Source: Lachnospiraceae bacterium
GTDB taxonomy: Bacteria > Bacillota > Clostridia > Lachnospirales > Lachnospiraceae
NCBI GenBank assembly: GCA_030537145.1
Contig: JAUNON010000005.1
Location: 1-64,000 of the forward strand
Direction of reading: 5' to 3'
DNA length: 64,000 nucleotides
The notes under the pieces: model-generated
What the model was told of the DNA's origin: nothing
The model's database searches: none
Seen by the model: the letters and a program-made list of their open reading frames with translations, nothing else
Made by a program: the position numbers and the translations under genes
Part shown: one piece after another, positions 1 to 64,000 of the stretch
Position numbering within the stretch: position 1 is the first letter of the stretch
Layout: every line of letters starts with the position of its first letter

Positions 1-328
1 ACAATAGTTCATTATCCAGAAAAAGAAGCAGTGTTTTCTTTTTTTACTGACAGAAATAAAATATTACATCCATTATCCGTAGAAAAGAGTACTCTTCATT
101 TTTTTTCAAGGTGTCAAGATAGGAAAGTAGTATGGCATCTATATAGGAGTTCAGTACATCATCCTTAGAGGAAAAATTGCGATAAAAGGTTTTCCGGGAA
201 ACAGTTGATTCCAAAAGAATATGCTTTACCGTTATTTCCGAATACGGGTACTGCTCCATAAGGCGTAATAAAGTCTCCGTAATTACTTTCTTGGAACGCA
301 TCGCACTCGGATTTTTTGAAGAATTCAT
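1..328 (-). pseudogene. TetR/AcrR-family regulator, interrupted by an in-frame stop and cut by the window edge
   Basis: The N-terminal 94 residues hold a TetR helix-turn-helix (SEITVKHILLESTVSRKTFYRNF, of which VSRKTFYRNF is the recognition-helix part). An in-frame TAA lies at 44-46. Past the stop the same frame stays open to the window edge and reads KKKTLLLFLDNELL, which looks like the start of a normal TetR ligand domain. The family usually runs 170-200 residues, so this is best read as a nonsense mutation in a longer gene, or a sequencing error. The start is ATG at 328, with AAAGGAG just upstream; an in-frame GTG at 346 lies before that ribosome site. It is divergent from the flavodoxin gene at 461 and probably controlled it. 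Confidence 0.7.
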
Positions 329-357
329 AATGCTCCTTTCTGACACTAAATTTCAAA

Positions 358-430
358 ATTGTGTCACTTTATGCATAAGCCTTGCTTTTGATTTGGGTTT
401 ATCTTATCATAGGCATAAAAAAGACACAAT
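358..430. promoter_or_regulatory. Divergent promoter region with long inverted repeat (TetR operator candidate)
   Basis: ATTGTGTC-AC-TTTATGC at 358-374 is mirrored by GCATAAA-AAA-GACACAAT at 413-430. The arms flank an AT-rich core between the TetR-type gene and the flavodoxin gene. Paired operators placed between a TetR gene and its divergent target are typical. That this TetR binds here is inference. Confidence 0.5.
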
Positions 431-460
431 AGTTTACTTTTTGTAAAAGGAGCCAAAAAT

Positions 461-895
461 ATGAAAATAACAGTCAGGTACCAATCTCGCGGAGGAAATA
501 CAAAAGCCGTTGCGGAAATTATTTCAAAAGAGTTTCATACTCAGGCACTTTCCGTTGACAATCCCATTAACGATTACACAGATATTTTGTTTTTGGGCGG
601 CGGAGTATATGAATGGAAAATGGACAATAGTCTGCGTAATTTTATAGAACATCTTCCGACAGAAAAAATCGGACAGATGATCTGTTTTTCTACCACAGGA
701 CTTATGGACAGCACACTAAAACAAATGCGGCAGGCAGCGGAAGAACGGGGAATTGCAGTAAATGAGAATGAACTGCTTGTTAAGATGATGCTGCGGGGAC
801 ATTCATGGTTGGGGCTGACAGGCGGAAATCTCACAGAAAAGCAGCGGAAACTGGTATTGGACTTTGTAAAAAAAATACGGGGAGAGATACAGTGA
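461..895 (+). CDS. Flavodoxin-domain protein
   Basis: A 144-residue protein with a flavodoxin fold. The N-terminal beta strand leads into an FMN phosphate-binding loop (YQSRGGNTKAVAEII), and an FLGGGVYEWKMD segment probably cups the isoalloxazine ring. No membrane segment or signal peptide is seen, so it is cytosolic. It probably carries single electrons or acts as a small NAD(P)H:FMN oxidoreductase partner. AGGAG lies 8 nt before the ATG. It sits divergent to the broken TetR gene and 28 bp before the HXXEE gene, probably in one transcript with it. A second flavodoxin-domain protein of the same broad type is at 31865. The partner is unknown. Confidence 0.75.
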   Translation: MKITVRYQSRGGNTKAVAEIISKEFHTQALSVDNPINDYTDILFLGGGVYEWKMDNSLRNFIEHLPTEKIGQMICFSTTGLMDSTLKQMRQAAEERGIAVNENELLVKMMLRGHSWLGLTGGNLTEKQRKLVLDFVKKIRGEIQ

Positions 896-923
896 AAATT
901 GTAAAAATATAGGAGGATATGTG

Positions 924-1445
924 ATGGCAACTTATGTCTGGTTATTTCCAATTCTATTTATTTTTCACGATATGGAAGAAATCATTGGATTGATTCCCTG
1001 GTATCAAAAGAATAAGGAACTGCTGGGAAAGAGATTTCCGAAAATCTGTAAGGTCTATGAAAATGTTAGTACAGAGGGATTTGCTTTTGCTGTTTTTGAA
1101 GAGCTGGTGCTTTGTATTGCAATTTGCGTTATTTCACTTTTTACGCAATGGTATGGGCTATGGCTGGGTGGTCTTATAGGGTGTACGATTCATTTTGCCA
1201 TTCACATCATACAGTCTGTTGCTATAAAAAAATATATTCCGGCATTGATAACCAGCGTTATGGCAGTGCCCGTTGGATGTATTGTAATTCGCAACAGCTT
1301 GAATGTGTTGAATTATTCTATAGAAGCATTGCTTCTATATAGTGCTGCGGGCATTGCTCTGGTTTCGTTGAACCTTAAATTTGCACACTGGCTAATGAAA
1401 AAATTTACTTTCTGGATGGAAAAATGGGGTTGCCCTCTCAATTAA
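924..1445 (+). CDS. HXXEE domain-containing membrane protein
   Basis: A 173-residue integral membrane protein with about four or five hydrophobic segments. Near the N-terminus, inside the first hydrophobic stretch, is HDMEE (residues 15-19), the signature that names the HXXEE family. The function of the family is not established; the conserved His and Glu residues suggest a metal site or a membrane hydrolase. AGGAGG at 911-916 is better spaced for ATG 924 than for the overlapping GTG 921. It follows the flavodoxin gene closely and probably shares its promoter. Confidence 0.75.
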   Translation: MATYVWLFPILFIFHDMEEIIGLIPWYQKNKELLGKRFPKICKVYENVSTEGFAFAVFEELVLCIAICVISLFTQWYGLWLGGLIGCTIHFAIHIIQSVAIKKYIPALITSVMAVPVGCIVIRNSLNVLNYSIEALLLYSAAGIALVSLNLKFAHWLMKKFTFWMEKWGCPLN

Positions 1446-1451
1446 AGGGAA

Positions 1452-2423
1452 TTATTTTCTCTGTGCCATTTTCCGATATTCACCCGGCAGCATTCCTGTG
1501 CTCTTACGGAATAGCTCTGCAAGTCTGCTGGCGTTAGAATACCCGACCACTTTGGCTATCTGACCTATTGGCAAATCTGTTTTTGCCAAAAGTGTTTCTG
1601 CCTGGCTCATGCGGCGTTGTTGGATATATTCTGTTATTGTGCAGCCGTGATATTCTTTGAAAATTATTTGAAGCCGCCGCGCTCCTATAAATGATATTTT
1701 CACAATTTCATCTAAAGAGATATTCTGCATACAGTGGTCATTCAGATAAAGTGTTATATTTTCCAAATCTTTCATATCTTCTGCGGTCAATCGGCTTTTG
1801 GCTTCCTGCCTCTGGGTATGCTTTCTGCTCCATTCCACAACAAGAGAAACAGCCTGCGCTACCTTTGATTCATAAAAGAGCCGCGCCGATATTCCATTCC
1901 CCCGGTAATTCTGCACTTCCCGAAGTAAAAAGGTCATTTCGGGGAAATTCATTGTCTGCCCAACGGATGCAAAGGCTTCTAAGGGGTTTGCATATTCATC
2001 AGGATATTTGTTTTGCAAACATTCTTCATAATAAGCTGGCATAATTTCAATTCCGACACAGCGGATTGGGATTTTCTTATGTATCAAAACCTTATAGGGC
2101 CGATATCCGCCGACAAAGCTTTTTACGCTGCCGGCCTCCAATCGCCGGTATGGGGAAAGCTCCTCGCCGGAAATGGAATCGTATTGTGTAATACTTAAAC
2201 ATTCAGGCCAGGAAAAATTCATGACTGTGTCTTGATGAAAGTAAAAATCATGGATTTTAATATCGAACAGATTTTGTTGCCCATAAAACCAAAAGACACC
2301 CGCCCCTATGTGGTCCGATAATTTCCATGTGGAACCCAATTCACAATAGTCGTGATTCTCCGGATCTGGCAGGAAGCCTCTTTGAGCAAATTGCATTTCA
2401 TAATATTCTTCAACTGAATTCAA
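1452..2423 (-). CDS. AraC-family transcriptional regulator
   Basis: A 323-residue protein. Residues 1 to about 215 form a ligand-sensing region without a recognisable cupin motif. The last 100 residues are a two-helix-turn-helix AraC domain (MQNISLDEIVKISFIGARRL, then IGQIAKVVGYSNASRLAELF) ending in the usual GMLPGEYRKM. It is transcribed away from the ECF importer at 2627 across a shared 200-bp region that also holds iron box A. AraC regulators of this layout often sit beside metal-chelate or siderophore uptake genes, so it probably co-activates the importer when a substrate is present. The substrate is unknown. Confidence 0.85.
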   Translation of the reverse strand: MNSVEEYYEMQFAQRGFLPDPENHDYCELGSTWKLSDHIGAGVFWFYGQQNLFDIKIHDFYFHQDTVMNFSWPECLSITQYDSISGEELSPYRRLEAGSVKSFVGGYRPYKVLIHKKIPIRCVGIEIMPAYYEECLQNKYPDEYANPLEAFASVGQTMNFPEMTFLLREVQNYRGNGISARLFYESKVAQAVSLVVEWSRKHTQRQEAKSRLTAEDMKDLENITLYLNDHCMQNISLDEIVKISFIGARRLQIIFKEYHGCTITEYIQQRRMSQAETLLAKTDLPIGQIAKVVGYSNASRLAELFRKSTGMLPGEYRKMAQRK

Positions 2424-2536
2424 AATAGTATGTCACCTCCGTCGATGCCTCAAAAACGAAAATATTTACCTCGAAAACGAATTTCTGTGTCAAAGCTATT
2501 GTCAAAGCGCCTTGAGGATAGTAGTATTGTGTTAAT

Positions 2537-2558
2537 ATAGTTAGTTATTTCTAACTAC
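2537..2558. promoter_or_regulatory. DtxR-like palindrome, box A (ECF importer)
   Basis: ATAGTTAG-TTATTT-CTAACTAC: inverted 7-bp arms with a 6-bp spacer. The core AGTTAG-N6-CTAACT matches perfectly. It lies 68 bp before the ECF S-component start and also between that gene and the divergent araC. Confidence 0.75.
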
Positions 2559-2626
2559 CATCTTAACACAACAAGTAAGAGCCGTCAAGAAAAAGAATGG
2601 GCTCTAATATCAAGGAGGAAATTGTT

Positions 2627-3250
2627 ATGGCAATACAATCATCGTATCTGGACAAAAAAGGTCTGACGGTAAAAGACCTGGTGACGATCGGTATTTTCAC
2701 AGCTTTATTTTTCGTTTTTGAGTTAATCGGTTCCCTTCCCTTTGCACCGAATCCGGCATTGACGTTCTACCAGCCTTTTGGAATTGCGCTGCTTTGCGGG
2801 CCGGTATTTTTACTCATGGTCGCAAAAGTGCCGAAGCGTGGTACGATTGCAATTCTGGGCATTATCAATGGTATTGTCTGGTTTGCGCTGGGGATGCACT
2901 GGGGTATGGATCTGGGCTATATCATCATGGGAATTGCTGCAGAAATTGTTGCGGGAATAAAAGGGTATAAAAACATCAAATGGAACATTGCTGCATACGC
3001 ACTGTTCTGCCTTGGCCCTGCTGGCGTCTTTGTCGCTTATTTTTTCGATCCGTTGGTATGGGCAAAAACTATGCTGGAAAAGGGAACCGCACAAGAATAC
3101 ATAGATACGATGACCGCAAATGCACCCACTGGTATGCTGCCGGCTATTTTGCTGGGAACGATCGTGATTGCCGTGATTAGCGGCCTTGTGGGAAAGAAAT
3201 TGTTGAAAAAACAGTTTGAGCGGGCCGGTATAACGGAGACACGCTCATGA
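2627..3250 (+). CDS. ECF transporter substrate-binding (S) component, MptD/Trep_Strep type
   Basis: A 207-residue membrane protein with about five or six hydrophobic helices (for example LVTIGIFTALFFVFELIG near the start). It resembles the MptD/TIGR02185 S components that pair with their own T and A genes. It would bind the substrate in the membrane and dock on EcfT. The start at ATG 2627 is supported by AAGGAGG at 2612-2618; an in-frame ATG at 2597 lies upstream of that site. Its 3' end overlaps ecfT by 4 nt. The iron box upstream suggests a metal chelate, haem or siderophore-like substrate, but this is inference. Confidence 0.8.
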   Translation: MAIQSSYLDKKGLTVKDLVTIGIFTALFFVFELIGSLPFAPNPALTFYQPFGIALLCGPVFLLMVAKVPKRGTIAILGIINGIVWFALGMHWGMDLGYIIMGIAAEIVAGIKGYKNIKWNIAAYALFCLGPAGVFVAYFFDPLVWAKTMLEKGTAQEYIDTMTANAPTGMLPAILLGTIVIAVISGLVGKKLLKKQFERAGITETRS

Positions 3251-3975
3251 GCAGGGAGCGCCGCAGATTGCGGATGCCTGTTGATACTGGCAGGACTGGC
3301 TTTTGGATCGATCCCCGCACAAAAATGGTAATTCTTCTCCTGTGTGTATTATCTGCAGCAATGGCCCCGTCTCTGCACTATGAGGTGCTTTTGGTTCTGT
3401 TAATTACCTGCTTTGGAATAGCGTGCCGGAAGGTACGCTATTCCATTATTGGGGCACTGGCTTATGCCGCGGTCTATTTTCTTACAATCGCCGCATTGAA
3501 AACACACGGTTCGGTTCAGGTTATGCTGGCTGCCTTTTTGGGGCTTGTTCACAAAGTTTATCCCTGCGGCATTTTATCAGGCATTCTTATTTCTACCACT
3601 AAGGTTGGAGAATTTCTCTCTGCCATGAATCGGAGCCATGTTTCGCAGAAAATAGTCATTCCGGTGGCTGTTATGATGCGGTACATACCAACTGTCCGGG
3701 AAGATTGGCATTTTATTAAGGATGCCATGAAAATGAGAGATATTTCCCCCTCTTTGAAAAGTTTTCTGACGCATCCCGGCATGACGGTCGAATGTATTTA
3801 TGTCCCTTTGATGATGGCCGCTTCTAAAACGGCCGATGAATTGACCGTTGCTTCTGTTACAAGAGGAATTGAAAACCCAAAACCCCGTACGTCTAATGTG
3901 CAGATCGGCTTTGGCGTGTGGGATGTGGTTGTCACGGCCTGTTTTCTGGCGCTGTTTTTGGCCGGGCAGCTTTGA
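3247..3975 (+). CDS. ecfT: ECF transporter transmembrane component T
   Basis: A 242-residue CbiQ/EcfT-family protein. It opens with a short basic cytosolic stretch and a DPRTKM segment typical of these proteins, followed by about five membrane helices. Two cytoplasmic coupling regions are visible: the MKMRDISPSLKSF helix near residue 160 and the Ala-Arg-Gly-like motif ASVTRGIENP near residue 205. These are the parts that contact the ATPase. The start ATG overlaps the stop of the S component (ATGAG), so the two genes are translationally coupled, and the ATPase gene follows after 14 bp. Overall this is a dedicated group II ECF module with its own energising unit. Confidence 0.85.
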   Translation: MSRERRRLRMPVDTGRTGFWIDPRTKMVILLLCVLSAAMAPSLHYEVLLVLLITCFGIACRKVRYSIIGALAYAAVYFLTIAALKTHGSVQVMLAAFLGLVHKVYPCGILSGILISTTKVGEFLSAMNRSHVSQKIVIPVAVMMRYIPTVREDWHFIKDAMKMRDISPSLKSFLTHPGMTVECIYVPLMMAASKTADELTVASVTRGIENPKPRTSNVQIGFGVWDVVVTACFLALFLAGQL

Positions 3976-3989
3976 AAGGAGGCATTTTG

Positions 3990-5483
3990 ATGATTGAATT
4001 GAGACAGATTACTTTTTCCTACAAGGGGAACCAGACAGGGAGGGAAGGCTCCCAGGAGGGACCGGAGCAGGGAAAGGGGGGCCTGCAGAATGTCAATCTC
4101 ACCATACAGGATGGAGAATGTATCTTACTTTGCGGACGCAGCGGCTGCGGTAAAACAACGATCACCCGTCTTGTAAATGGACTGATACCGAGGTTTTATG
4201 CAGGCGATTTATCCGGTCAGGTTTTCATTAACGGGCAGGACATAGCAGATTATCCTATGTATGAAATTGCAGAACACATTGGCTCTGTATTTCAGAATCC
4301 GCGCACACAATTTTTTAATGTGGACAGTGACAGCGAAATTGCTTTTGGAATGGAGAATGAGGCCTGTCCGCCGGAAGAAATGAAAAAGCGGGTGGATATT
4401 ACAGCAAAAGATTTGGATATCGAGCATCTGCGGGGGCGTTCTTTACATGAGCTATCCGGTGGGGAAAAACAGAAAATTGCGTTTGCTTCTGTCTATGCCA
4501 TGAACCCCGATATTTATTTACTGGATGAACCGTCTTCGAACCTGGACATGGAAGCGATCGGGGATTTGAAACGGCATTTAGCGCTGGTAAAAAAACAGGG
4601 AAAAACCATTTTGATTGCAGAACACCGTCTTTATTATCTAATGGATCTGGCTGACCGCATTGTTTATATGGAGCAAGGACAAATTACCGGAATTTACACT
4701 CCGAAACAGTTCCGGGAGATTCCAGAAGCAAGGCGTGAGGAAATGGGCCTGCGGGCAACCTCTCTGAACACGGTTCATCCGAAAACAGCTATTCCGGTTC
4801 CGTCCGTACCATTGTTGGAATTGAAAGATGTGGCCTTGCGGTACCGGAAACACACGGTATTAGATGGTATCAATTTGACAGCCGGAGCCGGTGAAATTAT
4901 TGGCATTATCGGACATAACGGAGCCGGGAAAACCACACTTTCCAGAGCTTTATGCGGACTGCACAAAAATTCAGACGGACAATTTATATGGAATGGGCAT
5001 CCGCAAAGCAATAAAGGCCGTCTGAAACGCTCCTATATGGTAATGCAGGATGTAAATTATGAATTATTTGCAGAAAGTGTCAGGGCGGAATGTACATTCG
5101 GCATTCGTAAAGCCCCGCCGGGATTTGTTGACAGTACAATGGAAAAGCTGGGACTTACTCCTTATCGGGATAAACATCCAAATACGCTTTCAGGAGGGCA
5201 AAAGCAACGGGTAGCGGTGGCCGTAAGTATGATTTGCGGAAAGGAATTGCTGGTATTTGACGAGCCAACAAGCGGTTTGGATTTTGACAGTATGAGGCAG
5301 GTTGCTGAGCTGATCCGGGAGCTTTCCGCCGCAGGAAAAATTATTTTTATCGTAACTCATGACTACGAGTTTATTTGCCGCACCTGTTCCCGCATTCTCC
5401 ATGTAGATTACGGCAGACAGTGCGAAGATTTTCCGGTGTCCTCAATTACTGAAAATCAGATCAGGCAGCTATTTTCAATGTGA
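3990..5483 (+). CDS. ECF transporter ATPase, duplicated (two nucleotide-binding domains in one chain)
   Basis: A 497-residue protein with two ABC ATPase domains in tandem, equivalent to fused EcfA and EcfA'. Domain 1 has a Walker A at CGRSGCGKTT, the signature LSGGEKQK and Walker B IYLLDEP. Domain 2 has Walker A GHNGAGKTT, signature LSGGQKQR and Walker B LLVFDEP. It powers the S/T pair encoded just upstream. The start is ATG 3990, preceded by AAAGGAGG; the frame is open upstream but lies inside ecfT. An unusual Gly/Glu-rich insert (about 15 residues) follows the first beta strand near residue 12. Confidence 0.88.
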   Translation: MIELRQITFSYKGNQTGREGSQEGPEQGKGGLQNVNLTIQDGECILLCGRSGCGKTTITRLVNGLIPRFYAGDLSGQVFINGQDIADYPMYEIAEHIGSVFQNPRTQFFNVDSDSEIAFGMENEACPPEEMKKRVDITAKDLDIEHLRGRSLHELSGGEKQKIAFASVYAMNPDIYLLDEPSSNLDMEAIGDLKRHLALVKKQGKTILIAEHRLYYLMDLADRIVYMEQGQITGIYTPKQFREIPEARREEMGLRATSLNTVHPKTAIPVPSVPLLELKDVALRYRKHTVLDGINLTAGAGEIIGIIGHNGAGKTTLSRALCGLHKNSDGQFIWNGHPQSNKGRLKRSYMVMQDVNYELFAESVRAECTFGIRKAPPGFVDSTMEKLGLTPYRDKHPNTLSGGQKQRVAVAVSMICGKELLVFDEPTSGLDFDSMRQVAELIRELSAAGKIIFIVTHDYEFICRTCSRILHVDYGRQCEDFPVSSITENQIRQLFSM

Positions 5484-5658
5484 GCTTTGCAAAGGAGGAA
5501 AGACCCTATGCAAAAAAGAAAAATCCTATAAGGCTCCTGCCTGGAGGGGCGGTATCAGCGAAATTATATACTCACTAGCAATCGTAGGATGTCCATAGTG
5601 GAAATCCAGGAAAGAAATCTTTGCTTGACTTTTCAACAAGGTTATATTAAACTAACCG
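5484..5658 (+). other. Intergenic region with a ribosome site and a 7-codon ORF
   Basis: Directly after the ECF ATPase, AAAGGAGGAAAGACCCT precedes ATG at 5508, but the frame ends after seven codons (MQKRKIL). This is either the start of a gene lost by deletion or a tiny leader peptide. Further on, TTGACT at 5625-5630 is a likely -35 element for the eno operon. Nothing else is recognised. Confidence 0.35.
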
Positions 5659-5680
5659 ATAGTTAGTGAAAACTAACTAT
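5659..5680. promoter_or_regulatory. DtxR-like palindrome, box B (eno-ahpC-ahpF)
   Basis: ATAGTTAG-TGAAAA-CTAACTAT is a perfect 8-bp inverted repeat with a 6-bp spacer. A further half site, AACTAAC at 5650-5656, lies immediately to the left and could seat a second dimer. The box follows a TTGACT -35 candidate at 5625 and overlaps or follows the -10, as expected for repression. It is 112 bp before the eno start. Confidence 0.8.
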
Positions 5681-5686
5681 GCGTGA

Positions 5687-7087
<1,401 letters not shown>

Positions 7088-7110
7088 AAGTTCAGGAGGG
7101 ATTTATTTAG

Positions 7111-7674
7111 ATGTCATTAATTAATAAAGAAGTAAGCGATTTTACTGTACAGGCGTTTTGGGACAATGCCTTTCAGACAGTTACAAAAGCAGATATCATG
7201 GGAAAATGGAGCGTATTTTTCTTTTATCCGGCAGATTTTACCTTTGTTTGCCCGACGGAGCTGGAGGACCTGGCAAACAAATATGAAGATTTTAAGAAAG
7301 CGGGATGCGAGATTTATTCCGTGTCTACAGATACACATTTTGTACATAAGGCATGGCATGATGCATCTGACCGCATAAAAAAGATCCGGTATCCCATGCT
7401 GGCAGATCCGACCCATGCGCTGGCCAAGGACTTTGAGGTGCTGATTGAGTCAGACGGCCTTGCGGAAAGAGGAACCTTTGTCGTAAATCCGGAGGGAAGG
7501 ATCGCTGCATACGAAGTAAATGCCGGAAATGTAGGGCGCAATGCAGATGAACTGTTCCGCAAGGTGCAGGCGCTTCAGTTTGTGCATGAACATGGAGATG
7601 AGGTTTGCCCTGCAAAATGGCAGCCGGGAGCAGAAACTCTGAAACCAAGTCTGGATTTGGTAGGAATGTTATAA
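7111..7674 (+). CDS. ahpC: Alkyl hydroperoxide reductase subunit C (2-Cys peroxiredoxin)
   Basis: A 187-residue typical 2-Cys peroxiredoxin that reduces hydrogen peroxide and organic hydroperoxides. The peroxidatic Cys47 is in FTFVCPTE, and the resolving Cys166 is in EVCPAKWQPG, as in the AhpC1 subgroup. The length is normal. It lies 23 bp after eno with its own AGGAGG, and 3 bp before the AhpF-like gene that recycles it. Peroxide defence tied to iron control makes sense because free iron and peroxide together are toxic. Confidence 0.93.
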   Translation: MSLINKEVSDFTVQAFWDNAFQTVTKADIMGKWSVFFFYPADFTFVCPTELEDLANKYEDFKKAGCEIYSVSTDTHFVHKAWHDASDRIKKIRYPMLADPTHALAKDFEVLIESDGLAERGTFVVNPEGRIAAYEVNAGNVGRNADELFRKVQALQFVHEHGDEVCPAKWQPGAETLKPSLDLVGML

Positions 7675-7677
7675 GAG

Positions 7678-9339
7678 ATGAAAAATTTGTTTGATGTTGT
7701 GATAATCGGCGGCGGACCTTCGGGTCTGACCGCCGCCCTGTATCTGGCGCGCGCCAGGTACAGAGTTGTGGTAGTGGAAAAAGAGCATTTCGGCGGACAG
7801 ATCACCATTACCTCTGAGGTTGTGAATTATCCCGGGGTTGGGCGCATAAGTGGAACGGAGCTGACGGAAACCATGAGAAAACAGGCGCAGGATTTTGGTG
7901 CGGAGTTCCTTCTGGCAGAGGTAACGGGGCTGGATTTGGACGGGGATGTGAAGAAGGTGTATACAGGACGCGGGGAGCTTGACTGTTTCGGTGTACTTCT
8001 GGCAACCGGGGCGCATCCGCGTATGGTGGGCTTTCGCGGAGAAGAAGAATTCCGGGGACATGGCGTGGCGTACTGTGCGACCTGTGACGGAGAATTTTTC
8101 ACCGGAAAAGAAGTGTTTGTTGTGGGCGGCGGCTTTGCGGCAGCAGAAGAAAGTATATTTCTGACAAAATATGCAAGGCATGTGACGGTTCTTATCCGGG
8201 GAGAGGATTTTTCCTGCGCAAAAGCGGTGGCCGATGCGGCAAAAAGTCATGAGAAGATTTCGGTTTTAACAAATATTGAGGTGGAGAGCGTTGAGGGGGA
8301 TTTTGCATTGCGCAAACTCCGGTACAGAAATAAGAAAACCAGTGAGGTGACCGAATACGAGGCGCCGGAGGGGGAGAGCTTTGGCGTGTTTGTTTTTGCG
8401 GGATATGAGCCGGCAACAGATCTGGTCAAAGGGATTGCCGAACTGAATGAGCAGGGATATGTGGTGACTGACCGCAATCAAAAAACCAGTGTGGACGGTC
8501 TGTATGCGGCGGGCGATGTGTGTATCAAGGGCCTGCGGCAGGTCGTGACTGCTGTTGGGGACGGTGCACTGGCGGCAACGGAGCTGGAGCGTTATGCTGC
8601 CGGAATGCAGAAAAAGACGGGCTTGAAACCGGAGATGCAAAATGTACAGCGGGCTCAGGCAGGACGGGAGGCCGCCGGTGGTTCGGCAGTCCGTGCCGGC
8701 AGTACTGCAACTGATACGGAAAACGAGGCGGGCAGCCCCTTTTCCAGAGACATCGTTGAGCAGCTACGTACGGTCTTTTCCAGAATGGAGAAGCCGTTGG
8801 TTCTAAAGCTGTCTCTCGACGGGGCGGCTGCCAGCAGAGAGCTTCTTTCTTATGTGAAGGAAATGGCGTCACTGACGGAAAAGCTTACGGTGGAAATCCA
8901 GGATCAGCCAGAGGAAGAGGAACTTCCCTGTGTCAATATTTATCGTCAGGATGGAACGGATACCGGGCTGGCGTTTCATGGAGTGCCGGGCGGCCACGAA
9001 TTTACTTCATTTGTTCTTGGACTTTACAATGCGGCCGGTCCGGGACAGACGGTAGATGCGGCTGTTGCAGGCCGGATTGGTGCAATCGATAGGAAGATGG
9101 ATATGAGGATTATGGTATCTCTATCCTGCACGATGTGTCCGGAGCTGGTGGTATCGGCACAGAGAATTGCAGCGGCCAATCCGCTGGTAAGGGCAGAGGT
9201 TTATGATTTGAATCTTTTTCCGGACCGCAGGGAAAAATATCAGATCATGAGCGTGCCGTGCCTGATCCTTAATGATGGGAAACCTGCATTTGGAAAGAAA
9301 AATATCGAGCAGCTTTTAGACTTAATGGAAAACGCATAG
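7678..9339 (+). CDS. AhpF-like disulfide reductase with swapped domain order
   Basis: A 553-residue flavoprotein that should pass electrons from NAD(P)H to AhpC. Residues 1-305 are a thioredoxin-reductase module with FAD site GGGPSG, redox pair Cys133-Cys136 (YCATCDG), NAD(P) site VVGGGFAAAE and the C-terminal FAD loop YAAGDV. After a low-complexity linker (about 310-355) comes a module that matches the AhpF N-terminal tandem thioredoxin fold: GGHEFTSFVLGL and the redox pair Cys484-Cys487 in SLSCTMCPEL. In enterobacterial AhpF that module is at the N-terminus; here it is at the C-terminus. Only 3 bp separate it from ahpC, so the two are co-translated. Confidence 0.88.
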   Translation: MKNLFDVVIIGGGPSGLTAALYLARARYRVVVVEKEHFGGQITITSEVVNYPGVGRISGTELTETMRKQAQDFGAEFLLAEVTGLDLDGDVKKVYTGRGELDCFGVLLATGAHPRMVGFRGEEEFRGHGVAYCATCDGEFFTGKEVFVVGGGFAAAEESIFLTKYARHVTVLIRGEDFSCAKAVADAAKSHEKISVLTNIEVESVEGDFALRKLRYRNKKTSEVTEYEAPEGESFGVFVFAGYEPATDLVKGIAELNEQGYVVTDRNQKTSVDGLYAAGDVCIKGLRQVVTAVGDGALAATELERYAAGMQKKTGLKPEMQNVQRAQAGREAAGGSAVRAGSTATDTENEAGSPFSRDIVEQLRTVFSRMEKPLVLKLSLDGAAASRELLSYVKEMASLTEKLTVEIQDQPEEEELPCVNIYRQDGTDTGLAFHGVPGGHEFTSFVLGLYNAAGPGQTVDAAVAGRIGAIDRKMDMRIMVSLSCTMCPELVVSAQRIAAANPLVRAEVYDLNLFPDRREKYQIMSVPCLILNDGKPAFGKKNIEQLLDLMENA

Positions 9340-9379
9340 GGAAGGATAACCGGAAATCAATTTAGATTTATAGTGGAAG

Positions 9380-10321
9380 ATGATAAATGAGCGGCACAAT
9401 GGAGGATGCAGGAGATCGTTGAAACGAACAGAGATGATTACGGAGGATGACCGCGGGGAAAAAGTGGCAGTGTACGATGTATTTCCCGGAATGTATGTGG
9501 CAAAGGTGGATTATCATATATCAGGATTTGTGGAAGAAAGGAAAAAAAGCAATAAACTGGAGATAAATTTCTGTGTGAGCGGACGATTTGAATGTGAGTT
9601 TACGGAGCGGGATGTAGGAATATTGAAACCGGGGGATATGGCAGTCAGTATGTTTGACGGAGAGAACGGAACAAAGTCCTATACCCAGTTTCCTCTGGGT
9701 TTCTATGAAGGAATTTGCATCATGGCGGACTGTGACAGGGCTACGGAGTGGATGAAGAAATCTCTCGATTCCATTGCAATAGATCTGAATTTGCTGAAAA
9801 AGAAAATTTTATCGAAGCACTGGTATTGGGCAGGAGAGGCAGGGCTGCGGTGTGAGCATGTGTTTCGGGAGATTTATGACAGCATTGAATTTGAAGAGGA
9901 AGCCTTTATCCGGTTGAAGCTTGTGGAACTGTTTATGCTGATGGTAAGACTGCCTCAGACTGACAGGAGAGACTGCTACCATCCCAGAAAGCAGATAGAG
10001 CTGGTGAAAAATATCCGGGATCATATTATTACGGACGGAGACTATTACTCATCGGTGGAGCAGCTTGCCAGGGATCACAGACTTTCCGTCCCGCAGCTCC
10101 AAAAGCTGTTTCGGGAGATATATGGGATGCCCATATACAAATATCTTAAAGAATACCGTCTGGAGCAGGCAGCGGTGAAACTTATCCATACAGATGATCC
10201 CATTATGGAGCTGGCGTTAAGTGCGGGATTTTCCAATGCCAGCAAATTTTCCCAGGAATTTAAGAAAAGATATGGGATGACACCCACCAGATATCGGAAT
10301 GAGAATAAAATTAAAATTTGA
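9380..10321 (+). CDS. AraC-family transcriptional regulator
   Basis: A 313-residue regulator. Residues 20-200 form a sensing domain without a recognised ligand motif. The C-terminal 100 residues are an AraC DNA-binding domain (YSSVEQLARDHRLSVPQLQKLF and LALSAGFSNASKFSQEFKKRYG). Similar AraC proteins with VPQLQKLFREIYG sequences accompany siderophore-type ABC exporters; the truncated copy at 16198 is clearly related. It lies 40 bp after the AhpF-like gene and 66 bp before box C. The start is uncertain: ATG 9380 has a weak ribosome site, and ATG 9434 is an alternative. Confidence 0.85.
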   Translation: MINERHNGGCRRSLKRTEMITEDDRGEKVAVYDVFPGMYVAKVDYHISGFVEERKKSNKLEINFCVSGRFECEFTERDVGILKPGDMAVSMFDGENGTKSYTQFPLGFYEGICIMADCDRATEWMKKSLDSIAIDLNLLKKKILSKHWYWAGEAGLRCEHVFREIYDSIEFEEEAFIRLKLVELFMLMVRLPQTDRRDCYHPRKQIELVKNIRDHIITDGDYYSSVEQLARDHRLSVPQLQKLFREIYGMPIYKYLKEYRLEQAAVKLIHTDDPIMELALSAGFSNASKFSQEFKKRYGMTPTRYRNENKIKI

Positions 10322-10370
10322 AATGGAGCATTTTTTCTGAAATGGAGTAGAAACCGGACATGATATTTCA

Positions 10371-10404
10371 TATAATCCTCCCATAAAGTTAGCTAAAGCT
10401 AACT
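10371..10404. promoter_or_regulatory. Promoter -10 and DtxR-like palindrome, box C (ZinT-like gene)
   Basis: TATAAT at 10371-10376 is followed by AGTTAG-CTAAAG-CTAACT at 10387-10404. The palindrome matches the consensus perfectly with a 6-bp spacer and lies about where transcription should start. A strong ribosome site (AGGAGG) follows before the ATG at 10425. Confidence 0.78.
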
Positions 10405-10424
10405 AAAATAAGGAGGAAATATCT

Positions 10425-11138
10425 ATGAAGAAGAAACATATCGCTTTATTAATGGGCAGTACACTGGCTCTTTCTGCATCCGTATGTGGTTTTTCCGTTA
10501 TGGCTGAGGAAACCCAGGGGGCGGAAGAGGCCGAAGAGCTGGAAGGAGCAGACTTCCTCAGTGAGATTCAGGGAAGCTACATTGAACTGTTCCCGGAAAT
10601 GGCTAAGGAAGAGTACCGGGATATCTGGCTGAAGGAAACGGGCACCCTTGTGGGAGAGGAAAATGCCGATGACGCCACTGATATGCTCCTGGGAATGTGT
10701 ATGGCGGATATCTATGGCCAGGAGGCAATTGACAAGTACGGTGACGGATCGGATGGTATGGCATTTAACTGCTATTTCCTGGGCGGTGTCAGCGAATTTA
10801 CGATCCAGGGGGACACCATCAGCGGTACGGATGAAGAGGGAAACGAAGTGTTTAGCCATGTATATGATTATGTGGATACGGACGAAAACGGCTTCTGCCT
10901 CTACCAGAGTGAGGATGAGGATTCCGGGCAGTTTACTTACTTCTCCTTTTCACCGGACACTATGAAAGAAACGCATCATCTGGAGTTCCGCTATTCCGAA
11001 GATGCGTCAGATTTAGAAAGCTGGTTCGAGGGCGCATACGCATACTGGAACGTGGGAGCCATCGCAGCAGACTATGATGATGCCGATATGGAAGCGGCGA
11101 TTCATCTCTTTGCTACTGAGAATTTGTCAGAGGAGTAG
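10425..11138 (+). CDS. Secreted ZinT-like metal-binding protein
   Basis: A 237-residue protein. Residues 1-28 are a signal peptide (KKKH, hydrophobic core, cleavage likely after VMA). The mature protein is very acidic. The C-terminal half resembles the ZinT/YodA lipocalin-like domain: FTYFSFSPDTMKETHHLEFRY, then WFEGAYAYWNVG and an ending helix that includes IHLFATENL. The His pair in KETHHLEF corresponds in position to metal-ligand histidines of ZinT. In other bacteria ZinT binds zinc or cadmium outside the membrane and feeds an uptake system. Here it sits alone under a DtxR-like box and is followed by a strong terminator. The family call is by motif pattern only. Confidence 0.6.
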   Translation: MKKKHIALLMGSTLALSASVCGFSVMAEETQGAEEAEELEGADFLSEIQGSYIELFPEMAKEEYRDIWLKETGTLVGEENADDATDMLLGMCMADIYGQEAIDKYGDGSDGMAFNCYFLGGVSEFTIQGDTISGTDEEGNEVFSHVYDYVDTDENGFCLYQSEDEDSGQFTYFSFSPDTMKETHHLEFRYSEDASDLESWFEGAYAYWNVGAIAADYDDADMEAAIHLFATENLSEE

Positions 11139-11247
11139 GAAACCCACATAATGCGTTAGAGGCTTCGAGTTATAAGACAGTTGACAGAACTTACACCGGC
11201 AGAATAAAACGATGGACAAAGGGCATTAACAGGAGTATTTTCTACAG

Positions 11248-11296
11248 ATGGACTGATAATCAGAACCGAGTATATCTGATTGTCAGTCCATTTTTG
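11248..11296 (+). terminator. Rho-independent terminator after the ZinT-like gene
   Basis: ATGGACTGATAATCAGA at 11248-11264 pairs with TCTGATTGTCAGTCCAT at 11275-11291, with one internal mismatch, and is followed by TTTTT. Confidence 0.85.
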
Positions 11297-11297
11297 G

Positions 11298-11615
11298 TCT
11301 CATAGGAAAGCCCTTGCTGCTTTAAAGTGCGAAAGTGCGCAACTTTCCTATGAGATAAAAGCCCTACGGGCAAACGATGCGCAGCTACGCGCGCGGAACA
11401 AAAGCTGTGCTGCCGAAATATTGGAATGCGGGAGTGTGCGAAGCACACTTTTGTTCTCTCATAGGAAAGCCCTTGCTGCTTTAAAGTGCGAAAGTGTGCG
11501 GCTTTCCTATGAGATAAAAGCCCTACGGGCAAACGATGCGCAGCTACGCGCGCGGAACAAAAGCTGTGCTGCCGAAATATTGGAATGCGGGAGTGTGCGA
11601 AGCACACTTTTGTTC
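11298..11615. repeat. Two tandem copies of a 159-bp structured repeat
   Basis: Copies at about 11298-11456 and 11457-11615 differ at only a few positions. Each opens with CTCATAGGAAAG, which pairs with CTTTCCTATGAG about 40 bp later, and closes with a small hairpin GTGTGC-GAA-GCACAC. The length is 53 codons, so open frames run through both copies on both strands. I see no ribosome site or protein family, so I do not call a gene. It occupies the gap between the terminator and the TetR operator. Confidence 0.8.
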
Positions 11616-11638
11616 CCCTTGACATCGTCCATTTTTCG

Positions 11639-11679
11639 TGTTATATTTCATAACATAAATATGAAACACTGTTATGAAA
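11639..11679. promoter_or_regulatory. Probable TetR operator (three half sites)
   Basis: TGTTAT (11639-11644), ATAACA (11650-11655) and TGTTAT (11670-11675) alternate in orientation. The outer pair extends to TTTCATAACA...TGTTATGAAA, a perfect 10-bp inverted repeat with a 14-bp spacer. It lies just before the TetR gene at 11691, which fits autoregulation. Confidence 0.6.
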
Positions 11680-11690
11680 AGAGGATATAC

Positions 11691-12308
11691 ATGAGGAAAA
11701 GGATAGAAGGGGTACAGGAACGAATATTGGAATGTGCGGTAGAAGAATTTCTGGAAAAAGGATACACGGATGCCTCCCTGCGCTGTATTGCAGAAAAGGC
11801 GGAGACCAGTACTAATTCCATCTATGTCCGTTTCCGGGATAAAGAGGGGTTGTTTTCTGCCATTGTAGAGCCGGTGGTGGATGAATTTATGAGGATGTTT
11901 GAAACTATTCAGGATACGTTTCATTCTTTTGATGAGGAAACGCAGCGCAAAGAGGTAGGGCAGTATTCTGCTGATGGGATGCTGAGGATGGTGGATTATA
12001 TCTATGACCATTTTGATGCTTTTCGTTTGCTGCTGGATGCGTCCTATGGCACCAGGTTTCATAATTTTGTGGATCAGTTGGTTTCGGTGGAGGAAACGTA
12101 TACCTGGAAGTGGATGGAAGTGACGGGGCTGGCACCGGAGCTTTCCGCCGGTATGACAAGGGAACTTTACCACATGATGGTCACAGCCTATTTTGAAGGG
12201 ATTTTTGAGGTGGTGCGCCATGAAATGGGCAGGGAGGATGCGAAAAAATACATTTCCATGCTGGGAAAGTATCATAGGGCAGGATTTCTGGCAATATCCG
12301 GGGAATAG
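11691..12308 (+). CDS. TetR/AcrR-family transcriptional regulator
   Basis: A 205-residue regulator. The N-terminal helix-turn-helix spans about residues 10-55 (EFLEKGYTDASLRCIAEKAE, then TNSIYVRFRDKEGLF). The C-terminal domain is helical and should hold a ligand. ATG 11691 follows GAGGATATAC and is preferred; the frame is open upstream through the 159-bp repeats, which is not coding evidence. It lies 363 bp before the ABC exporter pair, in the same direction, so it may regulate the exporter as well as itself. Confidence 0.85.
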   Translation: MRKRIEGVQERILECAVEEFLEKGYTDASLRCIAEKAETSTNSIYVRFRDKEGLFSAIVEPVVDEFMRMFETIQDTFHSFDEETQRKEVGQYSADGMLRMVDYIYDHFDAFRLLLDASYGTRFHNFVDQLVSVEETYTWKWMEVTGLAPELSAGMTRELYHMMVTAYFEGIFEVVRHEMGREDAKKYISMLGKYHRAGFLAISGE

Positions 12309-12431
12309 GATTTCTAAATATTTATCGTTATTAGGGCTGCCACACTGGCAACGGGTCCTAAACGCCGGCGGCGTTTGTTCCGAACGGACCGTAGCGGAGC
12401 GCAGAGCAGGCAGCCTTAAAATATATTGCTG

Positions 12432-12449
12432 AGTTAGAAAATGCTAACT
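12432..12449. promoter_or_regulatory. DtxR-like palindrome, box D (ABC exporter)
   Basis: AGTTAG-AAAATG-CTAACT, a perfect match to the consensus with a 6-bp spacer. The next gene downstream is the ABC exporter at 12672. Confidence 0.72.
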
Positions 12450-12611
12450 AAGCTTTCATGCCTGCTTTGCAGGCACCACCAAAAATATAAGTCCACGGAT
12501 TGCTCCGCACTTCGTGCTTTTGCAATCCTACAGCTATTCGGAATCCGGGCGAATCGCCCTGCTTCCTCATACCTGTTGTTGTTTCAAAAGCATAGGCGGA
12601 ATGGTTTGCCG

Positions 12612-12651
12612 GCAGTTCATCCGTCTCTGCTTTGAGACTGGACTTATACAG
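12612..12651 (-). repeat. Dispersed 40-bp repeat, copy 1
   Basis: Read on the minus strand this segment begins CTGTATAAGTCCAGTCTCAA and continues GCAGAG-CGGATG-ACTGC. The same element occurs on the plus strand at 42453-42492 with about three mismatches. Both copies lie in leader regions ahead of operons. Confidence 0.65.
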
Positions 12652-12671
12652 TAAAGTAAGGAGGAACCAAT

Positions 12672-14459
12672 ATGCAGAAACAAAGTCCGCTGCTCCGTAT
12701 TTGGAGCTGGGGAAAAAATGAACACAGTGGACTGATATGCGCCATTTTAAGTGCGTTTGTCGGTGTGGCACTGGGAATGCTGCCTTATTTTGCGGCAGCA
12801 CAGATTATCATCAAAATGATGGCGGGAGAACGGGAGGTGTCCGTGTATCTGCCATGGCTTGGTATCGGCCTTGCGGGATATGCAGCCCGTACCATTCTTT
12901 ATAACATGGCGCTGTCCATGTCCCATAAGGCCACGTTTGCCATCCTGAGGACTATCCGGCAGAAGATTTTGGAAAAACTGCCGAAGCTGCCTCTTGGGAC
13001 GGTCATGGATATGTCCAGCGGAAAGATGAAACAGATCATTGTGGACCAGGTGGACAGCATGGAAACAACGCTGGCGCATCTGTTTCCGGAAATGACCGCC
13101 AATATCGCCGGGCCATTGTTAATCCTGATTTATCTGTTCGTCCTGGACTGGCGCATGGCACTTTTATCCCTGGTATCCATCCCCGTCGGCATGGCATTTA
13201 TGATGTCTGTTATGGGGAACTACAGCAGGGACTATGAAGGTGCGGTTTGGAAAACCCAGGAAATGAACAGTACCATCGTGGAATACATAAGCGGCATTGA
13301 GGTCATTAAGGCTTTTAATCAGGGAAAGGCTTCTTATGCGAAATTTACGGACAGGGTCAGGGCAAATGCCGTTTACTATTATAACTGGATGAAGAGATGC
13401 CAGTTTGGAACATCCATGGGGTATGCCGTAGTACCGGCTACGCTTATCACGATCCTGCCGGCAGGCTGGCTTTTATACAGAAACGGCAGTCTGCCGGTGG
13501 AAACCTTTATTACGGTTATCATTTTGTCCCTTGGGATTGCCGGTCCGCTGCTTGCAGTCATGAATTTTGTGGATACCCTTGCACAGGTGGGCACTACGGT
13601 GGCGGCTGTGGATGAACTGCTTGAGGCGGAGGAACAGCAGCATGGAGACGGGAATGCTCATATCCAGGGTACGGATATTGAACTGTCCCATGTTTCTTTC
13701 GGTTACCATGAGGATAAAGGGATTCTGCATGATGTAAGCCTTTTCTTCCCGGAAGGAAGCATGACAGCGTTAGTCGGCCCCTCCGGTTCCGGAAAATCCA
13801 CCATCGCCAAGCTGATTGCAGGATTTTGGGATGTAAAGGACGGAACGGTATCCATCGGAGGCGTTGATGAAAAGAAGATCCCGCTGAAAACACTCTATGA
13901 TAAAGTGGCCTTTGTTTCCCAGGACAATTATCTGTTTGATGAGAGTGTCCGGGAAAATATCCGTATGGGAAACTTATCTGCCACGGATCAGGAAGTGGAA
14001 GCAGCCGCAAAAGCTGCAGGCTGTGATGAATTTATCCGGACACTGGAAAAGGGGTATGAAACAAAAGTTGGCGAGGGCGGTGCGCATCTTTCCGGTGGGG
14101 AACGCCAGAGAATTGCCATTGCAAGAGCAATGTTAAAGGATGCCCCCGTGGTAATTCTTGATGAGGCCACAGCCTATATCGACCCTGAAAATGAGGCAGT
14201 CATCCAGAAGGCGATTGCGAAGCTGGTGAAAGGAAAGCACCCTTCGGGTATATCTGGATGCCGTTCGGCAGAAACAAGGAAAACGGTTATTGTGATTGCA
14301 CACAGGCTTTCTACCATCAAGGATGCGGATAATATCGTTGTGGTAAAGGACGGCAGGATAGAGGCTGCCGGGAAGCATGAAGAATTGAGGAAGAGCTGCC
14401 CGCTGTATGAAGCAATGTGGCAGGCACATATTGGAACAAAGGACGGTGATGCGGCATGA
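12672..14459 (+). CDS. ABC exporter, fused membrane and ATPase domains (subunit 1)
   Basis: A 595-residue half-transporter. Residues 20-310 form a six-helix exporter domain. Residues 330-590 form the ATPase, with Walker [11 protein letters not shown]-loop VSQDNYL, signature LSGGERQR, Walker B VVILDEAT and H-loop IAHRLST. It pairs with the next gene, whose start overlaps its stop (ATGA), as a heterodimer. Box D, and the AraC remnant that follows the pair, point to an iron-regulated role like the YbtPQ/IrtAB type; the direction of transport and substrate are not known. Odd: about 15 extra residues (HPSGISGCRSAETRK) sit between Walker B and the H-loop, where relatives read straight from KGK to TVIVIAHRLS. 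Confidence 0.85.
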   Translation: MQKQSPLLRIWSWGKNEHSGLICAILSAFVGVALGMLPYFAAAQIIIKMMAGEREVSVYLPWLGIGLAGYAARTILYNMALSMSHKATFAILRTIRQKILEKLPKLPLGTVMDMSSGKMKQIIVDQVDSMETTLAHLFPEMTANIAGPLLILIYLFVLDWRMALLSLVSIPVGMAFMMSVMGNYSRDYEGAVWKTQEMNSTIVEYISGIEVIKAFNQGKASYAKFTDRVRANAVYYYNWMKRCQFGTSMGYAVVPATLITILPAGWLLYRNGSLPVETFITVIILSLGIAGPLLAVMNFVDTLAQVGTTVAAVDELLEAEEQQHGDGNAHIQGTDIELSHVSFGYHEDKGILHDVSLFFPEGSMTALVGPSGSGKSTIAKLIAGFWDVKDGTVSIGGVDEKKIPLKTLYDKVAFVSQDNYLFDESVRENIRMGNLSATDQEVEAAAKAAGCDEFIRTLEKGYETKVGEGGAHLSGGERQRIAIARAMLKDAPVVILDEATAYIDPENEAVIQKAIAKLVKGKHPSGISGCRSAETRKTVIVIAHRLSTIKDADNIVVVKDGRIEAAGKHEELRKSCPLYEAMWQAHIGTKDGDAA

Positions 14460-16234
14460 TAGAGACATTTCGGAAAATATGGAGGTTTGCTGATAAGGAA
14501 AGATCCAACATCAATAAATCTGTGGCAGTCAGTTTTTTGAACGCAGTATTTCACATGTTTGAAGTTAGCGCTATTTATTTTGTGATTGTAGCGCTGACCC
14601 AGGGGGAGACCGGGAGTAAACCGGCATGGATTGCGCTGGTTTTCATGGCTGTCAGCATCATTGGCCGCGCCGTGACCAATGCGTTTTCCAAGCTGCAGCA
14701 GACGCATGCGGGATATTTTATGTCGGCAAATGAGAGAATCAAGATCGGAAATCTGTTAAAGGGAGTCCCCATGGGATTTTTCAATGAAAACAGCCTTGGC
14801 GAGGTAACAGGTGTCTGCACCACTGTACTTGGAAATGTGGAACTGCTGGTGCCTATGACGCTGGTGAATATCATGGGCGGATTGATCGGTACGATTGTAT
14901 TCACCGCCATGATCATTGCCTTTGAATGGCGGGTTGGACTGGTTGCAGCGGCGGGGATTATCCTATACTTTCTGATCGTATCTTTGATGGAGAGAAAATC
15001 TGTGGCGGTTGCGCCAAACACGCAGAAATCCCAGACGGCGCTCACCTCGGCGGTATTGGAATACGTACAGGGGATGGGGGTAGTCAAGTCTTTTAATCTG
15101 AGCGGCAGAGGAGATAAAAGAATTCAGGATGCTCTGGAATTTAACAGAAGGAGTAATCTTGACCTGGAGAGGCTGATGACGCCTTACAGTATTTTTCAGG
15201 ATCTTGCACTGCAGATCGCAGGAATCGCAATGATGTTAACTGCCATTGTCTGCTGGGCGGACGGAACCATGCCTGTCGCCAATGCGCTGATGTGCATTGT
15301 CATGTCTTTTCTGGTGTTCGGGCAGATTAAACTGTTCGGCATGGGCATTGCCATGCTGCGTCTGGCTTCTGCAAGCATTGACCGGACACTGCAGACGGAG
15401 AAAATGGAACAGATGGATGAGAACGGCAGTGTATTACAGCCAAAGGACCATGGGATTGAATTTCGTAATGTACATTTTTCATACGAAAACAAGGAAATCC
15501 TGCACGGAATCAATGCGGTATTGCCGGATCGGACTACCACGGCAGTGATCGGCCCCTCCGGTTCCGGAAAAACGACGCTCTGCAATCTGATCGCGCGTTT
15601 CTGGGATGCGGACAGCGGCAGCGTGAAGATTGGCGGCTACGATGTCCGGGAGTATACGCTGGAATCCCTGATGGAGCAGATCAGTATGGTATTTCAGAAT
15701 GTATACCTCTTTGCGGATACGATTGAGAATAATATCAAGTTCGGAAAACCGGACGCCACTCATGAAGAGGTGATGGAGGCAGCCAGGAAAGCCTGCTGTG
15801 ATGATTTTATCGAGGCGCTTCCAAAAGGCTATCAGACGGTGATCGGAGAGGGCGGAGCGTCTTTATCCGGCGGAGAAAAGCAGCGGATCAGCATTGCCCG
15901 TGCCATGTTAAAGGATGCCCCAATCGTAATTTTGGATGAAGCTACCGCCAATGTGGATCCGGAGAACGAGGACCGGCTGCAGAAGGCGATTGAGGCGTTG
16001 ACGCAGAATAAAACGATAATCATGATCGCACATAGATTAAAGACCGTACGCAATGCAGATCAGATTCTTGTGCTAGACAGCGGACGGATTGTTCAGCAGG
16101 GCAGGCATGAGGAATTAGTCCGTCAGCCGGGGATTTACGCCGACTTTGTTTTGGGCAGGAAAGAGGCCATTGGCTGGAGATTAAATTCGGAGGATGTTTA
16201 TGGCAACTTCCGAAATATCAGGTGGAAGTGTTAA
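14456..16234 (+). CDS. ABC exporter, fused membrane and ATPase domains (subunit 2)
   Basis: A 592-residue partner of the preceding half-transporter with the same layout: six membrane helices to about residue 300, then an ATPase with Walker A GPSGSGKTT, signature LSGGEKQR, Walker B IVILDEAT and H-loop IAHRLKT. It is translationally coupled to subunit 1. The natural C-terminus is probably at GRKEAIGWRL; the final about 18 residues (from NSEDVYGNF) are not ABC-like and run into the AraC remnant, so the stop codon was probably replaced by a deletion junction. The core motifs are intact, so it should still work. Confidence 0.85.
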   Translation: MIETFRKIWRFADKERSNINKSVAVSFLNAVFHMFEVSAIYFVIVALTQGETGSKPAWIALVFMAVSIIGRAVTNAFSKLQQTHAGYFMSANERIKIGNLLKGVPMGFFNENSLGEVTGVCTTVLGNVELLVPMTLVNIMGGLIGTIVFTAMIIAFEWRVGLVAAAGIILYFLIVSLMERKSVAVAPNTQKSQTALTSAVLEYVQGMGVVKSFNLSGRGDKRIQDALEFNRRSNLDLERLMTPYSIFQDLALQIAGIAMMLTAIVCWADGTMPVANALMCIVMSFLVFGQIKLFGMGIAMLRLASASIDRTLQTEKMEQMDENGSVLQPKDHGIEFRNVHFSYENKEILHGINAVLPDRTTTAVIGPSGSGKTTLCNLIARFWDADSGSVKIGGYDVREYTLESLMEQISMVFQNVYLFADTIENNIKFGKPDATHEEVMEAARKACCDDFIEALPKGYQTVIGEGGASLSGGEKQRISIARAMLKDAPIVILDEATANVDPENEDRLQKAIEALTQNKTIIMIAHRLKTVRNADQILVLDSGRIVQQGRHEELVRQPGIYADFVLGRKEAIGWRLNSEDVYGNFRNIRWKC

Positions 16235-16485
16235 AGGAAATACACAGGCAGATGGTAGAGAAAAAAGGGAGCTACCTTTCTTTGGATAAACTGGCCGGCG
16301 ATCATCATATTTCTGTCACACAGTTACAGAAAATGTTCAAAAGCCTGTATGGTGTAACGGTTTACCAGTATCTGCGGGAATATCGCCTGGAAGAAGCCGC
16401 TGTTGCATTGCTCAGGAGCGAAACCAGTATTACAGAAATCGCCCTTGAGGCAGGATTTACCAATCCGGCGAAATTGGCGGCCTGA
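16198..16485 (+). pseudogene. AraC-family regulator remnant (both ends missing)
   Basis: The frame LPKYQVEVLKEIH... continues into a near-complete AraC DNA-binding domain (LSLDKLAGDHHISVTQLQKMF and EIALEAGFTNPAKLAA) and then stops about 20 residues before the normal end. The N-terminal sensing domain is absent, and the fragment begins inside the 3' end of the ABC gene. It is closely similar to the intact AraC at 9380. A GTG at 16222 could start an 87-residue peptide, but no ribosome site supports it. The right end joins directly to a GLUG-type remnant. Confidence 0.7.
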
Positions 16486-16825
16486 TCGGAGGAAATAAAG
16501 GCATCGTGTCCGGTTGCTCTGTAGATGGGGTTACGGTCACAGTGATCGGAGATAATGACTTTTCAGGGGCCTGGTTCAGTGCGATGTTGCAAAGTGCGGA
16601 GGCCTTCTCATTGGCGGGGGATTCGGCGGCACGGTAGATAACTGCACCGCTTCCGGTACCGTAAGGGCGGAAGGAAATGAACCGGTAGGACTTGGCGGGA
16701 TAGGAGGCTGCCTGGAGATGATGGATTCCATTACCAATTGTACGGCAGATGTTACGATTGATGGAGAGAAGGCTGAAAATGAAGTAGGAACAACGGATTG
16801 CATGTATGAGAGTGCGGATCAATGA
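16479..16825 (+). pseudogene. Remnant of a GLUG-repeat surface protein, frameshifted
   Basis: Two pieces in different frames read GGLIGGNKGIVSGCSVDG and then CGGLLIGGGFGGTVDNCTASG with VGLGGIGGCLEMMDSITNCT. This is the glycine-rich pattern of GLUG-motif extracellular proteins. The first frame ends near 16637; the second runs to a stop at 16825. There is no start and no signal peptide. It abuts the AraC remnant, which suggests that one deletion fused two formerly distant genes. Confidence 0.6.
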
Positions 16826-16951
16826 TGCGGGGTTAAGAAACAGGTATTATCGCATTCGCCTTATATCGTACTTAAGCGGAGGTATCATAGTTAATGGAAT
16901 GTCATACCGGAGATTTGTTTGCTAAATGATAAAGAATATTGATTGCGGAAG

Positions 16952-16994
16952 TTGACGCGGCGCTATTTTACTGATAAATTAGATATAGCTAACT
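16952..16994. promoter_or_regulatory. Promoter with DtxR-like palindrome, box E (secreted flavoprotein)
   Basis: TTGACG at 16952-16957 and TAAATT at 16975-16980 are spaced by 17 bp. AATTAG-ATATAG-CTAACT at 16977-16994 has one mismatch to the consensus and overlaps the -10, a classic repressor position. AGGAGG-type ribosome site follows before ATG 17017. Confidence 0.78.
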
Positions 16995-17016
16995 TGATCG
17001 GAGGAGTGGAAAAAGA

Positions 17017-18930
17017 ATGAGAAAAAGAATAAAACAAATTGGCCTTATCATGTCGATCTCTTTGCTGGCTGCTCAGCTTCAGGGAGCGACGGGCTTTGCA
17101 GAAGGCGCGGAGGATGCTGTTATATGTACCGGTGAAGCGAAAGGAAACAACGGTCTGGTCACGGTAGAAGTAGAGGCAACGGCTGATGAGATTCTTTCGA
17201 TAGAGGTAATTGATGAGAATGAGACGGTGGGTATCGGAACTGCAGCGATAGAAGAAATTCCCGGCGCGATCGTGGAGACCCAGAGTGTAGAAGTAGACGG
17301 TGTTTCAGGAGCAACATTCACCAGTGATGCGATAAAAGAAGCCGTGCGGCAGGCGCTTACGTCCGCAGGCTTCGATCCGGATAGTTACGGGCAGACAGCA
17401 GAGGCTGAACCGGAGGAGGCAGACAGTGAGTCGGCAGATGATCAGGAGATCGATACGCAGATTGTTGTTGTGGGAGCAGGCGGGGCCGGTATGACGGCCG
17501 CCATCGAAGCGGCGGATGCCGGTGCGGAGGTTGTGATTATTGAGAGCCAGCCAATGGTCGGCGGCAATTCGGTCAGATCGACGGGCGGCCTGAATGCGGC
17601 AAAGACAGAGTATCAGGATGAAAATGAATTTTCCGAGGACGCAGGCGTGGAGAAAACATTGACAACGGCTGCGGAGTTATATGCGGATAATGAGGCGATT
17701 ACATCACTGGCGGATACTGTGCGGGAACAGTGGGAGGAATACCAGGAGAATCCAATTGGTTATTTTGACTCGGCAGAACTGATGGAGCTGGATACTATGA
17801 TTGGCGGAAAGGGTATCAATGATCCGGAACTGGTGGAGACACTCAGCATCCACAGTGCGGATGCGATCGATTGGCTGGAGTCTGTCGGCGCTTCCCTCAC
17901 CAGTGTTTCCAGCTTTGGCGGAGCCTCTGTGAAACGGATACACCGTCCATTGGACGAAAACGGAAAAGTGGTGGCCGTTGGCTCCTATTTGATTCCGATT
18001 TTGGAGAAAAATCTGGAAAGCCGCGGGATAAAGGTGCTGCTGAATACGACAGCGGAAGAAATTCTGATGAAAGACGGAAAAGCATGCGGGATCCGGGCGA
18101 CGGGAAAAGACGGAGAGACGGTAGTGGTTCATTCCGATGCGGTGATTCTGGCCACAGGCGGTTTCGGCGCAAATCTGGAGATGGTGTCAGAATTAAATCC
18201 TGATCTGGAGGGCTTTATGACGACCAATGCGCCGGGAGCCCAGGGGCAGGGAATCAGGATGGCGGAGGCAATCGGCGCGGGTACGGTGGATATGGATCAG
18301 ATTCAGATACATCCCACTGTTCAGGCTGATACGGGGGCGCTTATTACTGAAGGCTTAAGGGGGGATGGAGCGATTCTCGTGAATGCGCAGGGACAGCGTT
18401 TTGTCGATGAGGTAAGTACAAGGGATGTGGTTTCTGCTGCAGAGATTGCCCAGGCCGGCGGCTATAGCTGGCTGGTTGTGGATCAGGCAATGGCGGATGC
18501 TTCCAGCGTTATTCAGGGATATATTGAAAAAGGGTATACCGTAAGCGGTGAGAGCTATGAAGCGCTTGCGCAGGAAATGGGAGTTGATGCGGAAACCTTT
18601 GTGGAGACAATGGAGCATTGGAATTCATATGTGATCAATCAGGAAGATCCGGACTTTGGAAGAACGAGCTTTGCCGATACGCTGGATACTGCGCCCTATT
18701 ACGGGGTAAAGGTGACGGCGGGGATTCATCATACGATGGGCGGCCTTACCATTAATACGGAAACGCAGGTGCTCGACATAAACGGTAATGTAATTCCGGC
18801 GCTGTTTGCCGCAGGGGAAGTGACAGGCGGCGTACATGGAGCAAACCGGCTGGGAGGTAACGCAGTCTCAGATTTTGTTGTTTATGGAAGAATTGCCGGA
18901 ACTGCGGCCGCAAAGTACGTGATATCCTGA
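17017..18930 (+). CDS. Secreted FMN/FAD-dependent reductase (fumarate/urocanate reductase-like)
   Basis: A 637-residue exported flavoprotein. Residues 1-28 are a signal peptide. Residues 35-115 are an FMN-binding domain with the flavinylation motif DGVSGATFTS (94-103); Thr100 is the expected site of covalent FMN, attached by ApbE, which is encoded at 28988. An acidic linker leads to an FAD_binding_2 domain starting at IVVVGAGGAGMTAA (about 148), with GNSVRSTGGLNAA, EGLRGDGAILVN, and HHTMGGL near the end. Relatives reduce fumarate, urocanate or similar enoates outside the membrane. No haem motif (CxxCH) is present, so electrons must arrive via FMN. Box E puts it under the metal regulator, so a role in extracellular iron reduction is possible but unproven. 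Confidence 0.85.
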   Translation: MRKRIKQIGLIMSISLLAAQLQGATGFAEGAEDAVICTGEAKGNNGLVTVEVEATADEILSIEVIDENETVGIGTAAIEEIPGAIVETQSVEVDGVSGATFTSDAIKEAVRQALTSAGFDPDSYGQTAEAEPEEADSESADDQEIDTQIVVVGAGGAGMTAAIEAADAGAEVVIIESQPMVGGNSVRSTGGLNAAKTEYQDENEFSEDAGVEKTLTTAAELYADNEAITSLADTVREQWEEYQENPIGYFDSAELMELDTMIGGKGINDPELVETLSIHSADAIDWLESVGASLTSVSSFGGASVKRIHRPLDENGKVVAVGSYLIPILEKNLESRGIKVLLNTTAEEILMKDGKACGIRATGKDGETVVVHSDAVILATGGFGANLEMVSELNPDLEGFMTTNAPGAQGQGIRMAEAIGAGTVDMDQIQIHPTVQADTGALITEGLRGDGAILVNAQGQRFVDEVSTRDVVSAAEIAQAGGYSWLVVDQAMADASSVIQGYIEKGYTVSGESYEALAQEMGVDAETFVETMEHWNSYVINQEDPDFGRTSFADTLDTAPYYGVKVTAGIHHTMGGLTINTETQVLDINGNVIPALFAAGEVTGGVHGANRLGGNAVSDFVVYGRIAGTAAAKYVIS

Positions 18931-18988
18931 CGTATCCCGCATTCGCCTGAATAATGATTGATTAAATGGCTGATTTTCAAATTTTATA

Positions 18989-19041
18989 TTGACATTGCAA
19001 ATGGGTTATGCTATGCTAATCAAAGTGAGCATAAACTAACT
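18989..19041. promoter_or_regulatory. Promoter with DtxR-like palindrome, box F (dtxR autoregulation)
   Basis: TTGACA at 18989-18994 and TATGCT at 19012-19017 are 17 bp apart. AGTGAG-CATAAA-CTAACT at 19024-19041 (one mismatch) lies just downstream of the -10, across the likely transcription start. The gene served is the DtxR-family regulator itself. Confidence 0.78.
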
Positions 19042-19102
19042 ATACGGTTGAAAATGTAAATTGTGTAAAGCGATTGCGGAAATTTGACGGGAGGACGTTT
19101 GG

Positions 19103-19516
19103 GTGAGCCGGATGAACAGCGAAAAATCAAAGAAACAGGAAAGTCCGGCACGCAAAATAAAAGCGGAGTCCCGGGAGGATTATCTGAAAGCTATCTATGT
19201 GTTGTCTGAAACCAATGGAAGAAAAATTCGTCCTGCAGAACTGGCAAAATATATGCAGTTTTCCAATTCCAGTGTCAGCCGTGCGCTGCGGATACTGGAA
19301 ACTGAGGAGCTGCTTCAGATAGATGAGAATTATCTGATTTGCCTGACGGGGCAGGGGCAGGAGATAGCCCGGAACATATATGATAAACACTGTTTTTTCA
19401 GACAGAAGCTTCTGGAAGCCGGTGTGGAGGAAGAACTGGCCAGCAAAGAAGCCGGGCGGATGGAACATGCGATCAGCGATGAAAGCTTTAAAAAACTTGT
19501 TGCGGCATTGCTGTGA
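19103..19516 (+). CDS. DtxR/MntR-family metal-dependent transcriptional regulator
   Basis: A 137-residue protein with the two-domain layout of MntR: a winged helix (residues 22-80; PAELAKYMQFSNSSVSRALRIL) and a short dimer domain (EAGRMEHAIS). There is no SH3-like third domain. The conserved His of the DKH segment and the terminal Glu-His (MEH) are present; the residue matching DtxR Cys102/MntR Glu99 is Gly, and the MntR Glu11 position is Lys, so the metal site is not canonical. GTG 19103 is preferred because GGGAGG lies about 8 nt upstream; ATG 19112 is in frame. It is flanked by boxes F and G and is the obvious candidate to bind all ten boxes. Confidence 0.83.
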   Translation: MSRMNSEKSKKQESPARKIKAESREDYLKAIYVLSETNGRKIRPAELAKYMQFSNSSVSRALRILETEELLQIDENYLICLTGQGQEIARNIYDKHCFFRQKLLEAGVEEELASKEAGRMEHAISDESFKKLVAALL

Positions 19517-19555
19517 CAATTATGCATGCTGCGGCAAGTTATCTTAATGCATAGA

Positions 19556-19573
19556 AGTTAGATAAAACTAATA
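19556..19573. promoter_or_regulatory. DtxR-like palindrome, box G (FTR1/P19 operon)
   Basis: AGTTAG-ATAAAA-CTAATA has an intact left arm and two mismatches in the right arm, with the same 6-bp spacer. It lies 53 bp before the FTR1 start. Confidence 0.65.
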
Positions 19574-19626
19574 TTCGACAGAAATGGTTAACTTGATAAA
19601 GTTGCGCAAAAAGGAGGAGAAGAAAA

Positions 19627-21432
19627 ATGCGTGGCAGGACAAAGGTTTTTGGCAGAGTATTTGTTGCGGTTATGGCATTGCTTATGGCGGTTCTCATGGT
19701 GCTGCCGCAGGCGTACCATGTGAATGCGGCAGAGGTGGGGAAATGGGAAGCTGCGGCGGACGAGATCGACAAATATCTGGATGCCGGTTTTGAGTATTAT
19801 CTGGAGGGCAATGCGAAAGATGCGTATAATTCTGTAAATGATGCGTATTTCAAGATCTATGAGGTGACAGGGTTTGAACGTCAGACTATGAGCTACATAT
19901 CCGGCCCGAGAAAAAATGCGGTGGAGCTGCAGTTTTCTGCCTGCAAGGGCGCTGTGAAAAAGGATAATACGGACGTGGAGGTTCAGACAGAGGTCCGCAC
20001 GGAAATTAATAAACTAAAAACCATGATCCGTGAAGACGGAAATAAACTGGCGGCAAAAGACGGCGAGGCAGCCTCGGTCACGAAATATTACGACCATGGG
20101 GAATTGGTGGCCAGCGATCCTTATGCTGACCTGGCAGGAGATCCGGATGCCGCAGTGAAGTATTCTAACTGGACGGAAGCCGCAGAGGCGGTAAACGAAC
20201 TGCTGGATACGGCGTTTACGGCTTATAAGGGTAAGGATTACGAGGCGGCGTTAGATAACTATTATACAGCTTTGTATAGTGTGTTCGAGACTTCCGGTTT
20301 GGGAGCTTCCATCTACAGCAATCTGAGCATTGAAGACCGGGAGTCTGTGGATGCGGCATTTGAAGAATTGGAAGAAGTTGCTTCGGGGGAAAAGTTTCAG
20401 AGAAAAGCTTTTCAGAGAAAGACAAATTCGGTCAAAAATCTGCTGTTGGCGGATGCGGAAAAGATTGACACCATAGAATCTGAGGCAAAGGCGGCCGAGG
20501 AGGCGGCGGCAGCAGAAGCAGCAGCGGCAGCGGCAGCAAGCGCAGCAGAGGAAGCCGGTTCTTCCAATAACGGTTATCTGATCTTTATCGGAGCCTTTGG
20601 AATCATCCTTCGGGAGGGGTTGGAAGCTATTCTCGTTATTGCAGCGATTCTGGCCTATCTGCTGAAGTCCGGGAACAAAAAGAATGTCAGGAATGTATAC
20701 ATAGGCTCTGTACTTGGAATTGTTGCCAGCTTTCTGGCGGCGTGGGGGCTTACGCTGCTCAAACGCTTTGCAGGAGACGCTTTCGGAGCGCAGTCTCAGG
20801 AGATTATAGAAGGTATTACCGCTTTGATTGCCGTGTGCGTTCTGTTCTACGTAAGCAACTGGATGATCTCGAAAGCCGAGGCAGCTTCGTGGTCCAGATA
20901 TATTGACGGAATGGTTCAAAGTTCGGTGGAAAAAAGTTCGGCGTTTGCCCTTTCCTTCACTGCATTCCTTTCTGTTTTCCGTGAGGGAGCTGAGGTTGTT
21001 CTGTTTTATCAGCCGATGCTTACGGAGGATGGAAATCCGGGGATGGTATGGGCAGGCTTTCTGACAGGGTGCGTTGTTCTGGTGGGTGTATATTTTGCAA
21101 TCCGCTTCCTGTCCATCAAGCTTCCGATTAAACCGTTCTTTACGGCGACAAGTATTCTGATGGCTTATATGTCGGTTTCCTTCCTGGGTTCCGGAATCAA
21201 GGAGCTGGCGGAGGGCGGCCTTCTCGATGTAACACGTATTCCGTGGATGCTGGAGGAGAATGATGTCCTTGACGTGCTGGGTATCTATCCGTACGTTGAG
21301 ATGGTGATCCCGCAGCTTATTCTGATTATCATTCTGGTAGCGACCTTTGTAGCGGCGCGTTATAAAGGGAAAATTGATGCAATGAAGGCGGAGACAGCGA
21401 AAGCTGCCGGGCAGCCTGCGACAGTAAAATAG
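19627..21432 (+). CDS. FTR1-family iron permease
   Basis: A 601-residue protein. It has a signal-type first helix (to about residue 38) and a long extracytoplasmic region (40-300) with two repeated helical segments (IDKYLDAGFEYYLEGNAKDA and NELLDTAFTAYKGKDYEAAL) and an Ala/Glu-rich stretch. A seven-helix permease domain follows. The iron-transport motifs REGLE (about residue 329) and REGAE (about 452) are both intact. In EfeU and Ftr1, these Arg-Glu motifs carry ferric iron through the membrane. It heads the operon with P19 and the ABC genes, as in the Campylobacter p19 and E. coli fetMP systems. Confidence 0.92.
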   Translation: MRGRTKVFGRVFVAVMALLMAVLMVLPQAYHVNAAEVGKWEAAADEIDKYLDAGFEYYLEGNAKDAYNSVNDAYFKIYEVTGFERQTMSYISGPRKNAVELQFSACKGAVKKDNTDVEVQTEVRTEINKLKTMIREDGNKLAAKDGEAASVTKYYDHGELVASDPYADLAGDPDAAVKYSNWTEAAEAVNELLDTAFTAYKGKDYEAALDNYYTALYSVFETSGLGASIYSNLSIEDRESVDAAFEELEEVASGEKFQRKAFQRKTNSVKNLLLADAEKIDTIESEAKAAEEAAAAEAAAAAAASAAEEAGSSNNGYLIFIGAFGIILREGLEAILVIAAILAYLLKSGNKKNVRNVYIGSVLGIVASFLAAWGLTLLKRFAGDAFGAQSQEIIEGITALIAVCVLFYVSNWMISKAEAASWSRYIDGMVQSSVEKSSAFALSFTAFLSVFREGAEVVLFYQPMLTEDGNPGMVWAGFLTGCVVLVGVYFAIRFLSIKLPIKPFFTATSILMAYMSVSFLGSGIKELAEGGLLDVTRIPWMLEENDVLDVLGIYPYVEMVIPQLILIIILVATFVAARYKGKIDAMKAETAKAAGQPATVK

Positions 21433-21512
21433 TACCTTATGAGACAGACGGCAACCCGCATGCCGGGACTGTTTCTGGTAAATAAATGTAAATTTCAAGG
21501 AGGATTTTTAAT

Positions 21513-22064
21513 ATGAAAAAAAGAGTATTGGCGCTTTTGGCTGCCGCAGCTATGACAATTTGCAGCGCGCTGCCGGCAATGGCTGAGGAAGCAGGATTTG
21601 AAGAGTTTCCGATTGGCGAGGAGCAGGATGTGGATGTTCTCCATGTAGCTGCCGTCTATTTCCAGCCGGTACCCATGGAGCCCGCGGCTGAAGCAGGCCT
21701 TACGGTTGAAGAGTCCAATCTTCATATTGAAGCGGATATTTCTGCGAATGAGAATGAACTGGGCTTTGGCGTTGGCGATTGGGTTCCATATCTGAGCGTT
21801 GACTATAAGGTAACCGCTTCCAACGGAGATATCGCAGCGGAAGGTACCTTCATGCCGATGAGCGCCAGCGATGGACCTCACTATGGCGCAAATATTCTGC
21901 TGGAAGAAGCTGATACCTATACATTGACCTTCACGATCCATAATCCGTCTGAGAACGGATATCTGCTCCATATCGATGAGGAGACAGGTGTTCCGGGCAA
22001 ATTCTGGAGCGAGCCGATAGAAGTTACCTTTGAAAACTGGGAGTATGTTCCGCAGGAATGGTAA
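21513..22064 (+). CDS. P19/Tp34-family iron-binding protein
   Basis: A 183-residue secreted protein with a signal peptide (cleavage after AMA, about residue 24). The mature domain matches the Tp34/P19/FetP family: AAVYFQPVPMEP near the start, VDYKVTASNGDI, and MSASDGPHYGANI, which carries a conserved His and Met-rich metal site. Family members bind copper and iron in the envelope and deliver iron to the FTR1-type permease. It lies 80 bp after FTR1 with AGGAGG before the ATG. The family is clear. Confidence 0.92.
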   Translation: MKKRVLALLAAAAMTICSALPAMAEEAGFEEFPIGEEQDVDVLHVAAVYFQPVPMEPAAEAGLTVEESNLHIEADISANENELGFGVGDWVPYLSVDYKVTASNGDIAAEGTFMPMSASDGPHYGANILLEEADTYTLTFTIHNPSENGYLLHIDEETGVPGKFWSEPIEVTFENWEYVPQEW

Positions 22065-22170
22065 TGTAACTGAACGATAGGAATAATTTACAGGTGGCAT
22101 GCGAAACCGCGGGGAAGGGATGCATGTCACCATGTTTGCGTTAAAATAATAATCACTGGAGGCGTTTGAA

Positions 22171-23457
22171 GTGCTGAATTATATTGCAACAGTAACAGAA
22201 GATCTTGTGGTCGTAGTGCTTCTGATTACCATGCTCTATGCCTTTTTTAATATTATGTACGGTCACAGGGGGAGGCGCTCCCAGAAAATAGGTATCGCTG
22301 TTGGCCTGCTTGCGTCTGCTGCCATGGCGGTTGCGAAAAATGTTACCAGTAAAATTGCGACAAACCGCTGGAATCTTTATATTTTTTATGTTGGCATAGC
22401 TGCTGCCCTGATATTTGTTATTTTTTCCCTTGTTTCTATGCGCCGGAAGCATTCCGGCCTGACAGCGGCAGAGGTGATTTCGCATCTGAGCGGAGCGATT
22501 CTGACGGCGGATCTGATTTTTTATGAAGCACCGGATGTCATGGCCTATCCGTTTAAATTCGAGACTTTGGGAAGCGGGGTATTTTCCATTGCTTATCTGG
22601 TGCGGCTGATTGGGTGGCTGCTGCCGCTCATTCTTTTGTACGTGACAGCGCGGTGCCTGTATCAGTCAATATTGACTCTGGGTTCCGTCAGGCTGTTGTC
22701 TGTATCGCTTTATCTGGCGCTTGCGGTCAATGCATTCCGCTTTGCGGGGCTGATTTTGGGAAAATGGCTGGCAAAACCGAAATGGCTGACCTGGCCGGTG
22801 TTTAGGTCTGCGGACCACCCATGGGCGTTCCCTTTTGCGAAATTTGTATCCAACAATACGTTATTTTTTATTGTGATTACGGAAGTGATTGCCCTGCTGA
22901 TACCCATTATCCTGGCATCCCGGAGCATCCGCGTAACGCAGCCGTATGAAAATTCTGCACAGCGCCGTAAACTGATTGCGGCCAACCGGCGCTGCCGCCG
23001 GCGGACTGGGGTGATTGTGCTGTGTGCGGCAGTCTTTGCGGTCAATCTTACCGTAATTAAGGCGTATATTTCTCAGGAAGTGGAACTGTCAGAACCGGAG
23101 ACGTATGAGATTGAGGATGATAAGATTTTAATTTCACTGGAGCAGCTGGCTGACGGCCATTTGCACCGGTATGAATATACAACGGATGATCAGGTAGATG
23201 TGCGGTGGATCATTATCAAGAAGCCCGGTTCCGGGGCATATGGCGTGGGATTGGATGCATGCAACGTATGCGGTATTGCCGGATATTTTGAACGCGACGG
23301 ACAGGTGGTCTGCAAGCGGTGCGATGTGGTGATGAACATAAATACCATCGGCTTCCAGGGCGGCTGCAATCCGATTCCTCTGGAATATACGGTGGAAAAC
23401 GGATCGATTGTCATTCCGCTGCAGGCGGTTATTGACGGCAAAAAGAAATTTGAATAA
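22171..23457 (+). CDS. DUF2318 membrane protein (Fe-S-type, iron uptake operon)
   Basis: A 428-residue protein with about eight membrane helices (residues 1-300) and a soluble C-terminal domain. The latter has two CxxC pairs, DACNVCGIAGYFERDG then VVCKRCD, plus GFQGGCNP, as in DUF2318 proteins predicted to hold a metal or redox centre. Homologues always travel with FTR1 and P19 (for example Cj1660 in Campylobacter), where the accessory genes are thought to supply electrons or help release iron. The start is GTG 22171 after GGAGG. It may reduce Fe(III) for the permease; this is inference. Confidence 0.85.
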   Translation: MLNYIATVTEDLVVVVLLITMLYAFFNIMYGHRGRRSQKIGIAVGLLASAAMAVAKNVTSKIATNRWNLYIFYVGIAAALIFVIFSLVSMRRKHSGLTAAEVISHLSGAILTADLIFYEAPDVMAYPFKFETLGSGVFSIAYLVRLIGWLLPLILLYVTARCLYQSILTLGSVRLLSVSLYLALAVNAFRFAGLILGKWLAKPKWLTWPVFRSADHPWAFPFAKFVSNNTLFFIVITEVIALLIPIILASRSIRVTQPYENSAQRRKLIAANRRCRRRTGVIVLCAAVFAVNLTVIKAYISQEVELSEPETYEIEDDKILISLEQLADGHLHRYEYTTDDQVDVRWIIIKKPGSGAYGVGLDACNVCGIAGYFERDGQVVCKRCDVVMNINTIGFQGGCNPIPLEYTVENGSIVIPLQAVIDGKKKFE

Positions 23458-23469
23458 GGAGAGAGCAAA

Positions 23470-24768
23470 ATGATAGTTCGTATGATTCGCGGCGCTCTGA
23501 TCCGGCAAAAGGGCAAGATGCTGCTGATTGCATTTACGATTGCTCTGGGAACATCGCTGGCGACGGCCATGCTGAATGTGATGCTGGATGTGGGGGATAA
23601 AGTTAATCAGGAATTAAAGACGTACGGGGCAAATATTATGGTAAAGCCGAAAGATTCTTCCCTTCTTTCAGATTTGTATGATGTGGAAGACGAGGGGGAT
23701 GCGATCCAGACTTCTTATCTGCAGGAGGATGAGGTAAGTAAGCTGAAAACCATATTCTGGGCCTTTAACATTGTGGATTTTGCGCCGTTCATGGAGACAG
23801 CGGCTGCTCTGCCGGATGGTTCTGAAGCGAAGGTGGTAGGTACCTGGTTTAACCATCATTTGGATCTGAGTACCGGAGAGTCTTTGGATGCGGGAGTAAC
23901 CACGCTGAGAACGTGGTGGGATCTGACGGAAGGCGTTTGGATCGATGAGCAGCAGGATTCGCTGAATTCGGCCATGGTGGGAGCGGTTCTTGCCGAGGCG
24001 CAGGGATGGAAGGCGGGAGATACTGTTACACTGGATGGGCCGGCATCCTCTGCGGAGGTCACGATTGTAGGTATTTTTGATGGCGGCGGAGATGAGGACG
24101 AACAGATTTATGCGCCGCTGGATTTGGTTCAGTCGCTGAACGATACGGAAGGGAAAGTATCCTACATAGAGGTGAGCGCCCTGACAACGCCGGATAATGA
24201 TCTGGCCCGGCGCGCCGCCAAAAATCCGCAGGCGCTTTCCAGCGCCGATTATGAAACCTGGTACTGTACAGCGTATGTCAGCGCAATCTGTTATCAGATT
24301 CAGGAGGCTATCACAGACTGCGTGGCATCGGCGGTACGTCAGGTGGCAGAGTCCGAGGGAACGATTCTGGATAAAACACAGCTTCTGATGATCCTGATTA
24401 CGATTCTCAGCCTGATCGGCGCCGCACTGGGAATTTCTAATCTTGTGACTGCCAGCGTGATGGAGCGGGCGAAAGAGATTGGACTGCTCAAAGCAATCGG
24501 CGCCAGAGACCATTCCATCACGGGACTGGTATTGGCGGAGATATTGATCACAGCGCTGATTGGTGGAGTGGCCGGTTATTTTATGGGCTTCGGATTTGCG
24601 CAGCTAATCGGACAAACGGTGTTCGGCTCGGCGATAGAGATGAGACCTATGGTGATTCCTATTGTGATTGTACTCATCGCACTGGTGACTGCCGCCGGCA
24701 GTATCCCGGCAATCTTTATGGTGCTGAGACTTGATCCGGCTGAAGTGCTGCATGGAAGCAAAGCATGA
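23470..24768 (+). CDS. FtsX-like ABC permease 1 of the iron operon
   Basis: A 432-residue MacB/FtsX-type permease: one N-terminal helix (LIAFTIALGTSLATAML), a large outer-face domain (about 50-290) and three C-terminal helices (from LLMILITILSLIGAALGI). ABC permeases of this type do not import solute but move force across the membrane. The equivalent in the Campylobacter p19 locus is the Cj1661/Cj1662 pair. It sits 12 bp after DUF2318 and 27 bp before permease 2, and should pair with the ATPase at 25954. Confidence 0.85.
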   Translation: MIVRMIRGALIRQKGKMLLIAFTIALGTSLATAMLNVMLDVGDKVNQELKTYGANIMVKPKDSSLLSDLYDVEDEGDAIQTSYLQEDEVSKLKTIFWAFNIVDFAPFMETAAALPDGSEAKVVGTWFNHHLDLSTGESLDAGVTTLRTWWDLTEGVWIDEQQDSLNSAMVGAVLAEAQGWKAGDTVTLDGPASSAEVTIVGIFDGGGDEDEQIYAPLDLVQSLNDTEGKVSYIEVSALTTPDNDLARRAAKNPQALSSADYETWYCTAYVSAICYQIQEAITDCVASAVRQVAESEGTILDKTQLLMILITILSLIGAALGISNLVTASVMERAKEIGLLKAIGARDHSITGLVLAEILITALIGGVAGYFMGFGFAQLIGQTVFGSAIEMRPMVIPIVIVLIALVTAAGSIPAIFMVLRLDPAEVLHGSKA

Positions 24769-24795
24769 CCAGACAGAGAGAAGGGATTACGGGAT

Positions 24796-25938
24796 ATGAA
24801 TAAAAAAAGGAAAATGCTGTTAAAGATGGTTACGGCATCTCTGCTCAGACGGCGTTCAAGAATGCTGATTGCGCTGCTGTCGATTGCAGTGGGTGCAACG
24901 ATCCTGTCAGGGCTGGTAACAATTTATTACGATGTGCCCAGACAGATGGGGGCGCAGTTTAGAAATTATGGCGCAAATATGATTCTGGTGCCGTCCGGTG
25001 AAAAGACAATGACACTGGAGAGCGCACAGGAATGCATAGATTTGATTTCGCCGGATAACGTAGTCGGAGCTTCCCCTTATCGTTACATTAATGTGGAGAT
25101 GAACAGCCGTCAGAGAATTTTTGTGGCGGCGGGAACTGATTTTGAACAGGTGCAGTCTACCAGCCCTTATTTTATAGTGGATGGAGAATATCCTTCCGGA
25201 GAGCGCCAGGTTCTGGTGGGAAAAGAAACGGCAGATCTGATCGGAGCCAGAACAGGTTCTGTTCTGGAGCTTTCCTACAAACCAGAGGGCGGCAAAAGAA
25301 ACACCCTGAAGTTTACCGTTTCCGGCATTTTGGATACCGGAGGGGATGAGGAAACCTATATTTTTATGACGCTGAAAGCAATGTCAGATCTTACGACGGA
25401 GGAGACGACGCTGGACGTTATGGAACTGAGTATCTCTTCTGCGGAGGATGAACTGGAAAATTATATCACGCAGATTGATGAAATGGATAATGGAATCAGT
25501 GCGCGTCTTGTAAAGCGTGTGACAAAATCGGAAGCATCGGTACTGTCAAAGCTGCAGTCTCTGGTATTGCTTGTGACAGTGGTGGTTCTGCTTCTTACTA
25601 TGATCTGTGTGTGCACAACGATGATGGCGGTAGTGTCGGAACGGAGAAAAGAAATCGGACTGAGAAAAGCGCTGGGGGCTTCTGACAATAGTATCCGTAA
25701 GGAGTTCTTGTATGAAGGAATGTTTTTAGGACTGCTGGGCGGTATTCTTGGAACTGTTCTGGGATTTGCGTTTGCACAGATAGTCAGTGTGAATGTATTT
25801 GAATCTTCTATTACATTTCAGCCGCTGCTGCTGCCCGTCACGGTAATAGCCTCTATGTTGATTGCAGCATTATCCTGCATGATACCGATTAAAAATGCGA
25901 TTGCAATAGACCCGGCTCTGGTACTGAAGGGCGAATAA
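24796..25938 (+). CDS. FtsX-like ABC permease 2 of the iron operon
   Basis: A 380-residue MacB/FtsX-type permease with the same one-plus-three helix plan as its neighbour and an outer-face domain with FRNYGANMILVPSGEK, which mirrors LKTYGANIMVKPKDSS of permease 1. The C-terminal part includes KEIGLRKALGASDNSI, the coupling helix that meets the ATPase. It lies 15 bp before that ATPase. It probably forms a heterodimer with permease 1. The role in iron uptake is known only from operon conservation. Confidence 0.85.
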   Translation: MNKKRKMLLKMVTASLLRRRSRMLIALLSIAVGATILSGLVTIYYDVPRQMGAQFRNYGANMILVPSGEKTMTLESAQECIDLISPDNVVGASPYRYINVEMNSRQRIFVAAGTDFEQVQSTSPYFIVDGEYPSGERQVLVGKETADLIGARTGSVLELSYKPEGGKRNTLKFTVSGILDTGGDEETYIFMTLKAMSDLTTEETTLDVMELSISSAEDELENYITQIDEMDNGISARLVKRVTKSEASVLSKLQSLVLLVTVVVLLLTMICVCTTMMAVVSERRKEIGLRKALGASDNSIRKEFLYEGMFLGLLGGILGTVLGFAFAQIVSVNVFESSITFQPLLLPVTVIASMLIAALSCMIPIKNAIAIDPALVLKGE

Positions 25939-25953
25939 AAGGAGGAGAAGAGA

Positions 25954-26628
25954 ATGAGTCTTTTGGAATTAAAAAATATTTCCAAAATATATGGAGAACT
26001 GCATGCGCTTGACAATGTAAATATCCGTGTAGAAAAAGGCGAATGGGTGGCGATTATGGGGCCTTCCGGTTCCGGAAAAAGTACCATGATGAATATCATT
26101 GGCTGCATGGATAAGCCTACGGTTGGAGAGGTTTATCTGGATGGGGCGGATATTTCGAAGGAAAGCGGGAAAAAGCTGACGGAGATCAGAAGAGATAAAA
26201 TCGGGCTGATCTTTCAGCAGTTTCATATGGTAAATTACCTGACTGCCGTTGAGAATATTATGGTGGCGCAGTATTATCATTCTATTCCGGATGAGGAAGA
26301 GGCGCTGGAGGCACTGGAACGTGTGGGACTTAAGGATCGGGCAAGGCATCTGCCGAGCCAGCTTTCCGGAGGAGAGCAGCAGAGAGTATGCGTGGCCAGG
26401 GCTCTTATTAATCATCCCGAGCTTATCTTAGCTGATGAACCTACCGGCAATCTGGATGAGGCGAATGAGAACATTGTTCTCGATCTGTTCCGGCAGCTCC
26501 ACAGGGAAGGAACGACTTTGGTTGTAGTTACCCATGACCCGGAAGTAGCAGAGGCGGCGCAGAGGACAATCGTGTTGAAAAACGGACATGTGGCGAAAGA
26601 AATTATAAATGAAAATTTTCAGGATTAG
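25954..26628 (+). CDS. ABC transporter ATPase (MacB/LolD type) of the iron operon
   Basis: A 224-residue ATPase with Walker [11 protein letters not shown]-loop FQQFHMV, signature LSGGEQQR, Walker B LILADEPT and H-loop VVTHD. This matches the LolD/MacB class that drives FtsX-type permeases. It follows the two permeases with an AGGAGG site and presumably energises them. Single intact domain, normal length. Confidence 0.88.
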   Translation: MSLLELKNISKIYGELHALDNVNIRVEKGEWVAIMGPSGSGKSTMMNIIGCMDKPTVGEVYLDGADISKESGKKLTEIRRDKIGLIFQQFHMVNYLTAVENIMVAQYYHSIPDEEEALEALERVGLKDRARHLPSQLSGGEQQRVCVARALINHPELILADEPTGNLDEANENIVLDLFRQLHREGTTLVVVTHDPEVAEAAQRTIVLKNGHVAKEIINENFQD

Positions 26629-26640
26629 GGGAAGAAGTAA

Positions 26641-27054
26641 ATGAAAAACAGGAAAATTCATGTGTTTGATATAGTAATACTTATTTTGTTTTGCTTTTTG
26701 GCAATCGGTGTTATTACTTTTCTTGGCCCCTGCGGTGTACATGAGGATGGAAGCTACAGTTCCTGCCATTGGGCCGGCAGAATTCTGTTCGGCCTTGGAA
26801 TAGTCGGAATACTAGAGGCAGTTTTGGCAGTATTTTTGCAGAATCAGTTCCGTTTAGGAGTAAATGCAGCAGTATTTTTGCAGGCGGTTTTGATGGTGAT
26901 GATTCCCGGAAAGGTGGTCAGTCTTTGCGGGATGAGTACCATGCGCTGCAACCTTATTATGAAACCCGGTGTTCAGGTGATTTCCCTGGTGATCGCTTTA
27001 CTGGCAGCAATGAATCTTTGGCTGACTTACCGATGGATACAAAAGGAGAAGTAG
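26641..27054 (+). CDS. DUF4418 small membrane protein
   Basis: A 137-residue protein with four hydrophobic helices. Its cysteine-bearing loops (LGPCGVHEDGSYSSCHWAGR after helix 1 and MSTMRCNLIMKPG before helix 4) match the DUF4418 family, which is found with FtsX-type ABC genes in iron loci. The function is not known. The conserved Cys and His in the first loop could bind a metal or form a disulfide. It lies 12 bp after the ATPase and 1 bp before permease 3. Confidence 0.78.
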   Translation: MKNRKIHVFDIVILILFCFLAIGVITFLGPCGVHEDGSYSSCHWAGRILFGLGIVGILEAVLAVFLQNQFRLGVNAAVFLQAVLMVMIPGKVVSLCGMSTMRCNLIMKPGVQVISLVIALLAAMNLWLTYRWIQKEK

Positions 27055-27055
27055 T

Positions 27056-28258
27056 ATGAAATTCAGTAAAATTCCTTTGCGCAATCTGCTTCACAGGCGG
27101 GGCCGTACTGTCGTTTTGACTGTTCTTGTGGCTTTACTGGCATTCTCTTTATTTGCAGGGGCTTATACAATGCTCAGCCTTCACAGCGGAATCGAAAGTC
27201 TGGAAGCGAGGCTGGGAGCAGACATTATCGTAGTGCCTTCTTCGGCAAAGTCAAAGGTCGATCTGGACAACATTCTGTTACAGGGAACCGCCGGGTATTT
27301 TTACATGTCTGCGGATTATTTTGATAAGATAAAACAGACAGAAGGGGTTGAGCAGGCATCCGCCCAGATTTTTCTCGCATCACTGAAAGCATCCTGCTGT
27401 TCCGTAGCCGTTCAGGTGATCGGTTTTGATCCGGAGGCGGACTTTACGGTTCAGCCTTGGGTCGAGAAAAAATACAACCAGAAGCTGGAAACATACGATG
27501 TGATTGTAGGAGATACGGTCAATGCAGAGGTAGGGGATTCTATTACCATCTACGAAAAAAACTGTCGGGTAGTAGCACGTCTCGACCGGACGGGAACGGG
27601 AATGGATACGGCAATTTATACCACGTTTGATACCATCCGCCTTCTGCTTTCTTCCGCTCAGGAGCTGGGACATGACCTGAAAATTTCAGGCGATCCCTCC
27701 AGTGTCATTTCCGCCGTGTATATTAAGACGTCAGAGGAGACTGATGTGGAGAGTGTCGCGAATGATATTAATTTGCATGTCCGTAAGGTTCAGGCCGTAG
27801 AGACAAAGAATATGTTAAGCACTGTATCAAACAGTATGACAGGTATTTCATCTGCTCTCATATTATTGATCGGCGTTGTTTGGATTCTGGTATTTTTGAT
27901 TATTATTTTTTCCTTTATCATGATTACCCGGGAACGCCGCCTGGAATTTGCCACCCTTCGCGTGATCGGGGTATCCAGAAAGATGCTGGCGCAAATGATT
28001 CGGAAGGAGACGGCAATCGTGTGTCTTTTAGGAAGCATTATTGGCGTCTTGCTTGGCTGTCTGGTGGTATTTCCCTTTGGCAGCCTGATTGAATTGAGTC
28101 TGGGACTGCCATTTTTGACTCCCAAACTGAGCACAGCAGCAGGTCTTGCGGCAGGTACCGTAATGGGAGCGTTGGTTACAGGAAGCTTGGCTTCGCTGTG
28201 GACAGTACACCGGATCGGCCATCTGGAGGCGAGTACAATTCTACGGGAGGGTAACTAG
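27056..28258 (+). CDS. FtsX-like ABC permease 3 of the iron operon
   Basis: A 400-residue permease with an N-terminal helix (VVLTVLVALLAFSLFAGAY), an outer-face domain with RLGADIIVVPSSAKSK, and three C-terminal helices with RRLEFATLRVIGVSRK as the ATPase-contact helix. It is the third permease of the operon. It directly precedes its own ATPase (no gap), so the operon encodes two ABC units: two permeases with one ATPase, and one permease with one ATPase. Confidence 0.85.
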   Translation: MKFSKIPLRNLLHRRGRTVVLTVLVALLAFSLFAGAYTMLSLHSGIESLEARLGADIIVVPSSAKSKVDLDNILLQGTAGYFYMSADYFDKIKQTEGVEQASAQIFLASLKASCCSVAVQVIGFDPEADFTVQPWVEKKYNQKLETYDVIVGDTVNAEVGDSITIYEKNCRVVARLDRTGTGMDTAIYTTFDTIRLLLSSAQELGHDLKISGDPSSVISAVYIKTSEETDVESVANDINLHVRKVQAVETKNMLSTVSNSMTGISSALILLIGVVWILVFLIIIFSFIMITRERRLEFATLRVIGVSRKMLAQMIRKETAIVCLLGSIIGVLLGCLVVFPFGSLIELSLGLPFLTPKLSTAAGLAAGTVMGALVTGSLASLWTVHRIGHLEASTILREGN

Positions 28259-28936
28259 ATGAAGCTATCTGCAGAAAAAATTGTGAAATGGTATTACCGC
28301 AGCCGTGGGGAGGCTAATCATTTTTATGCGGTCAGAGAAACGGATTTTGAATTGCTTCCCGGAAAACTGACTATGATTACCGGACATTCCGGAAGCGGGA
28401 AAACCACATTACTTCATATGCTGGCGGGGCTTCTGAGGCCAGATGCAGGAAAGGTATCTGTCGATGGCGTCGATCTGTACAGGATGAAAGATAAGGAGCA
28501 GTCCCGTTTCCGGAATGAGCATATCGGGCTGATCACTCAAAAGCATTTGAGCGTTCAGAGCCTGAACGTGCTGGAGAATATATTGCTGCCGTGTTCCCTG
28601 TATCATGGCGGCTGTACAGATGAAGAAAAGGCGCTGGAATTGTTAGATTATTTTCAAATGGCGGATATGAAAGAGGCTCTTCCGGGAGAACTTTCAGGCG
28701 GAGAATTAAGGCGTATGAACGTCATTCGTGTTCTGGCAGCGGATACGGAAATTCTTATGGCGGATGAACCTACGGGAGATATGGACGCTGAGAATACGCA
28801 GCGTGTCCTGAAAAAGCTGCGGGAAAAAGCGGATGCGGGAACTGCGGTTTTGTTAGTAACCCATGAAACGACTGCAGAAAAATATGCGGATCAGATTTAT
28901 TTTATGGAGGAAGGCTGTCTGAAAAGCGAAGGGTAA
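28259..28936 (+). CDS. ABC transporter ATPase 2 of the iron operon
   Basis: A 225-residue MacB/LolD-type ATPase with Walker A GHSGSGKTT, Q-loop ITQKHLS, signature LSGGELRR, Walker B ILMADEPT and H-loop VTHE. The signature and Q-loop are more divergent than in the first ATPase. It starts 1 nt after the stop of permease 3 and ends the operon; the next gene, apbE, is on the other strand. It should drive permease 3 as a homodimer. Confidence 0.87.
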   Translation: MKLSAEKIVKWYYRSRGEANHFYAVRETDFELLPGKLTMITGHSGSGKTTLLHMLAGLLRPDAGKVSVDGVDLYRMKDKEQSRFRNEHIGLITQKHLSVQSLNVLENILLPCSLYHGGCTDEEKALELLDYFQMADMKEALPGELSGGELRRMNVIRVLAADTEILMADEPTGDMDAENTQRVLKKLREKADAGTAVLLVTHETTAEKYADQIYFMEEGCLKSEG

Positions 28937-28987
28937 GAATGAGGAGCGATACTGATAACTGCTGCGTTAAGAGGTTGGGTCAGGAGC

Positions 28988-30010
28988 TCACGGGAGATCC
29001 CTTGGAAAGCCGCTGGTCTGATAGATATGTTGCCCTTCTGTGACAAACATTGCTTCTATGCCATCCAGGGATTCAATTAATTCCATGCCCCGCTCTTTTC
29101 CGAGAAGGAAGCAGACGGTACTGAGTGCATCTCCGTCGGCGGAGGATGAAGAGAGAATAGAAACACTCTGCAGGCCGGTGTCTGCAGGGTAACCGTTTTC
29201 GGGATTTAAAATATGGTGATAAAGGATACCGTCTTTTTCAAAATAGCGTTCATAGGTTCCGGAAGTTACCATCGACTGATCATCTACGATGGCTATGGCA
29301 ATGATATCCGCAGCAGTTTCACCGAAGGGCTTCCGGATTCCAATTCGCCAGGACTGCCCATCGGGTTTTTCTCCTATCGTCAGGATATTGCCGCCCAGAT
29401 CAATGAGACCGCTGCTTACGCCTTTAGAGAGCAGAAATTCCTTCAACTGGTCTGCGATATACCCTTTGGCAATACCGCCCAGGTCAATGGCGGCTTTTGG
29501 GTCGGCCAGCGTAACGGTTGTACCTTCCAGAAGCACTTTTTTGTAGTTTACATGGGAAAGGGCCTCCTTCAGCATGGCCTCCTCTGGTAAAGAAGGGGCT
29601 TTTGTTTCATGGAAGTCCCAGAGATCCATCACCGGAGCAATGGTAATATCAAAAACCCCATCGGATAATTCGCAGTATTTCAGGGCCGTCTCTATCAGAG
29701 CGGCCGTCTCAGCGGAAACTTCTGTGGGTTGTCCATTGCTGTGATTCACATTCCAGATATCACTGCCTTCCCTGGTGCGGCTGAGCATTGTCTCGTAGTC
29801 AGCCATCAGGGAAAAACATTCTCCGGTCAGTTCCTGATCTACGGTATCATACAGTGTCAGATTTACCACCGTGTCAAAGTAAAATCCGGTATCGGTGATG
29901 GGGGCGGGAAAGGACCGGGAAGAATGTGACCAGCCGGAAAGCGGCAGGATCAGGCTCAGACAGAGTAGCAGGCAGCTCATATATTTCTTCCAATTTGTTA
30001 TATTTGACAT
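28988..30010 (-). CDS. apbE: FAD:protein FMN transferase (ApbE)
   Basis: A 340-residue flavin transferase that links FMN covalently to Thr or Ser in SGAT-type motifs of exported proteins, such as the flavoprotein at 17017. Visible features are TGFYFDTVVNLTLYD, the substrate loop DLGGIAKGYIAD, and the metal/FAD region TSGTYERYF with HHILNPENGYPADTG. AAAGGAG lies about 10 nt before ATG 30010. Odd: the N-terminus is a lipoprotein-like signal (LILPLSGWSHS), but the lipobox Cys is Trp (codon TGG). The protein may be released, or anchored by an uncleaved signal helix. It is third in a minus-strand operon after the NusG-II and Gx genes. Confidence 0.9.
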   Translation of the reverse strand: MSNITNWKKYMSCLLLCLSLILPLSGWSHSSRSFPAPITDTGFYFDTVVNLTLYDTVDQELTGECFSLMADYETMLSRTREGSDIWNVNHSNGQPTEVSAETAALIETALKYCELSDGVFDITIAPVMDLWDFHETKAPSLPEEAMLKEALSHVNYKKVLLEGTTVTLADPKAAIDLGGIAKGYIADQLKEFLLSKGVSSGLIDLGGNILTIGEKPDGQSWRIGIRKPFGETAADIIAIAIVDDQSMVTSGTYERYFEKDGILYHHILNPENGYPADTGLQSVSILSSSSADGDALSTVCFLLGKERGMELIESLDGIEAMFVTEGQHIYQTSGFPRDLP

Positions 30011-30080
30011 AAATATTGGACTCCTTTCGGATGGAATTGCGGAAAACAGATGTGAAAAATATATCAGGCGGGATCAGGCT

Positions 30081-30560
30081 TCAGCCGATGCGTTTTAAGG
30101 TTTCCGTGGTCAGCCAGCCGATCGCCAGACCGGTAAGAAGGCCGGAAATCAGGAGGGCCGGGGCATAGTAGATCAGGCTTGTATTTTCTACAATCAGCAT
30201 GGCGATCATCAGCTGTCCCATATTGTGGGAGATACCGCCGGCCATGCTGACGGCCCACAGGCTGGCATCGGTTCTGTTTTTCAGGAGAGTCATAACCGTC
30301 AGGCTGAGGGCGGCTCCGGTCAGACTGTAGATGATGCTGAACATATTGCCGAAAAGAAATCCGATGACCACTATGCGGATCAAGGAGACCACAATCGCTT
30401 CCTTATAGGTATAGCGTTCCAGAATAAAAAGGATGGCCAGATTGGCCAGTCCCAGTTTAATGCCGGGGATACCGGCAACGACCGGTATTAAGGTCTCCAC
30501 ATAGCCGAAGATAATGGCGATTGCAGAAAAAAGTCCCAGTTTTGCATATTTTTCATTCAT
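30081..30560 (-). CDS. Gx transporter family membrane protein
   Basis: A 159-residue membrane protein with about five helices, similar to the Gx_transp family (once labelled heptaprenyl diphosphate synthase component I) and to ECF S components. Near the start LIPVVAGIPGIKLGLANLAI shows the characteristic glycine-rich helix. It forms a trio with the NusG-II protein and ApbE; this trio accompanies extracytoplasmic flavinylation and extracellular electron transfer loci in Gram-positive bacteria. A role in carrying flavin or quinone-like cargo is possible but unproven. ATG 30560 or GTG 30569 could start it. Confidence 0.75.
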   Translation of the reverse strand: MNEKYAKLGLFSAIAIIFGYVETLIPVVAGIPGIKLGLANLAILFILERYTYKEAIVVSLIRIVVIGFLFGNMFSIIYSLTGAALSLTVMTLLKNRTDASLWAVSMAGGISHNMGQLMIAMLIVENTSLIYYAPALLISGLLTGLAIGWLTTETLKRIG

Positions 30561-30586
30561 ATCATTCACCGATCTGTATTTAGAAT

Positions 30587-30961
30587 TTATCTGCTTACGG
30601 CGTCTAAAATATTGTGACCTCCGGCAGCAGGATCTGATGAAATTCCTTCAATTACCACCTGATTGGGCAGGCAGATGATGAGGCCGCCGCGAAGATCCAC
30701 TGCAGGCTGTTTCATACAGAGATGATCGGGGCAGTTGGCTTCCGTCATTTTAGCCGTTCCATTTTGAATTACGCATACATTGGTGGTGCCGATGGAAATT
30801 TTCTGGTCCTCTTTCAGGGAATAAATTCCGTATTCTGTGCCGCCGACGGTAATGCGAATTTCTCCATAATCTTTAGAACGGCGCAGCGCTGTCATGCTCA
30901 ACCAGAGGAGAACAGCCAGCAGAAGAATCCCGGAAAAAATACAGATTTCTTTTTTTTTCAA
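30587..30961 (-). CDS. NusG domain II-containing membrane-anchored protein
   Basis: About 124 residues: an N-terminal membrane anchor (FSGILLLAVLLWLSMTAL) and an outside NusG-II-like beta domain with a CPDHLCM motif (AKMTEANCPDHLC) and GLIICLPNQVVIEI-like end. The TTG start at 30961 follows AGAAGG and gives the usual length; the frame is open upstream to 31069 (ATG at 30982 possible) without a better ribosome site. It is first in the minus-strand operon with Gx and ApbE. Proteins of this family are common partners of ApbE in flavin-based extracellular redox loci. The CxxxxC pair may be redox active. Confidence 0.72.
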   Translation of the reverse strand: MKKKEICIFSGILLLAVLLWLSMTALRRSKDYGEIRITVGGTEYGIYSLKEDQKISIGTTNVCVIQNGTAKMTEANCPDHLCMKQPAVDLRGGLIICLPNQVVIEGISSDPAAGGHNILDAVSR

Positions 30962-31285
30962 GGGAATCCGCCTTCTTTCCATAAAAGATACTAATAAAAT
31001 ACCATAGGCGGAAAGGGTTTTCAAGAGTTCCTTTTTAATATCCTGCCATTGCCTTACATGGAACGTCATGCTTTGAAGTTATGTTGAACCGCCGTATGCC
31101 GAACGGCATGTACTGGTGGTGGAGAGGGGAGAGAAAATCTCCCCTGCTCGATTTTGCCAATAATAATTATACTCTAAGCTCAAAATAGACGGGATTCCGT
31201 ACATTTTGGGCACTTTTTGAAAGTTGTGTATAATCAGTATAGCCAGTCGGCGGTTTTGCGGATAGAACTGTGGAAAATCAAGTTA
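30962..31285. other. Intergenic region between divergent genes
   Basis: This stretch holds the 5' region of the NusG-II/Gx/ApbE operon. I see no gene and no match to the AGTTAG-N6-CTAACT box in it. A short palindrome (ATGCCGAACGGCAT, 31097-31110) is the only structured element noticed. Confidence 0.45.
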
Positions 31286-31322
31286 AATAGCAGATGATTT
31301 TTGGTAGGATATCTGTTATGAT
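31286..31322 (+). promoter_or_regulatory. Shared promoter-like repeat, copy 1
   Basis: AAATAGCAGATGATTTTTGGTAGGAT is followed after 4 bp by a -10-like TTATGATGG. The core AGATGATTTTTGGTAGGAT is identical, 19 of 19 bases, to copy 2 at 32780; a weaker third copy lies at 41608. It precedes the GNAT/flavodoxin pair. Confidence 0.55.
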
Positions 31323-31358
31323 GGAGTGGACAAATGGGCGTTTGTGAGAGGAAAGAAC

Positions 31359-31847
31359 ATGATTTTTGAAAAGGCAGTATATGAAGATATCGACCAGTTA
31401 AGCGAATTGAGAATTGCATATTTAATAGAAGATACAGGTAATTTGAATGAGAAAGATTTAGCAGTAATAAAAAGAGACTTGCCGGATTATTTTGAACGAA
31501 ATCTTAATAGAAATATTTTTTGTTATGTAGCACGAAAAGAAAAAGAGATAGTGGCCTGCGCATTTTTGCTTGTGGTGGAAAAGCCAATGAGTCCTGCGTT
31601 TATTACCGGAAAGACAGGTACAGTATTAAATGTGTATACGAAACCAGAGAGCCGGCATAATGGGTATGCACGAAAGCTGATGAATATAATGCTATCCGAT
31701 GCGATTAACATGAATTTAAGCAGCATTGAACTCAAGGCAACAGACGTTGGACAAGCTTTATATAAATCTCTTAGCTTCAAGGATGAAATCATAAAATATC
31801 ATTTAATGAAATGGACACCTTCAAGCTTGAAGAGCGGAAAAATTTAG
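31359..31847 (+). CDS. GNAT-family N-acetyltransferase
   Basis: A 162-residue GNAT fold. The acetyl-CoA pyrophosphate loop lies in PESRHNGYARKLMNIML (about residues 93-109), followed by the typical beta-strand SSIELKAT and the C-terminal ALYKSLSF block that closes the fold. ATG 31359 follows GAGGAAAGAAC and is preferred over the upstream open frame from 31326. Its substrate cannot be told. It lies 17 bp before the next flavodoxin-domain gene, with which it is probably co-transcribed from the repeat promoter. Confidence 0.85.
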   Translation: MIFEKAVYEDIDQLSELRIAYLIEDTGNLNEKDLAVIKRDLPDYFERNLNRNIFCYVARKEKEIVACAFLLVVEKPMSPAFITGKTGTVLNVYTKPESRHNGYARKLMNIMLSDAINMNLSSIELKATDVGQALYKSLSFKDEIIKYHLMKWTPSSLKSGKI

Positions 31848-31864
31848 AACCTGTGGAGGTACTT

Positions 31865-32395
31865 GTGAAGGGTATAATTTTATATCAATCGAAATATGGA
31901 GCAACAAAAAAATATGCAGAATGGCTTAAAGAAGCCACCAACTATGAGTGTTTAGAAACCAAGAATGTTACTGTTCAAGCGGCAGCTCAGTTTGACATAA
32001 TTATTTTAGCGGGAGGAATTTATGCTTCCGGAATATCTGGACTATCTTTTTTAAGAAAACACATTCACGAATTAAGCAACAAGAAAATTGCCGTTTTATG
32101 TGTGGGTGCGTCACCATTTGATGAAGATGCTTTTAATCAGATATATGCACATAACTTTAAAGGCAGTTTACAAGGGATAACATGTTTCTATGGCCGTGGT
32201 GCATGGAACGAAAGTGCCATGTCCATTAAGGATAGAACATTATGTAAAATGCTGCAGAAAGTTGTTTCAAAGAAAGATCCTGCTACATACGAACCTTGGG
32301 AAAAGGCCCTCATGTGTGCTGTTGGTCAAGCCTGTGACTGGACTGAAAAAAGATACTTACAACCGTTGCTTGAATGGATAGAGGCGGCTCAGTAG
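31865..32395 (+). CDS. Flavodoxin-domain protein
   Basis: A 176-residue protein with the flavodoxin-type loop YQSKYGATKKYAEWL near the start and ILAGGIYASGISGLSFL in the middle, similar to HemG-like flavodoxin_5 proteins. No signal peptide. GTG 31865 follows GTGGAGG and is preferred; the ORF is open to 31811 but that overlaps the GNAT gene. It resembles the protein at 461 in type. It could act as a flavin-dependent oxidoreductase or electron carrier. A terminator follows. Confidence 0.8.
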   Translation: MKGIILYQSKYGATKKYAEWLKEATNYECLETKNVTVQAAAQFDIIILAGGIYASGISGLSFLRKHIHELSNKKIAVLCVGASPFDEDAFNQIYAHNFKGSLQGITCFYGRGAWNESAMSIKDRTLCKMLQKVVSKKDPATYEPWEKALMCAVGQACDWTEKRYLQPLLEWIEAAQ

Positions 32396-32421
32396 CTTCT
32401 GGTTTTCTGATCTGAAGCAAC

Positions 32422-32442
32422 AGCAGGTTGCCTGCTCTTTTT
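32422..32442 (+). terminator. Rho-independent terminator after the flavodoxin gene
   Basis: AGCAGG-TTG-CCTGCT followed by CTTTTT. A compact stem with a three-base loop. Confidence 0.7.
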
Positions 32443-32779
32443 GTCCCTCCTTTTTTCTCCATAGCTGTGGGCCTGGAAAAAATCGGCCAGCGGGCAGTCC
32501 GCCAGCGTCATCGCCGAACGTGGTCATGCCCCTCCGGGGAAAAAAGAATGGCATTACCGAATGCGGAGATTATGAAACGATCATTCATATAAGTTGTGAA
32601 CGAAGCGGCAGAAGGAGACCGGTAATACACTGGAGACGGTGAAATATTTTGATACTGAAACGCTGGAAGTGAAGCAGGCGGAGATGTTCATTGAAGGGTA
32701 CAAGGCAAGCATTGGGAAAGACGCTTCTTAATAAAGAGCTGTGGAAGGCGTTGTTTACCTTGGAGAAATTTTAAAATAG
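32443..32779 (+). other. Region with a gene fragment but no intact gene
   Basis: Near 32620-32731 one frame reads ETGNTLETVKYFDTETLEVK and on to a stop after GYKASIGKDAS. This looks like the C-terminus of a lost gene; it has no start and the upstream part is closed by stops. No family was recognised. Confidence 0.4.
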
Positions 32780-32813
32780 TAGATGATTTTTGGTAGGATG
32801 CCTATTATAATAA
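32776..32813 (+). promoter_or_regulatory. Shared promoter-like repeat, copy 2
   Basis: AAATAGTAGATGATTTTTGG and GTAGGAT, then TATTATAAT as a strong -10. It matches copy 1 (31286) nearly exactly and precedes the SRPBCC gene at 32850. Confidence 0.6.
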
Positions 32814-32849
32814 AAGGAACAAGTTGGGAGCTGCAGGGAGGATTTAGGC

Positions 32850-33239
32850 ATGGCAATTTCAAATGTGAAGGCTATTTTTCAAAGTGATATTCAAAGAGTG
32901 TGGGAAGTTGTAACTTCTCTCGAAAACTATTCATGGCGCAGTGATTTGAGTAAGGTTGAGATTATAAATGATAATCAATTCATAGAATATACAAAGGATG
33001 GTTATCCAACAACATTTACGATTACGAAAGTTATTCCGTATAAGCGTTGGGAATTTGATATGGAAAACAGTAATATGAAAGGACACTGGACAGGTATTTT
33101 CACGGAAAAGGACGGTAACACAGAAATTGATTTTACCGAAGAAGTAACGGCTAAGAAAGTTATAATGAAGCCTTTTGTCAAATCATATCTGAAAAAACAG
33201 CAGGAATTGTATATTTCTGATTTAAGAAAAGCACTGTAG
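32850..33239 (+). CDS. SRPBCC-family (START-like) protein
   Basis: A 129-residue protein with the helix-grip fold of SRPBCC/polyketide cyclase-like proteins. Typical features are the opening MAISNVKAIFQSDIQRVWEV with a following WRSDLSKVEI segment, the central YPTTFTITKVIPYKRWEFDM, and a long C-terminal helix (FVKSYLKKQQELYISDLRKA). These proteins bind hydrophobic ligands in a cavity; the ligand is unknown. GGAGG lies 8 nt upstream of the ATG. It is a single-gene unit under the repeated promoter. Confidence 0.8.
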   Translation: MAISNVKAIFQSDIQRVWEVVTSLENYSWRSDLSKVEIINDNQFIEYTKDGYPTTFTITKVIPYKRWEFDMENSNMKGHWTGIFTEKDGNTEIDFTEEVTAKKVIMKPFVKSYLKKQQELYISDLRKAL

Positions 33240-33527
33240 TTTCCAAGTTACCTTATCGGGAAATTAATAGGTACGGGAAGTCGGGGGCTGTAAAGAACAG
33301 ATTACTTGAAAATTTTGCCGAGGTTCATTCCATGATAAATTTTATTCAAACTATTTTAAATAATAGATCCGTATTACGTACCATAATTGATACAATGTAT
33401 CCTTTGATGCCTTCTGGAAGCAAATTCAGTAACCAAAATGATAGGGTGTATTTGGTTCAAATTTATGGTATTCTATGATAAAACACGGCGATAAAATATG
33501 ATTTTCAGGAAAGGTGAGGTATTGACT
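33240..33527. other. Gap without a recognised gene
   Basis: AT-rich sequence with no ORF of note. A ribosome site for the next gene (AAAGGTGAGG) lies at its end. I see no iron box or clear terminator. Confidence 0.4.
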
Positions 33528-34007
33528 ATGAGCAAGGTATTAGTGGCATATTTCAGTGCCAGCGGGGTAACAGCGAAGCTGGCAGAACGGCTTGCAAAGG
33601 CAATCGGAGCAGATTTGCATGAGATTCAGCCGGAGATCCCTTATACAGAAGCAGATTTGAACTGGATGGACAAAAAGAGCCGAAGCAGTGTGGAAATGAA
33701 TAACAAGTCTTTCCGGCCTGCGGTGGCAAACAAAGTGGAAAATATGGAACAGTATGAGGTGATTTTCACAGCTTTCCCGATCTGGTGGTACGTTGCCCCC
33801 ACCATCGTAAACTCGTTTCTGGAGCAGTATGACCTGTCTGGCAAGACGATCATTCCTCTGGCAACCTCGGGAAGCAGCGGCATGGGAAATACGAACAGGG
33901 AGCTGGCGGCTTCCTGCCCGGGAGCAGATCTGAAGGAAGGGAAAAGATTTCCGGCAGATGCCAGTGTGGAAGAATTAAAGGCTTGGGCAGAAGGCTTTTC
34001 CATGTAA
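33528..34007 (+). CDS. Flavodoxin
   Basis: A 159-residue flavodoxin_4-type protein. The FMN phosphate loop is in AYFSASGVTAKLAERLAKAI; the mid-region has FPIWWYVAPTIVNSFLEQYD, and the second flavin loop includes TSGSSGMGNTNREL. ATG 33528 follows AAAGGTGAGG. It would be a one-electron carrier or an NADPH-dependent flavodoxin-like reductase. Flavodoxins replace ferredoxin under iron limitation in many anaerobes, but no iron box is visible in front of this gene. It stands alone. Confidence 0.86.
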   Translation: MSKVLVAYFSASGVTAKLAERLAKAIGADLHEIQPEIPYTEADLNWMDKKSRSSVEMNNKSFRPAVANKVENMEQYEVIFTAFPIWWYVAPTIVNSFLEQYDLSGKTIIPLATSGSSGMGNTNRELAASCPGADLKEGKRFPADASVEELKAWAEGFSM

Positions 34008-34507
34008 CAAAGCAAAGAGCTGAGGCTCCCTGCTCTAAGTATAGGATGTTGAACAGAGGGACCGGTCTCCATGTGCCGGTTCCTTCGTGTTTTCCTGTTT
34101 AAGAAAATTTTCCGGTAGACGCTGGAGGCCAGCCCGAAAAACCGTTTGAAATAATTCCTGCTTCCAGGTGATCTCCTCGGATAAGCCCAGCTTAATATCC
34201 GGATAGAGAGACGGTTGTAAAAACTATATGTGAATGGGTGGAAGAAGTTGTTTCGGAAATGGAAAATGACTATGAGTATGGCGGTACCAGCGAAAGGAGT
34301 ATTTTGGACTGTATTTTCAAATGAGAGAAGGCAGGCTGATGGATAGAAATGTAAACATTATAATAGACCTTGATGGCAAAAATAAGAGTGGCTTTTCCTA
34401 ATTTGCCTTGGCGGCGGATTAGAGGTACTTATTTCGCCAATCTGACCGTTTATTTATGGCAAGATTTATTTTATACTATTGTCAATCAAAAGGAAAAAGG
34501 AAATTAC
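34008..34507. other. Gene-remnant region
   Basis: No intact gene. On the minus strand near 34038-34215 one frame reads SLYPDIKLGLSEEITWKQEL and on to a stop. On the plus strand, 34201-34325 reads VKTICEWVEEVVSEMENDYE and on, ending in a stop. Neither has a start or a recognisable family. A hairpin with ACCGG/CCGGT arms lies near 34058-34083. The region looks like decayed genes. Confidence 0.4.
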
Positions 34508-34651
34508 ATGAAACTGCAGCCTGGAATTATGATTTGCAGACTGGCAAAAAAATGGAATATGCGGATGCATGAAGGCTGGAGGACGGATCCGCCTTATGGC
34601 AGACCCAGGGATCATATGGGAGGATGCAGAAGAGGCGGCTGGAGATTTTAA
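34508..34651 (+). CDS. Small hypothetical protein (47 residues)
   Basis: A short ORF, preceded by AAAAGGAAAAAGG, coding for a basic peptide rich in Arg, Gly and Met (ends GGCRRGGWRF). It has no membrane segment. It lies 27 bp before the PspC gene and may be in the same transcript. The family is unknown to me. It could be a non-coding leader; confidence is low. Confidence 0.35.
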   Translation: MKLQPGIMICRLAKKWNMRMHEGWRTDPPYGRPRDHMGGCRRGGWRF

Positions 34652-34678
34652 AGTAAGAAGGAAGGAGAGGAAGAAAGT

Positions 34679-34897
34679 ATGAAAAAAAGATTATACAGAT
34701 CCAAAGATGATGTAATGCTTGCGGGTGTATGCGGAGGGTTGGCTGAATTTTTCGGGATTGATCCTACAATCGTCCGTCTGATCTGGGCGGTGCTTGCACT
34801 ATCCGCCGGAACAGGAATACTGCTCTACCTTATCGCCGCAGTGATTATCCCGAAGGATGATGGGATCATAGAGGGGAAATACCATGAAGAACCATAA
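34679..34897 (+). CDS. PspC domain protein
   Basis: A 72-residue membrane protein with the PspC pattern: KKRLYRSKDDVMLAGVCGGL, AEFFGIDPTIVRLIWA and one or two hydrophobic helices ending in AAVIIPKDD. PspC proteins sense membrane stress with PspA or act alone in Firmicutes. GGAGAGG lies upstream. Its 3' end overlaps the next small membrane gene by 14 nt, so the two are translationally linked. Confidence 0.9.
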   Translation: MKKRLYRSKDDVMLAGVCGGLAEFFGIDPTIVRLIWAVLALSAGTGILLYLIAAVIIPKDDGIIEGKYHEEP

Positions 34898-35114
34898 AAA
34901 GAAAATGATAGCACCGGTCATCATCACGATCCTGTTTGTGATCTATTATTTCGGTATCGCAGCTGCATTTTGTATGCTTCCGGAAATACCGGTAATTATA
35001 AAAATTGTATTCACAGTGGTTCCGCTTGCATTAGCGGCAGTGATGATCGGTGTGTTTATCAGCAGGATCAAGGAAATAAAAGGAGGAGAAGAGGATGATC
35101 TTAGTAAATACTGA
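34884..35114 (+). CDS. Small hypothetical membrane protein
   Basis: A 76-residue protein with two hydrophobic helices (PVIITILFVIYYFGIAAAF and IVFTVVPLALAAVMIGVFI), a Lys-rich start and an acidic tail. It overlaps PspC at its start and YbjQ at its end (20 nt), so the three form one translational unit. I recognise no family; it is likely an envelope-stress accessory protein by context. Confidence 0.7.
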   Translation: MKNHKKKMIAPVIITILFVIYYFGIAAAFCMLPEIPVIIKIVFTVVPLALAAVMIGVFISRIKEIKGGEEDDLSKY

Positions 35115-35406
35115 TTATATTGGCGGGAAGGAACTGGAAATGCTTGGACTCGTAAAGGGAAGTACGATCCAGTCAAAGAATGTGGGAAGGGATATTACAC
35201 AGGGATTTAAAACCTTAGTCGGCGGAGAGTTGAAGGCGTATACGGAAATGATGAATGAGGCCAGGGCGCTTGCCACAAAGCGCATGGTGCAGGAGGCAGA
35301 GGAGCTTGGAGCCGATGCGGTGGTGAATATCCGATATTCCTCCGCAGCCGTCATGCAGGGAGCGGCAGAAGTCATTGCCTACGGGACTGCGGTGCGGTTT
35401 ATATAA
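35095..35406 (+). CDS. YbjQ/UPF0145-family protein
   Basis: A 103-residue protein with the YbjQ pattern: LVKGSTIQSKNVGRDI, a central helix GELKAYTEMMNEARALATKR, and the conserved ending GADAVVNIRYSSAAVMQGAAEV. The family forms pentameric shells and was once labelled heavy-metal-binding; its role is not settled. It overlaps the preceding membrane gene. A terminator follows within 25 bp. Confidence 0.88.
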   Translation: MILVNTDYIGGKELEMLGLVKGSTIQSKNVGRDITQGFKTLVGGELKAYTEMMNEARALATKRMVQEAEELGADAVVNIRYSSAAVMQGAAEVIAYGTAVRFI

Positions 35407-35430
35407 AAGCCAAGATATGAGAAGGGAAAA

Positions 35431-35455
35431 GATCAGGCGGGAGCCTGGTCTTTTT
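35431..35455 (+). terminator. Rho-independent terminator after ybjQ
   Basis: GATCAGGC pairs with GCCTGGTC (one G-T) across a 4-base loop, followed by TTTTT. Confidence 0.8.
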
Positions 35456-35685
35456 CTGATGGGGATGTTATGATCGAAATTGGGCCAGTTTGTACAGGCT
35501 GGGCCTTTACGCTGCGATCCAGAATATCCAGGGAAGAAAGCTGCGGCTGATGATAAAGTTGAGATAATACACTTTTAGAGGTAAAATAAGTCGTAGCGTA
35601 CAATATTCTAAACGGAAAACTGTAAAAGAATCACAGGGTTTCTCTGTGAGGATACTATGGGAACGAAAAAGGATGGTGAAAATAA

Positions 35686-36372
35686 ATGAAACGGATATTG
35701 CTGGTCGAGGATGATCTTAGCCTGATAAACGGCCTGTCTTTTGCCGTAAAAAAGCAGGGATATCTGCTTGATGTTGCCCACACCGGCAGCGAAACGGACC
35801 GGTTATGGGAGGATGGAAAATATGATCTGGTGATTTTAGATGTGTCTTTGCCGGATGGTTCCGGATTTGATATATGCAGAAGGATTCGGCAGACATCGAA
35901 GGTGCCGATTATGTTTCTGACTGCTATGGATGAAGAAACAGATATCATTATGGGGCTTGACATTGGCGGTGATGATTACATTACAAAGCCATTTAAGCTG
36001 GCAGTTTTTATGTCACGCATTCATGCGCTGCTCCGCAGAAGTGATAACTTTAACCAGGCGGACACAGAATTGAGCTCCAACGGGATTACGGTTTATCGCC
36101 TCAAAAGCGAAGTATATAAAAATAACAAGCAGGTGGATTTAACGGCAGGGGAATATAAGCTGCTGTGCCTGTTTATGGAAAATCCCGATCAGGTGCTTTC
36201 CCCGCAGCAGATTTTAAACAGGCTGTGGGATTGTGATGAAAAATATATAGATAACAATTCTCTTACGGTGTATATACGCAGATTGAGGACAAAAATTGAA
36301 GAGGATCCGGGTAATCCGAAACGAATCGTAACGGTTCGCCGTATGGGGTATAAATGGGCTGCGGAGGATTGA
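35686..36372 (+). CDS. OmpR-family response regulator
   Basis: A 228-residue regulator. The receiver domain has the acidic pair in VEDD, the phosphoacceptor Asp52 (ILDVSLPDG), and Lys in YITKPF. The C-terminal winged helix (residues 130-225) includes VLSPQQILNRLWD and TVRRMGYKW. It lies 7 bp before the histidine kinase gene, and the ABC pair follows, the standard layout of bacitracin/antimicrobial-peptide sensing modules in Firmicutes. It probably activates the ABC genes at 37532. Confidence 0.92.
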   Translation: MKRILLVEDDLSLINGLSFAVKKQGYLLDVAHTGSETDRLWEDGKYDLVILDVSLPDGSGFDICRRIRQTSKVPIMFLTAMDEETDIIMGLDIGGDDYITKPFKLAVFMSRIHALLRRSDNFNQADTELSSNGITVYRLKSEVYKNNKQVDLTAGEYKLLCLFMENPDQVLSPQQILNRLWDCDEKYIDNNSLTVYIRRLRTKIEEDPGNPKRIVTVRRMGYKWAAED

Positions 36373-36379
36373 GGGCAGA

Positions 36380-37417
36380 ATGAGAATATTAGCGAATAAA
36401 AAAGTCAAAGCTCTGTTTTGCAAGGCCATCATCTGTATCTTGATTTTTACGCTGTTTTCTGTGGCCTTGCTGCTTTTTGAAATTGAGAACGCATCATTTT
36501 ATATTCTGCTGGGAGCACTGGTTATGTGTATAGCAATCCTGGCAGCCGGTTACGGATATTTCAGAGAACAGAATGAAATCATGGAAAATGCAGTAATGCA
36601 AATTACAGAGTATATTTCCGGCAACCGGGAAGCACGGATCGTATGTGATGAGGAAGGGGAAATGTACAGGCTGTTTCATGAAGTGAATACGCTGGCTGCT
36701 ATTTTGAATGCACACGCAGAGAATGAGCAAAAATCGAAACAGTTTTTGAAGAATACCATATCGGATATTTCCCATCAGTTGAAAACGCCCCTTGCGGCGC
36801 TGAATATTTACAATGGACTGATGCAGGGGGAAACGGAAGAACTGCCGGAGCTTTGGGAACTTGCGTCCCTGTCGGAAAAGGAGCTTGACCGGATCGAAAT
36901 GCTGGTACAGAACCTTTTGAAAATAACGAAGCTGGATGCAGGAGCGATTGTGTTTGAAAAGACCTCTCAGAACGTGGCGGATATGATGGGGGAGATTGAG
37001 CTGCACTTTGCGTACCGGGCAAAGCAGGAGCATAAGGAGCTGATTCTATCAGGAGATGAGCAGATTTCATTGGTTTGTGACCGGGACTGGATGATAGAGG
37101 CGCTGGAGAATATTGTGAAAAATGCCTTTGACCATACAGGCAGCGGGGATTCTATCCGGATTTCGTGGAAACCGTCTGCGTCTATGGTTCAGATTACCAT
37201 AAAAGACAATGGAAGCGGCATCCATCCCGAGGATATGCATTATATTTTTAAACGGTTTTACCGGAGTCGGTTTTCAAAAGATAAACAGGGAATCGGCCTT
37301 GGGCTTCCGCTTGCAAAAATGATAGTGGAAGCGCATAACGGTACGGTTGAGGTGGATAGTGAATTGGGAGCAGGCACCACATTTATCCTGAATTTTTTCA
37401 TTCCTACAAAATTGTAG
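36380..37417 (+). CDS. Sensor histidine kinase (BceS-like)
   Basis: A 345-residue kinase. Two membrane helices at residues 12-60 are joined by a very short outer loop, so it is of the intramembrane-sensing type. His132 lies in the H-box (SDISHQLKTPLAAL). The ATPase has N-box NIVKNAFDHTG, G1 DNGSGIHPED and G2 GIGLGLPLAK. Such kinases sense through the large FtsX permease of the module rather than by a domain of their own. It is paired with the response regulator just upstream. Confidence 0.92.
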   Translation: MRILANKKVKALFCKAIICILIFTLFSVALLLFEIENASFYILLGALVMCIAILAAGYGYFREQNEIMENAVMQITEYISGNREARIVCDEEGEMYRLFHEVNTLAAILNAHAENEQKSKQFLKNTISDISHQLKTPLAALNIYNGLMQGETEELPELWELASLSEKELDRIEMLVQNLLKITKLDAGAIVFEKTSQNVADMMGEIELHFAYRAKQEHKELILSGDEQISLVCDRDWMIEALENIVKNAFDHTGSGDSIRISWKPSASMVQITIKDNGSGIHPEDMHYIFKRFYRSRFSKDKQGIGLGLPLAKMIVEAHNGTVEVDSELGAGTTFILNFFIPTKL

Positions 37418-37531
37418 TCTTATTGTAAGGAGACGGTAGGATTTGGATGTTATCCTTTCAGGTATAAGCGAGGCAGACGAAATGCAATCCGCCCTGCCGA
37501 AGCGAAACTATTTGGAAAGAGGTGCTTACGT

Positions 37532-38266
37532 ATGAATTTATTAGAGGTCCATAATATCTGTAAGACTTATGGAAAGGGTGAAACGGCTGTAAATGCGCTG
37601 AAAGATGTCAGTTTTTCTGTTCCAAAGGGAGAATATGTAGCGATTGTGGGAGAATCCGGCTCCGGTAAGAGTACCCTTTTGAATATGCTGGGGGCGCTTG
37701 ATGCGCCTACCTCCGGCAAGGTATTGATTGATAACAAGGATATTTTTTCCATGAATGACAGCAAGCTGACGATTTTCCGCCGCCGGAATATCGGTTTTAT
37801 TTTTCAGGCATTTAACCTGATTCCGGAGCTGACCGTTGAGCAGAACATCATTTTCCCTGTGCTTCTGGACTATCAAAAACCAAATAAAAAATATCTGGAG
37901 GAGCTGCTTGAGGTGCTGAATCTGCAGGAACGGAGGAATCATCTGCCGAGCCAGCTTTCCGGCGGACAGCAGCAGAGAGTGGCCATCGGCCGTGCGCTTA
38001 TTACACGCCCCTCCTTGATTCTGGCTGATGAACCCACCGGAAATCTGGATTCCCAGAACAGCAGCGAGGTGATTGCCCTGCTGAAGGAGGCTTCCAGAAA
38101 GTACGAACAGACGATCATTATGATTACTCATAACCGGAGGATTGCACAGACTGCTGACCGGGTACTGAACGTATCGGATGGTGTACTGACTGACCTGGGA
38201 AGGGCGCAGGATGCATCGGGAACAGATACCCTGCGCCGGCAGGAGCGGAAAGGAGTCAGCAAATGA
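37532..38266 (+). CDS. ABC transporter ATPase (BceA-like)
   Basis: A 244-residue ATPase with Walker [11 protein letters not shown]-loop FQAFNLI, signature LSGGQQQR, Walker B LILADEPT and H-loop ITHN. Its stop overlaps the start of the permease at 38263 (ATGA). It and the permease should confer resistance to peptide antibiotics or similar cell-wall agents, and feed the signal to the kinase. 115 bp separate it from the kinase gene; I see no clear hairpin there. Confidence 0.9.
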
Positions 38267-40593
38267 GAAGTTATTTGAGTCTTGTTTCAATTTCCGCAAA
38301 GGTTCGCAGACGCCAGAATCGTATGACGCTTCTGTGTATTATTATTTCGGTATTCCTTGTAACGGCTATTTTCAGTGTGGCAGAAATGACGATACGGACA
38401 GAAAGCGAAAAAATGGAGGAGAAGCATGGAAGCTGGCATATCCGGTTGGAAAACATTTCACAGGATACAGCGAAAGAAATCAGCCAGCGATCCGATGTTA
38501 CGCAGATCGGCTGGTCACAGGCATTTAATTTGGATGTAGAGCAGCCCTACTACATCAATGAGAAAAGGGCTGCGTTATATGGCTCGGATGAAGCTTATGC
38601 CGTCAGGCTGGCAAATGCGCTTGAGGAGGGTAGGTTTCCTCAGAAGGATAACGAGGCAATGCTCAGTGTAAATGCGAAGCTTGCCCTGAATGTACAGATC
38701 GGTGACCGTGTGACCTTGCATACGCCCGGCGGTGATGCGGATTTTACGGTATCCGGTTTTGGTTCGGATGATAAGAAATATTATCAGGGGCAGACGTATC
38801 TGGTTGCCGTGTACATGACACAGCCTGCGTTTACCGGCCTTATGGAGAAAAACGGAATAGCAGGTAATCCAACATGCTATGTACAGTTTCAAAATGCGGC
38901 GAAAGCCTCCAAAGCGATTTCAGAAATCAGTCAGCAGTATAATCTGCCGGAGGGCAGCATTTCAGAAAATACTGCCGTTATGGGTGTTTCGGGACAAAGC
39001 AGCGATACTTCCATGCAAAATTTCTATGGAATAGCAGCGGTTTTGTTTGTTCTTGTATTGCTGGCGGGGGTGTTGATGATTTCCGGAAGTCTGAACAGCA
39101 ATGTGGCCCAGAGAACGAAATTTTTCGGTATGATGCGCTGTATTGGCGCAAGCCGCCAGCAGATTATCCGGTTTGTGCGGCTGGAAGCACTGAACTGGTG
39201 CAAAACGGCAGTACCGATTGGACTGATTTTCGGAACAATCATCAGTTGGGTCATCTGTGCGGTACTCCGCTATGGCATTGGCGGTGAATTTTCCGCAATG
39301 CCGGTATTTAAGATCAGTCCTGTCGGACTGATCAGCGGGGTGGCAGTGGGAATTGTGACAGTGCTTTTGGCGGCACAGTCCCCGGCAAAGCGGGCTGCTA
39401 AGACTTCTCCCATATCTGCAGTTTCCGGCAATGCAGAAGCAGTCTCTTCTGTAAAGCATGGGTCAAAACGGAGCCTGGGCAGAATTGAAAGGACATTGGG
39501 CGTGCATCATGCCACCGCATCCGGAAAAAACTGGTTTTTGATGACGGCATCCTTTGCACTCAGTATTATTTTGTTCCTTTGTTTTTCACTTGGAATGGAT
39601 TTTGCGCAGGGACTGATGCCTGCTTTGAAATCATGGCAGCCGGATATTACTCTCAACGGTTATCGTAACGCACTTGTGCTGGAGCAAAATCAGAAGGAAG
39701 AAATCGGGGAAATATCAGGGGTAAAACAGACTTTTGCCAGTTCCTATCTGGACAGCGTTCCGGTGGTTTCCTCCCGGGAGGGGATTGACCATATCAACCT
39801 GGAATCCTACGACGATTTTCTGCTGGAAAGAGCAAAAGAGGATGCTGTCCAGGGAGATGTATCGGACATTATCGGAGACAGCGGAAAGGTTATGACGGTC
39901 TATAATAAGGACAATCCGCTGAAGGTGGGGGATACCCTTCAGATCGGGGGAGAAGAGGTAGAGATCACCTGTGCGGTTCCTGACGGTCTGTTTCCCAGTG
40001 AGCTTCTTGTCATCTGCTCCCAGGAAACCTTTGAACGGCTGACCGGAGAACAAAATTACACCATGATCGGCATACAGTTAAATGAGGATGCCGATGACGA
40101 GACCGTGAAGAATATCAGTAATCTTGCAGACCGTGACGTGATCTTTATGGACAGCAGAGAGCTTAACAGGAGCAGTCATCTCACCTATCTGGCGACAAAG
40201 GCGCTGGTATATGGATTCCTGGCAATTATAGGCTTAATTACGATGTTTTATATCATTAACAGTATTTCCATCAGTGTATCAGCCCGGATAAAACAATATG
40301 GGGCCATGCGTGCCGTTGGTATGGACGGCAGGCAGCTTACCCGGATGATTTTTGCCGAAGCATTTACTTATGCTGTTTCAGGACTGATCGCCGGTTCTGC
40401 GATTGGAATTTCGCTTCACTATTTTTTGTATACCCGGGTGATTACGCGGTACTTCGGAAAAATATGGCATTTGCCGGTTGCAATGCTGTGCGTGATCATT
40501 GTGTTTGTTGCCGCCTGTGCTTCCGTTGCAGTTTACGCACCTGCGAAACGGGTGCGGAACATGGCGATCACAGATACAATAAACGAGCTTTAA
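38263..40593 (+). CDS. FtsX-like ABC permease (BceB-like)
   Basis: A 776-residue permease with about ten helices in two FtsX modules: the first around residues 260-390, the second at the C-terminus (YGFLAIIGLITMFYIINSIS and later). A first outer domain lies at about 50-250 and a second at about 440-640. The two ATPase-contact helices read FFGMMRCIGASRQQ and YGAMRAVGMDGRQL. It is the peptide-sensing and detoxifying half of the module with 37532. The size is somewhat larger than BceB and close to the VraG/CprB class. Confidence 0.88.
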   Translation: MRSYLSLVSISAKVRRRQNRMTLLCIIISVFLVTAIFSVAEMTIRTESEKMEEKHGSWHIRLENISQDTAKEISQRSDVTQIGWSQAFNLDVEQPYYINEKRAALYGSDEAYAVRLANALEEGRFPQKDNEAMLSVNAKLALNVQIGDRVTLHTPGGDADFTVSGFGSDDKKYYQGQTYLVAVYMTQPAFTGLMEKNGIAGNPTCYVQFQNAAKASKAISEISQQYNLPEGSISENTAVMGVSGQSSDTSMQNFYGIAAVLFVLVLLAGVLMISGSLNSNVAQRTKFFGMMRCIGASRQQIIRFVRLEALNWCKTAVPIGLIFGTIISWVICAVLRYGIGGEFSAMPVFKISPVGLISGVAVGIVTVLLAAQSPAKRAAKTSPISAVSGNAEAVSSVKHGSKRSLGRIERTLGVHHATASGKNWFLMTASFALSIILFLCFSLGMDFAQGLMPALKSWQPDITLNGYRNALVLEQNQKEEIGEISGVKQTFASSYLDSVPVVSSREGIDHINLESYDDFLLERAKEDAVQGDVSDIIGDSGKVMTVYNKDNPLKVGDTLQIGGEEVEITCAVPDGLFPSELLVICSQETFERLTGEQNYTMIGIQLNEDADDETVKNISNLADRDVIFMDSRELNRSSHLTYLATKALVYGFLAIIGLITMFYIINSISISVSARIKQYGAMRAVGMDGRQLTRMIFAEAFTYAVSGLIAGSAIGISLHYFLYTRVITRYFGKIWHLPVAMLCVIIVFVAACASVAVYAPAKRVRNMAITDTINEL

Positions 40594-40612
40594 ATGGAAC
40601 AAGAGAGAAAGA

Positions 40613-40651
40613 ACTGCGGTACAGTGGAAAGAAAAAGCTGCTGTACCGCAG
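40613..40651 (+). terminator. Stem-loop after the permease gene
   Basis: ACTGCGGTACAG at 40613-40624 pairs with CTGTACCGCAG at 40641-40651 across a 16-base loop; the following AGTATTTTATATAT is T-rich but not a clean run. Probable terminator. Confidence 0.55.
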
Positions 40652-40689
40652 AGTATTTTATATATCATTTTTGGGATTGGATATGGAAC

Positions 40690-40866
40690 ATGAAAGATAA
40701 GACTTGTATTTTTGGAAAAGCCCTTCAGAGGATAAAGGAAATGGCAGGAATGGGAATTCTATGTGCTTTTATCATTCTATTGTGTATGCTGTTTGCCGTT
40801 GTTGGCATTGTGTGGTTTTTGGCAGATTGTACGGTCAGGAAATTGGAAAAGATTGGATGCCTATGA
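40690..40866 (+). CDS. Small membrane protein (58 residues)
   Basis: A short ORF with one strong helix (GILCAFIILLCMLFAVVGIVWFL). The start is uncertain, since the frame is open back to 40594 through the terminator-like hairpin. Its stop overlaps the start of the transglycosylase (ATGA), which supports it as a real, co-translated gene. I recognise no family. Confidence 0.5.
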   Translation: MKDKTCIFGKALQRIKEMAGMGILCAFIILLCMLFAVVGIVWFLADCTVRKLEKIGCL

Positions 40867-41588
40867 GAAAAAAAAGAAGAAAGAAACATTCCGTTAGAAA
40901 AATAGTTATTCGTTTGTTTTCTGCTCTGCTTTGCCTGTTATTTGTGGCCTGTGTTTGTTTCGGGATGAAAGGCTGCAGAATGTACCAGAGGGCAATAACG
41001 GAAAAGTCTATCCATGAGCGGGTGGAGGAAATCCGGGATATGGATGGCTTTACTTCATACCCGGATCTGCCGCAGTTTTATATAAATGCCACGATATCGG
41101 CAGAAGATCACAGATTTGAAAATCACTTTGGAATTGATCTAATTGCGATTGGCCGGGCCGCATTGACAGATATCAAAGAGAAGGCCTTTGTACAGGGCGG
41201 AAGTACCATTACACAGCAGCTTGCAAAAAATATGCTTTTTACGCAGGAGAAAAAGCTGGAACGGAAAGCGGCGGAGGTATTTGCGGCGTTAGAGCTGGAA
41301 GTCCAATATACAAAAGAGGAAATTTTTGAGTTGTATGCAAACACGGTCTATTTTGGTAATGGCTATTATGGTATCTATCAGGCCGCTATGGGATATTTTG
41401 GAAAAGAACCTTCTGAGCTGACAGATTATGAATGTGTTATGTTAGCAGGGATTCCGAACGCTCCGTCCGTTTATTCCTTGGATCAGGAACTGGCTTTGCA
41501 GCGGGTGAAACAGGTGCTGAGAAGCATGATAAGAAATAAAATTATTACACAGGAGGAGGCTGACAGGATAGCGCTGGAAGGGAAGTAA
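40863..41588 (+). CDS. Monofunctional GT51 peptidoglycan glycosyltransferase
   Basis: A 241-residue enzyme with a basic N-terminus, one membrane helix (12-35) and a GT51 domain. Catalytic Glu81 is in SAEDHRFENHFG; QGGSTITQQLAKN and KLERKAAEVFAALELE follow, and the FELYANTVYFGNGYYGI block completes the family signature. It polymerises lipid II into glycan strands outside the membrane and lacks a penicillin-binding domain. ATG 40863 overlaps the small membrane ORF. It lies behind the peptide-resistance module, so a role in cell-wall stress fits. Confidence 0.9.
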   Translation: MRKKRRKKHSVRKIVIRLFSALLCLLFVACVCFGMKGCRMYQRAITEKSIHERVEEIRDMDGFTSYPDLPQFYINATISAEDHRFENHFGIDLIAIGRAALTDIKEKAFVQGGSTITQQLAKNMLFTQEKKLERKAAEVFAALELEVQYTKEEIFELYANTVYFGNGYYGIYQAAMGYFGKEPSELTDYECVMLAGIPNAPSVYSLDQELALQRVKQVLRSMIRNKIITQEEADRIALEGK

Positions 41589-41603
41589 CACCGAAAAGGC
41601 GAA

Positions 41604-41640
41604 ATAATAGATGACTTTAGGAGGAGCGCCCGCTATAATG
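41604..41640 (+). promoter_or_regulatory. Shared promoter-like repeat, copy 3 (diverged)
   Basis: AATAATAGATGACTTTAGG-AGGAG followed by CGCTATAATG aligns with copies 1 and 2 with several changes and one gap. It precedes the NUDIX gene. Confidence 0.4.
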
Positions 41641-41674
41641 AAAAGAAAATATGAGATTTTGCAGGGGGACTACA

Positions 41675-42295
41675 ATGAATAAAAATGAAAAATGGTTACA
41701 GTGGGCGGTGGAGCTGCAGGCAATCGCACAAAGCGGTCTTTTTTATGGAAAGGATCGATTTGATCTGGAGCGTTACGCAAGGATAAGGGAAATAGCGGCT
41801 GAAATGATCAGCTATAAAACAGAGCTTTCTATTGAGAAGGTAACGGATTTGTTTTGTAATGAGATTGGGTATCAAACGCCTAAAATAGATACGAGAGCGG
41901 CGATATTCCGGGATGGGAAAATTTTACTCGTACAGGAAGCAAATGGTACATGGGCGCTGCCGGGCGGCTGGGTTGACGTTACGGTCTCTGTTATGGAAAA
42001 TACAATAAAGGAAGTCAAAGAGGAAGCAGGACTCGACGTGAAGGTGAAAAGAGTCATAGCTATCCAGGATAGAGAAAAACACAATTTACCCATCTATGCC
42101 TATAAAGTATGTAAAATATTTATGCAGTGTGAAGCAACAGGCGGAGCATTTCTTCCTAATATTGAAACCATCGGCGCAGATTACTTTGGGCTGGATGAGC
42201 TTCCCTGCCTTGCAGAGGAAAAAAATAACCGAGAGCAGATAGAGATGTGTTTTCAGGCCATGCGTTCGGAACATTGGGAAGCCCTATACGATTAA
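41675..42295 (+). CDS. NUDIX hydrolase with N-terminal helical domain
   Basis: A 206-residue protein. Residues 1-60 are a helical N-terminal domain seen in a class of ADP-ribose/nucleotide NUDIX proteins (NEKWLQWAVELQAIAQSGL). The NUDIX box is at about residues 96-118: GGWVDV...ENTIKEVKEEAGL, with the catalytic EVKEEAG intact and the first Glu of the box replaced, as in this subgroup. It should hydrolyse a nucleoside diphosphate derivative; the substrate is unknown. ATG 41675 follows GCAGGGGG. It appears to be a single-gene unit. Confidence 0.85.
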   Translation: MNKNEKWLQWAVELQAIAQSGLFYGKDRFDLERYARIREIAAEMISYKTELSIEKVTDLFCNEIGYQTPKIDTRAAIFRDGKILLVQEANGTWALPGGWVDVTVSVMENTIKEVKEEAGLDVKVKRVIAIQDREKHNLPIYAYKVCKIFMQCEATGGAFLPNIETIGADYFGLDELPCLAEEKNNREQIEMCFQAMRSEHWEALYD

Positions 42296-42452
42296 CCTGC
42301 AGGTGAACGGCGCACGGATCGGATTTAGGACATGACCGCAGCAGTCGTATGCGGGCAGTCATAGTAGAAGAATTTCTAACAAAATTCAATACCTTTTCAA
42401 AGAAACAAAACAAAATTCCTATGGGAAAAAAATGAATTTTGACTATAATCTA

Positions 42453-42529
42453 CTGTATAAGTCCAGTCTCAATGCAGAGCCGGATGGACTGCTTGCAGGC
42501 CAGTCATAAAGCAGAGACGGATGGACTGC
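42453..42529 (+). repeat. Dispersed 40-bp repeat, copy 2, with an internal partial duplication
   Basis: 42453-42492 matches the minus strand of 12612-12651 with about three mismatches (CTGTATAAGTCCAGTCTCAA, then GCAGAG-CGGATGGACTGC). The last 19 bases are repeated at 42511-42529 (GCAGAGACGGATGGACTGC). It lies in the leader of the sulfur operon, just after a TATAAT at 42444. Confidence 0.6.
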
Positions 42530-42576
42530 AGCCATGGGAATTTAGAAAGGAAAGATTCCGTGAAAGAGAAAAGCTT

Positions 42577-43473
42577 ATGTTTGATGTAGTTGTAATTGGA
42601 AGCGGGCCGGCAGGTATGAGTGCGGCGCTGTATTTGAAACGTGCAGGGAAAAATGTCCTGGTGATTGAAAAAGAGTACGAGGGAACCGGGCAGGTTGCGA
42701 AAAGTATCTGTGTAGAAAATTATCTGGGTCTGCCCTCTGTAGTGGGGGAAGAGCTGGGAGAAAGCTTCAGACAGCATGTACTTTCACAGCAGGTTCCTTT
42801 TCTTATGGATGAGGTTACGGAAATGCGTCCTGAAAACGGCTGGAAGGTGATCCTTGCATCGGGGCAATGCATTGCTGCAAAGGCCGTTGTTTATGCGGCG
42901 GGAGCGGTTCCTAAGAGGCTTGGAATTCAGGGGGAAGAGGAATTTCAGGGGAAAGGCGTTTCCTATTGCGCTTACTGTGACGGCTCCCTGTTTAAAAAGA
43001 AGGATACGGCGGTCATTGGAGGCGGTGATACCGCTTTGTCGGATGCTCTCTATCTTTCCGGGATCTGCAGAAAGGTATACCTGATTCACAGGAGAAGAGA
43101 ATTTCGCAGTACGATCTCCATTGAAAAAATACAGGAGAAGGAGAATATTGAGATCATTACGGAAGCAAATGTACAAAGAATCATGGGTCAAAGAAAGGTG
43201 GAGAAGATACTGTTAGATGACGGCAGAGAGCTGCCGGTTGGCGGAGTATTTGTGGCGATCGGCTCCAACCCGGAAACAGATCTTATCAAATCCTATGTAA
43301 AAAAAAGCTCTGATGGGTATGTGATTGCAGAGGAGGATGGAGTCACAGAAATGCCGGGACTTTTTGCCGCAGGCGATATTCGTAAAAAACAATTAAGGCA
43401 GATCGTTACGGCAGTGTCGGACGGAGCAAATGCAGCGGTATCTGCCATCCAATACTTAAATAACTGTTCGTAG
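42577..43473 (+). CDS. Thioredoxin reductase-like FAD protein
   Basis: A 298-residue NAD(P)H-dependent disulfide reductase with FAD site GSGPAGMSAA, redox pair Cys131-Cys134 (YCAYCDG), NAD(P) site IGGGDTALSDA with HRRREFR (favouring NADPH), and LFAAGDIRKK with RQIVTAVSDGA. The length is slightly short for TrxB but complete. ATG 42577 begins the typical VVVIGSGPAG strand; the open frame upstream (to 42439) is leader. It begins the sulfur operon and probably reduces the thioredoxin at 45886, which may feed the sulfite reductase or the carrier protein. Confidence 0.88.
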   Translation: MFDVVVIGSGPAGMSAALYLKRAGKNVLVIEKEYEGTGQVAKSICVENYLGLPSVVGEELGESFRQHVLSQQVPFLMDEVTEMRPENGWKVILASGQCIAAKAVVYAAGAVPKRLGIQGEEEFQGKGVSYCAYCDGSLFKKKDTAVIGGGDTALSDALYLSGICRKVYLIHRRREFRSTISIEKIQEKENIEIITEANVQRIMGQRKVEKILLDDGRELPVGGVFVAIGSNPETDLIKSYVKKSSDGYVIAEEDGVTEMPGLFAAGDIRKKQLRQIVTAVSDGANAAVSAIQYLNNCS

Positions 43474-43485
43474 AGGAGAGATGAC

Positions 43486-44739
43486 ATGCAATTTAATACG
43501 GCTGTGTTACATGCAGGCAAGGAAGGGATAGAAAAACATGGAGCAACACTGCCGCCGGTCTATCAAAGCAGTGCATTTCAGCAGTCCAGCGCAGAAGGGC
43601 TGGAAAAAATATTTGAAAACAAGGTTCCCGGATACTGCTATACAAGGGTGGGGAATCCTACGGTAACTGCTTTTGAGAACAGAATTACAAAGCTGGAAGG
43701 CGGGATCGCCTCCGTCGCCTGTGCCTCCGGAATGGCGGCCATATCCAATGCCTTTTTAAATATTCTTCAGTCGGGAGACGAGATTGTTACCAGTGCCAGC
43801 CTTTACGGCGGTACGATCGATTTATTTCATGATCTGGAAGCGTTTGGGATTCACACGGTTTTTGTGGAAAACAATAACTGGAAGGCCTTTGAAAATGCCA
43901 TTCATGAGCATACACGTCTGATCTTTGCGGAAACCATCGGAAATCCGGGGCTGGATGTAACGGATATCAAAGGCCTGTCAGAACTGGCCCATGCCCATGA
44001 TCTTCCGCTGATTATCGATAATACAACAGCAACCTCTTATTTGATACGTCCTCTGGAGCTTGGGGCAGACATTGTTGTGAATTCTTCCTCGAAGTACATC
44101 AATGGAAACAGCAGTGCGATCAGCGGCATATTGACAGACGGGGGGCGTTATAGATGGAAAAAGGAAAAATATCCGGTCCTTAGTGATTATCTGAAATACG
44201 GCCCTATGGCGTATATCGCCAGAATGCGTGCAGCCGTTTTCCGAAATATGGGAGCCTGTCTGGCTCCGCAGAACGCATTCCTGAATCTGGTGGGAATCGA
44301 AACGCTGGGGCTTCGCATGGAACGCCAGTGCCAGAATGCCTTGGGGCTGGCCTCCTGGATACAGGAAAATTATCCGGAGGTGAAAGTCAATTTCCCGGGA
44401 CTGAGAAGCAGTCCGTGGCATGAAATTGCCAAAAGGCAGTTAAAGTATGGCTACGGAGCAATTTTTACCATGCGCGTCGGAAGCAAGGAAAAGGCGTTTG
44501 CGCTGATGAATCATCTGAAATTAGCAATGAAGGTTTCGAATATAGGAGATACGAAAACGCTTGTGATACATCCTTCTTCCACCATCAGTCTGCATAGCAC
44601 AGCCAGACAGAAGGAAGAAGCCGGCGTATATGAGGATTTGATCCGGGTCAGCGTGGGAATTGAAGATATAAGGGATCTGATAGAGGATTTCCGTCAGGCA
44701 ATGGAGAAAACGAAGGCCTTTGACACGCAAAGCACATAG
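43486..44739 (+). CDS. metY: O-acetylhomoserine sulfhydrylase (MetY type)
   Basis: A 417-residue PLP enzyme of the Cys/Met metabolism family. It replaces the acetyl group of O-acetylhomoserine with sulfide or a thiocarboxylate to give homocysteine. The PLP-binding Lys is in NSSSKYINGNSSAISG; the N-terminal part has TRVGNPTVTAFENRI and ASGMAAISNAF, typical of the class. The insertion around YGPMAYIARMR and the length point to MetY rather than MetB. It lies 12 bp after the reductase. In the HcyS pathway MetY uses the carrier thiocarboxylate as sulfur donor. Confidence 0.88.
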   Translation: MQFNTAVLHAGKEGIEKHGATLPPVYQSSAFQQSSAEGLEKIFENKVPGYCYTRVGNPTVTAFENRITKLEGGIASVACASGMAAISNAFLNILQSGDEIVTSASLYGGTIDLFHDLEAFGIHTVFVENNNWKAFENAIHEHTRLIFAETIGNPGLDVTDIKGLSELAHAHDLPLIIDNTTATSYLIRPLELGADIVVNSSSKYINGNSSAISGILTDGGRYRWKKEKYPVLSDYLKYGPMAYIARMRAAVFRNMGACLAPQNAFLNLVGIETLGLRMERQCQNALGLASWIQENYPEVKVNFPGLRSSPWHEIAKRQLKYGYGAIFTMRVGSKEKAFALMNHLKLAMKVSNIGDTKTLVIHPSSTISLHSTARQKEEAGVYEDLIRVSVGIEDIRDLIEDFRQAMEKTKAFDTQST

Positions 44740-44774
44740 AAATAAAAACGTTTATCAGGAAGGGAGAAAGTAAG

Positions 44775-45656
44775 ATGGCAGAAAAGAAAGTGGATTACGC
44801 ATCCTTAAAAAAGGGCGGGTTTATGAGACAGAAGCAGAAAGGATATTTTTCGCTTCGCCTGCAGGTTGTGGGAGGAAACCTGACTGCAGAGAATATACGA
44901 ACGGTTTCCCAGGTGGCGGAAAAGTACGGGAAGGGATATGTACATATGACATCCAGACAGGGAATTGAGATTCCGTTCATCCGCTTTGAGGATATTGAAG
45001 AGGTAAAGGAAAAGCTGGCGGAGGGCGGCGTAAAGCCCGGAGTCTGCGGCCCAAGAGTACGCACGGTTACAGCCTGCCAGGGATCGGAGGTCTGTCCCAG
45101 CGGCTGCATTGATACCTATGGGTTAGCAAAAGAGCTGGATGCGCATTATTTTGGAAAGGATCTGCCCCATAAATTTAAGTTTGGGGTGACGGGCTGCCAG
45201 AATAACTGCTTGAAAGCAGAGGAAAATGATCTGGGTGTAAAGGGCGGCATGATCGTTACCTATAAGGAAGATGCATGCATCCAGTGCGGAGTCTGTGTAA
45301 AGGCCTGCAGAGAGGGCGCGCTTACGATGAAGGACGGCAGCATTGAGATTGACCGTGAAAAATGCAATCACTGCGGCAGATGTGTAAAGTCATGCCCCAC
45401 AGATGCCTGGGAAGGAGAAAGCGGCTACATCGTTTCCTTCGGCGGACTGTTTGGCAACAAAATCTATCAGGGAGAAAATCTGCTTCCTATTATAAAAGAC
45501 AAGGAGACCCTGTTCCGTGTGGCGGATGCGGCCATCGGATTTTTTGAAAAAAATGCAAAGCCGGGAGAAAGATTCCGCCTGATGCTGCAGAGAGTGGGAG
45601 AAGAGGAATTTAAAAAAGTAATTAAGGAGGCGTATGATGGGAGAGCTTCAGTTTGA
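44775..45656 (+). CDS. Sulfite reductase-like siroheme/[4Fe-4S] protein with ferredoxin domain
   Basis: A 293-residue protein. Residues 1-70 are a nitrite/sulfite reductase ferredoxin-like half domain (HMTSRQGIEIPFI). Residues 85-150 carry the siroheme-[4Fe-4S] cysteines, CQGSEVC (Cx5C) and GCQNNC (Cx3C). Residues 165-215 hold two ferredoxin clusters (CIQCGVCVKAC and CNHCGRCVKSC). It should reduce sulfite to sulfide in the cytoplasm, and is about half the length of assimilatory CysI, close to AsrC. It supplies sulfide for the ThiS-like carrier at 46229. Its 3' end overlaps tusA. Confidence 0.87.
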   Translation: MAEKKVDYASLKKGGFMRQKQKGYFSLRLQVVGGNLTAENIRTVSQVAEKYGKGYVHMTSRQGIEIPFIRFEDIEEVKEKLAEGGVKPGVCGPRVRTVTACQGSEVCPSGCIDTYGLAKELDAHYFGKDLPHKFKFGVTGCQNNCLKAEENDLGVKGGMIVTYKEDACIQCGVCVKACREGALTMKDGSIEIDREKCNHCGRCVKSCPTDAWEGESGYIVSFGGLFGNKIYQGENLLPIIKDKETLFRVADAAIGFFEKNAKPGERFRLMLQRVGEEEFKKVIKEAYDGRASV

Positions 45657-45885
45657 TGAACAGGTAGACATTACAGACAAGGTTTGCCCCATGACCTTTG
45701 TAAAGGCAAAGGTGACCCTGGATGAACTGGATGACGGACAGATACTTGCGATTCGGATGAATGACGGAGAGCCGGTGCAGAATGTACCAAGAAGTATGAA
45801 AGAGGAAGGACATCAGGTCCTGAAGCTGCAGGACAATGGGGATGGAACCTATACGCTGTATGTCCGAAAGGTTGAGGAAGAATAA
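45634..45885 (+). CDS. TusA-family sulfur carrier protein
   Basis: An 83-residue protein with the TusA fold. The active Cys is in DKVCPMTFVKAKV; the usual CPxP is CPMT here. Core features DGQILAIRMND and the YTLYVRKVEE end are normal. TusA proteins pass persulfide sulfur among enzymes. It overlaps the sulfite reductase gene by 23 nt, so they are translationally coupled, and ends 0 nt before the thioredoxin gene. ATG 45634 and 45637 are both possible. Confidence 0.86.
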   Translation: MMGELQFDEQVDITDKVCPMTFVKAKVTLDELDDGQILAIRMNDGEPVQNVPRSMKEEGHQVLKLQDNGDGTYTLYVRKVEEE

Positions 45886-46209
45886 ATGGCTGAAAAAATC
45901 GGAAAAAAAGAATTTGAACAAAGGGTATTAAAAAGCCAGGCGCCTGTGGTGGTTGATTTTTATTCGGACTCCTGTATCGCCTGCAAAAAGCTGTCTCCGG
46001 CATTGAGCCAGGCAGAAGAGCTTTTAGGAAAAAAATGCGCTTTCTACAAAGTAAATACAAACTTTGAGGAGGAGCTGACGGAAGAATACGAAATTATGTC
46101 CCGGCCTACGCTGATCGTTTATCGATCCGGACGGGAGGCGGGAAGAAAAACAGGTGTGCAAAAGCCGGAAGAGCTGATTCAGTGGCTGGAAGCCTTTATG
46201 GAAGAATGA
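45886..46209 (+). CDS. Thioredoxin-family protein
   Basis: A 107-residue thioredoxin with active site SDSCIACKKL (Cys30-Cys33) in place of CGPC, and cis-Pro in MSRPTLIVY. It is cytosolic. The CIAC pair alters redox potential and suggests a dedicated partner. Immediately after tusA and 19 bp before the ThiS-like gene, it probably receives electrons from the reductase at 42577 and reduces persulfides or disulfides formed in the sulfur pathway. Confidence 0.87.
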   Translation: MAEKIGKKEFEQRVLKSQAPVVVDFYSDSCIACKKLSPALSQAEELLGKKCAFYKVNTNFEEELTEEYEIMSRPTLIVYRSGREAGRKTGVQKPEELIQWLEAFMEE

Positions 46210-46228
46210 AAAGAGGGAGGAAGAAAAC

Positions 46229-46435
46229 ATGGTAATCACAGTTTCGGGAAATAAAAAAGAGGTGGCAGAAGGGCTGACGCTTCTGGAATTGATGAAACAG
46301 GAAAAGGTAGAGATGCCGGATTACGTGACGGTTTCAATCAATGAGGAATTTGTGGAATCAGATGCAAAAGAATCCACGGTGTTAAAGGAAGGAGACAATG
46401 TGGAATTCCTCTATTTTATGGGAGGTGGATGCTGA
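46229..46435 (+). CDS. ThiS/HcyS-like sulfur carrier protein ending Gly-Gly-Gly-Cys
   Basis: A 68-residue beta-grasp (ubiquitin-like) protein. Members are activated at the C-terminal Gly-Gly to a thiocarboxylate that donates sulfur. Here the C-terminus is FMGGGC, with one Cys after the glycines (codon TGC before TGA). In the Wolinella pathway the carrier HcyS is made with an extra Ala that the JAMM peptidase HcyD removes. The peptidase gene is present here at 47261, so the Cys is the expected residue to be cut. The stop is directly followed by the E1-like gene. Confidence 0.85.
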   Translation: MVITVSGNKKEVAEGLTLLELMKQEKVEMPDYVTVSINEEFVESDAKESTVLKEGDNVEFLYFMGGGC

Positions 46436-47242
46436 ATGGCACTGACAGATGAGCAGATCGAACGGTATTCCCGGCATATTATTTTAAAAGAAGTGGGAGC
46501 CAAGGGGCAGAAAAAATTGCTGAACGCAAAGGTCCTGATCATAGGAGCCGGAGGCTTGGGCGCACCGGCGGCCATGTATCTTGCGGCGGCCGGCGTGGGG
46601 ACAATCGGAATTGCCGATGCGGATGATGTGGATCTTTCCAATCTGCAAAGGCAGATCATTCATTCTACGGCGGATGTGGGAAAGCCAAAGGTGATCTCGG
46701 CAAAGGAAACCATGGAAAGCATGAATCCGGATGTAAAAATCAAGACCTATCATACCTTTGTGGACGCATCGAATATCAGAGAGCTGATCCGGGAGTATGA
46801 TTTTATTTTGGACGGAACGGACAATTTCCCGGCAAAATTTCTGATCAATGATGCCTGTGTGCTGGAGAAAAAACCGTTCTGCCACGCAGGGATTATCCGG
46901 TTTAAGGGACAGCTTATGACGTATGTTCCGGGGGAGGGGCCGTGCTATCGGTGCGTGTTCCAAAGCCCGCCGCCCAAGGATGCTGTTCCCACCTGCAAAC
47001 AGGCGGGGGTGATCGGAGCCATGGGCGGAGTAATCGGGAGCCTCCAGGCGATGGAAGCGGTGAAATATATCATCGGAAAGGGAGACCTTCTGACCGGTTA
47101 TCTGCTGACGTTTGACGCTCTGAAAATGGAGTTTCGGAAAATCAGGCTTCCCAGGGATACGCATAACTGCGCCGTTTGCGGAGATCATCCTACCATTACG
47201 GAACCTATTGATTATGAATTAAATGTGTGTGAAGAGAAGTAA
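46436..47242 (+). CDS. E1-like adenylyltransferase (HesA/MoeB/ThiF family; HcyF-like)
   Basis: A 268-residue enzyme that would adenylate the C-terminal Gly of the carrier protein at 46229 and replace AMP with sulfide. It shows the Rossmann ATP site IIGAGGLGAPAA (about residue 36), the NLQRQIIHS segment, the DGTDNF motif and a four-Cys zinc knuckle (CYRC around residue 178, CAVC near the end). No rhodanese domain is fused. It starts 1 nt after the carrier stop codon, as is usual for such pairs. Confidence 0.88.
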   Translation: MALTDEQIERYSRHIILKEVGAKGQKKLLNAKVLIIGAGGLGAPAAMYLAAAGVGTIGIADADDVDLSNLQRQIIHSTADVGKPKVISAKETMESMNPDVKIKTYHTFVDASNIRELIREYDFILDGTDNFPAKFLINDACVLEKKPFCHAGIIRFKGQLMTYVPGEGPCYRCVFQSPPPKDAVPTCKQAGVIGAMGGVIGSLQAMEAVKYIIGKGDLLTGYLLTFDALKMEFRKIRLPRDTHNCAVCGDHPTITEPIDYELNVCEEK

Positions 47243-47260
47243 GCTTCGGAATAAAAAGAC

Positions 47261-47701
47261 ATGAAAAAAATAGTGATTAAGAAGCAGGATGTTGAAAGCA
47301 TCGTTGCCTATGCAAAAAAAAATCTGCCCAATGAGGCATGCGGGCTGATCGCAGGGACAGAGACGGAGGATGCGCGTGTCATTTTGAAGGTATATTACCT
47401 GACGAATCTGGATGCCTCCAGAGAACATTTTTCCATGGATCCCAAAGAACAGCTTATGGCAGTAAAGGATATGAGGGCCAACGGATGGAAGCCCCTTGGA
47501 AATTGGCATTCTCATCCGGAAACGCCATCCCGCCCGTCAGAGGAGGATATCAGGCTGGCTTATGATCCGAAGGCCAGTTATCTGATTCTTTCGCTTATGG
47601 AAAAGGATCCTGTGCTGAATTCCTTTCATGTGGAAAACGGAGAGGTCAGAAAAGAAATTCTGGAATATTGTTCTCCGGGAGAAAGAGAAAAAGGAGTATA
47701 A
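47261..47701 (+). CDS. JAMM/MPN metallopeptidase (M67; HcyD/Mec+-like)
   Basis: A 146-residue zinc peptidase. JAMM motif: Glu25 (NEACG), His83 and His85 (NWHSHP), Ser93 and Asp96 (PSEED). In the Mycobacterium CysO and Wolinella HcyS systems this enzyme trims the carrier and later hydrolyses the carrier-amino acid amide to release cysteine or homocysteine. It lies 18 bp after the E1-like gene, which fixes it in the carrier pathway. All ligands are intact. Confidence 0.9.
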   Translation: MKKIVIKKQDVESIVAYAKKNLPNEACGLIAGTETEDARVILKVYYLTNLDASREHFSMDPKEQLMAVKDMRANGWKPLGNWHSHPETPSRPSEEDIRLAYDPKASYLILSLMEKDPVLNSFHVENGEVRKEILEYCSPGEREKGV

Positions 47702-47705
47702 CCGG

Positions 47706-48743
47706 ATGTATGAGGTATTGCTGGCTGTAAAAAGTAATTTTTTGCTGCAGGAATTGAAGCGCCTGCCCGTGTGGGGGGATTCTACCGGATTTCAGATTCA
47801 GGAAATTACAGATGATTATGACCATCTGATTACGAAACTGAAAAAGAAGAAATACCATCTGATTCTTCTGGAGGCTCTTCCGGAGAACCAGGCGGTTTCC
47901 CTTCTTCAGAAAATCAAAAAGGAGAATCTTTGCCAGGCCGCTGTGATAATCAGTGAATTTCCGGATTTTAAAACAGTGAGAAAAAGCTTTCTTTTGGGAG
48001 CAGATGATTTTTTTGCAGTGCCGTTGGAAATCAGCCAGTTTATTTCCCTTTTCAGCAAGATCGAAAATGCAGAGCACGGAAAAATCGCCGCTGAGATCTG
48101 TCAGAAGGAAGAACTGATTACTTTTTTTGAACATGTGGATGGCTCCATAAAAGAGCGTTTGGATGAATTGTTTTACCACACCATTTCGGAATACCGGGAT
48201 TCTCTGGAAGCGGATATGTTTCTGAAAAGAATTATGGATGGGGTAGTTTCTGATTTATTTGAACGATATGAGTGGCTGAAATATTATTTTGCGGAGGAGG
48301 ATTTTCTGTCACTGAACTATGACAGCCTGGAAACGGAAGAAAGAGTCAAAAAGAGAGTAGACGATTTTTATTCTTTTTTTGTGGAATTCTCAGAGCTGTA
48401 CCCCGCACATGGGGAAGGGCTGGATGAGATTTTAATTTATATTTTAAACAGACCGGAAGGAGATTTAAAACAAAAGACGATTTCCGAGGAGCTGTTTATC
48501 AACAGATCCTATTTGAGCACTGTTTTTACGGCACAGCTTGGAAGCAGCTTTGTAGATTATGTAAATACAGTAAAGATGAAAAGAGCCGCCTATTTGCTGA
48601 AGCATACGAGGATGAAGATTATTGACATTGCCGGATTGCTGGATTATAAAGATATGGGTTATTTTTTAAAGCGATTTAAAGCAAAGTACAATGTAACCCC
48701 ATCCCAGTACCGTATTCCGGAAACATATGAGTTTCAGATATAG
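47706..48743 (+). CDS. AraC-family regulator with receiver-like N-terminus
   Basis: A 345-residue protein. Residues 1-130 have the alternating helix-strand pattern of a response-regulator receiver ([20 protein letters not shown], then [12 protein letters not shown]), but the phosphoacceptor position reads LLE, so phosphorylation is doubtful. Residues 240-345 are an AraC DNA-binding domain ([15 protein letters not shown] and [20 protein letters not shown]). It lies inside the sulfur operon between the peptidase and cysK, a position that suggests it controls the operon in response to a small sulfur compound. ATG 47706; no partner kinase is seen nearby. Confidence 0.8.
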
Positions 48744-48759
48744 AAAGGAAGCAGAAGCA

Positions 48760-49689
48760 ATGGCAAAAATATATCAAAAGATTACAGATCTGATTGGACA
48801 CACGCCGTTATTGGAGATAAAAGCGTTTACGGCGGAAAACGGATGCAGAGCCAGAATTCTTGCAAAGCTGGAATATCTGAATCCGGCAGGATCTGTAAAG
48901 GACAGAATTGCTGTTCAGATGATCGATGATGCAGAAAAAAAGGGTCTGATCCATCCCGGGGATGTGATCATAGAGCCAACCTCCGGAAATACGGGAATTG
49001 GCCTGGCCTGTGTGACGGCTGCAAGAGGCTACCGGCTGATCATTACGATGCCGGAGACCATGAGTGTGGAAAGAAGAAAGCTTTTATCTGCTTATGGAGC
49101 GGAGGTGGTCCTTACTCCGGCTTCCAAAGGAATGAAAGGGGCAATCATAAAGGCCAACGAGCTGGCGGATCAAACGGGCGGTTTTATTCCAAGCCAGTTC
49201 AGCAATCCTGCCAATCCGCAGTGTCATTATGCGACAACCGGACCGGAAATATGGGAGGACACCGGGGGACAGGTGGATATTTTTATTGCAGGGGTGGGAA
49301 CCGGAGGGACGCTGAGCGGTGTCGGCAGATTCCTGAAAGAAAGAAATCCCGAAATCCGAATTGTAGCCGTCGAACCGGAGGAGTCGGCGGTGCTGTCGGA
49401 CGGAATGCCGGGAAAGCATAAGATTCAGGGAATCGGCGCCGGATTTATCCCGGATACCCTGGATCTGGATATCTATGATGAAATCGTGACAGTTCGCAGT
49501 GAAAACGCATTTCGAATGTGCAAAGAGCTGGTTCGGACGGAAGGCTTTTTATGCGGAATATCCTCCGGAGCTGCATTATATGCGGCCAGAGAGCTGGCGC
49601 AGAAGCCGGAGAATGAGGGAAAGCAGATCGTCGTGCTGTTTCCGGATAACGGAGAGCGGTACTTATCGGTCGGATTATATGAGGAATAA
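48760..49689 (+). CDS. cysK: Cysteine synthase (O-acetylserine sulfhydrylase)
   Basis: A 309-residue PLP enzyme. Lys47 binds PLP in [12 protein letters not shown]; the phosphate-binding loop [10 protein letters not shown] and the substrate loop [11 protein letters not shown] are intact. It makes cysteine from O-acetylserine and sulfide. It may use the carrier thiocarboxylate, as CysM does with CysO in Mycobacterium, but its sequence is CysK-like. ATG 48760 follows GAAAGGAAG; the upstream open frame lies in the AraC gene. Confidence 0.9.
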
Positions 49690-49813
49690 GATGTTTTGCA
49701 TGGAGAGGCCTGAGGATGCACCGGAAGGAGAGCCTGCGGTTATAGAAAAGGGCATTTTGGATGCATCAGGAAGGCCTTGAACTACTGATATATCAGAAAA
49801 AGGAGACAGAAAA

Positions 49814-51010
49814 ATGGCAAAAAAGGAAAACAGGTTCAAGGGTTATGATATCAGTACACAGGCAATACATACAGGCACAGATTATGATATGGAGACAGGT
49901 GCAGTCAGGCGCCCCCTGCATATGGCAAACAGCTACAAGCTGCCGGATGATTTATCGCAGGTAAATTATTCTTCTACCGATCTTTTGATGTATGCCAGAA
50001 ATGGAAATCCGAACCAGCATTGGCTGGAGGAAAAAATTGCGGCGTTGCATGATGCGGATGACGCAATCGTTCTGGGAAGCGGAGTTGCTGCGCTTCATGC
50101 ATTATTCTGGACGCTTTTAGAGACCGGGGACCGGGTCGTATATCCGAATGTAAGCTATATGGCCGTATACAGAATGTTTCATGAGCTATTTAACAAGAAA
50201 TTTAAGGTTGAAACGGTAATGGTCGATATGACAGACCTGGATGCGGTCAAGAAGGCCATCACACCGGGCACAAAGCTGGTTCACATTGAAACTCCTGATA
50301 ACCCGACGAATGGTATTACGGATATCAGGGCTATCGCTGAAATTGCGCACAAAAACGGAGCGGTTCTGTCTGTGGATAATACCTTTGCATCTCCCTTCAA
50401 TCAAAGACCGCTGGATTTGGGGGCGGATTTTGTTGTAGAGGCAATTACAAAGTACATAAACGGACATGGAGACGCCCAGGGAGGTGCGGTAATATCCAAT
50501 GATCTGGCAACGATGGACCGTATTCGATATGAAGCGCAGGTGAACGTGGGATCGGTTATCAGTCCGTTTAATGCATGGCAGATATTCCGGGGCTCGGTTA
50601 CGTTTCCGCTGCGCATGGACAGAATCAATCAATCTGCTCTAAAGATTGCCCGGTGGCTGGAGCAGCGGGAAAATGTTACCTTTGTATCTTATCCCGGTCT
50701 GCCGGGGCATCCCGGCTATGAAACAGCCAGAAAACAGATGAAAAACGGCTACGGCGGAGTCATTTCCTTCGGGCTGAAGGCAGGGGATAAGGACGTAGAG
50801 CGTTTTTGCGCTGCTCTTAAGGTAGTAACTTTTGCCGTGTCGCTGGGGCATGATGAGAGCCTTATTTTCCCGCAGCCAAGCTATGACGAACGGATTCATC
50901 TGTATCCTGAGATATTCCGGAAGGGATTTATCCGTTTTAGTGTGGGTCTGGAAGAGCCGGAGGATTTGATCCGGGATCTGGATCAGGCGCTGAAGTCGAT
51001 CGGATTATAA
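49814..51010 (+). CDS. Cystathionine gamma-synthase/lyase-family PLP enzyme
   Basis: A 398-residue enzyme of the Cys/Met metabolism PLP family. The PLP Lys is in EAITKYINGHGDAQGG; other marks are YARNGNPNQHWLEEKI, SGVAALHALFW and LVHIETPDNPTNG. The protein could act as cystathionine gamma-synthase, gamma-lyase or methionine gamma-lyase; the sequence does not decide. It follows cysK at 124 bp with AAAAAGGAGAC as the ribosome site. With MetY and CysK it gives the operon both direct sulfhydrylation and transsulfuration capacity. Confidence 0.83.
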   Translation: MAKKENRFKGYDISTQAIHTGTDYDMETGAVRRPLHMANSYKLPDDLSQVNYSSTDLLMYARNGNPNQHWLEEKIAALHDADDAIVLGSGVAALHALFWTLLETGDRVVYPNVSYMAVYRMFHELFNKKFKVETVMVDMTDLDAVKKAITPGTKLVHIETPDNPTNGITDIRAIAEIAHKNGAVLSVDNTFASPFNQRPLDLGADFVVEAITKYINGHGDAQGGAVISNDLATMDRIRYEAQVNVGSVISPFNAWQIFRGSVTFPLRMDRINQSALKIARWLEQRENVTFVSYPGLPGHPGYETARKQMKNGYGGVISFGLKAGDKDVERFCAALKVVTFAVSLGHDESLIFPQPSYDERIHLYPEIFRKGFIRFSVGLEEPEDLIRDLDQALKSIGL

Positions 51011-51029
51011 TTTGCAGATTGGAGAAAGA

Positions 51030-52187
51030 ATGAAAGCGATCACGATTGAGGAACTGGAAACCATAGACAGTACAGGATGCTGTATCATCGATATCAGGCC
51101 GGAGGAGCAGTACCGAAGAGGAACCTTTCCCGGAGCGGTCAATATTCCGATGGAGCAGCTTGATGAAAGGAAAGCGCAGCTACCGAAGGAAAAGACGCTG
51201 TATGTTTTATGCCATACCGGCGAACGCAGCCGGGGCTGTGCGGAAGAGCTGGAGGAAGAGGGCTATGATGCGGTCAATGTAAGCGGCGGATACCGGGCGT
51301 ATCTGAAGCTGTCGCTTTCCAGATATATGGAAAAAGAAACAGAGGAGAAACGCCGGGAAAAAACGGCGGAGATTGAGAGAAGCATCATCAAAAAATTCCG
51401 GAAGAGCATCTGGCGTCCTTTTACTAAGGCTTTGAATGAATATCAGCTCATACAAGAGGGAGACCGGATTGCGGTTTGTATCTCCGGAGGAAAGGACTCC
51501 ATGCTTCTGGCAAAGCTGATTCAGGAATTGAAAAGGCATGGGAGGATTTCGTTTGAGGCCGTTTTTCTGGTCATGAATCCGGGATATAATGCAGACAACT
51601 GGAGGATCATACAGGACAATGCAGCGCTTCTTGGCATCCCGCTTACTGTTTTTCAAAGCGATATCTTTGATACGGTGGCTCAAATTGATCGCAATCCGTG
51701 TTACCTTTGCGCCCGTATGAGGAGAGGATATCTTTATGCAAAGGCAAAGGAACTGGGCTGCAACAAGATTGCGCTGGGACATCATTTTGATGATGTGATT
51801 GAAACCATACTGATGGGAATGCTTTATAGCGGGAAGATAGAGACAATGATGCCAAAGCTTCACAGCCAGCATTTTGAAGGGATGGAGCTGATCCGCCCGC
51901 TGTATCTGGTGAAGGAAGAGGCAATAAAAGCCTGGAGAGATTATAACGGCCTTCATTTTATCCAGTGTGCCTGCCGTTTTACAGAAAATTGTGTAAGCTG
52001 CGGCGGCGGACGGGGGTCGAAACGGGATGAGATGAAAGAGCTGATCGCACAGTTTCGGAAAACCAGCAGTGTGATTGATACCAATATTTTCAATAGTGTG
52101 ACAAATATCAATCTCAGGACAGTAATCGGATATCACAAGGATGATTGGACGTATGGGTTCCTGGATGATTATGACGCAAAGAAATAA
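51030..52187 (+). CDS. Rhodanese-TtcA-like PP-loop fusion protein
   Basis: A 385-residue protein with two modules. Residues 1-100 are a rhodanese domain with active Cys61 (VLCHTGERSRG). Residues 120-385 are a PP-loop ATPase of the TtcA/TtuA class: SGGKDS near residue 152, CYLCARMRRG, GHHFDDVIETIL and a C-terminal CxxC (CVSCGGGRG) suited to an iron-sulfur cluster. TtcA thiolates cytidine 32 in tRNA; the fused rhodanese would give its own sulfur supply. It may act on tRNA or on another target in sulfur metabolism. ATG 51030 is preferred over the TTG at 51012. Confidence 0.85.
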   Translation: MKAITIEELETIDSTGCCIIDIRPEEQYRRGTFPGAVNIPMEQLDERKAQLPKEKTLYVLCHTGERSRGCAEELEEEGYDAVNVSGGYRAYLKLSLSRYMEKETEEKRREKTAEIERSIIKKFRKSIWRPFTKALNEYQLIQEGDRIAVCISGGKDSMLLAKLIQELKRHGRISFEAVFLVMNPGYNADNWRIIQDNAALLGIPLTVFQSDIFDTVAQIDRNPCYLCARMRRGYLYAKAKELGCNKIALGHHFDDVIETILMGMLYSGKIETMMPKLHSQHFEGMELIRPLYLVKEEAIKAWRDYNGLHFIQCACRFTENCVSCGGGRGSKRDEMKELIAQFRKTSSVIDTNIFNSVTNINLRTVIGYHKDDWTYGFLDDYDAKK

Positions 52188-52214
52188 TATGAGAAGTCAG
52201 GAGTGAAACGAATT

Positions 52215-53072
52215 ATGAGTGAAGCCGTTTTTATGGAGATTCCGTCTCCGTCAGAGCTTCAGATTGGAAAGCTGGAAGCATTAAAAAGGTATCTCAGGGA
52301 GTTGGGAAGCGTGGCGGTTGCTTTCTCCTCCGGTGTGGATTCTACCTTCCTTTTGAAAGTGGCGCATGAGGAGCTGGGAGATCAGTGCATTGCTGTAACA
52401 GCATCATCCTGCTCCTTTCCAAAGCGGGAACTGGAGGAGGCGAAAGCATTTTGCCAGGCTGAGAAGATACGCCATATTATCGTGGAATCAGAAGAATTAG
52501 AGATCGAAGGCTTTCGTCACAATCCCAAGAACCGCTGCTATTTGTGCAAGCGGGAGCTGTTCGAAAAAATAAAAAGGATTGCGGAGGAGGAGGGGCTTCA
52601 GGCGATTGCGGAAGGCTCTAATCTGGATGATAACGGCGATTACCGTCCGGGGCTTCAGGCAGTAGCAGAGCTGGGGATTAAAAGCCCGCTTCGGGAATGC
52701 GGCTTTACCAAAAAAGAAATCCGCATACTATCCCGGTATTTGGGGATCCCCACCTGGAATAAGCAATCCTTTGCGTGCTTATCCAGCCGTTTTCCGTATG
52801 GAGAAACCATCAGCGAAGAAAAGCTGGATATGGTAGATCAGGCGGAACAGATTCTCCTAGATCTGAAATTTCATCAGGTGCGTGTCCGGATTCATGAGAA
52901 AATTGCCCGGATTGAAATTCTGCCGCAGGAATTCCCGCAATTATTAAAAGAGGAGACCCGCTTGGAAATCTATGAGAGATTCCGAAAGCTGGGCTTTACA
53001 TATGTTACATTAGATCTTTTGGGGTACAGGACAGGAAGCATGAATGAAACACTGAAGCCGTATGAAAAATAA
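52215..53072 (+). CDS. larE: LarE-like ATP-dependent sulfur transferase
   Basis: A 285-residue PP-loop protein. SSGVDST lies near residue 40. NPKNRCYLCKRELF gives the conserved Cys pair. The sacrificial Cys of LarE proteins sits in FACLSSRFPYG. LarE gives up its own cysteine sulfur to form the nickel pincer cofactor of lactate racemase, with LarB and LarC. Neither larB, larC nor larA is in the window, and the gene closes a sulfur operon, so a different sulfur-transfer target is possible. The start is ATG 52215, with AGGAG upstream; GTG 52203 overlaps that site. Confidence 0.87.
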   Translation: MSEAVFMEIPSPSELQIGKLEALKRYLRELGSVAVAFSSGVDSTFLLKVAHEELGDQCIAVTASSCSFPKRELEEAKAFCQAEKIRHIIVESEELEIEGFRHNPKNRCYLCKRELFEKIKRIAEEEGLQAIAEGSNLDDNGDYRPGLQAVAELGIKSPLRECGFTKKEIRILSRYLGIPTWNKQSFACLSSRFPYGETISEEKLDMVDQAEQILLDLKFHQVRVRIHEKIARIEILPQEFPQLLKEETRLEIYERFRKLGFTYVTLDLLGYRTGSMNETLKPYEK

Positions 53073-53078
53073 AAGTAT

Positions 53079-53118
53079 GGAGCCGCCGCACTTTTTAATT
53101 TTGCGGCGGCTCCTTTTT
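53079..53118 (+). terminator. Rho-independent terminator of the sulfur operon
   Basis: GGAGCCGCCGCA pairs perfectly with TGCGGCGGCTCC and is followed by TTTTT. It separates the operon from the convergent bioY gene. Confidence 0.92.
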
Positions 53119-53145
53119 GGGGCTGGAAGCTGTGCACGATTGCTG

Positions 53146-53697
53146 TTAGCGTGCCGGCAGCAGATTTGATTTTGCCAGTGCAATGCGGATGACCTTTCCC
53201 AGCGCTGTTGCAAGAAGAATCTTTATAAGATCAAAGGGAATGAAAGGAAATACGCAGATCGTTAATGCGTACCAAATACCGCACTGCATCTGCACAACAA
53301 ACCAGACGGTGCCGAAGAGGTAGGCGATGAGCGTACCGGCAATCATACCCAGGATCGTGATCAGGGCATTGACATTCGACTTTTCCATAACATAGCCGCA
53401 GATCAGCGCCATGAAAATAAAGCCGATCAGATATCCTCCGGTGGGGCCGGCCAGCTTTGCAAGCCCTCCCTGATAGCCGGAAAAGACGGGCAATCCCGCA
53501 GCGCCTAAAAGCAGATAGACCAGATAGCTGATGGTTGCGCCCTTCATGCCAAGAAGGTAGACGGTCAGATAAATCACAAGGTTTGTGAAAGATACCGGAA
53601 CCGGGCCGATGGGGATGGACATGGGTCCAAGCACGCACATAAGAGCAACCATTAATGCACAGGTTGTCAACTGATAAATTGATAAGCGATTTTTCAT
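53146..53697 (-). CDS. bioY: Biotin ECF transporter S component BioY
   Basis: A 183-residue membrane protein with about six helices. The family marks are MALMCVLGPMSIPIGPVPVS, TNLVIYLTVYLLG, and PTGGYLIGFIFMALICGYV. It imports biotin as an S component using a general EcfTA module encoded elsewhere. It is transcribed alone, against the sulfur operon, under a BirA-type operator at 53750. Confidence 0.93.
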   Translation of the reverse strand: MKNRLSIYQLTTCALMVALMCVLGPMSIPIGPVPVSFTNLVIYLTVYLLGMKGATISYLVYLLLGAAGLPVFSGYQGGLAKLAGPTGGYLIGFIFMALICGYVMEKSNVNALITILGMIAGTLIAYLFGTVWFVVQMQCGIWYALTICVFPFIPFDLIKILLATALGKVIRIALAKSNLLPAR

Positions 53698-53749
53698 AAT
53701 AAAATGCCTCCTTTTTTTCTCCTTCTAAGAATATACATTTGCGGCCTTC

Positions 53750-53780
53750 TTGTCAACTAGAAAATAAAAATGGTTTACAA
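53750..53780. promoter_or_regulatory. BirA operator upstream of bioY
   Basis: TTGTCAACT at 53750-53758 and GGTTTACAA at 53772-53780 form the inverted halves of a biotin-repressor site (consensus TTGTAAACC...GGTTTACAA) with a 13-bp spacer. It lies 53 bp before the bioY start on the minus strand. Biotin-bound BirA would repress bioY here. Confidence 0.75.
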
Positions 53781-53938
53781 TTAACAAAAAAGACTGACGT
53801 TCAGGAGAGACACGGGACGTTTTCGATTGATATGGTCTCCTTTTTCTGCTATGATTGGTGATAGAAGCAGCGAAACAAAGGCGCCTGCCGGAGAAAATGG
53901 ATATGGAAGCAGGAAAGCATCTGAAAGGAGAAATGTGA

Positions 53939-54325
53939 ATGGATACGAAAAAGGAAGGAGACGTTTTCCGCCGGGGACAGAATGCCGGAATGGATCAGGA
54001 ATTCGGGCAGGGCGCCCCGTACGGAAAAGTGAAAATAGGACAGGAGCACATTTTCTGGAAAAAAGGGCTGCGCTGGTATCAGGTGGAGGTCAGCCGGATA
54101 CGGCGGGCCTACCGCCGGGTGGAAGCGGTGGATACCAAAATGTGCTGCGGAAATGCGAATTTTGATATTCAAAAATTGATTTTGGTTTTGGACGATGATA
54201 CCCGGCTGGAGCTGCTGATCGGCGACGGAATGCCCAGGGAAGGGGAAGCGCTGTACCAGGAGATGAAAAACCGGTATCCGCAGCTCCAGTACGGAAAGCC
54301 TCAGGAAGCGGCAGCGGAAATCTGA
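53939..54325 (+). CDS. Hypothetical cytosolic protein
   Basis: A 128-residue protein with no signal or membrane segment. The first 30 residues are polar and variable. The core (KIGQEHIFWKKGLRWYQVEV, RIRRAYRRVEAVDTKMCCGN, NFDIQKLILVLDDDTRLELL) looks like an all-beta PH-like or YdbS-like domain. The function is unknown. GAAAGGAGAAATGTGA is the ribosome site. It is convergent with ytaF, with only 3 bp between the stops. Confidence 0.7.
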   Translation: MDTKKEGDVFRRGQNAGMDQEFGQGAPYGKVKIGQEHIFWKKGLRWYQVEVSRIRRAYRRVEAVDTKMCCGNANFDIQKLILVLDDDTRLELLIGDGMPREGEALYQEMKNRYPQLQYGKPQEAAAEI

Positions 54326-54328
54326 GCA

Positions 54329-55018
54329 TTATCTGCTTTTTACAACAGCCAGTACAATAAACAGGATTCCTCCGATCCAGGAGAGATCCTGGGGGCAGCG
54401 GCTGCTGATTTTATTGCCGAGATAAAGTCCCAGGTACGTCAGCAGCTCCCCCACAAGAAAACAGGCCGCCACAGTAAGGAAAACGGGTATTTTCAGAAAG
54501 GCCGCCATAGTTCCTGAAATCAGGCTGTCAATCGACATGGCCAGGGAAAAGAAAATAACCTCTTTCCAGGAAAGGCTATGCTTTTGATTCGCATCCGCCT
54601 CCATGGGATCTCCGTAGATATCCACGATAAAGCGCAGGTTTGAGACGGAAAAGCTGATATTTTTATGAACGGCCTTATGGCGGCGCAGATATTGGCGGAT
54701 ACTGGAATTCATCAGCTTCAGGCAGCCCAGGGTGAGCAGGCTGAAAAAGCAGATTTCTTTTGTAAAGGTTTCCGGAATCCTGCTGTCCAGGAAGGAACCG
54801 AACAGCAGAGAAAGACCCAGGCAGAGGCTGCAGATGCCATTGATGGCGGCAATTTTTCCCCGGGAGAGAGATACCCGGTTGGTGCCGTATGCGGCGCTGG
54901 CCACAAAGGTATCCAGGCACAGTGCAAAAACGAGAATTAGGATATTAAAAATCAAAGGAAAACACCATGCTTTTTCTCTTACTATATTCAAGGTGAAGAA
55001 TTTTGCCAGTTGCCTCAC
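54329..55018 (-). CDS. ytaF: YtaF/MntP-like sporulation membrane protein
   Basis: A 229-residue integral membrane protein with about six helices in two repeats (NILILVFALCLDTFVASAAYG and EVIFFSLAMSIDSLISG). This DTFVAS/SIDSLISG pattern belongs to the MntP/YtaF family of putative manganese or cation exporters, listed in spore-formers as a sporulation protein. Its ions are unknown. The start is uncertain: GTG 55018 adds about 20 N-terminal residues that relatives lack, and a TTG near 54955 would give the usual length. Confidence 0.78.
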   Translation of the reverse strand: MRQLAKFFTLNIVREKAWCFPLIFNILILVFALCLDTFVASAAYGTNRVSLSRGKIAAINGICSLCLGLSLLFGSFLDSRIPETFTKEICFFSLLTLGCLKLMNSSIRQYLRRHKAVHKNISFSVSNLRFIVDIYGDPMEADANQKHSLSWKEVIFFSLAMSIDSLISGTMAAFLKIPVFLTVAACFLVGELLTYLGLYLGNKISSRCPQDLSWIGGILFIVLAVVKSR

Positions 55019-55197
55019 CGGCAGGCGGGGACCGACAGGGGAAAGCGGGAGTTATGCGGAAGGAACGGGGAAAGCACCGGCAGAGATTTTTCAAAAATTT
55101 TCCTACCCGAAAGGGATATGGTATGGTATAATAAATTGCCTTTGACAGGCCGTTTGATTCAAGCTACTATTTTAAAAATCAGAGGAGAGTAAGCAAA

Positions 55198-56979
55198 ATG
55201 TTTCAATCAAGAACGCATACATGCGGCGAGCTGAGAAAGAGCAACGCCGGAGAGCAAGTTACCATCGTTGGATGGATGGAAAATGTGCGTGAGGTCGGAA
55301 GCAGCCTGGCCTTTGTAATTGTACGTGATTTCTACGGTACAACGCAGGTGGTTGTTGAGAGCGAGGAAATGATGGCGGTGATTAAAGCGCTGAATAAGGA
55401 ATCCACTATTTCCGTGACCGGTATCGTGCGCGAGAGAAGCAATATCAATACAAAGATTCCCACCGGCGAGGTGGAGGTGGTGCCGGAGAAGATTGAGGTT
55501 CTGGGACGCTGCCGGCATCAGGAGCTTCCGTTTGAGATCAATCATTCCAGAGAAGCGGATGAGACCTTCCGCCTGAAATACCGTTATCTGGATCTTCGGA
55601 ATCCGGAGGTAAAGAATAATATCATTCTGCGCTGCAATGTTGTATCGGCATTAAGGGCCGCTATGACGGAGCATGGCTTTCTGGAGATCACCACTCCGAT
55701 CCTGACGGCCTCATCACCGGAAGGGGCGAGGGATTATCTGGTGCCGGCAAGAAAGCATCCGGGTAAATTTTATGCGCTTCCCCAGGCGCCGCAGCAGTTT
55801 AAGCAGCTTCTGATGGCTTCCGGCTTTGACCGTTATTTTCAGATTGCCCCCTGCTTCCGGGATGAGGATGCCAGAGGGGACCGTTCACCGGGAGAATTTT
55901 ACCAGTTGGATATGGAGATGGCGTTTGCCTCCAAAGAGGATGTTTTTGCCGTTCTTGAGGACGTGCTTCCTCCGATCTTTGCAAAATTCGGCACCTATCA
56001 TGTCGCTTCCAGCGCACCGTTTACCAGGATACCCTTCCTGCAGGCGATGGAAGAGTACGGCTCTGACAAGCCGGATCTTCGGATCGATCTTCGCGTATAT
56101 GATGTTACCGGGGAGCTTTCCCAGGTGGGCTTCGGCCCGTTTGAGGGAAATGTGGTAAAGGCGGTTCCGGTTTCTGACTGTAAGCTAACCAGAAAGGCGA
56201 TTGATAAGGTTTGTGCCGACGTGGAGGTACAGTCCGGCAGCAAAGCATATTGGTTCAAGTGCGATGAAAAGGGTGCGATCGCAGGCGGTATTGCGAAATT
56301 CGTCAATGCCGATCCGGCAGTTGCCGCAGCATTGACGGAAAAACTGAAGCTTGCTCCCAATACGCTGGTAGTGCTTTCTTCCGGAAAAAAAGAAGCCGCC
56401 CAGAAAACCGCAGGCGTAGCCAGAAAAATGCTTGGAGCGGCCTGCGAGGGACATATGGACAAGGAACGATATGAGTTCTGCTGGATCGTTGATTTCCCCA
56501 TGTATGAGATTGGGGAGGAATCCGGAGAGCTGGAATTTTGTCACAACCCGTTTTCCATGCCGTCCGGCGGTATGGATGTGCTGCTTGCGGCAGAACGGGG
56601 GGAGATTGATCCGCTCAGCATCATGGCAGACCAGTACGACCTGGTGTGCAACGGCGTGGAGCTTTCCTCCGGCGCTGTTCGGAACCATGATCCTGAAATT
56701 ATGGTAAAGGCCTTTGAGATGGTCCGTCTCGGGGAGGAAGAGGTTAAGAAAAAGTTCCCGGCAATGTACAATGCCTTTACGTATGGCGCTCCGCCTCACG
56801 CCGGGATTGCGCCGGGTGTGGACCGTATGGTCATGCTGCTGTCAGGAGAGGAATCCATCCGTGAAGTGATCGCATTCCCGATGAATAAAAATGCGCAGGA
56901 TATTATGATGGGAGCTCCCTCCTGCGTAGAACAAAAACAGCTTGATGAGCTGCATATCGCTTTGGCAACGGAAGAATAG
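55198..56979 (+). CDS. aspS: Aspartyl-tRNA synthetase
   Basis: A 593-residue class II synthetase of the bacterial type. Residues 1-110 are an OB-fold anticodon-binding domain. The catalytic domain has motif 2 RYFQIAPCFRDEDARGDRSP and motif 3 GIAPGVDRMVMLL. A GAD insertion domain lies between. HNPFSMPSGGMD closes the active site. It charges tRNA-Asp, and in organisms lacking AsnRS also tRNA-Asn; which applies here is not visible. RBS AGAGGAGAG precedes the ATG. It is probably monocistronic; a large palindrome follows. Confidence 0.94.
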   Translation: MFQSRTHTCGELRKSNAGEQVTIVGWMENVREVGSSLAFVIVRDFYGTTQVVVESEEMMAVIKALNKESTISVTGIVRERSNINTKIPTGEVEVVPEKIEVLGRCRHQELPFEINHSREADETFRLKYRYLDLRNPEVKNNIILRCNVVSALRAAMTEHGFLEITTPILTASSPEGARDYLVPARKHPGKFYALPQAPQQFKQLLMASGFDRYFQIAPCFRDEDARGDRSPGEFYQLDMEMAFASKEDVFAVLEDVLPPIFAKFGTYHVASSAPFTRIPFLQAMEEYGSDKPDLRIDLRVYDVTGELSQVGFGPFEGNVVKAVPVSDCKLTRKAIDKVCADVEVQSGSKAYWFKCDEKGAIAGGIAKFVNADPAVAAALTEKLKLAPNTLVVLSSGKKEAAQKTAGVARKMLGAACEGHMDKERYEFCWIVDFPMYEIGEESGELEFCHNPFSMPSGGMDVLLAAERGEIDPLSIMADQYDLVCNGVELSSGAVRNHDPEIMVKAFEMVRLGEEEVKKKFPAMYNAFTYGAPPHAGIAPGVDRMVMLLSGEESIREVIAFPMNKNAQDIMMGAPSCVEQKQLDELHIALATEE

Positions 56980-57027
56980 CATTTATCCTGCAGACAGAAA
57001 ATAAATTTCCGGAAAGAGTCCGGGAGA

Positions 57028-57199
57028 GGGCTGCCGCAAAATCTCATTTGCAAAGCTCTGTATCCGGTGTTTGTGAGCACTTCCTGACATCTGTCCGTTC
57101 ATGTTGGACTTCGTCCACTATGAACGGACATTTGTCTCAGTGATACAAACACCCTGGATACAGATCCCTTTGCTTTTCGATTTTGCGACAGCCCTTTTT
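57028..57199. repeat. Large nested palindrome (about 167 bp) after aspS
   Basis: Three tiers of inverted repeats share one centre. Outer: GGGCTGCCGCAAAATC/GATTTTGCGACAGCCC (15 of 16). Middle: CTGTATCC-GGTGTTTGT/ACAAACACC-CT-GGATACAG. Inner: TGTCCGTTCAT/ATGAACGGACA around TGGAC-TTC-GTCCA. TTTTT follows the outer arm. It may serve as the aspS terminator. The outer sequence GGCTGCCGCAAAATC recurs in the hairpin at 63343. Confidence 0.85.
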
Positions 57200-57266
57200 A
57201 AAATTTTCCTATAAAAAGAAAACCCTGCGGGCAGACGATCATGAGAAAAGTTCTCATGATATGCGG

Positions 57267-57316
57267 ATGACAATCAAAAAATATGTGGTATAATTGGTTA
57301 GAAATAACTAACCAAT
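57267..57316. promoter_or_regulatory. Promoter with DtxR-like palindrome, box H (ABC pair)
   Basis: ATGACA at 57267-57272 and TATAAT at 57289-57294 are 16 bp apart. ATTGGTTAG-AAATAA-CTAACCAAT at 57293-57316 is a perfect 9-bp inverted repeat with the same 6-bp spacer. It has G/C at the outer core position, which is even closer to the DtxR consensus half GGTTAG. It overlaps the -10. Confidence 0.78.
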
Positions 57317-57368
57317 ATGGGAAAATTGTTATAGAATCGATAGAACGGATTTGAATGGAGGAGAAAAG

Positions 57369-58085
57369 ATGTCAGAGGAAGAGAGAACATTTTTGGAGAT
57401 TGTGGATTTGAGAAAGGGGTTTGGCAGTGGGGAAACCAGGCAGGAAGTGCTCCGGGGCATGAATTTTTCTGTGGCAAAAGGAGAATTCTGCGTGCTTCTC
57501 GGGCCCTCCGGTTCCGGAAAGTCCACTTTGCTTAATATTATCGGAGGAATAGACAGCGCAGATTCGGGATACATCTCCATCCATGGCGATAAGCTGAAGG
57601 ATATGGGAGAAAAGAAGCTGACTCAGTACCGCAGAAAGCATCTGGGATATGTTTTCCAAATGTATAATTTAATTGGGAATCTGAATGTGAAGGAAAATAT
57701 CGAGGTGGGGGCATATCTGTCGGAGAATCCCTTAGATATTGATGAGCTTCTGAATACGCTGGGACTTTTTGAACACAGATATAAGCTGCCCAATCAGCTT
57801 TCCGGCGGGCAGCAGCAGCGTGTCTCCATTGGCCGTGCAATCGTAAAAAATCCGGATATTTTACTTTGTGATGAACCTACGGGCGCATTGGATTACAAGA
57901 CATCAAAGGAGATTCTGAAGCTGATCGAGGATATCAATGTAAAATACGGAAACACCATTATCATGGTCACACACAATGAAGCGATTCGGAATATGGCAGA
58001 TCATGTGATAAAGCTCCGGGACGGAAGTGTGCGTCATAATGAAATCAACGCTGACAAAATTTCCGCTGCGGATCTGGAATGGTAA
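57369..58085 (+). CDS. ABC transporter ATPase, iron-box regulated
   Basis: A 238-residue MacB/LolD-type ATPase: Walker [11 protein letters not shown]-loop FQMYNLI, signature LSGGQQQR, Walker B ILLCDEPT and H-loop VTHN. ATG 57369 follows GGAGGAG; an upstream in-frame TTG at 57351 is before that site. It overlaps the large permease frame at 58079. Under box H, so likely expressed on metal starvation. No substrate gene is linked. Confidence 0.88.
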
Positions 58086-58096
58086 GGGGCGTGATA

Positions 58097-60685
58097 ATGA
58101 TGGAAAATGGAAAAAAGCAAGGGAGCGGAAGGCAGGTAAAAAATCCGCTGGTGAAAAGAATACCCAGAGAGCTGCTCGGGGATTGGAGAAAATATCTTGT
58201 AGTAAGTCTGTTTCTGATTCTTACGATTGGATTTGTGTCCGGAATGTATGTGGCAAACGGAAGTATGATGAAGGCTGCAGAGCGGGGGATTTCGGAATAT
58301 AAATTAGAGGACGGACATTTTGAACTGAGTCAAAGGGCGGACGGGGAGCTGCTTTCTGCGATTCGTACCGGAGAGAAAGCGGATGTAAAGCAGTATTATC
58401 TGGATCAGGCCCGGAAGGAGCTGGATGAACACTCCGGGAGCGGATTTTTGCAGAAGTTTGTAAATGAATTTGCGCCTGCGCTTGGCGCTGCATACGATGA
58501 AGCGTACCAAAAGGCGTATGATAAGGCGTGGGAAGATATACAGGCTGAGATCGATAAAGAATACGCTGAGGCGGAGGAGAAGTATGAGCTAAACGATCCG
58601 GACTTTAAAGCCGTCCCGGTAAGTGTATATGAAAACTTCTACAGAAACGAAGAAGAGGATCCTGATAATGACGGCGTGGCGGATGGAACAGTACGGGTTT
58701 ATGCGAAGAATGAGGATATCAATCTGGCCTGCCTGATGGAAGGAAAATTTCCTGCGGAAGAGACGGAAATCGCAGTTGACCGTATGCATGCGGATAATGC
58801 CGGAATTAAAGTGGGCGATACGATTACAGTCGGCGGACAGACCTTCCGCGTTGTGGGGCTGATTGCTTATGTCAACTACTCCACCCTTCATGAAAAAAGT
58901 ACGGACTTTATGTTTGATGCGCTGAAATTTGACGTGGCAATGGTGACAGAGGAGGGATTTGAACGCCTGGGGAAAACGATTCATTATGCATACGCATGGA
59001 AATACGAAGAATCGCCGGCAGATGAAGCGGAGGAAAAGCAGCTTTCCGATGATTTCCTGAAGGCATTGCTTACACAGGTGGTTGTAGGCGGAAATGAAAT
59101 AGAAGATTTTATGCCGGGATACGCAAATCCGGCAATCCATTTCGCTACAGACGATATGGGATCGGATGAGACAATGGGAGGCGTTCTGCTGAATATTCTG
59201 ATCGTGATTATCGCGTTTATTTTTGCGGTTACGATCAGCAATACGATCAGCAGGGAATCACAGACCATCGGGACACTGCGGGCTTCCGGATATACAAAAG
59301 GAGAGCTGATCCGCCATTACCTTTCTATGCCGGTCATTGTGACCCTGATTGCGGCAGGTATTGGAAATCTGCTGGGGTATTCCCTGTTCAAAAATGTGGT
59401 AGTATCCATGTATTATAACAGCTACAGCCTTCCTGCCTATGAAACGGTATGGAATCCGGATGCCTTTTTTAAAACGACCCTGATACCGGTGGCGCTGATG
59501 TTAGCAGTAAATCTTGCTGTTATTATCAAAATGATGCAGCACACCCCGCTGCAGTTTCTGCGGCATGATTTAAAGAAAACGAAACGGAAAAAGGCGCTGC
59601 GGCTTCCAAAGTGGCGGTTTTTCAGCAGATTCCGCCTGCGGATTATGCTTCAGAATATTCCCAATTATCTGATTCTTTTTGCCGGCGTTTTCTTTATCAT
59701 GGTGATGCTGGCAATGGTTGTGGGGATGCCGTCTACATTGAGCTATTACAAAGAAAATGCGGCGGACATGATGTTTGCCAAATATCAGTATGTGCTGAAG
59801 TCCTGTCGGGATGAAACGGGAAACGTGCTTAGTACTCAAAACGGGGATGCAGAGGAATTTTGTATGACATCCCTGCAGAAGAAAAGCGATACATTGGATG
59901 AAGAGGTTTCGGTATACGGAATCACAGAGGATACCAGATATGTAAAAATTCCGGATCTGGAATCTCTTGGAGAAAACGAGGCGTATATTTCATCCTCTTT
60001 CCAGGATAAATACGGTCTGGAGGTGGGAGATACCGTTTTGCTGGATGAGAAGTATGAGAATCAGCAGTATTCGTTTCATGTGGCAGGCATCTATGATAAA
60101 TGCCAGAGTATTGCGGTTTTTCTCCCGATTGAGAGTTACCGGTCCATATTTGATTTTGAGGAAGATGAATTTAGCGGTTATCTGTCGGATACGGAAATTA
60201 CGGATATTGAGGAGGAAAACATTGCATTGGTAATTACGGAACGGGATATTACGAAGATGTGCGACCAGTTGGATCATTCCATGGGAGCCTATATGGATTA
60301 TTACCAGGTATTGTGTATCCTGTTATCGGCGGTGCTGATCTATCTTCTGACCAAGATTATTATCGAGAAGAATGAAAAGGCCATTTCCATGACGAAAATA
60401 TTGGGATATGAAAACCGGGAGATCGCAAGCCTGTATCTGTTTTCCACCACCATCATTTTGATCCTTTTCGATCTGATCTGTGTGGGCCTGGGCGCCCTTG
60501 TTATGGAAGAGGTCTGGAGGGTGATGGTGTTAAGCTACAGCGGGTGGTTTGCTTTTGTGATAGAACCGGCGGGCTATGTGAAAATGTTTGCCTTCGTTCT
60601 GATCGGATACCTGATCGTAATGTTTTTTGATTTCAGAAGAATCCGCAAAATTCCCATGGACGAAGCTCTGAAGAACGTGGAATAG
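58097..60685 (+). CDS. Large FtsX-like ABC permease, iron-box regulated
   Basis: An 862-residue permease. After an N-terminal helix (YLVVSLFLILTIGFVSGMYV) comes a long extracytoplasmic region with a charged helical stretch (about 75-160, rich in Glu, Lys, Ala and Tyr, probably coiled coil), then FtsX domain 1 (about 365-480) and domain 2 at the C-terminus. Helices that meet the ATPase read IGTLRASGYTKGELI and MTKILGYENREIA. ATG 58097 follows AAGGGG; the frame starts at 58079. It pairs with the ATPase just upstream. Its cargo or mechanical role is unknown. The helical outer arm is like those of FtsX partners that activate envelope enzymes. Confidence 0.83.
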   Translation: MMENGKKQGSGRQVKNPLVKRIPRELLGDWRKYLVVSLFLILTIGFVSGMYVANGSMMKAAERGISEYKLEDGHFELSQRADGELLSAIRTGEKADVKQYYLDQARKELDEHSGSGFLQKFVNEFAPALGAAYDEAYQKAYDKAWEDIQAEIDKEYAEAEEKYELNDPDFKAVPVSVYENFYRNEEEDPDNDGVADGTVRVYAKNEDINLACLMEGKFPAEETEIAVDRMHADNAGIKVGDTITVGGQTFRVVGLIAYVNYSTLHEKSTDFMFDALKFDVAMVTEEGFERLGKTIHYAYAWKYEESPADEAEEKQLSDDFLKALLTQVVVGGNEIEDFMPGYANPAIHFATDDMGSDETMGGVLLNILIVIIAFIFAVTISNTISRESQTIGTLRASGYTKGELIRHYLSMPVIVTLIAAGIGNLLGYSLFKNVVVSMYYNSYSLPAYETVWNPDAFFKTTLIPVALMLAVNLAVIIKMMQHTPLQFLRHDLKKTKRKKALRLPKWRFFSRFRLRIMLQNIPNYLILFAGVFFIMVMLAMVVGMPSTLSYYKENAADMMFAKYQYVLKSCRDETGNVLSTQNGDAEEFCMTSLQKKSDTLDEEVSVYGITEDTRYVKIPDLESLGENEAYISSSFQDKYGLEVGDTVLLDEKYENQQYSFHVAGIYDKCQSIAVFLPIESYRSIFDFEEDEFSGYLSDTEITDIEEENIALVITERDITKMCDQLDHSMGAYMDYYQVLCILLSAVLIYLLTKIIIEKNEKAISMTKILGYENREIASLYLFSTTIILILFDLICVGLGALVMEEVWRVMVLSYSGWFAFVIEPAGYVKMFAFVLIGYLIVMFFDFRRIRKIPMDEALKNVE

Positions 60686-60802
60686 GCAATGCAGTGCCAT
60701 ACGGAATGCTATTGATAAAATATTTCAATAAGGCAGGTTTGCTTTGACTATCTCCATTGCGGAGCGGTATGATAAGGTAACTTCCGCGAAAGAGGTGATG
60801 AA

Positions 60803-60883
60803 GTGAAGCAGCATAAATTTTGGGCGTGGGCTATGGTATTTTGTATGGCAATGTTATTTTATACCGGTAAGAAGCATAAATAA
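60803..60883 (+). CDS. Small protein (26 residues), DUF6219-like
   Basis: A very short ORF starting with GTG after AGAGGTGATGA. The sequence MKQHKFWAWAMVFCMAMLFY followed by TGKKHK is a single short hydrophobic helix with basic ends, like the small DUF6219 proteins. It precedes the DUF6110 and P-type ATPase genes by 45 bp. It is either a small membrane peptide of that operon or chance; the good ribosome site supports it. Confidence 0.5.
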   Translation: MKQHKFWAWAMVFCMAMLFYTGKKHK

Positions 60884-60928
60884 ATCGTGTTCTGCGTATG
60901 CAGGGAGACTGGAAATGGAGGATAAAGA

Positions 60929-61228
60929 ATGGATATTTTTAAATTGAAGAATCTTGGTATTTTTGCAGGCGGCGTGCTGTTTGGTACAGCAGGCATTAAG
61001 ATGCTTTCCAGCAGGGATGCGAAAAAGGTGTATACAGGCTGTACTGCCGCAGTGCTCCGGGCAAAAGACTGCGTGATGAAAACGGCAGAGACGGTGCAGG
61101 AGAATGCGGAGGATATCCTTGCGGAGGCAAAGCAGATCAATGAGAAACGTGCGGCGGAGGCGGAAGCCGCCGTAGAGGAGGATTTCGAAGAAGAGGCGGA
61201 ATCCTGTGCAGAAGCAGGGGAAGCTTAA
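60929..61228 (+). CDS. DUF6110-family protein
   Basis: A 99-residue protein. A Gly-rich hydrophobic start (LGIFAGGVLFGTAGIKML) is followed by SSRDAKKVYTGCTAAVLRAK and a long acidic helix (from about residue 45). It matches the DUF6110 proteins found directly before heavy-metal P-type ATPases in Clostridia. The function is unknown; it may be a membrane-bound partner or chaperone of the pump. Its stop is directly followed by the ATPase start. Confidence 0.8.
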   Translation: MDIFKLKNLGIFAGGVLFGTAGIKMLSSRDAKKVYTGCTAAVLRAKDCVMKTAETVQENAEDILAEAKQINEKRAAEAEAAVEEDFEEEAESCAEAGEA

Positions 61229-63316
61229 TTGAAATTTATAATCAGGCATGAGATTCCAGGGAGAATCCGAATCCATATAGTACAGCAGCGTATGACCTGC
61301 CGTCAGGCGGACACGCTTCTGTATTATCTGAATACGCTGGAATATGTCACGCAGGCAAAGGTTTCTGTACGGACGGCCGATGCCTGCGTTTGCTTTACCG
61401 GAGAAAGATCAGCCTTGATTCTGGCTCTGAAGAAATTCCGGTATGAGTCCGTGGAGGTGCCGGATGCGGTGCTGGCAAATTCGGGGAGAGAACTAAACGA
61501 TGCATATCAGGAGAAGCTGATAAGAAAAATTGTGCTTCACTATGGGGGAAAGCTGTTTATTCCCTACCCGGTGCGTTCGGTCTGGATTGCCGTTAAGTCT
61601 CTGAAATATCTGAAGGAAGGATTAAAAAGCCTTGCGAAAAGGAAGCTGGAGGTTTCCGTGCTGGACGCTGCGGCAATCGGTGTATCCGTTTTGCGCGGGG
61701 ATATGAAAACGGCGGGGTCCGTGATGTTCCTTCTGGGCGTGGGAGAAACTCTGGAGGAGTGGACACACAAGAAATCGGTGGGAGATCTGGCCCGCAGTAT
61801 GTCGCTCAATGTTTCGAAGGTATGGGTGAAAACCGGAGGACAAGAGGTACTGGTAGATTCCTGCAAAGTGAAAGAGGAGGACCAGGTGGTAGTTCACATG
61901 GGAAGCGTGATCCCCTTTGACGGTCTGGTGACAGAGGGAGAAGGCATGGTGAATCAGGCGTCTCTTACTGGAGAACCTCTTGCGGTGCATCGGGAAAGCG
62001 GCGGTTATGTGTATGCAGGCAGTGTGCTGGAGGAGGGAGAGCTTACTTTTGCGGTTAAGCGGGCCTCCGGAGCCTCCCGCTATGAAAAAATCGTCACTAT
62101 GATCGAAGAATCAGAAAAGCTGAAATCCTCGGTGGAGGGAAAGGCGGAGCGGTTGGCAGACCGGCTGGTTCCCGTTACCTTGGGAGGGACTGTGCTGGTT
62201 TGGCTGCTGACCAGAAATACTGTGAAGGCGCTTGCAGTTCTGATGGTGGATTTTTCCTGTGCGTTAAAGCTTTCTATGCCGATTGCGGTGCTTTCGGCCA
62301 TACGGGAGGCCAGAAATTATGATATTACGGTTAAGGGCGGAAAATATCTGGAAGCTGTCTCAGAGGCAAAGACGATCGTTTTTGATAAAACAGGAACTCT
62401 GACGAAAGCAAGGCCTACCGTAAAAAAAGTGATTCCCTTCTGCGGGCAGAAGGAAGAGGAGCTGCTGCGCTTGGCTGCCTGCCTGGAGGAGCATTTTCCT
62501 CATTCTATGGCAAAGGCGGTAGTAGATGAAGCCAAGGCAAGGGGACTGGACCATGAGGAAATGCATTCAAAGGTGGAATACATTGTAGCTCATGGAATTT
62601 CTTCCCATGTGGGGCAGAGAAGGGTCATCATCGGAAGCTCCCATTTTGTATTTGACGATGAAAAATGCCGCATACCGGAAGCGTACCGGGAACAGTTTGA
62701 AAACCTTCCGGAGGAATATTCCCACCTGTATATGGCGGTGGACGGTATGCTTGCCGGAGTGATCTGCATTGAAGATCCCCTTCGCCCGGAAAGCATTGAC
62801 GTGGTAAAAGCGCTGAAGGCAGCAGGATTTGAAAAGGTAGTTATGATGACCGGAGACAGTGAACGGACAGCGGCTGCTGTGGCAGCCAGGGTTGGCCTGG
62901 ATGAATACTACTCGGAGGTATTGCCGGAGGATAAGGCCAATTTTGTAGAACGGGAGAAATCCTGGGGCCGGAAGGTTTTGATGGTGGGGGATGGTGTGAA
63001 TGATTCCCCGGCGTTGTCGGCGGCAGATGCGGGAATTGCCATCAGCGATGGCGCTGAGCTCGCCAGAGAAATTGCGGATATCACCATAGCTGCGGATGAT
63101 CTGTACCAGCTTGTCCGGTTAAAGTATTTAAGCAATGCCCTAATGAAACGGATAAACGGAAATTACCGGAAAATCGTAGGCATTAATACTGCGCTGATTC
63201 TCCTTGGCGTGGGCGGTATCATCCAGCCCACCACATCGGCCATGCTGCATAATGTCTCTACACTGGCAATCAGCCTGCAGGGGATGCAGGATCTGCTAAA
63301 GGATAAAAGTATTTAA
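61229..63316 (+). CDS. P1B-type heavy-metal ATPase with a non-canonical ion motif
   Basis: A 695-residue pump. The N-terminal domain (1-80, EIPGRIRIHI) is like the HMA-related domains but lacks CxxC. Actuator loop SLTGEP, phosphorylation motif DKTGTLT, ATP-site MTGDSERT and hinge GDGVNDSP are intact. In membrane helix 6 the usual CPC is replaced by FSCALKLSMP, so this is not a CopA or ZntA; it resembles the CtpC-like pumps whose ion is debated. TTG 61229 directly follows the DUF6110 stop. With an iron regulon on both sides, iron, manganese or zinc export are all possible. Confidence 0.82.
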   Translation: MKFIIRHEIPGRIRIHIVQQRMTCRQADTLLYYLNTLEYVTQAKVSVRTADACVCFTGERSALILALKKFRYESVEVPDAVLANSGRELNDAYQEKLIRKIVLHYGGKLFIPYPVRSVWIAVKSLKYLKEGLKSLAKRKLEVSVLDAAAIGVSVLRGDMKTAGSVMFLLGVGETLEEWTHKKSVGDLARSMSLNVSKVWVKTGGQEVLVDSCKVKEEDQVVVHMGSVIPFDGLVTEGEGMVNQASLTGEPLAVHRESGGYVYAGSVLEEGELTFAVKRASGASRYEKIVTMIEESEKLKSSVEGKAERLADRLVPVTLGGTVLVWLLTRNTVKALAVLMVDFSCALKLSMPIAVLSAIREARNYDITVKGGKYLEAVSEAKTIVFDKTGTLTKARPTVKKVIPFCGQKEEELLRLAACLEEHFPHSMAKAVVDEAKARGLDHEEMHSKVEYIVAHGISSHVGQRRVIIGSSHFVFDDEKCRIPEAYREQFENLPEEYSHLYMAVDGMLAGVICIEDPLRPESIDVVKALKAAGFEKVVMMTGDSERTAAAVAARVGLDEYYSEVLPEDKANFVEREKSWGRKVLMVGDGVNDSPALSAADAGIAISDGAELAREIADITIAADDLYQLVRLKYLSNALMKRINGNYRKIVGINTALILLGVGGIIQPTTSAMLHNVSTLAISLQGMQDLLKDKSI

Positions 63317-63342
63317 TTCTACACGTGTTTTAAGGATTATTA

Positions 63343-63393
63343 GGAGGCTGCCGCAAAATCCGGTTTCTGCGCTGGGGTTTTGCGGCAGCCTCC
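63343..63393 (+). terminator. Hairpin after the P-type ATPase
   Basis: GGAGGCTGCCGCAAAATC pairs with GGTTTTGCGGCAGCCTCC (G-T at the end) over a 15-base loop. No clear T run follows, so it may be a terminator or a processed repeat of the same family as the outer arm of the 57028 palindrome. Confidence 0.65.
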
Positions 63394-63494
63394 CGGTTAT
63401 AAAATACGCATACCGGCCAGGAAGAGGGGATTATCAGTAAATTTTATCAATAAGCGCCATTGACAGATATTATAGATGATGATAGACTAACGTT

Positions 63495-63512
63495 AGTTAT
63501 ACAGAACTAACA
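63495..63512. promoter_or_regulatory. DtxR-like palindrome, box I (DUF2325 locus)
   Basis: AGTTAT-ACAGAA-CTAACA has one mismatch in each arm, with the 6-bp spacer kept. A further CTAACGTTAG palindrome touches it on the left (63487-63496). Confidence 0.6.
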
Positions 63513-63549
63513 AATGACGGGAAATACTTCCCTTATTTTTTCACACATG

Positions 63550-63567
63550 AGTTAGCGTAAACTAACA
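63550..63567. promoter_or_regulatory. DtxR-like palindrome, box J (DUF2325 locus)
   Basis: AGTTAG-CGTAAA-CTAACA has one mismatch. It lies 55 bp after box I, and 17 bp before ATG 63584. Two boxes in a row suggest tight, cooperative control. Confidence 0.72.
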
Positions 63568-63583
63568 TAAAAGGAGATTTGAA

Positions 63584-63865
63584 ATGAGCGTTGTGATAAT
63601 CGGTGGAAATGAATGCATGGTCTGTCAATACGAGAAAATTTGCAAAAGCTATGGCTGTAAAGCGAAGGTATTTGCAAAGGAAAAGGGATGCCTGAGAAAG
63701 AAACTGGGCAATCCGGATCTGATGATTCTGTTTACCAACACGGTATCTCACAAGATGGTAAACTGTGCCGTGACAGAGGCAAAACGAAATAAAATCCAGA
63801 TTGCAAGAACTCATTCCAGCAGTGCGGCGGCCCTCACCGATGTGCTGGAGACCTATTGCAGATAA
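63584..63865 (+). CDS. DUF2325-domain protein
   Basis: A 93-residue protein with the DUF2325 pattern: MSVVIIGGNECMVCQYEKIC, then ILFTNTVSHKMVNCAV and a C-terminal THSSSAAALTDVL. Cysteines occur as CMVCQYEKICKSYGC, a possible metal or iron-sulfur site. In related genomes such proteins occur next to ferrous-iron transport or DUF3793/flavodoxin genes under the same type of iron control. AAAGGAG precedes the ATG. The exact role is unknown. Confidence 0.83.
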   Translation: MSVVIIGGNECMVCQYEKICKSYGCKAKVFAKEKGCLRKKLGNPDLMILFTNTVSHKMVNCAVTEAKRNKIQIARTHSSSAAALTDVLETYCR

Positions 63866-63876
63866 GGAGGAGAAGA

Positions 63877-64000
63877 ATGCTGGAAAAAAAGCTGATCGAA
63901 CATTGCTCCCCTACGCTGGCCGGACTAAAGACAGCCAATCTGTTTAACTACAAATTTTCTTCGATTGACGCACTTTTTGGAGAGCTTCAGGATGCGGGCC
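63877..64000 (+). CDS. DUF3793-family protein, partial (cut by window end)
   Basis: The first 41 residues are visible: MLEKKLIEHCSPTLAGLKTA, then NLFNYKFSSIDALFGEL. This opening is the DUF3793 pattern, with the conserved HCSPTLAG. The function is unknown. These genes usually lie next to flavodoxin in iron-regulated operons, so the next gene past the window may be a flavodoxin. AAGGAGGAG is the ribosome site; it lies 11 bp after DUF2325, so the two form one operon under boxes I and J. Confidence 0.8.
   Translation, partial: MLEKKLIEHCSPTLAGLKTANLFNYKFSSIDALFGELQDAG

Follow-up and report, generated by a model that had tools for sequence, protein, structure and literature searches.

A conserved palindromic box before iron-uptake and peroxide-defence genes in a Lachnospiraceae bacterium and other Clostridia is a probable DtxR-family operator

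The window analysed here is a 64-kb stretch (64,000 nucleotides) at the start of contig JAUNON010000005.1 from a Lachnospiraceae bacterium (assembly GCA_030537145.1). Ten copies of an inverted repeat, AGTTAG-N6-CTAACT, referred to below as the box, are found in it at two or fewer mismatches. The boxes, which are given without strand, and their neighbouring genes are as follows.

1452-2423, minus strand: AraC-type gene, assigned by similarity and reading
2539..2556: box 1, 0 mismatches, between the AraC-type gene and the ECF operon
2627..5483, plus strand: ECF importer with S component (PF09605 Trep_Strep / MptD family), T component CbiQ and fused double ATPase
5640..5657: additional, weaker site with 3 mismatches (GGTTAT..CTAACC), which lies over the -10 and 21 bp ahead of box 2
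5661..5678: box 2, 0 mismatches, directly behind the promoter-like pair TTGACT-17-TAAACT
5717..9339, plus strand: operon of a second enolase, AhpC and a TrxR/AhpF-like protein
9380..10321, plus strand: AraC-type regulator
10387..10404: box 3, 0 mismatches
10425..11138, plus strand: protein with a secreted-type beginning (read by eye), in no Pfam or NCBIfam family
11691..12308, plus strand: TetR-type regulator
12432..12449: box 4, 0 mismatches
12672..16234, plus strand: ABC transporter pair with fused exporter-type membrane domain, which may export or import
16977..16994: box 5, 1 mismatch
17017..18930, plus strand: FMN_bind and FAD_binding_2 flavoprotein, flavocytochrome c type by NCBIfam
19024..19041: box 6, 1 mismatch, directly behind the -10 predicted for the DtxR-type gene
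19103..19516, plus strand: DtxR-type protein P0001, 137 aa
19556..19573: box 7, 2 mismatches, before FTR1
19627..28936, plus strand: FTR1, P19 (PF10634), FtrD-like protein, FtsX/MacB permeases and ABC ATPases, DUF4418
57296..57313: box 8, 2 mismatches, symmetric G/C outer pair, one base behind TATAAT
57351..60685, plus strand: ABC ATPase and FtsX permease unit
63495..63512: box 9, 2 mismatches
63550..63567: box 10, 1 mismatch
63584..63865, plus strand: DUF2325 gene, heading DUF2325-DUF3793-flavodoxin

The ten-site palindrome, first noticed in a first-pass annotation of the window, is confirmed, as is its division into four perfect sites, three with one mismatch and three with two. Seven of the coordinates given there were exact, and those at 2537, 5659 and 57293 were wrong by 2, 2 and 3 bp. 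The motif also stands above chance, as 100 dinucleotide shuffles gave a mean of 1.15 sites and a maximum of 5 at up to two mismatches. A scan at up to three mismatches is at noise level, with 21 sites in the window against 15 expected. The claimed 6-bp spacer is clearly preferred: it accounts for seven sites at up to one mismatch, whereas the other 20 spacers between 0 and 20 bp jointly give one, at 2 bp. When two mismatches are allowed, the spacers of 6, 2 and 10 bp give 10, 9 and 6 sites, and those of 0 and 18 bp three each; we think that the 2- and 10-bp matches may stem from the 4-bp self-overlap of the half-site.

As a further control we compared all 90 half-sites that share the letters of AGTTAG, that is, AGTTAG and 89 others. 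AGTTAG gave 4, 7 and 10 matches in the window at 0, up to 1 and up to 2 mismatches, while the others had means of 0, 0.09 and 2.46 and maxima of 0, 2 and 9. Because a permuted half-site reaches 9 at two mismatches, the counts that decide are those at 0 and up to 1. The longest non-overlapping open reading frames fill 89% of the window, and nine of the ten boxes lie outside them; the sole frame over the site at 63550 runs on the minus strand and competes with the DUF2325 gene. The refined consensus is (A/G)GTTAG(C/T)-N4-(A/G)CTAAC(C/T).

The box was said to overlap or follow the -10 wherever a promoter can be read. By a crude scan of eight sites, this holds at 5661, 10387, 19024, 57296 and 63495 and fails at 12432, 19556 and 63550. 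In a wider set, 42 of 95 unique one-sided sites have a predicted -10 that ends between 15 bp upstream of the box and 4 bp inside it. The best reading of this position is that the box would be an operator at which a bound repressor blocks the start of transcription. Many of the boxes stand at or just behind a predicted transcription start and would themselves be transcribed, and the palindromes might instead be RNA hairpins at transcript 5' ends that act as an attenuator, a stability element or a protein-bound stem. Such a stem would fit the excess of G-U over A-C outer pairs in gene orientation (20 vs 8), yet the outer pair shows little covariation and no sign of compensatory change, since it can pair at 63 of 95 sites, against about 58 if the two sides varied independently; the inner five pairs were fixed by the search and are therefore uninformative. 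The weak conservation of the inner four bases, the 19 of 140 sites at which a gene begins no more than 350 bp away to either side of the box and the association of the box with DtxR-type genes described below further argue against hairpins, which we regard as highly improbable.

The idea of one regulon is supported, with targets that relate it to iron, and its members are not confined to the window. Beyond the window, DUF2325-DUF3793-flavodoxin is followed by feoA-feoA-feoB with two more boxes, and besides this feoAAB the boxed units outside comprise a second TetR/ABC unit, an importer of the FecCD type and an HMA protein. The box stands before the iron-uptake genes feoAAB, FecCD and FTR1-P19. 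Upstream of feoB it was found at 24 of 30 loci of the FeoAAB type, own genome included, and at none of 20 loci of the second feoB type in the same genomes, with a best permuted half-site of 2 in each set. These loci, like the AhpC loci below, are the best-scoring ones for the proteins of this genome and no random set, and they include FeoB loci L239 and L259, for which the DNA upstream spans only 105 and 407 bp. According to the accessible part of a study of Faecalibacterium duncaniae, ferrous iron represses feoAABC and not feoAB (PMC10781979). That species likewise has two Feo systems of which only the FeoAA type is Fe(II)-repressed, as the distribution of the box would predict; the likeness rests on Feo type and expression, and that part of the study mentions neither DtxR nor a motif (PMC10781979).

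Other units of the window are boxed elsewhere too. Trep_Strep ECF operons in other genera are preceded by the box, as seen in 14 locus maps that we chose mostly for having boxes and that serve as illustration, not as a count; our search of the open-access literature gave nothing useful that links this ECF family to heme or iron. Homologues of the 57351..60685 unit are boxed in genomes G003, G006, G007, G009, G010 and G012, and FTR1-P19 of G006 bears a box as well. FTR1 is unsuitable as an unbiased test family, because at E 1e-30 only 2 of the 120 genomes of the family have it, this one among them. Homologues of the 10425 protein have a box upstream in G003, G006 and L144. The protein itself had been called ZinT-like, which neither Pfam nor NCBIfam supports: a weak WG repeat (0.09) is its only Pfam match up to E 1, and NCBIfam gave none.

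Counts over whole genomes are less telling. Within the class Clostridia a perfect box occurs in 128 of 293 genomes and a reversed control pattern, which differs from the box in word composition, in 42 of 293 (counted by eye from a table). The whole genome of this bacterium has 23 boxes vs 78 control matches at up to two mismatches, and a clear 11 vs 1 at up to one. At the latter threshold several relatives are less clear, box and control scoring 7 vs 5 in G003, 7 vs 6 in G009, 1 vs 1 in G001 and 1 vs 2 in G002, and across the genus the control is found in 12 of 13 genomes and the box in 11. Whole-genome counts alone thus prove little, and the case rests on where the boxes stand relative to genes. 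The box stands directly before a regulon-type gene in 9 of the 12 other genomes of the genus, which are 60-95% complete.

The box is also conserved beside DtxR-type genes. Across 80 titled DtxR-type loci (1.31 Mb) the exact box occurs 23 times, compared with a mean of 0.10 and a maximum of 3 for the 89 permuted half-sites. It lies in the 300 bp ahead of the regulator gene at 20 of the 80, the reversed pattern at none. Where feo and the DtxR-type gene are divergent, a common intergenic box is found at 17 of 21 loci (best permuted, 3). At the remaining loci, which are not feo-divergent, a crude operon walk placed the box at the operon head in 4 of 59 (best permuted, 3), and it counted L191 as a miss although boxes stand upstream of its regulator. 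The DtxR-type proteins here have a median length of 126 aa.

The box had been ascribed to a DtxR/IdeR operator built on TTAGGTTAG-type halves. It keeps the one-dimer register TTAG-N6-CTAA, which emerged from the spacer and permutation tests and agrees with the published IdeR half-site, and it contains no full TTAGGTTAG-type operator. The second repeat pair of the 19-bp two-dimer palindrome TTAGGTTAGSCTAACCTAA is absent from the consensus of 82 exact-core sites. The following comparisons draw on the available portions of the papers cited. One IdeR dimer binds TTAGGNNNNCCTAA half-sites in vitro (PMC8464063). IdeR and DtxR of Actinobacteria resemble the present case in fold and family, in the TTAG-N6-CTAA half-site register and in iron-uptake targets; they differ in that their usual operator has 19 bp for two dimers where ours is an 18-bp one-dimer site, in that the IdeR half-site has G/C at a position inside TTAG where here G lies outside it, and in the SH3-like domain of IdeR, for which the proteins here are too short (PMC8464063). 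MntR of Bacillus subtilis is likewise a two-domain protein without SH3, a single dimer of which binds each 18-bp site made of two inverted 9-bp repeats, and several sites in a row occur, but its regulon is that of manganese (PMC11275975). In our comparison MntR has Glu at the position of the C86-type Cys. TroR of Treponema denticola and T. pallidum, also a DtxR-like repressor, has a dyad of 18 bp next to the promoter; unlike here, in T. denticola it exerts Mn/Fe control over an ABC cation importer, and its operator, given there in mutated form, does not resemble the box (PMC2628430).

A regulator of another kind might bind the box, either of the Fur family, which has four matches in the genome, or one of the AraC or TetR proteins whose genes flank several boxed units. 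The box seems unlike the usual Fur box, and no match to five AraC/TetR reference proteins was found beside the mapped feoAAB, DUF2325 and AhpC boxes. Given the DtxR/IdeR register and the DtxR-type genes that adjoin the box across genera, we consider another regulator quite unlikely.

Which DtxR-type protein acts on the boxes is a separate matter. The 19103 protein was proposed to repress all units of the window with bound metal, and its gene indeed lies amid the boxes, with one 79 bp upstream of the start. It has the winged helix-turn-helix domain PF01325 (E 1e-10) and the dimerisation/metal domain PF02742 (E 8e-10), and its structure model (pLDDT 89) best matches DtxR, MntR and IdeR in the PDB, with DtxR on DNA (1ddn) on top. 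The primary metal ligands of MntR are D8, E11, E99, E102 and H103. Those of DtxR are M10, C102, E105 and H106, as given in the accessible text (PMC2628430). Against these, the 19103 protein keeps D26, E121 and H122 and has Gly118 at the Cys/Glu position and Lys29 at the position of MntR E11, where Cys occurs in 114 of 115 relatives and Glu in 111 of 115, so that bound metal appears doubtful. The titled loci were collected by peptide patterns, one of which contains this Cys, and their count of 77 of 78 is therefore inflated; the Cys is present in all 37 relatives found without patterns. The 19103 protein forms the second-longest end branch of a DtxR tree of 116 rows and 127 columns, although 56 of 113 inner branches are left open and its placement is unsure.

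A second DtxR-type protein, encoded on contig C86, is the conserved candidate. It has the Cys, Glu and His ligands in DACRIEH, with Asn at the DtxR M10 position as in 25 of 116 rows. A genus search gave 13 DtxR-type genes besides 19103 and C86, all nearer C86, and the 19103 type was absent from the 12 other genomes as searched (60-95% complete), including the nine with a box immediately ahead of a regulon-type gene. No box within three mismatches occurs across the 3.2-kb locus of the C86 gene. For the 19103 protein speak related DtxR-type genes in other genera, which end box-headed ECF-ABC operons in chosen maps, and one in G138 with a perfect box directly upstream. A DtxR-family operator is upheld, but 19103 need not be the repressor, and its role as main regulator, or as metal-bound repressor of every unit in the window, is doubtful. 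The general repressor in this genome is probably the canonical C86 protein.

Most likely an iron-sensing repressor docks at the box, and with a probability of roughly three in four the box is the operator of a short DtxR-family iron repressor, here probably C86, in this genome and in many Clostridia. The computation shows where the sites lie and that they are conserved both with these genes and next to genes of the DtxR type; binding, iron as the signal, repression and the choice between C86 and 19103 are what we infer from them. A single metal-bound dimer would occupy one face of the DNA, its recognition helices on TTAG and CTAA about one helical turn apart. When iron is plentiful, the dimer would cover the transcription start behind the -10 and so block RNA polymerase. 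When iron falls, the metal would leave and release ferrous import by FeoAAB and FTR1-P19, together with the ECF and FecCD importers, flavodoxin and enolase-peroxiredoxin-reductase. A discordant case is Roseburia intestinalis, in which, according to the accessible text, high iron raised feoB expression 3.8-fold and low iron 1.8-fold (PMC4659462); simple iron repression does not predict this, the comparison being one of expression.

The 19103 protein would be an additional paralogue expressed from within the regulon. One tentative possibility is that it lost iron sensing, kept the operator and competes or pairs with C86 on the same boxes. Equally tentatively, it could then add a second layer of control, independent of metal or tuned in another way and limited to the FTR1-P19 iron island. 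If true, 19103 would act as a modifier built into a Clostridia-wide DtxR-type iron regulon that is otherwise undescribed and includes a dedicated enolase-peroxiredoxin operon.

Little seems to have been described of how the common Clostridia of gut and rumen control iron, and among the open-access matches listed, as far as their accessible text goes, none deals with a DtxR regulon in Lachnospiraceae or Oscillospiraceae. In this genome and in many related species the box stands at promoters of genes for iron uptake and peroxide defence. As a compact operator readable in any such genome, it would make the iron regulon predictable, set iron-controlled Feo systems apart from iron-independent ones and tie DUF2325, DUF3793, the 10425 family and the second enolase to iron starvation.

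For the peroxide-defence operon, a box lies upstream of AhpC at 13 of 30 loci (12 of 29 without our own; best permuted half-site, 2), and the enolase paralogue is found at 5 of the 30. The boxed trio of enolase, AhpC and TrxR/AhpF-like protein occurs in other genera. The TroR operon of T. pallidum carries the glycolytic gene gpm, a loose parallel in the part of the report available (PMC2628430). Another enolase of this genome, on contig C100, is 58% identical to the enolase of the boxed operon, a protein whose true start may lie further in.

A mismatch scan of the window, which lies on contig C146 of an 88%-complete genome of 3.10 Mb, recovered all ten AGTTAG-N6-CTAACT palindromes (boxes) claimed in the first-pass annotation, with a constant 6-bp spacer and in the mismatch classes it had assigned. 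Seven of its coordinates held and three shifted by 2–3 bp. Dinucleotide shuffles of the window (n = 100) gave a mean of 1.15 and a maximum of 5 sites versus the ten real ones, and at ≤1 mismatch the box outnumbers 20 other spacers and 89 other half-site letter arrangements there. All ten boxes are intergenic, while open frames make up 89% of the window; one box is overlapped by a competing minus-strand frame. Inspection by eye also revealed two near-identical direct copies of about 160 bp each at 11282–11620, between the TetR gene and gene 10425 (10425–11138, + strand), which has no Pfam/NCBIfam family.

The regulon extends past the window. Genome-wide, 11 sites with ≤1 mismatch were found versus 1 for the reversed pattern, and four of the 11 fall outside the window.

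Boxes outside the window (contig:position)
C146:65165, upstream of feoA-feoA, ≤1 mismatch
C122:23670, upstream of a FecCD importer, ≤1 mismatch; a weaker site lies 84 bp upstream
C3:71793, upstream of a second TetR-ABC-ABC unit, ≤1 mismatch
C81:19835, upstream of an HMA-domain protein, ≤1 mismatch
C146:65695, upstream of feoB, two mismatches

On inspection of the sequence alone, the two-mismatch sites outside C146 and C122 (on C1, C27, C52, C87, C96 (twice) and C118) are read as probable noise. Directly after feoB, past the window, C146:68110–68601 (L016:6110–6601) encodes a 163-aa protein, possibly a FeoC-like or truncated Fur-like partner, whose match to the FUR family is limited to the N-terminal half of that family (positions 2–63 of 121).

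In 40 stretches from 15 other genomes, chosen around boxes or DtxR-type genes, boxes precede FeoAAB, DUF2325 or DUF3793-flavodoxin, the Trep_Strep ECF operon, ABC-FtsX and TetR/ABC pairs, as well as FTR1-P19 (G006) and the 10425 family (G003 and G006). At least one box lies directly upstream of a regulon-type or DtxR-type gene in nine of 12 other genomes of the genus (G001, G003, G006 to G012). Because these stretches had been selected by box or regulator, we also performed tests that started from the genes. A box occurs ≤1300 bp upstream of FeoAAB-type feoB in 24 of 30 loci (own genome counted) versus 0 of 20 loci of the second feoB type from 20 of the same genomes, the best permuted half-site reaching 2 in either set. 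For AhpC the count is 13/30 (own counted; best permuted half-site 2). Enolase precedes AhpC in five of the 30 loci, with the box upstream of enolase in four (own counted) and between the two genes in the fifth; the enolase of the window is the genome's second, sharing 58% identity with the one on C100. Across 293 sampled genomes of the class Clostridia, a perfect box is present in 128 and the reversed control, counted by eye, in about 42.

From the nature of the targets, we infer that iron is the signal. PMC10781979 reports that Fe(II) represses feoAABC of F. duncaniae and leaves feoAB unaffected, which agrees with the box split between the two Feo types seen here in other species. R. intestinalis feoB departs from simple iron repression, according to PMC4659462.

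A scan of titled genome records gave a larger set of loci with short DtxR-type genes; among its best 80, 20 carry a box ≤300 bp upstream and none the reversed pattern. Where the DtxR-type gene diverges from feo, an intergenic box is common to both in 17 of 21 cases (best permuted half-site 3); a crude operon walk placed an operon-head box in 4 of the remaining 59 (best permuted half-site 3). The consensus of 82 exact-core sites is (A/G)GTTAG(C/T)-N4-(A/G)CTAAC(C/T). IdeR binds TTAGGNNNNCCTAA in vitro as one dimer (PMC8464063), and MntR binds as one dimer per 18 bp (PMC11275975). The IdeR site has the TTAG and CTAA of the box in exactly the same register, about one DNA turn apart. Because of this register and the published one-dimer binding, the box reads as a putative one-dimer DtxR-family site. 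The divergent feo-DtxR pair also turned up in Spirochaetes-titled bins (L159, L201 and L209), a distribution that points to transfer or mis-binned contigs; in L159 and L201 the regulator has a box upstream.

At 42 of 95 unique one-sided sites, the end of the top-scoring −10 falls in the interval from 15 bp upstream of the box to 4 bp inside it; with the predicted −10 so placed, the box would cover the transcription start, as fitting for a repressor site. Box pairs ≤120 bp apart are spaced by 22–35 bp in 13 of 20 cases. That the box acts as an RNA stem is improbable: at its outer pair G-U is commoner than A-C (20 vs 8), but the two sides of this pair vary almost independently, which favours a DNA site over an RNA stem.

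Dense groups of boxes occur elsewhere. In an Oscillospiraceae bin (L142, 8575–19419), seven exact-core boxes within 11 kb neighbour FecCD, flavodoxin-DUF3793, two DtxR-type genes, a P-type ATPase, FeoAAB and a TetR/ABC unit; this region is a dense copy of the window's island. Ruminococcaceae YRB3002 (L187, 4275–20327) has eight exact-core boxes, including three pairs spaced 22–24 bp, and some adjoin genes without a match in the reference set, possible further regulon members.

The regulon components are of a known kind. Searches of one open-access library, judged by titles and abstract openings, listed no paper describing a DtxR regulon in Lachnospiraceae or Oscillospiraceae; a prediction in a database such as RegPrecise would fall outside this scope. 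The variant, which we did not find described, is set apart by the form of its operator, the size class of its proteins and some of its members (enolase-AhpC-reductase and DUF2325-DUF3793-flavodoxin).

A PF01325 search of the genome gave six matches, three above the cut-off: 19103 (19103–19516, + strand, 137 aa), the canonical DtxR-type protein C86 and a protein on C83 whose sequence reads as MarR-like. An additional DtxR-type gene could be absent from the assembly. The first-pass annotation had named 19103 as the regulator, and this gene does have a box, placed 79 bp before its start and just after its predicted −10; its residues and relatives speak against it. In 114 of 115 relatives a Cys stands at the position of its Gly118, and in 111 of 115 a Glu at that of its Lys29 (positions mapped on MntR); among 37 relatives found without the peptide pattern, the counts are 37/37 and 35/37. 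In the tree, only one of the 116 end branches is longer than that of 19103, and a search of 13 genus genomes with 19103 (E up to 1e-5) gave 13 DtxR-type genes besides 19103 and C86, all nearer C86. Because of these lost residues, the long branch and the nearer relatives, C86-type proteins are the conserved regulator candidate and 19103 is an extra paralogue. We give the C86 type a probability of about 0.55 of being the main repressor; 19103 is doubtful in that role, and an arrangement with both proteins, or with another, is less probable again. Two C86-type genes (G008/L212 and G012) have a box about 50–60 bp upstream. G001 (73% complete) has a box upstream of its ABC unit and gave no DtxR match. 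Apart from 19103 itself, the conserved Cys is missing in a single relative of the set, in L138, which has His at this place (QDSHQIEH) and perhaps a different metal preference.
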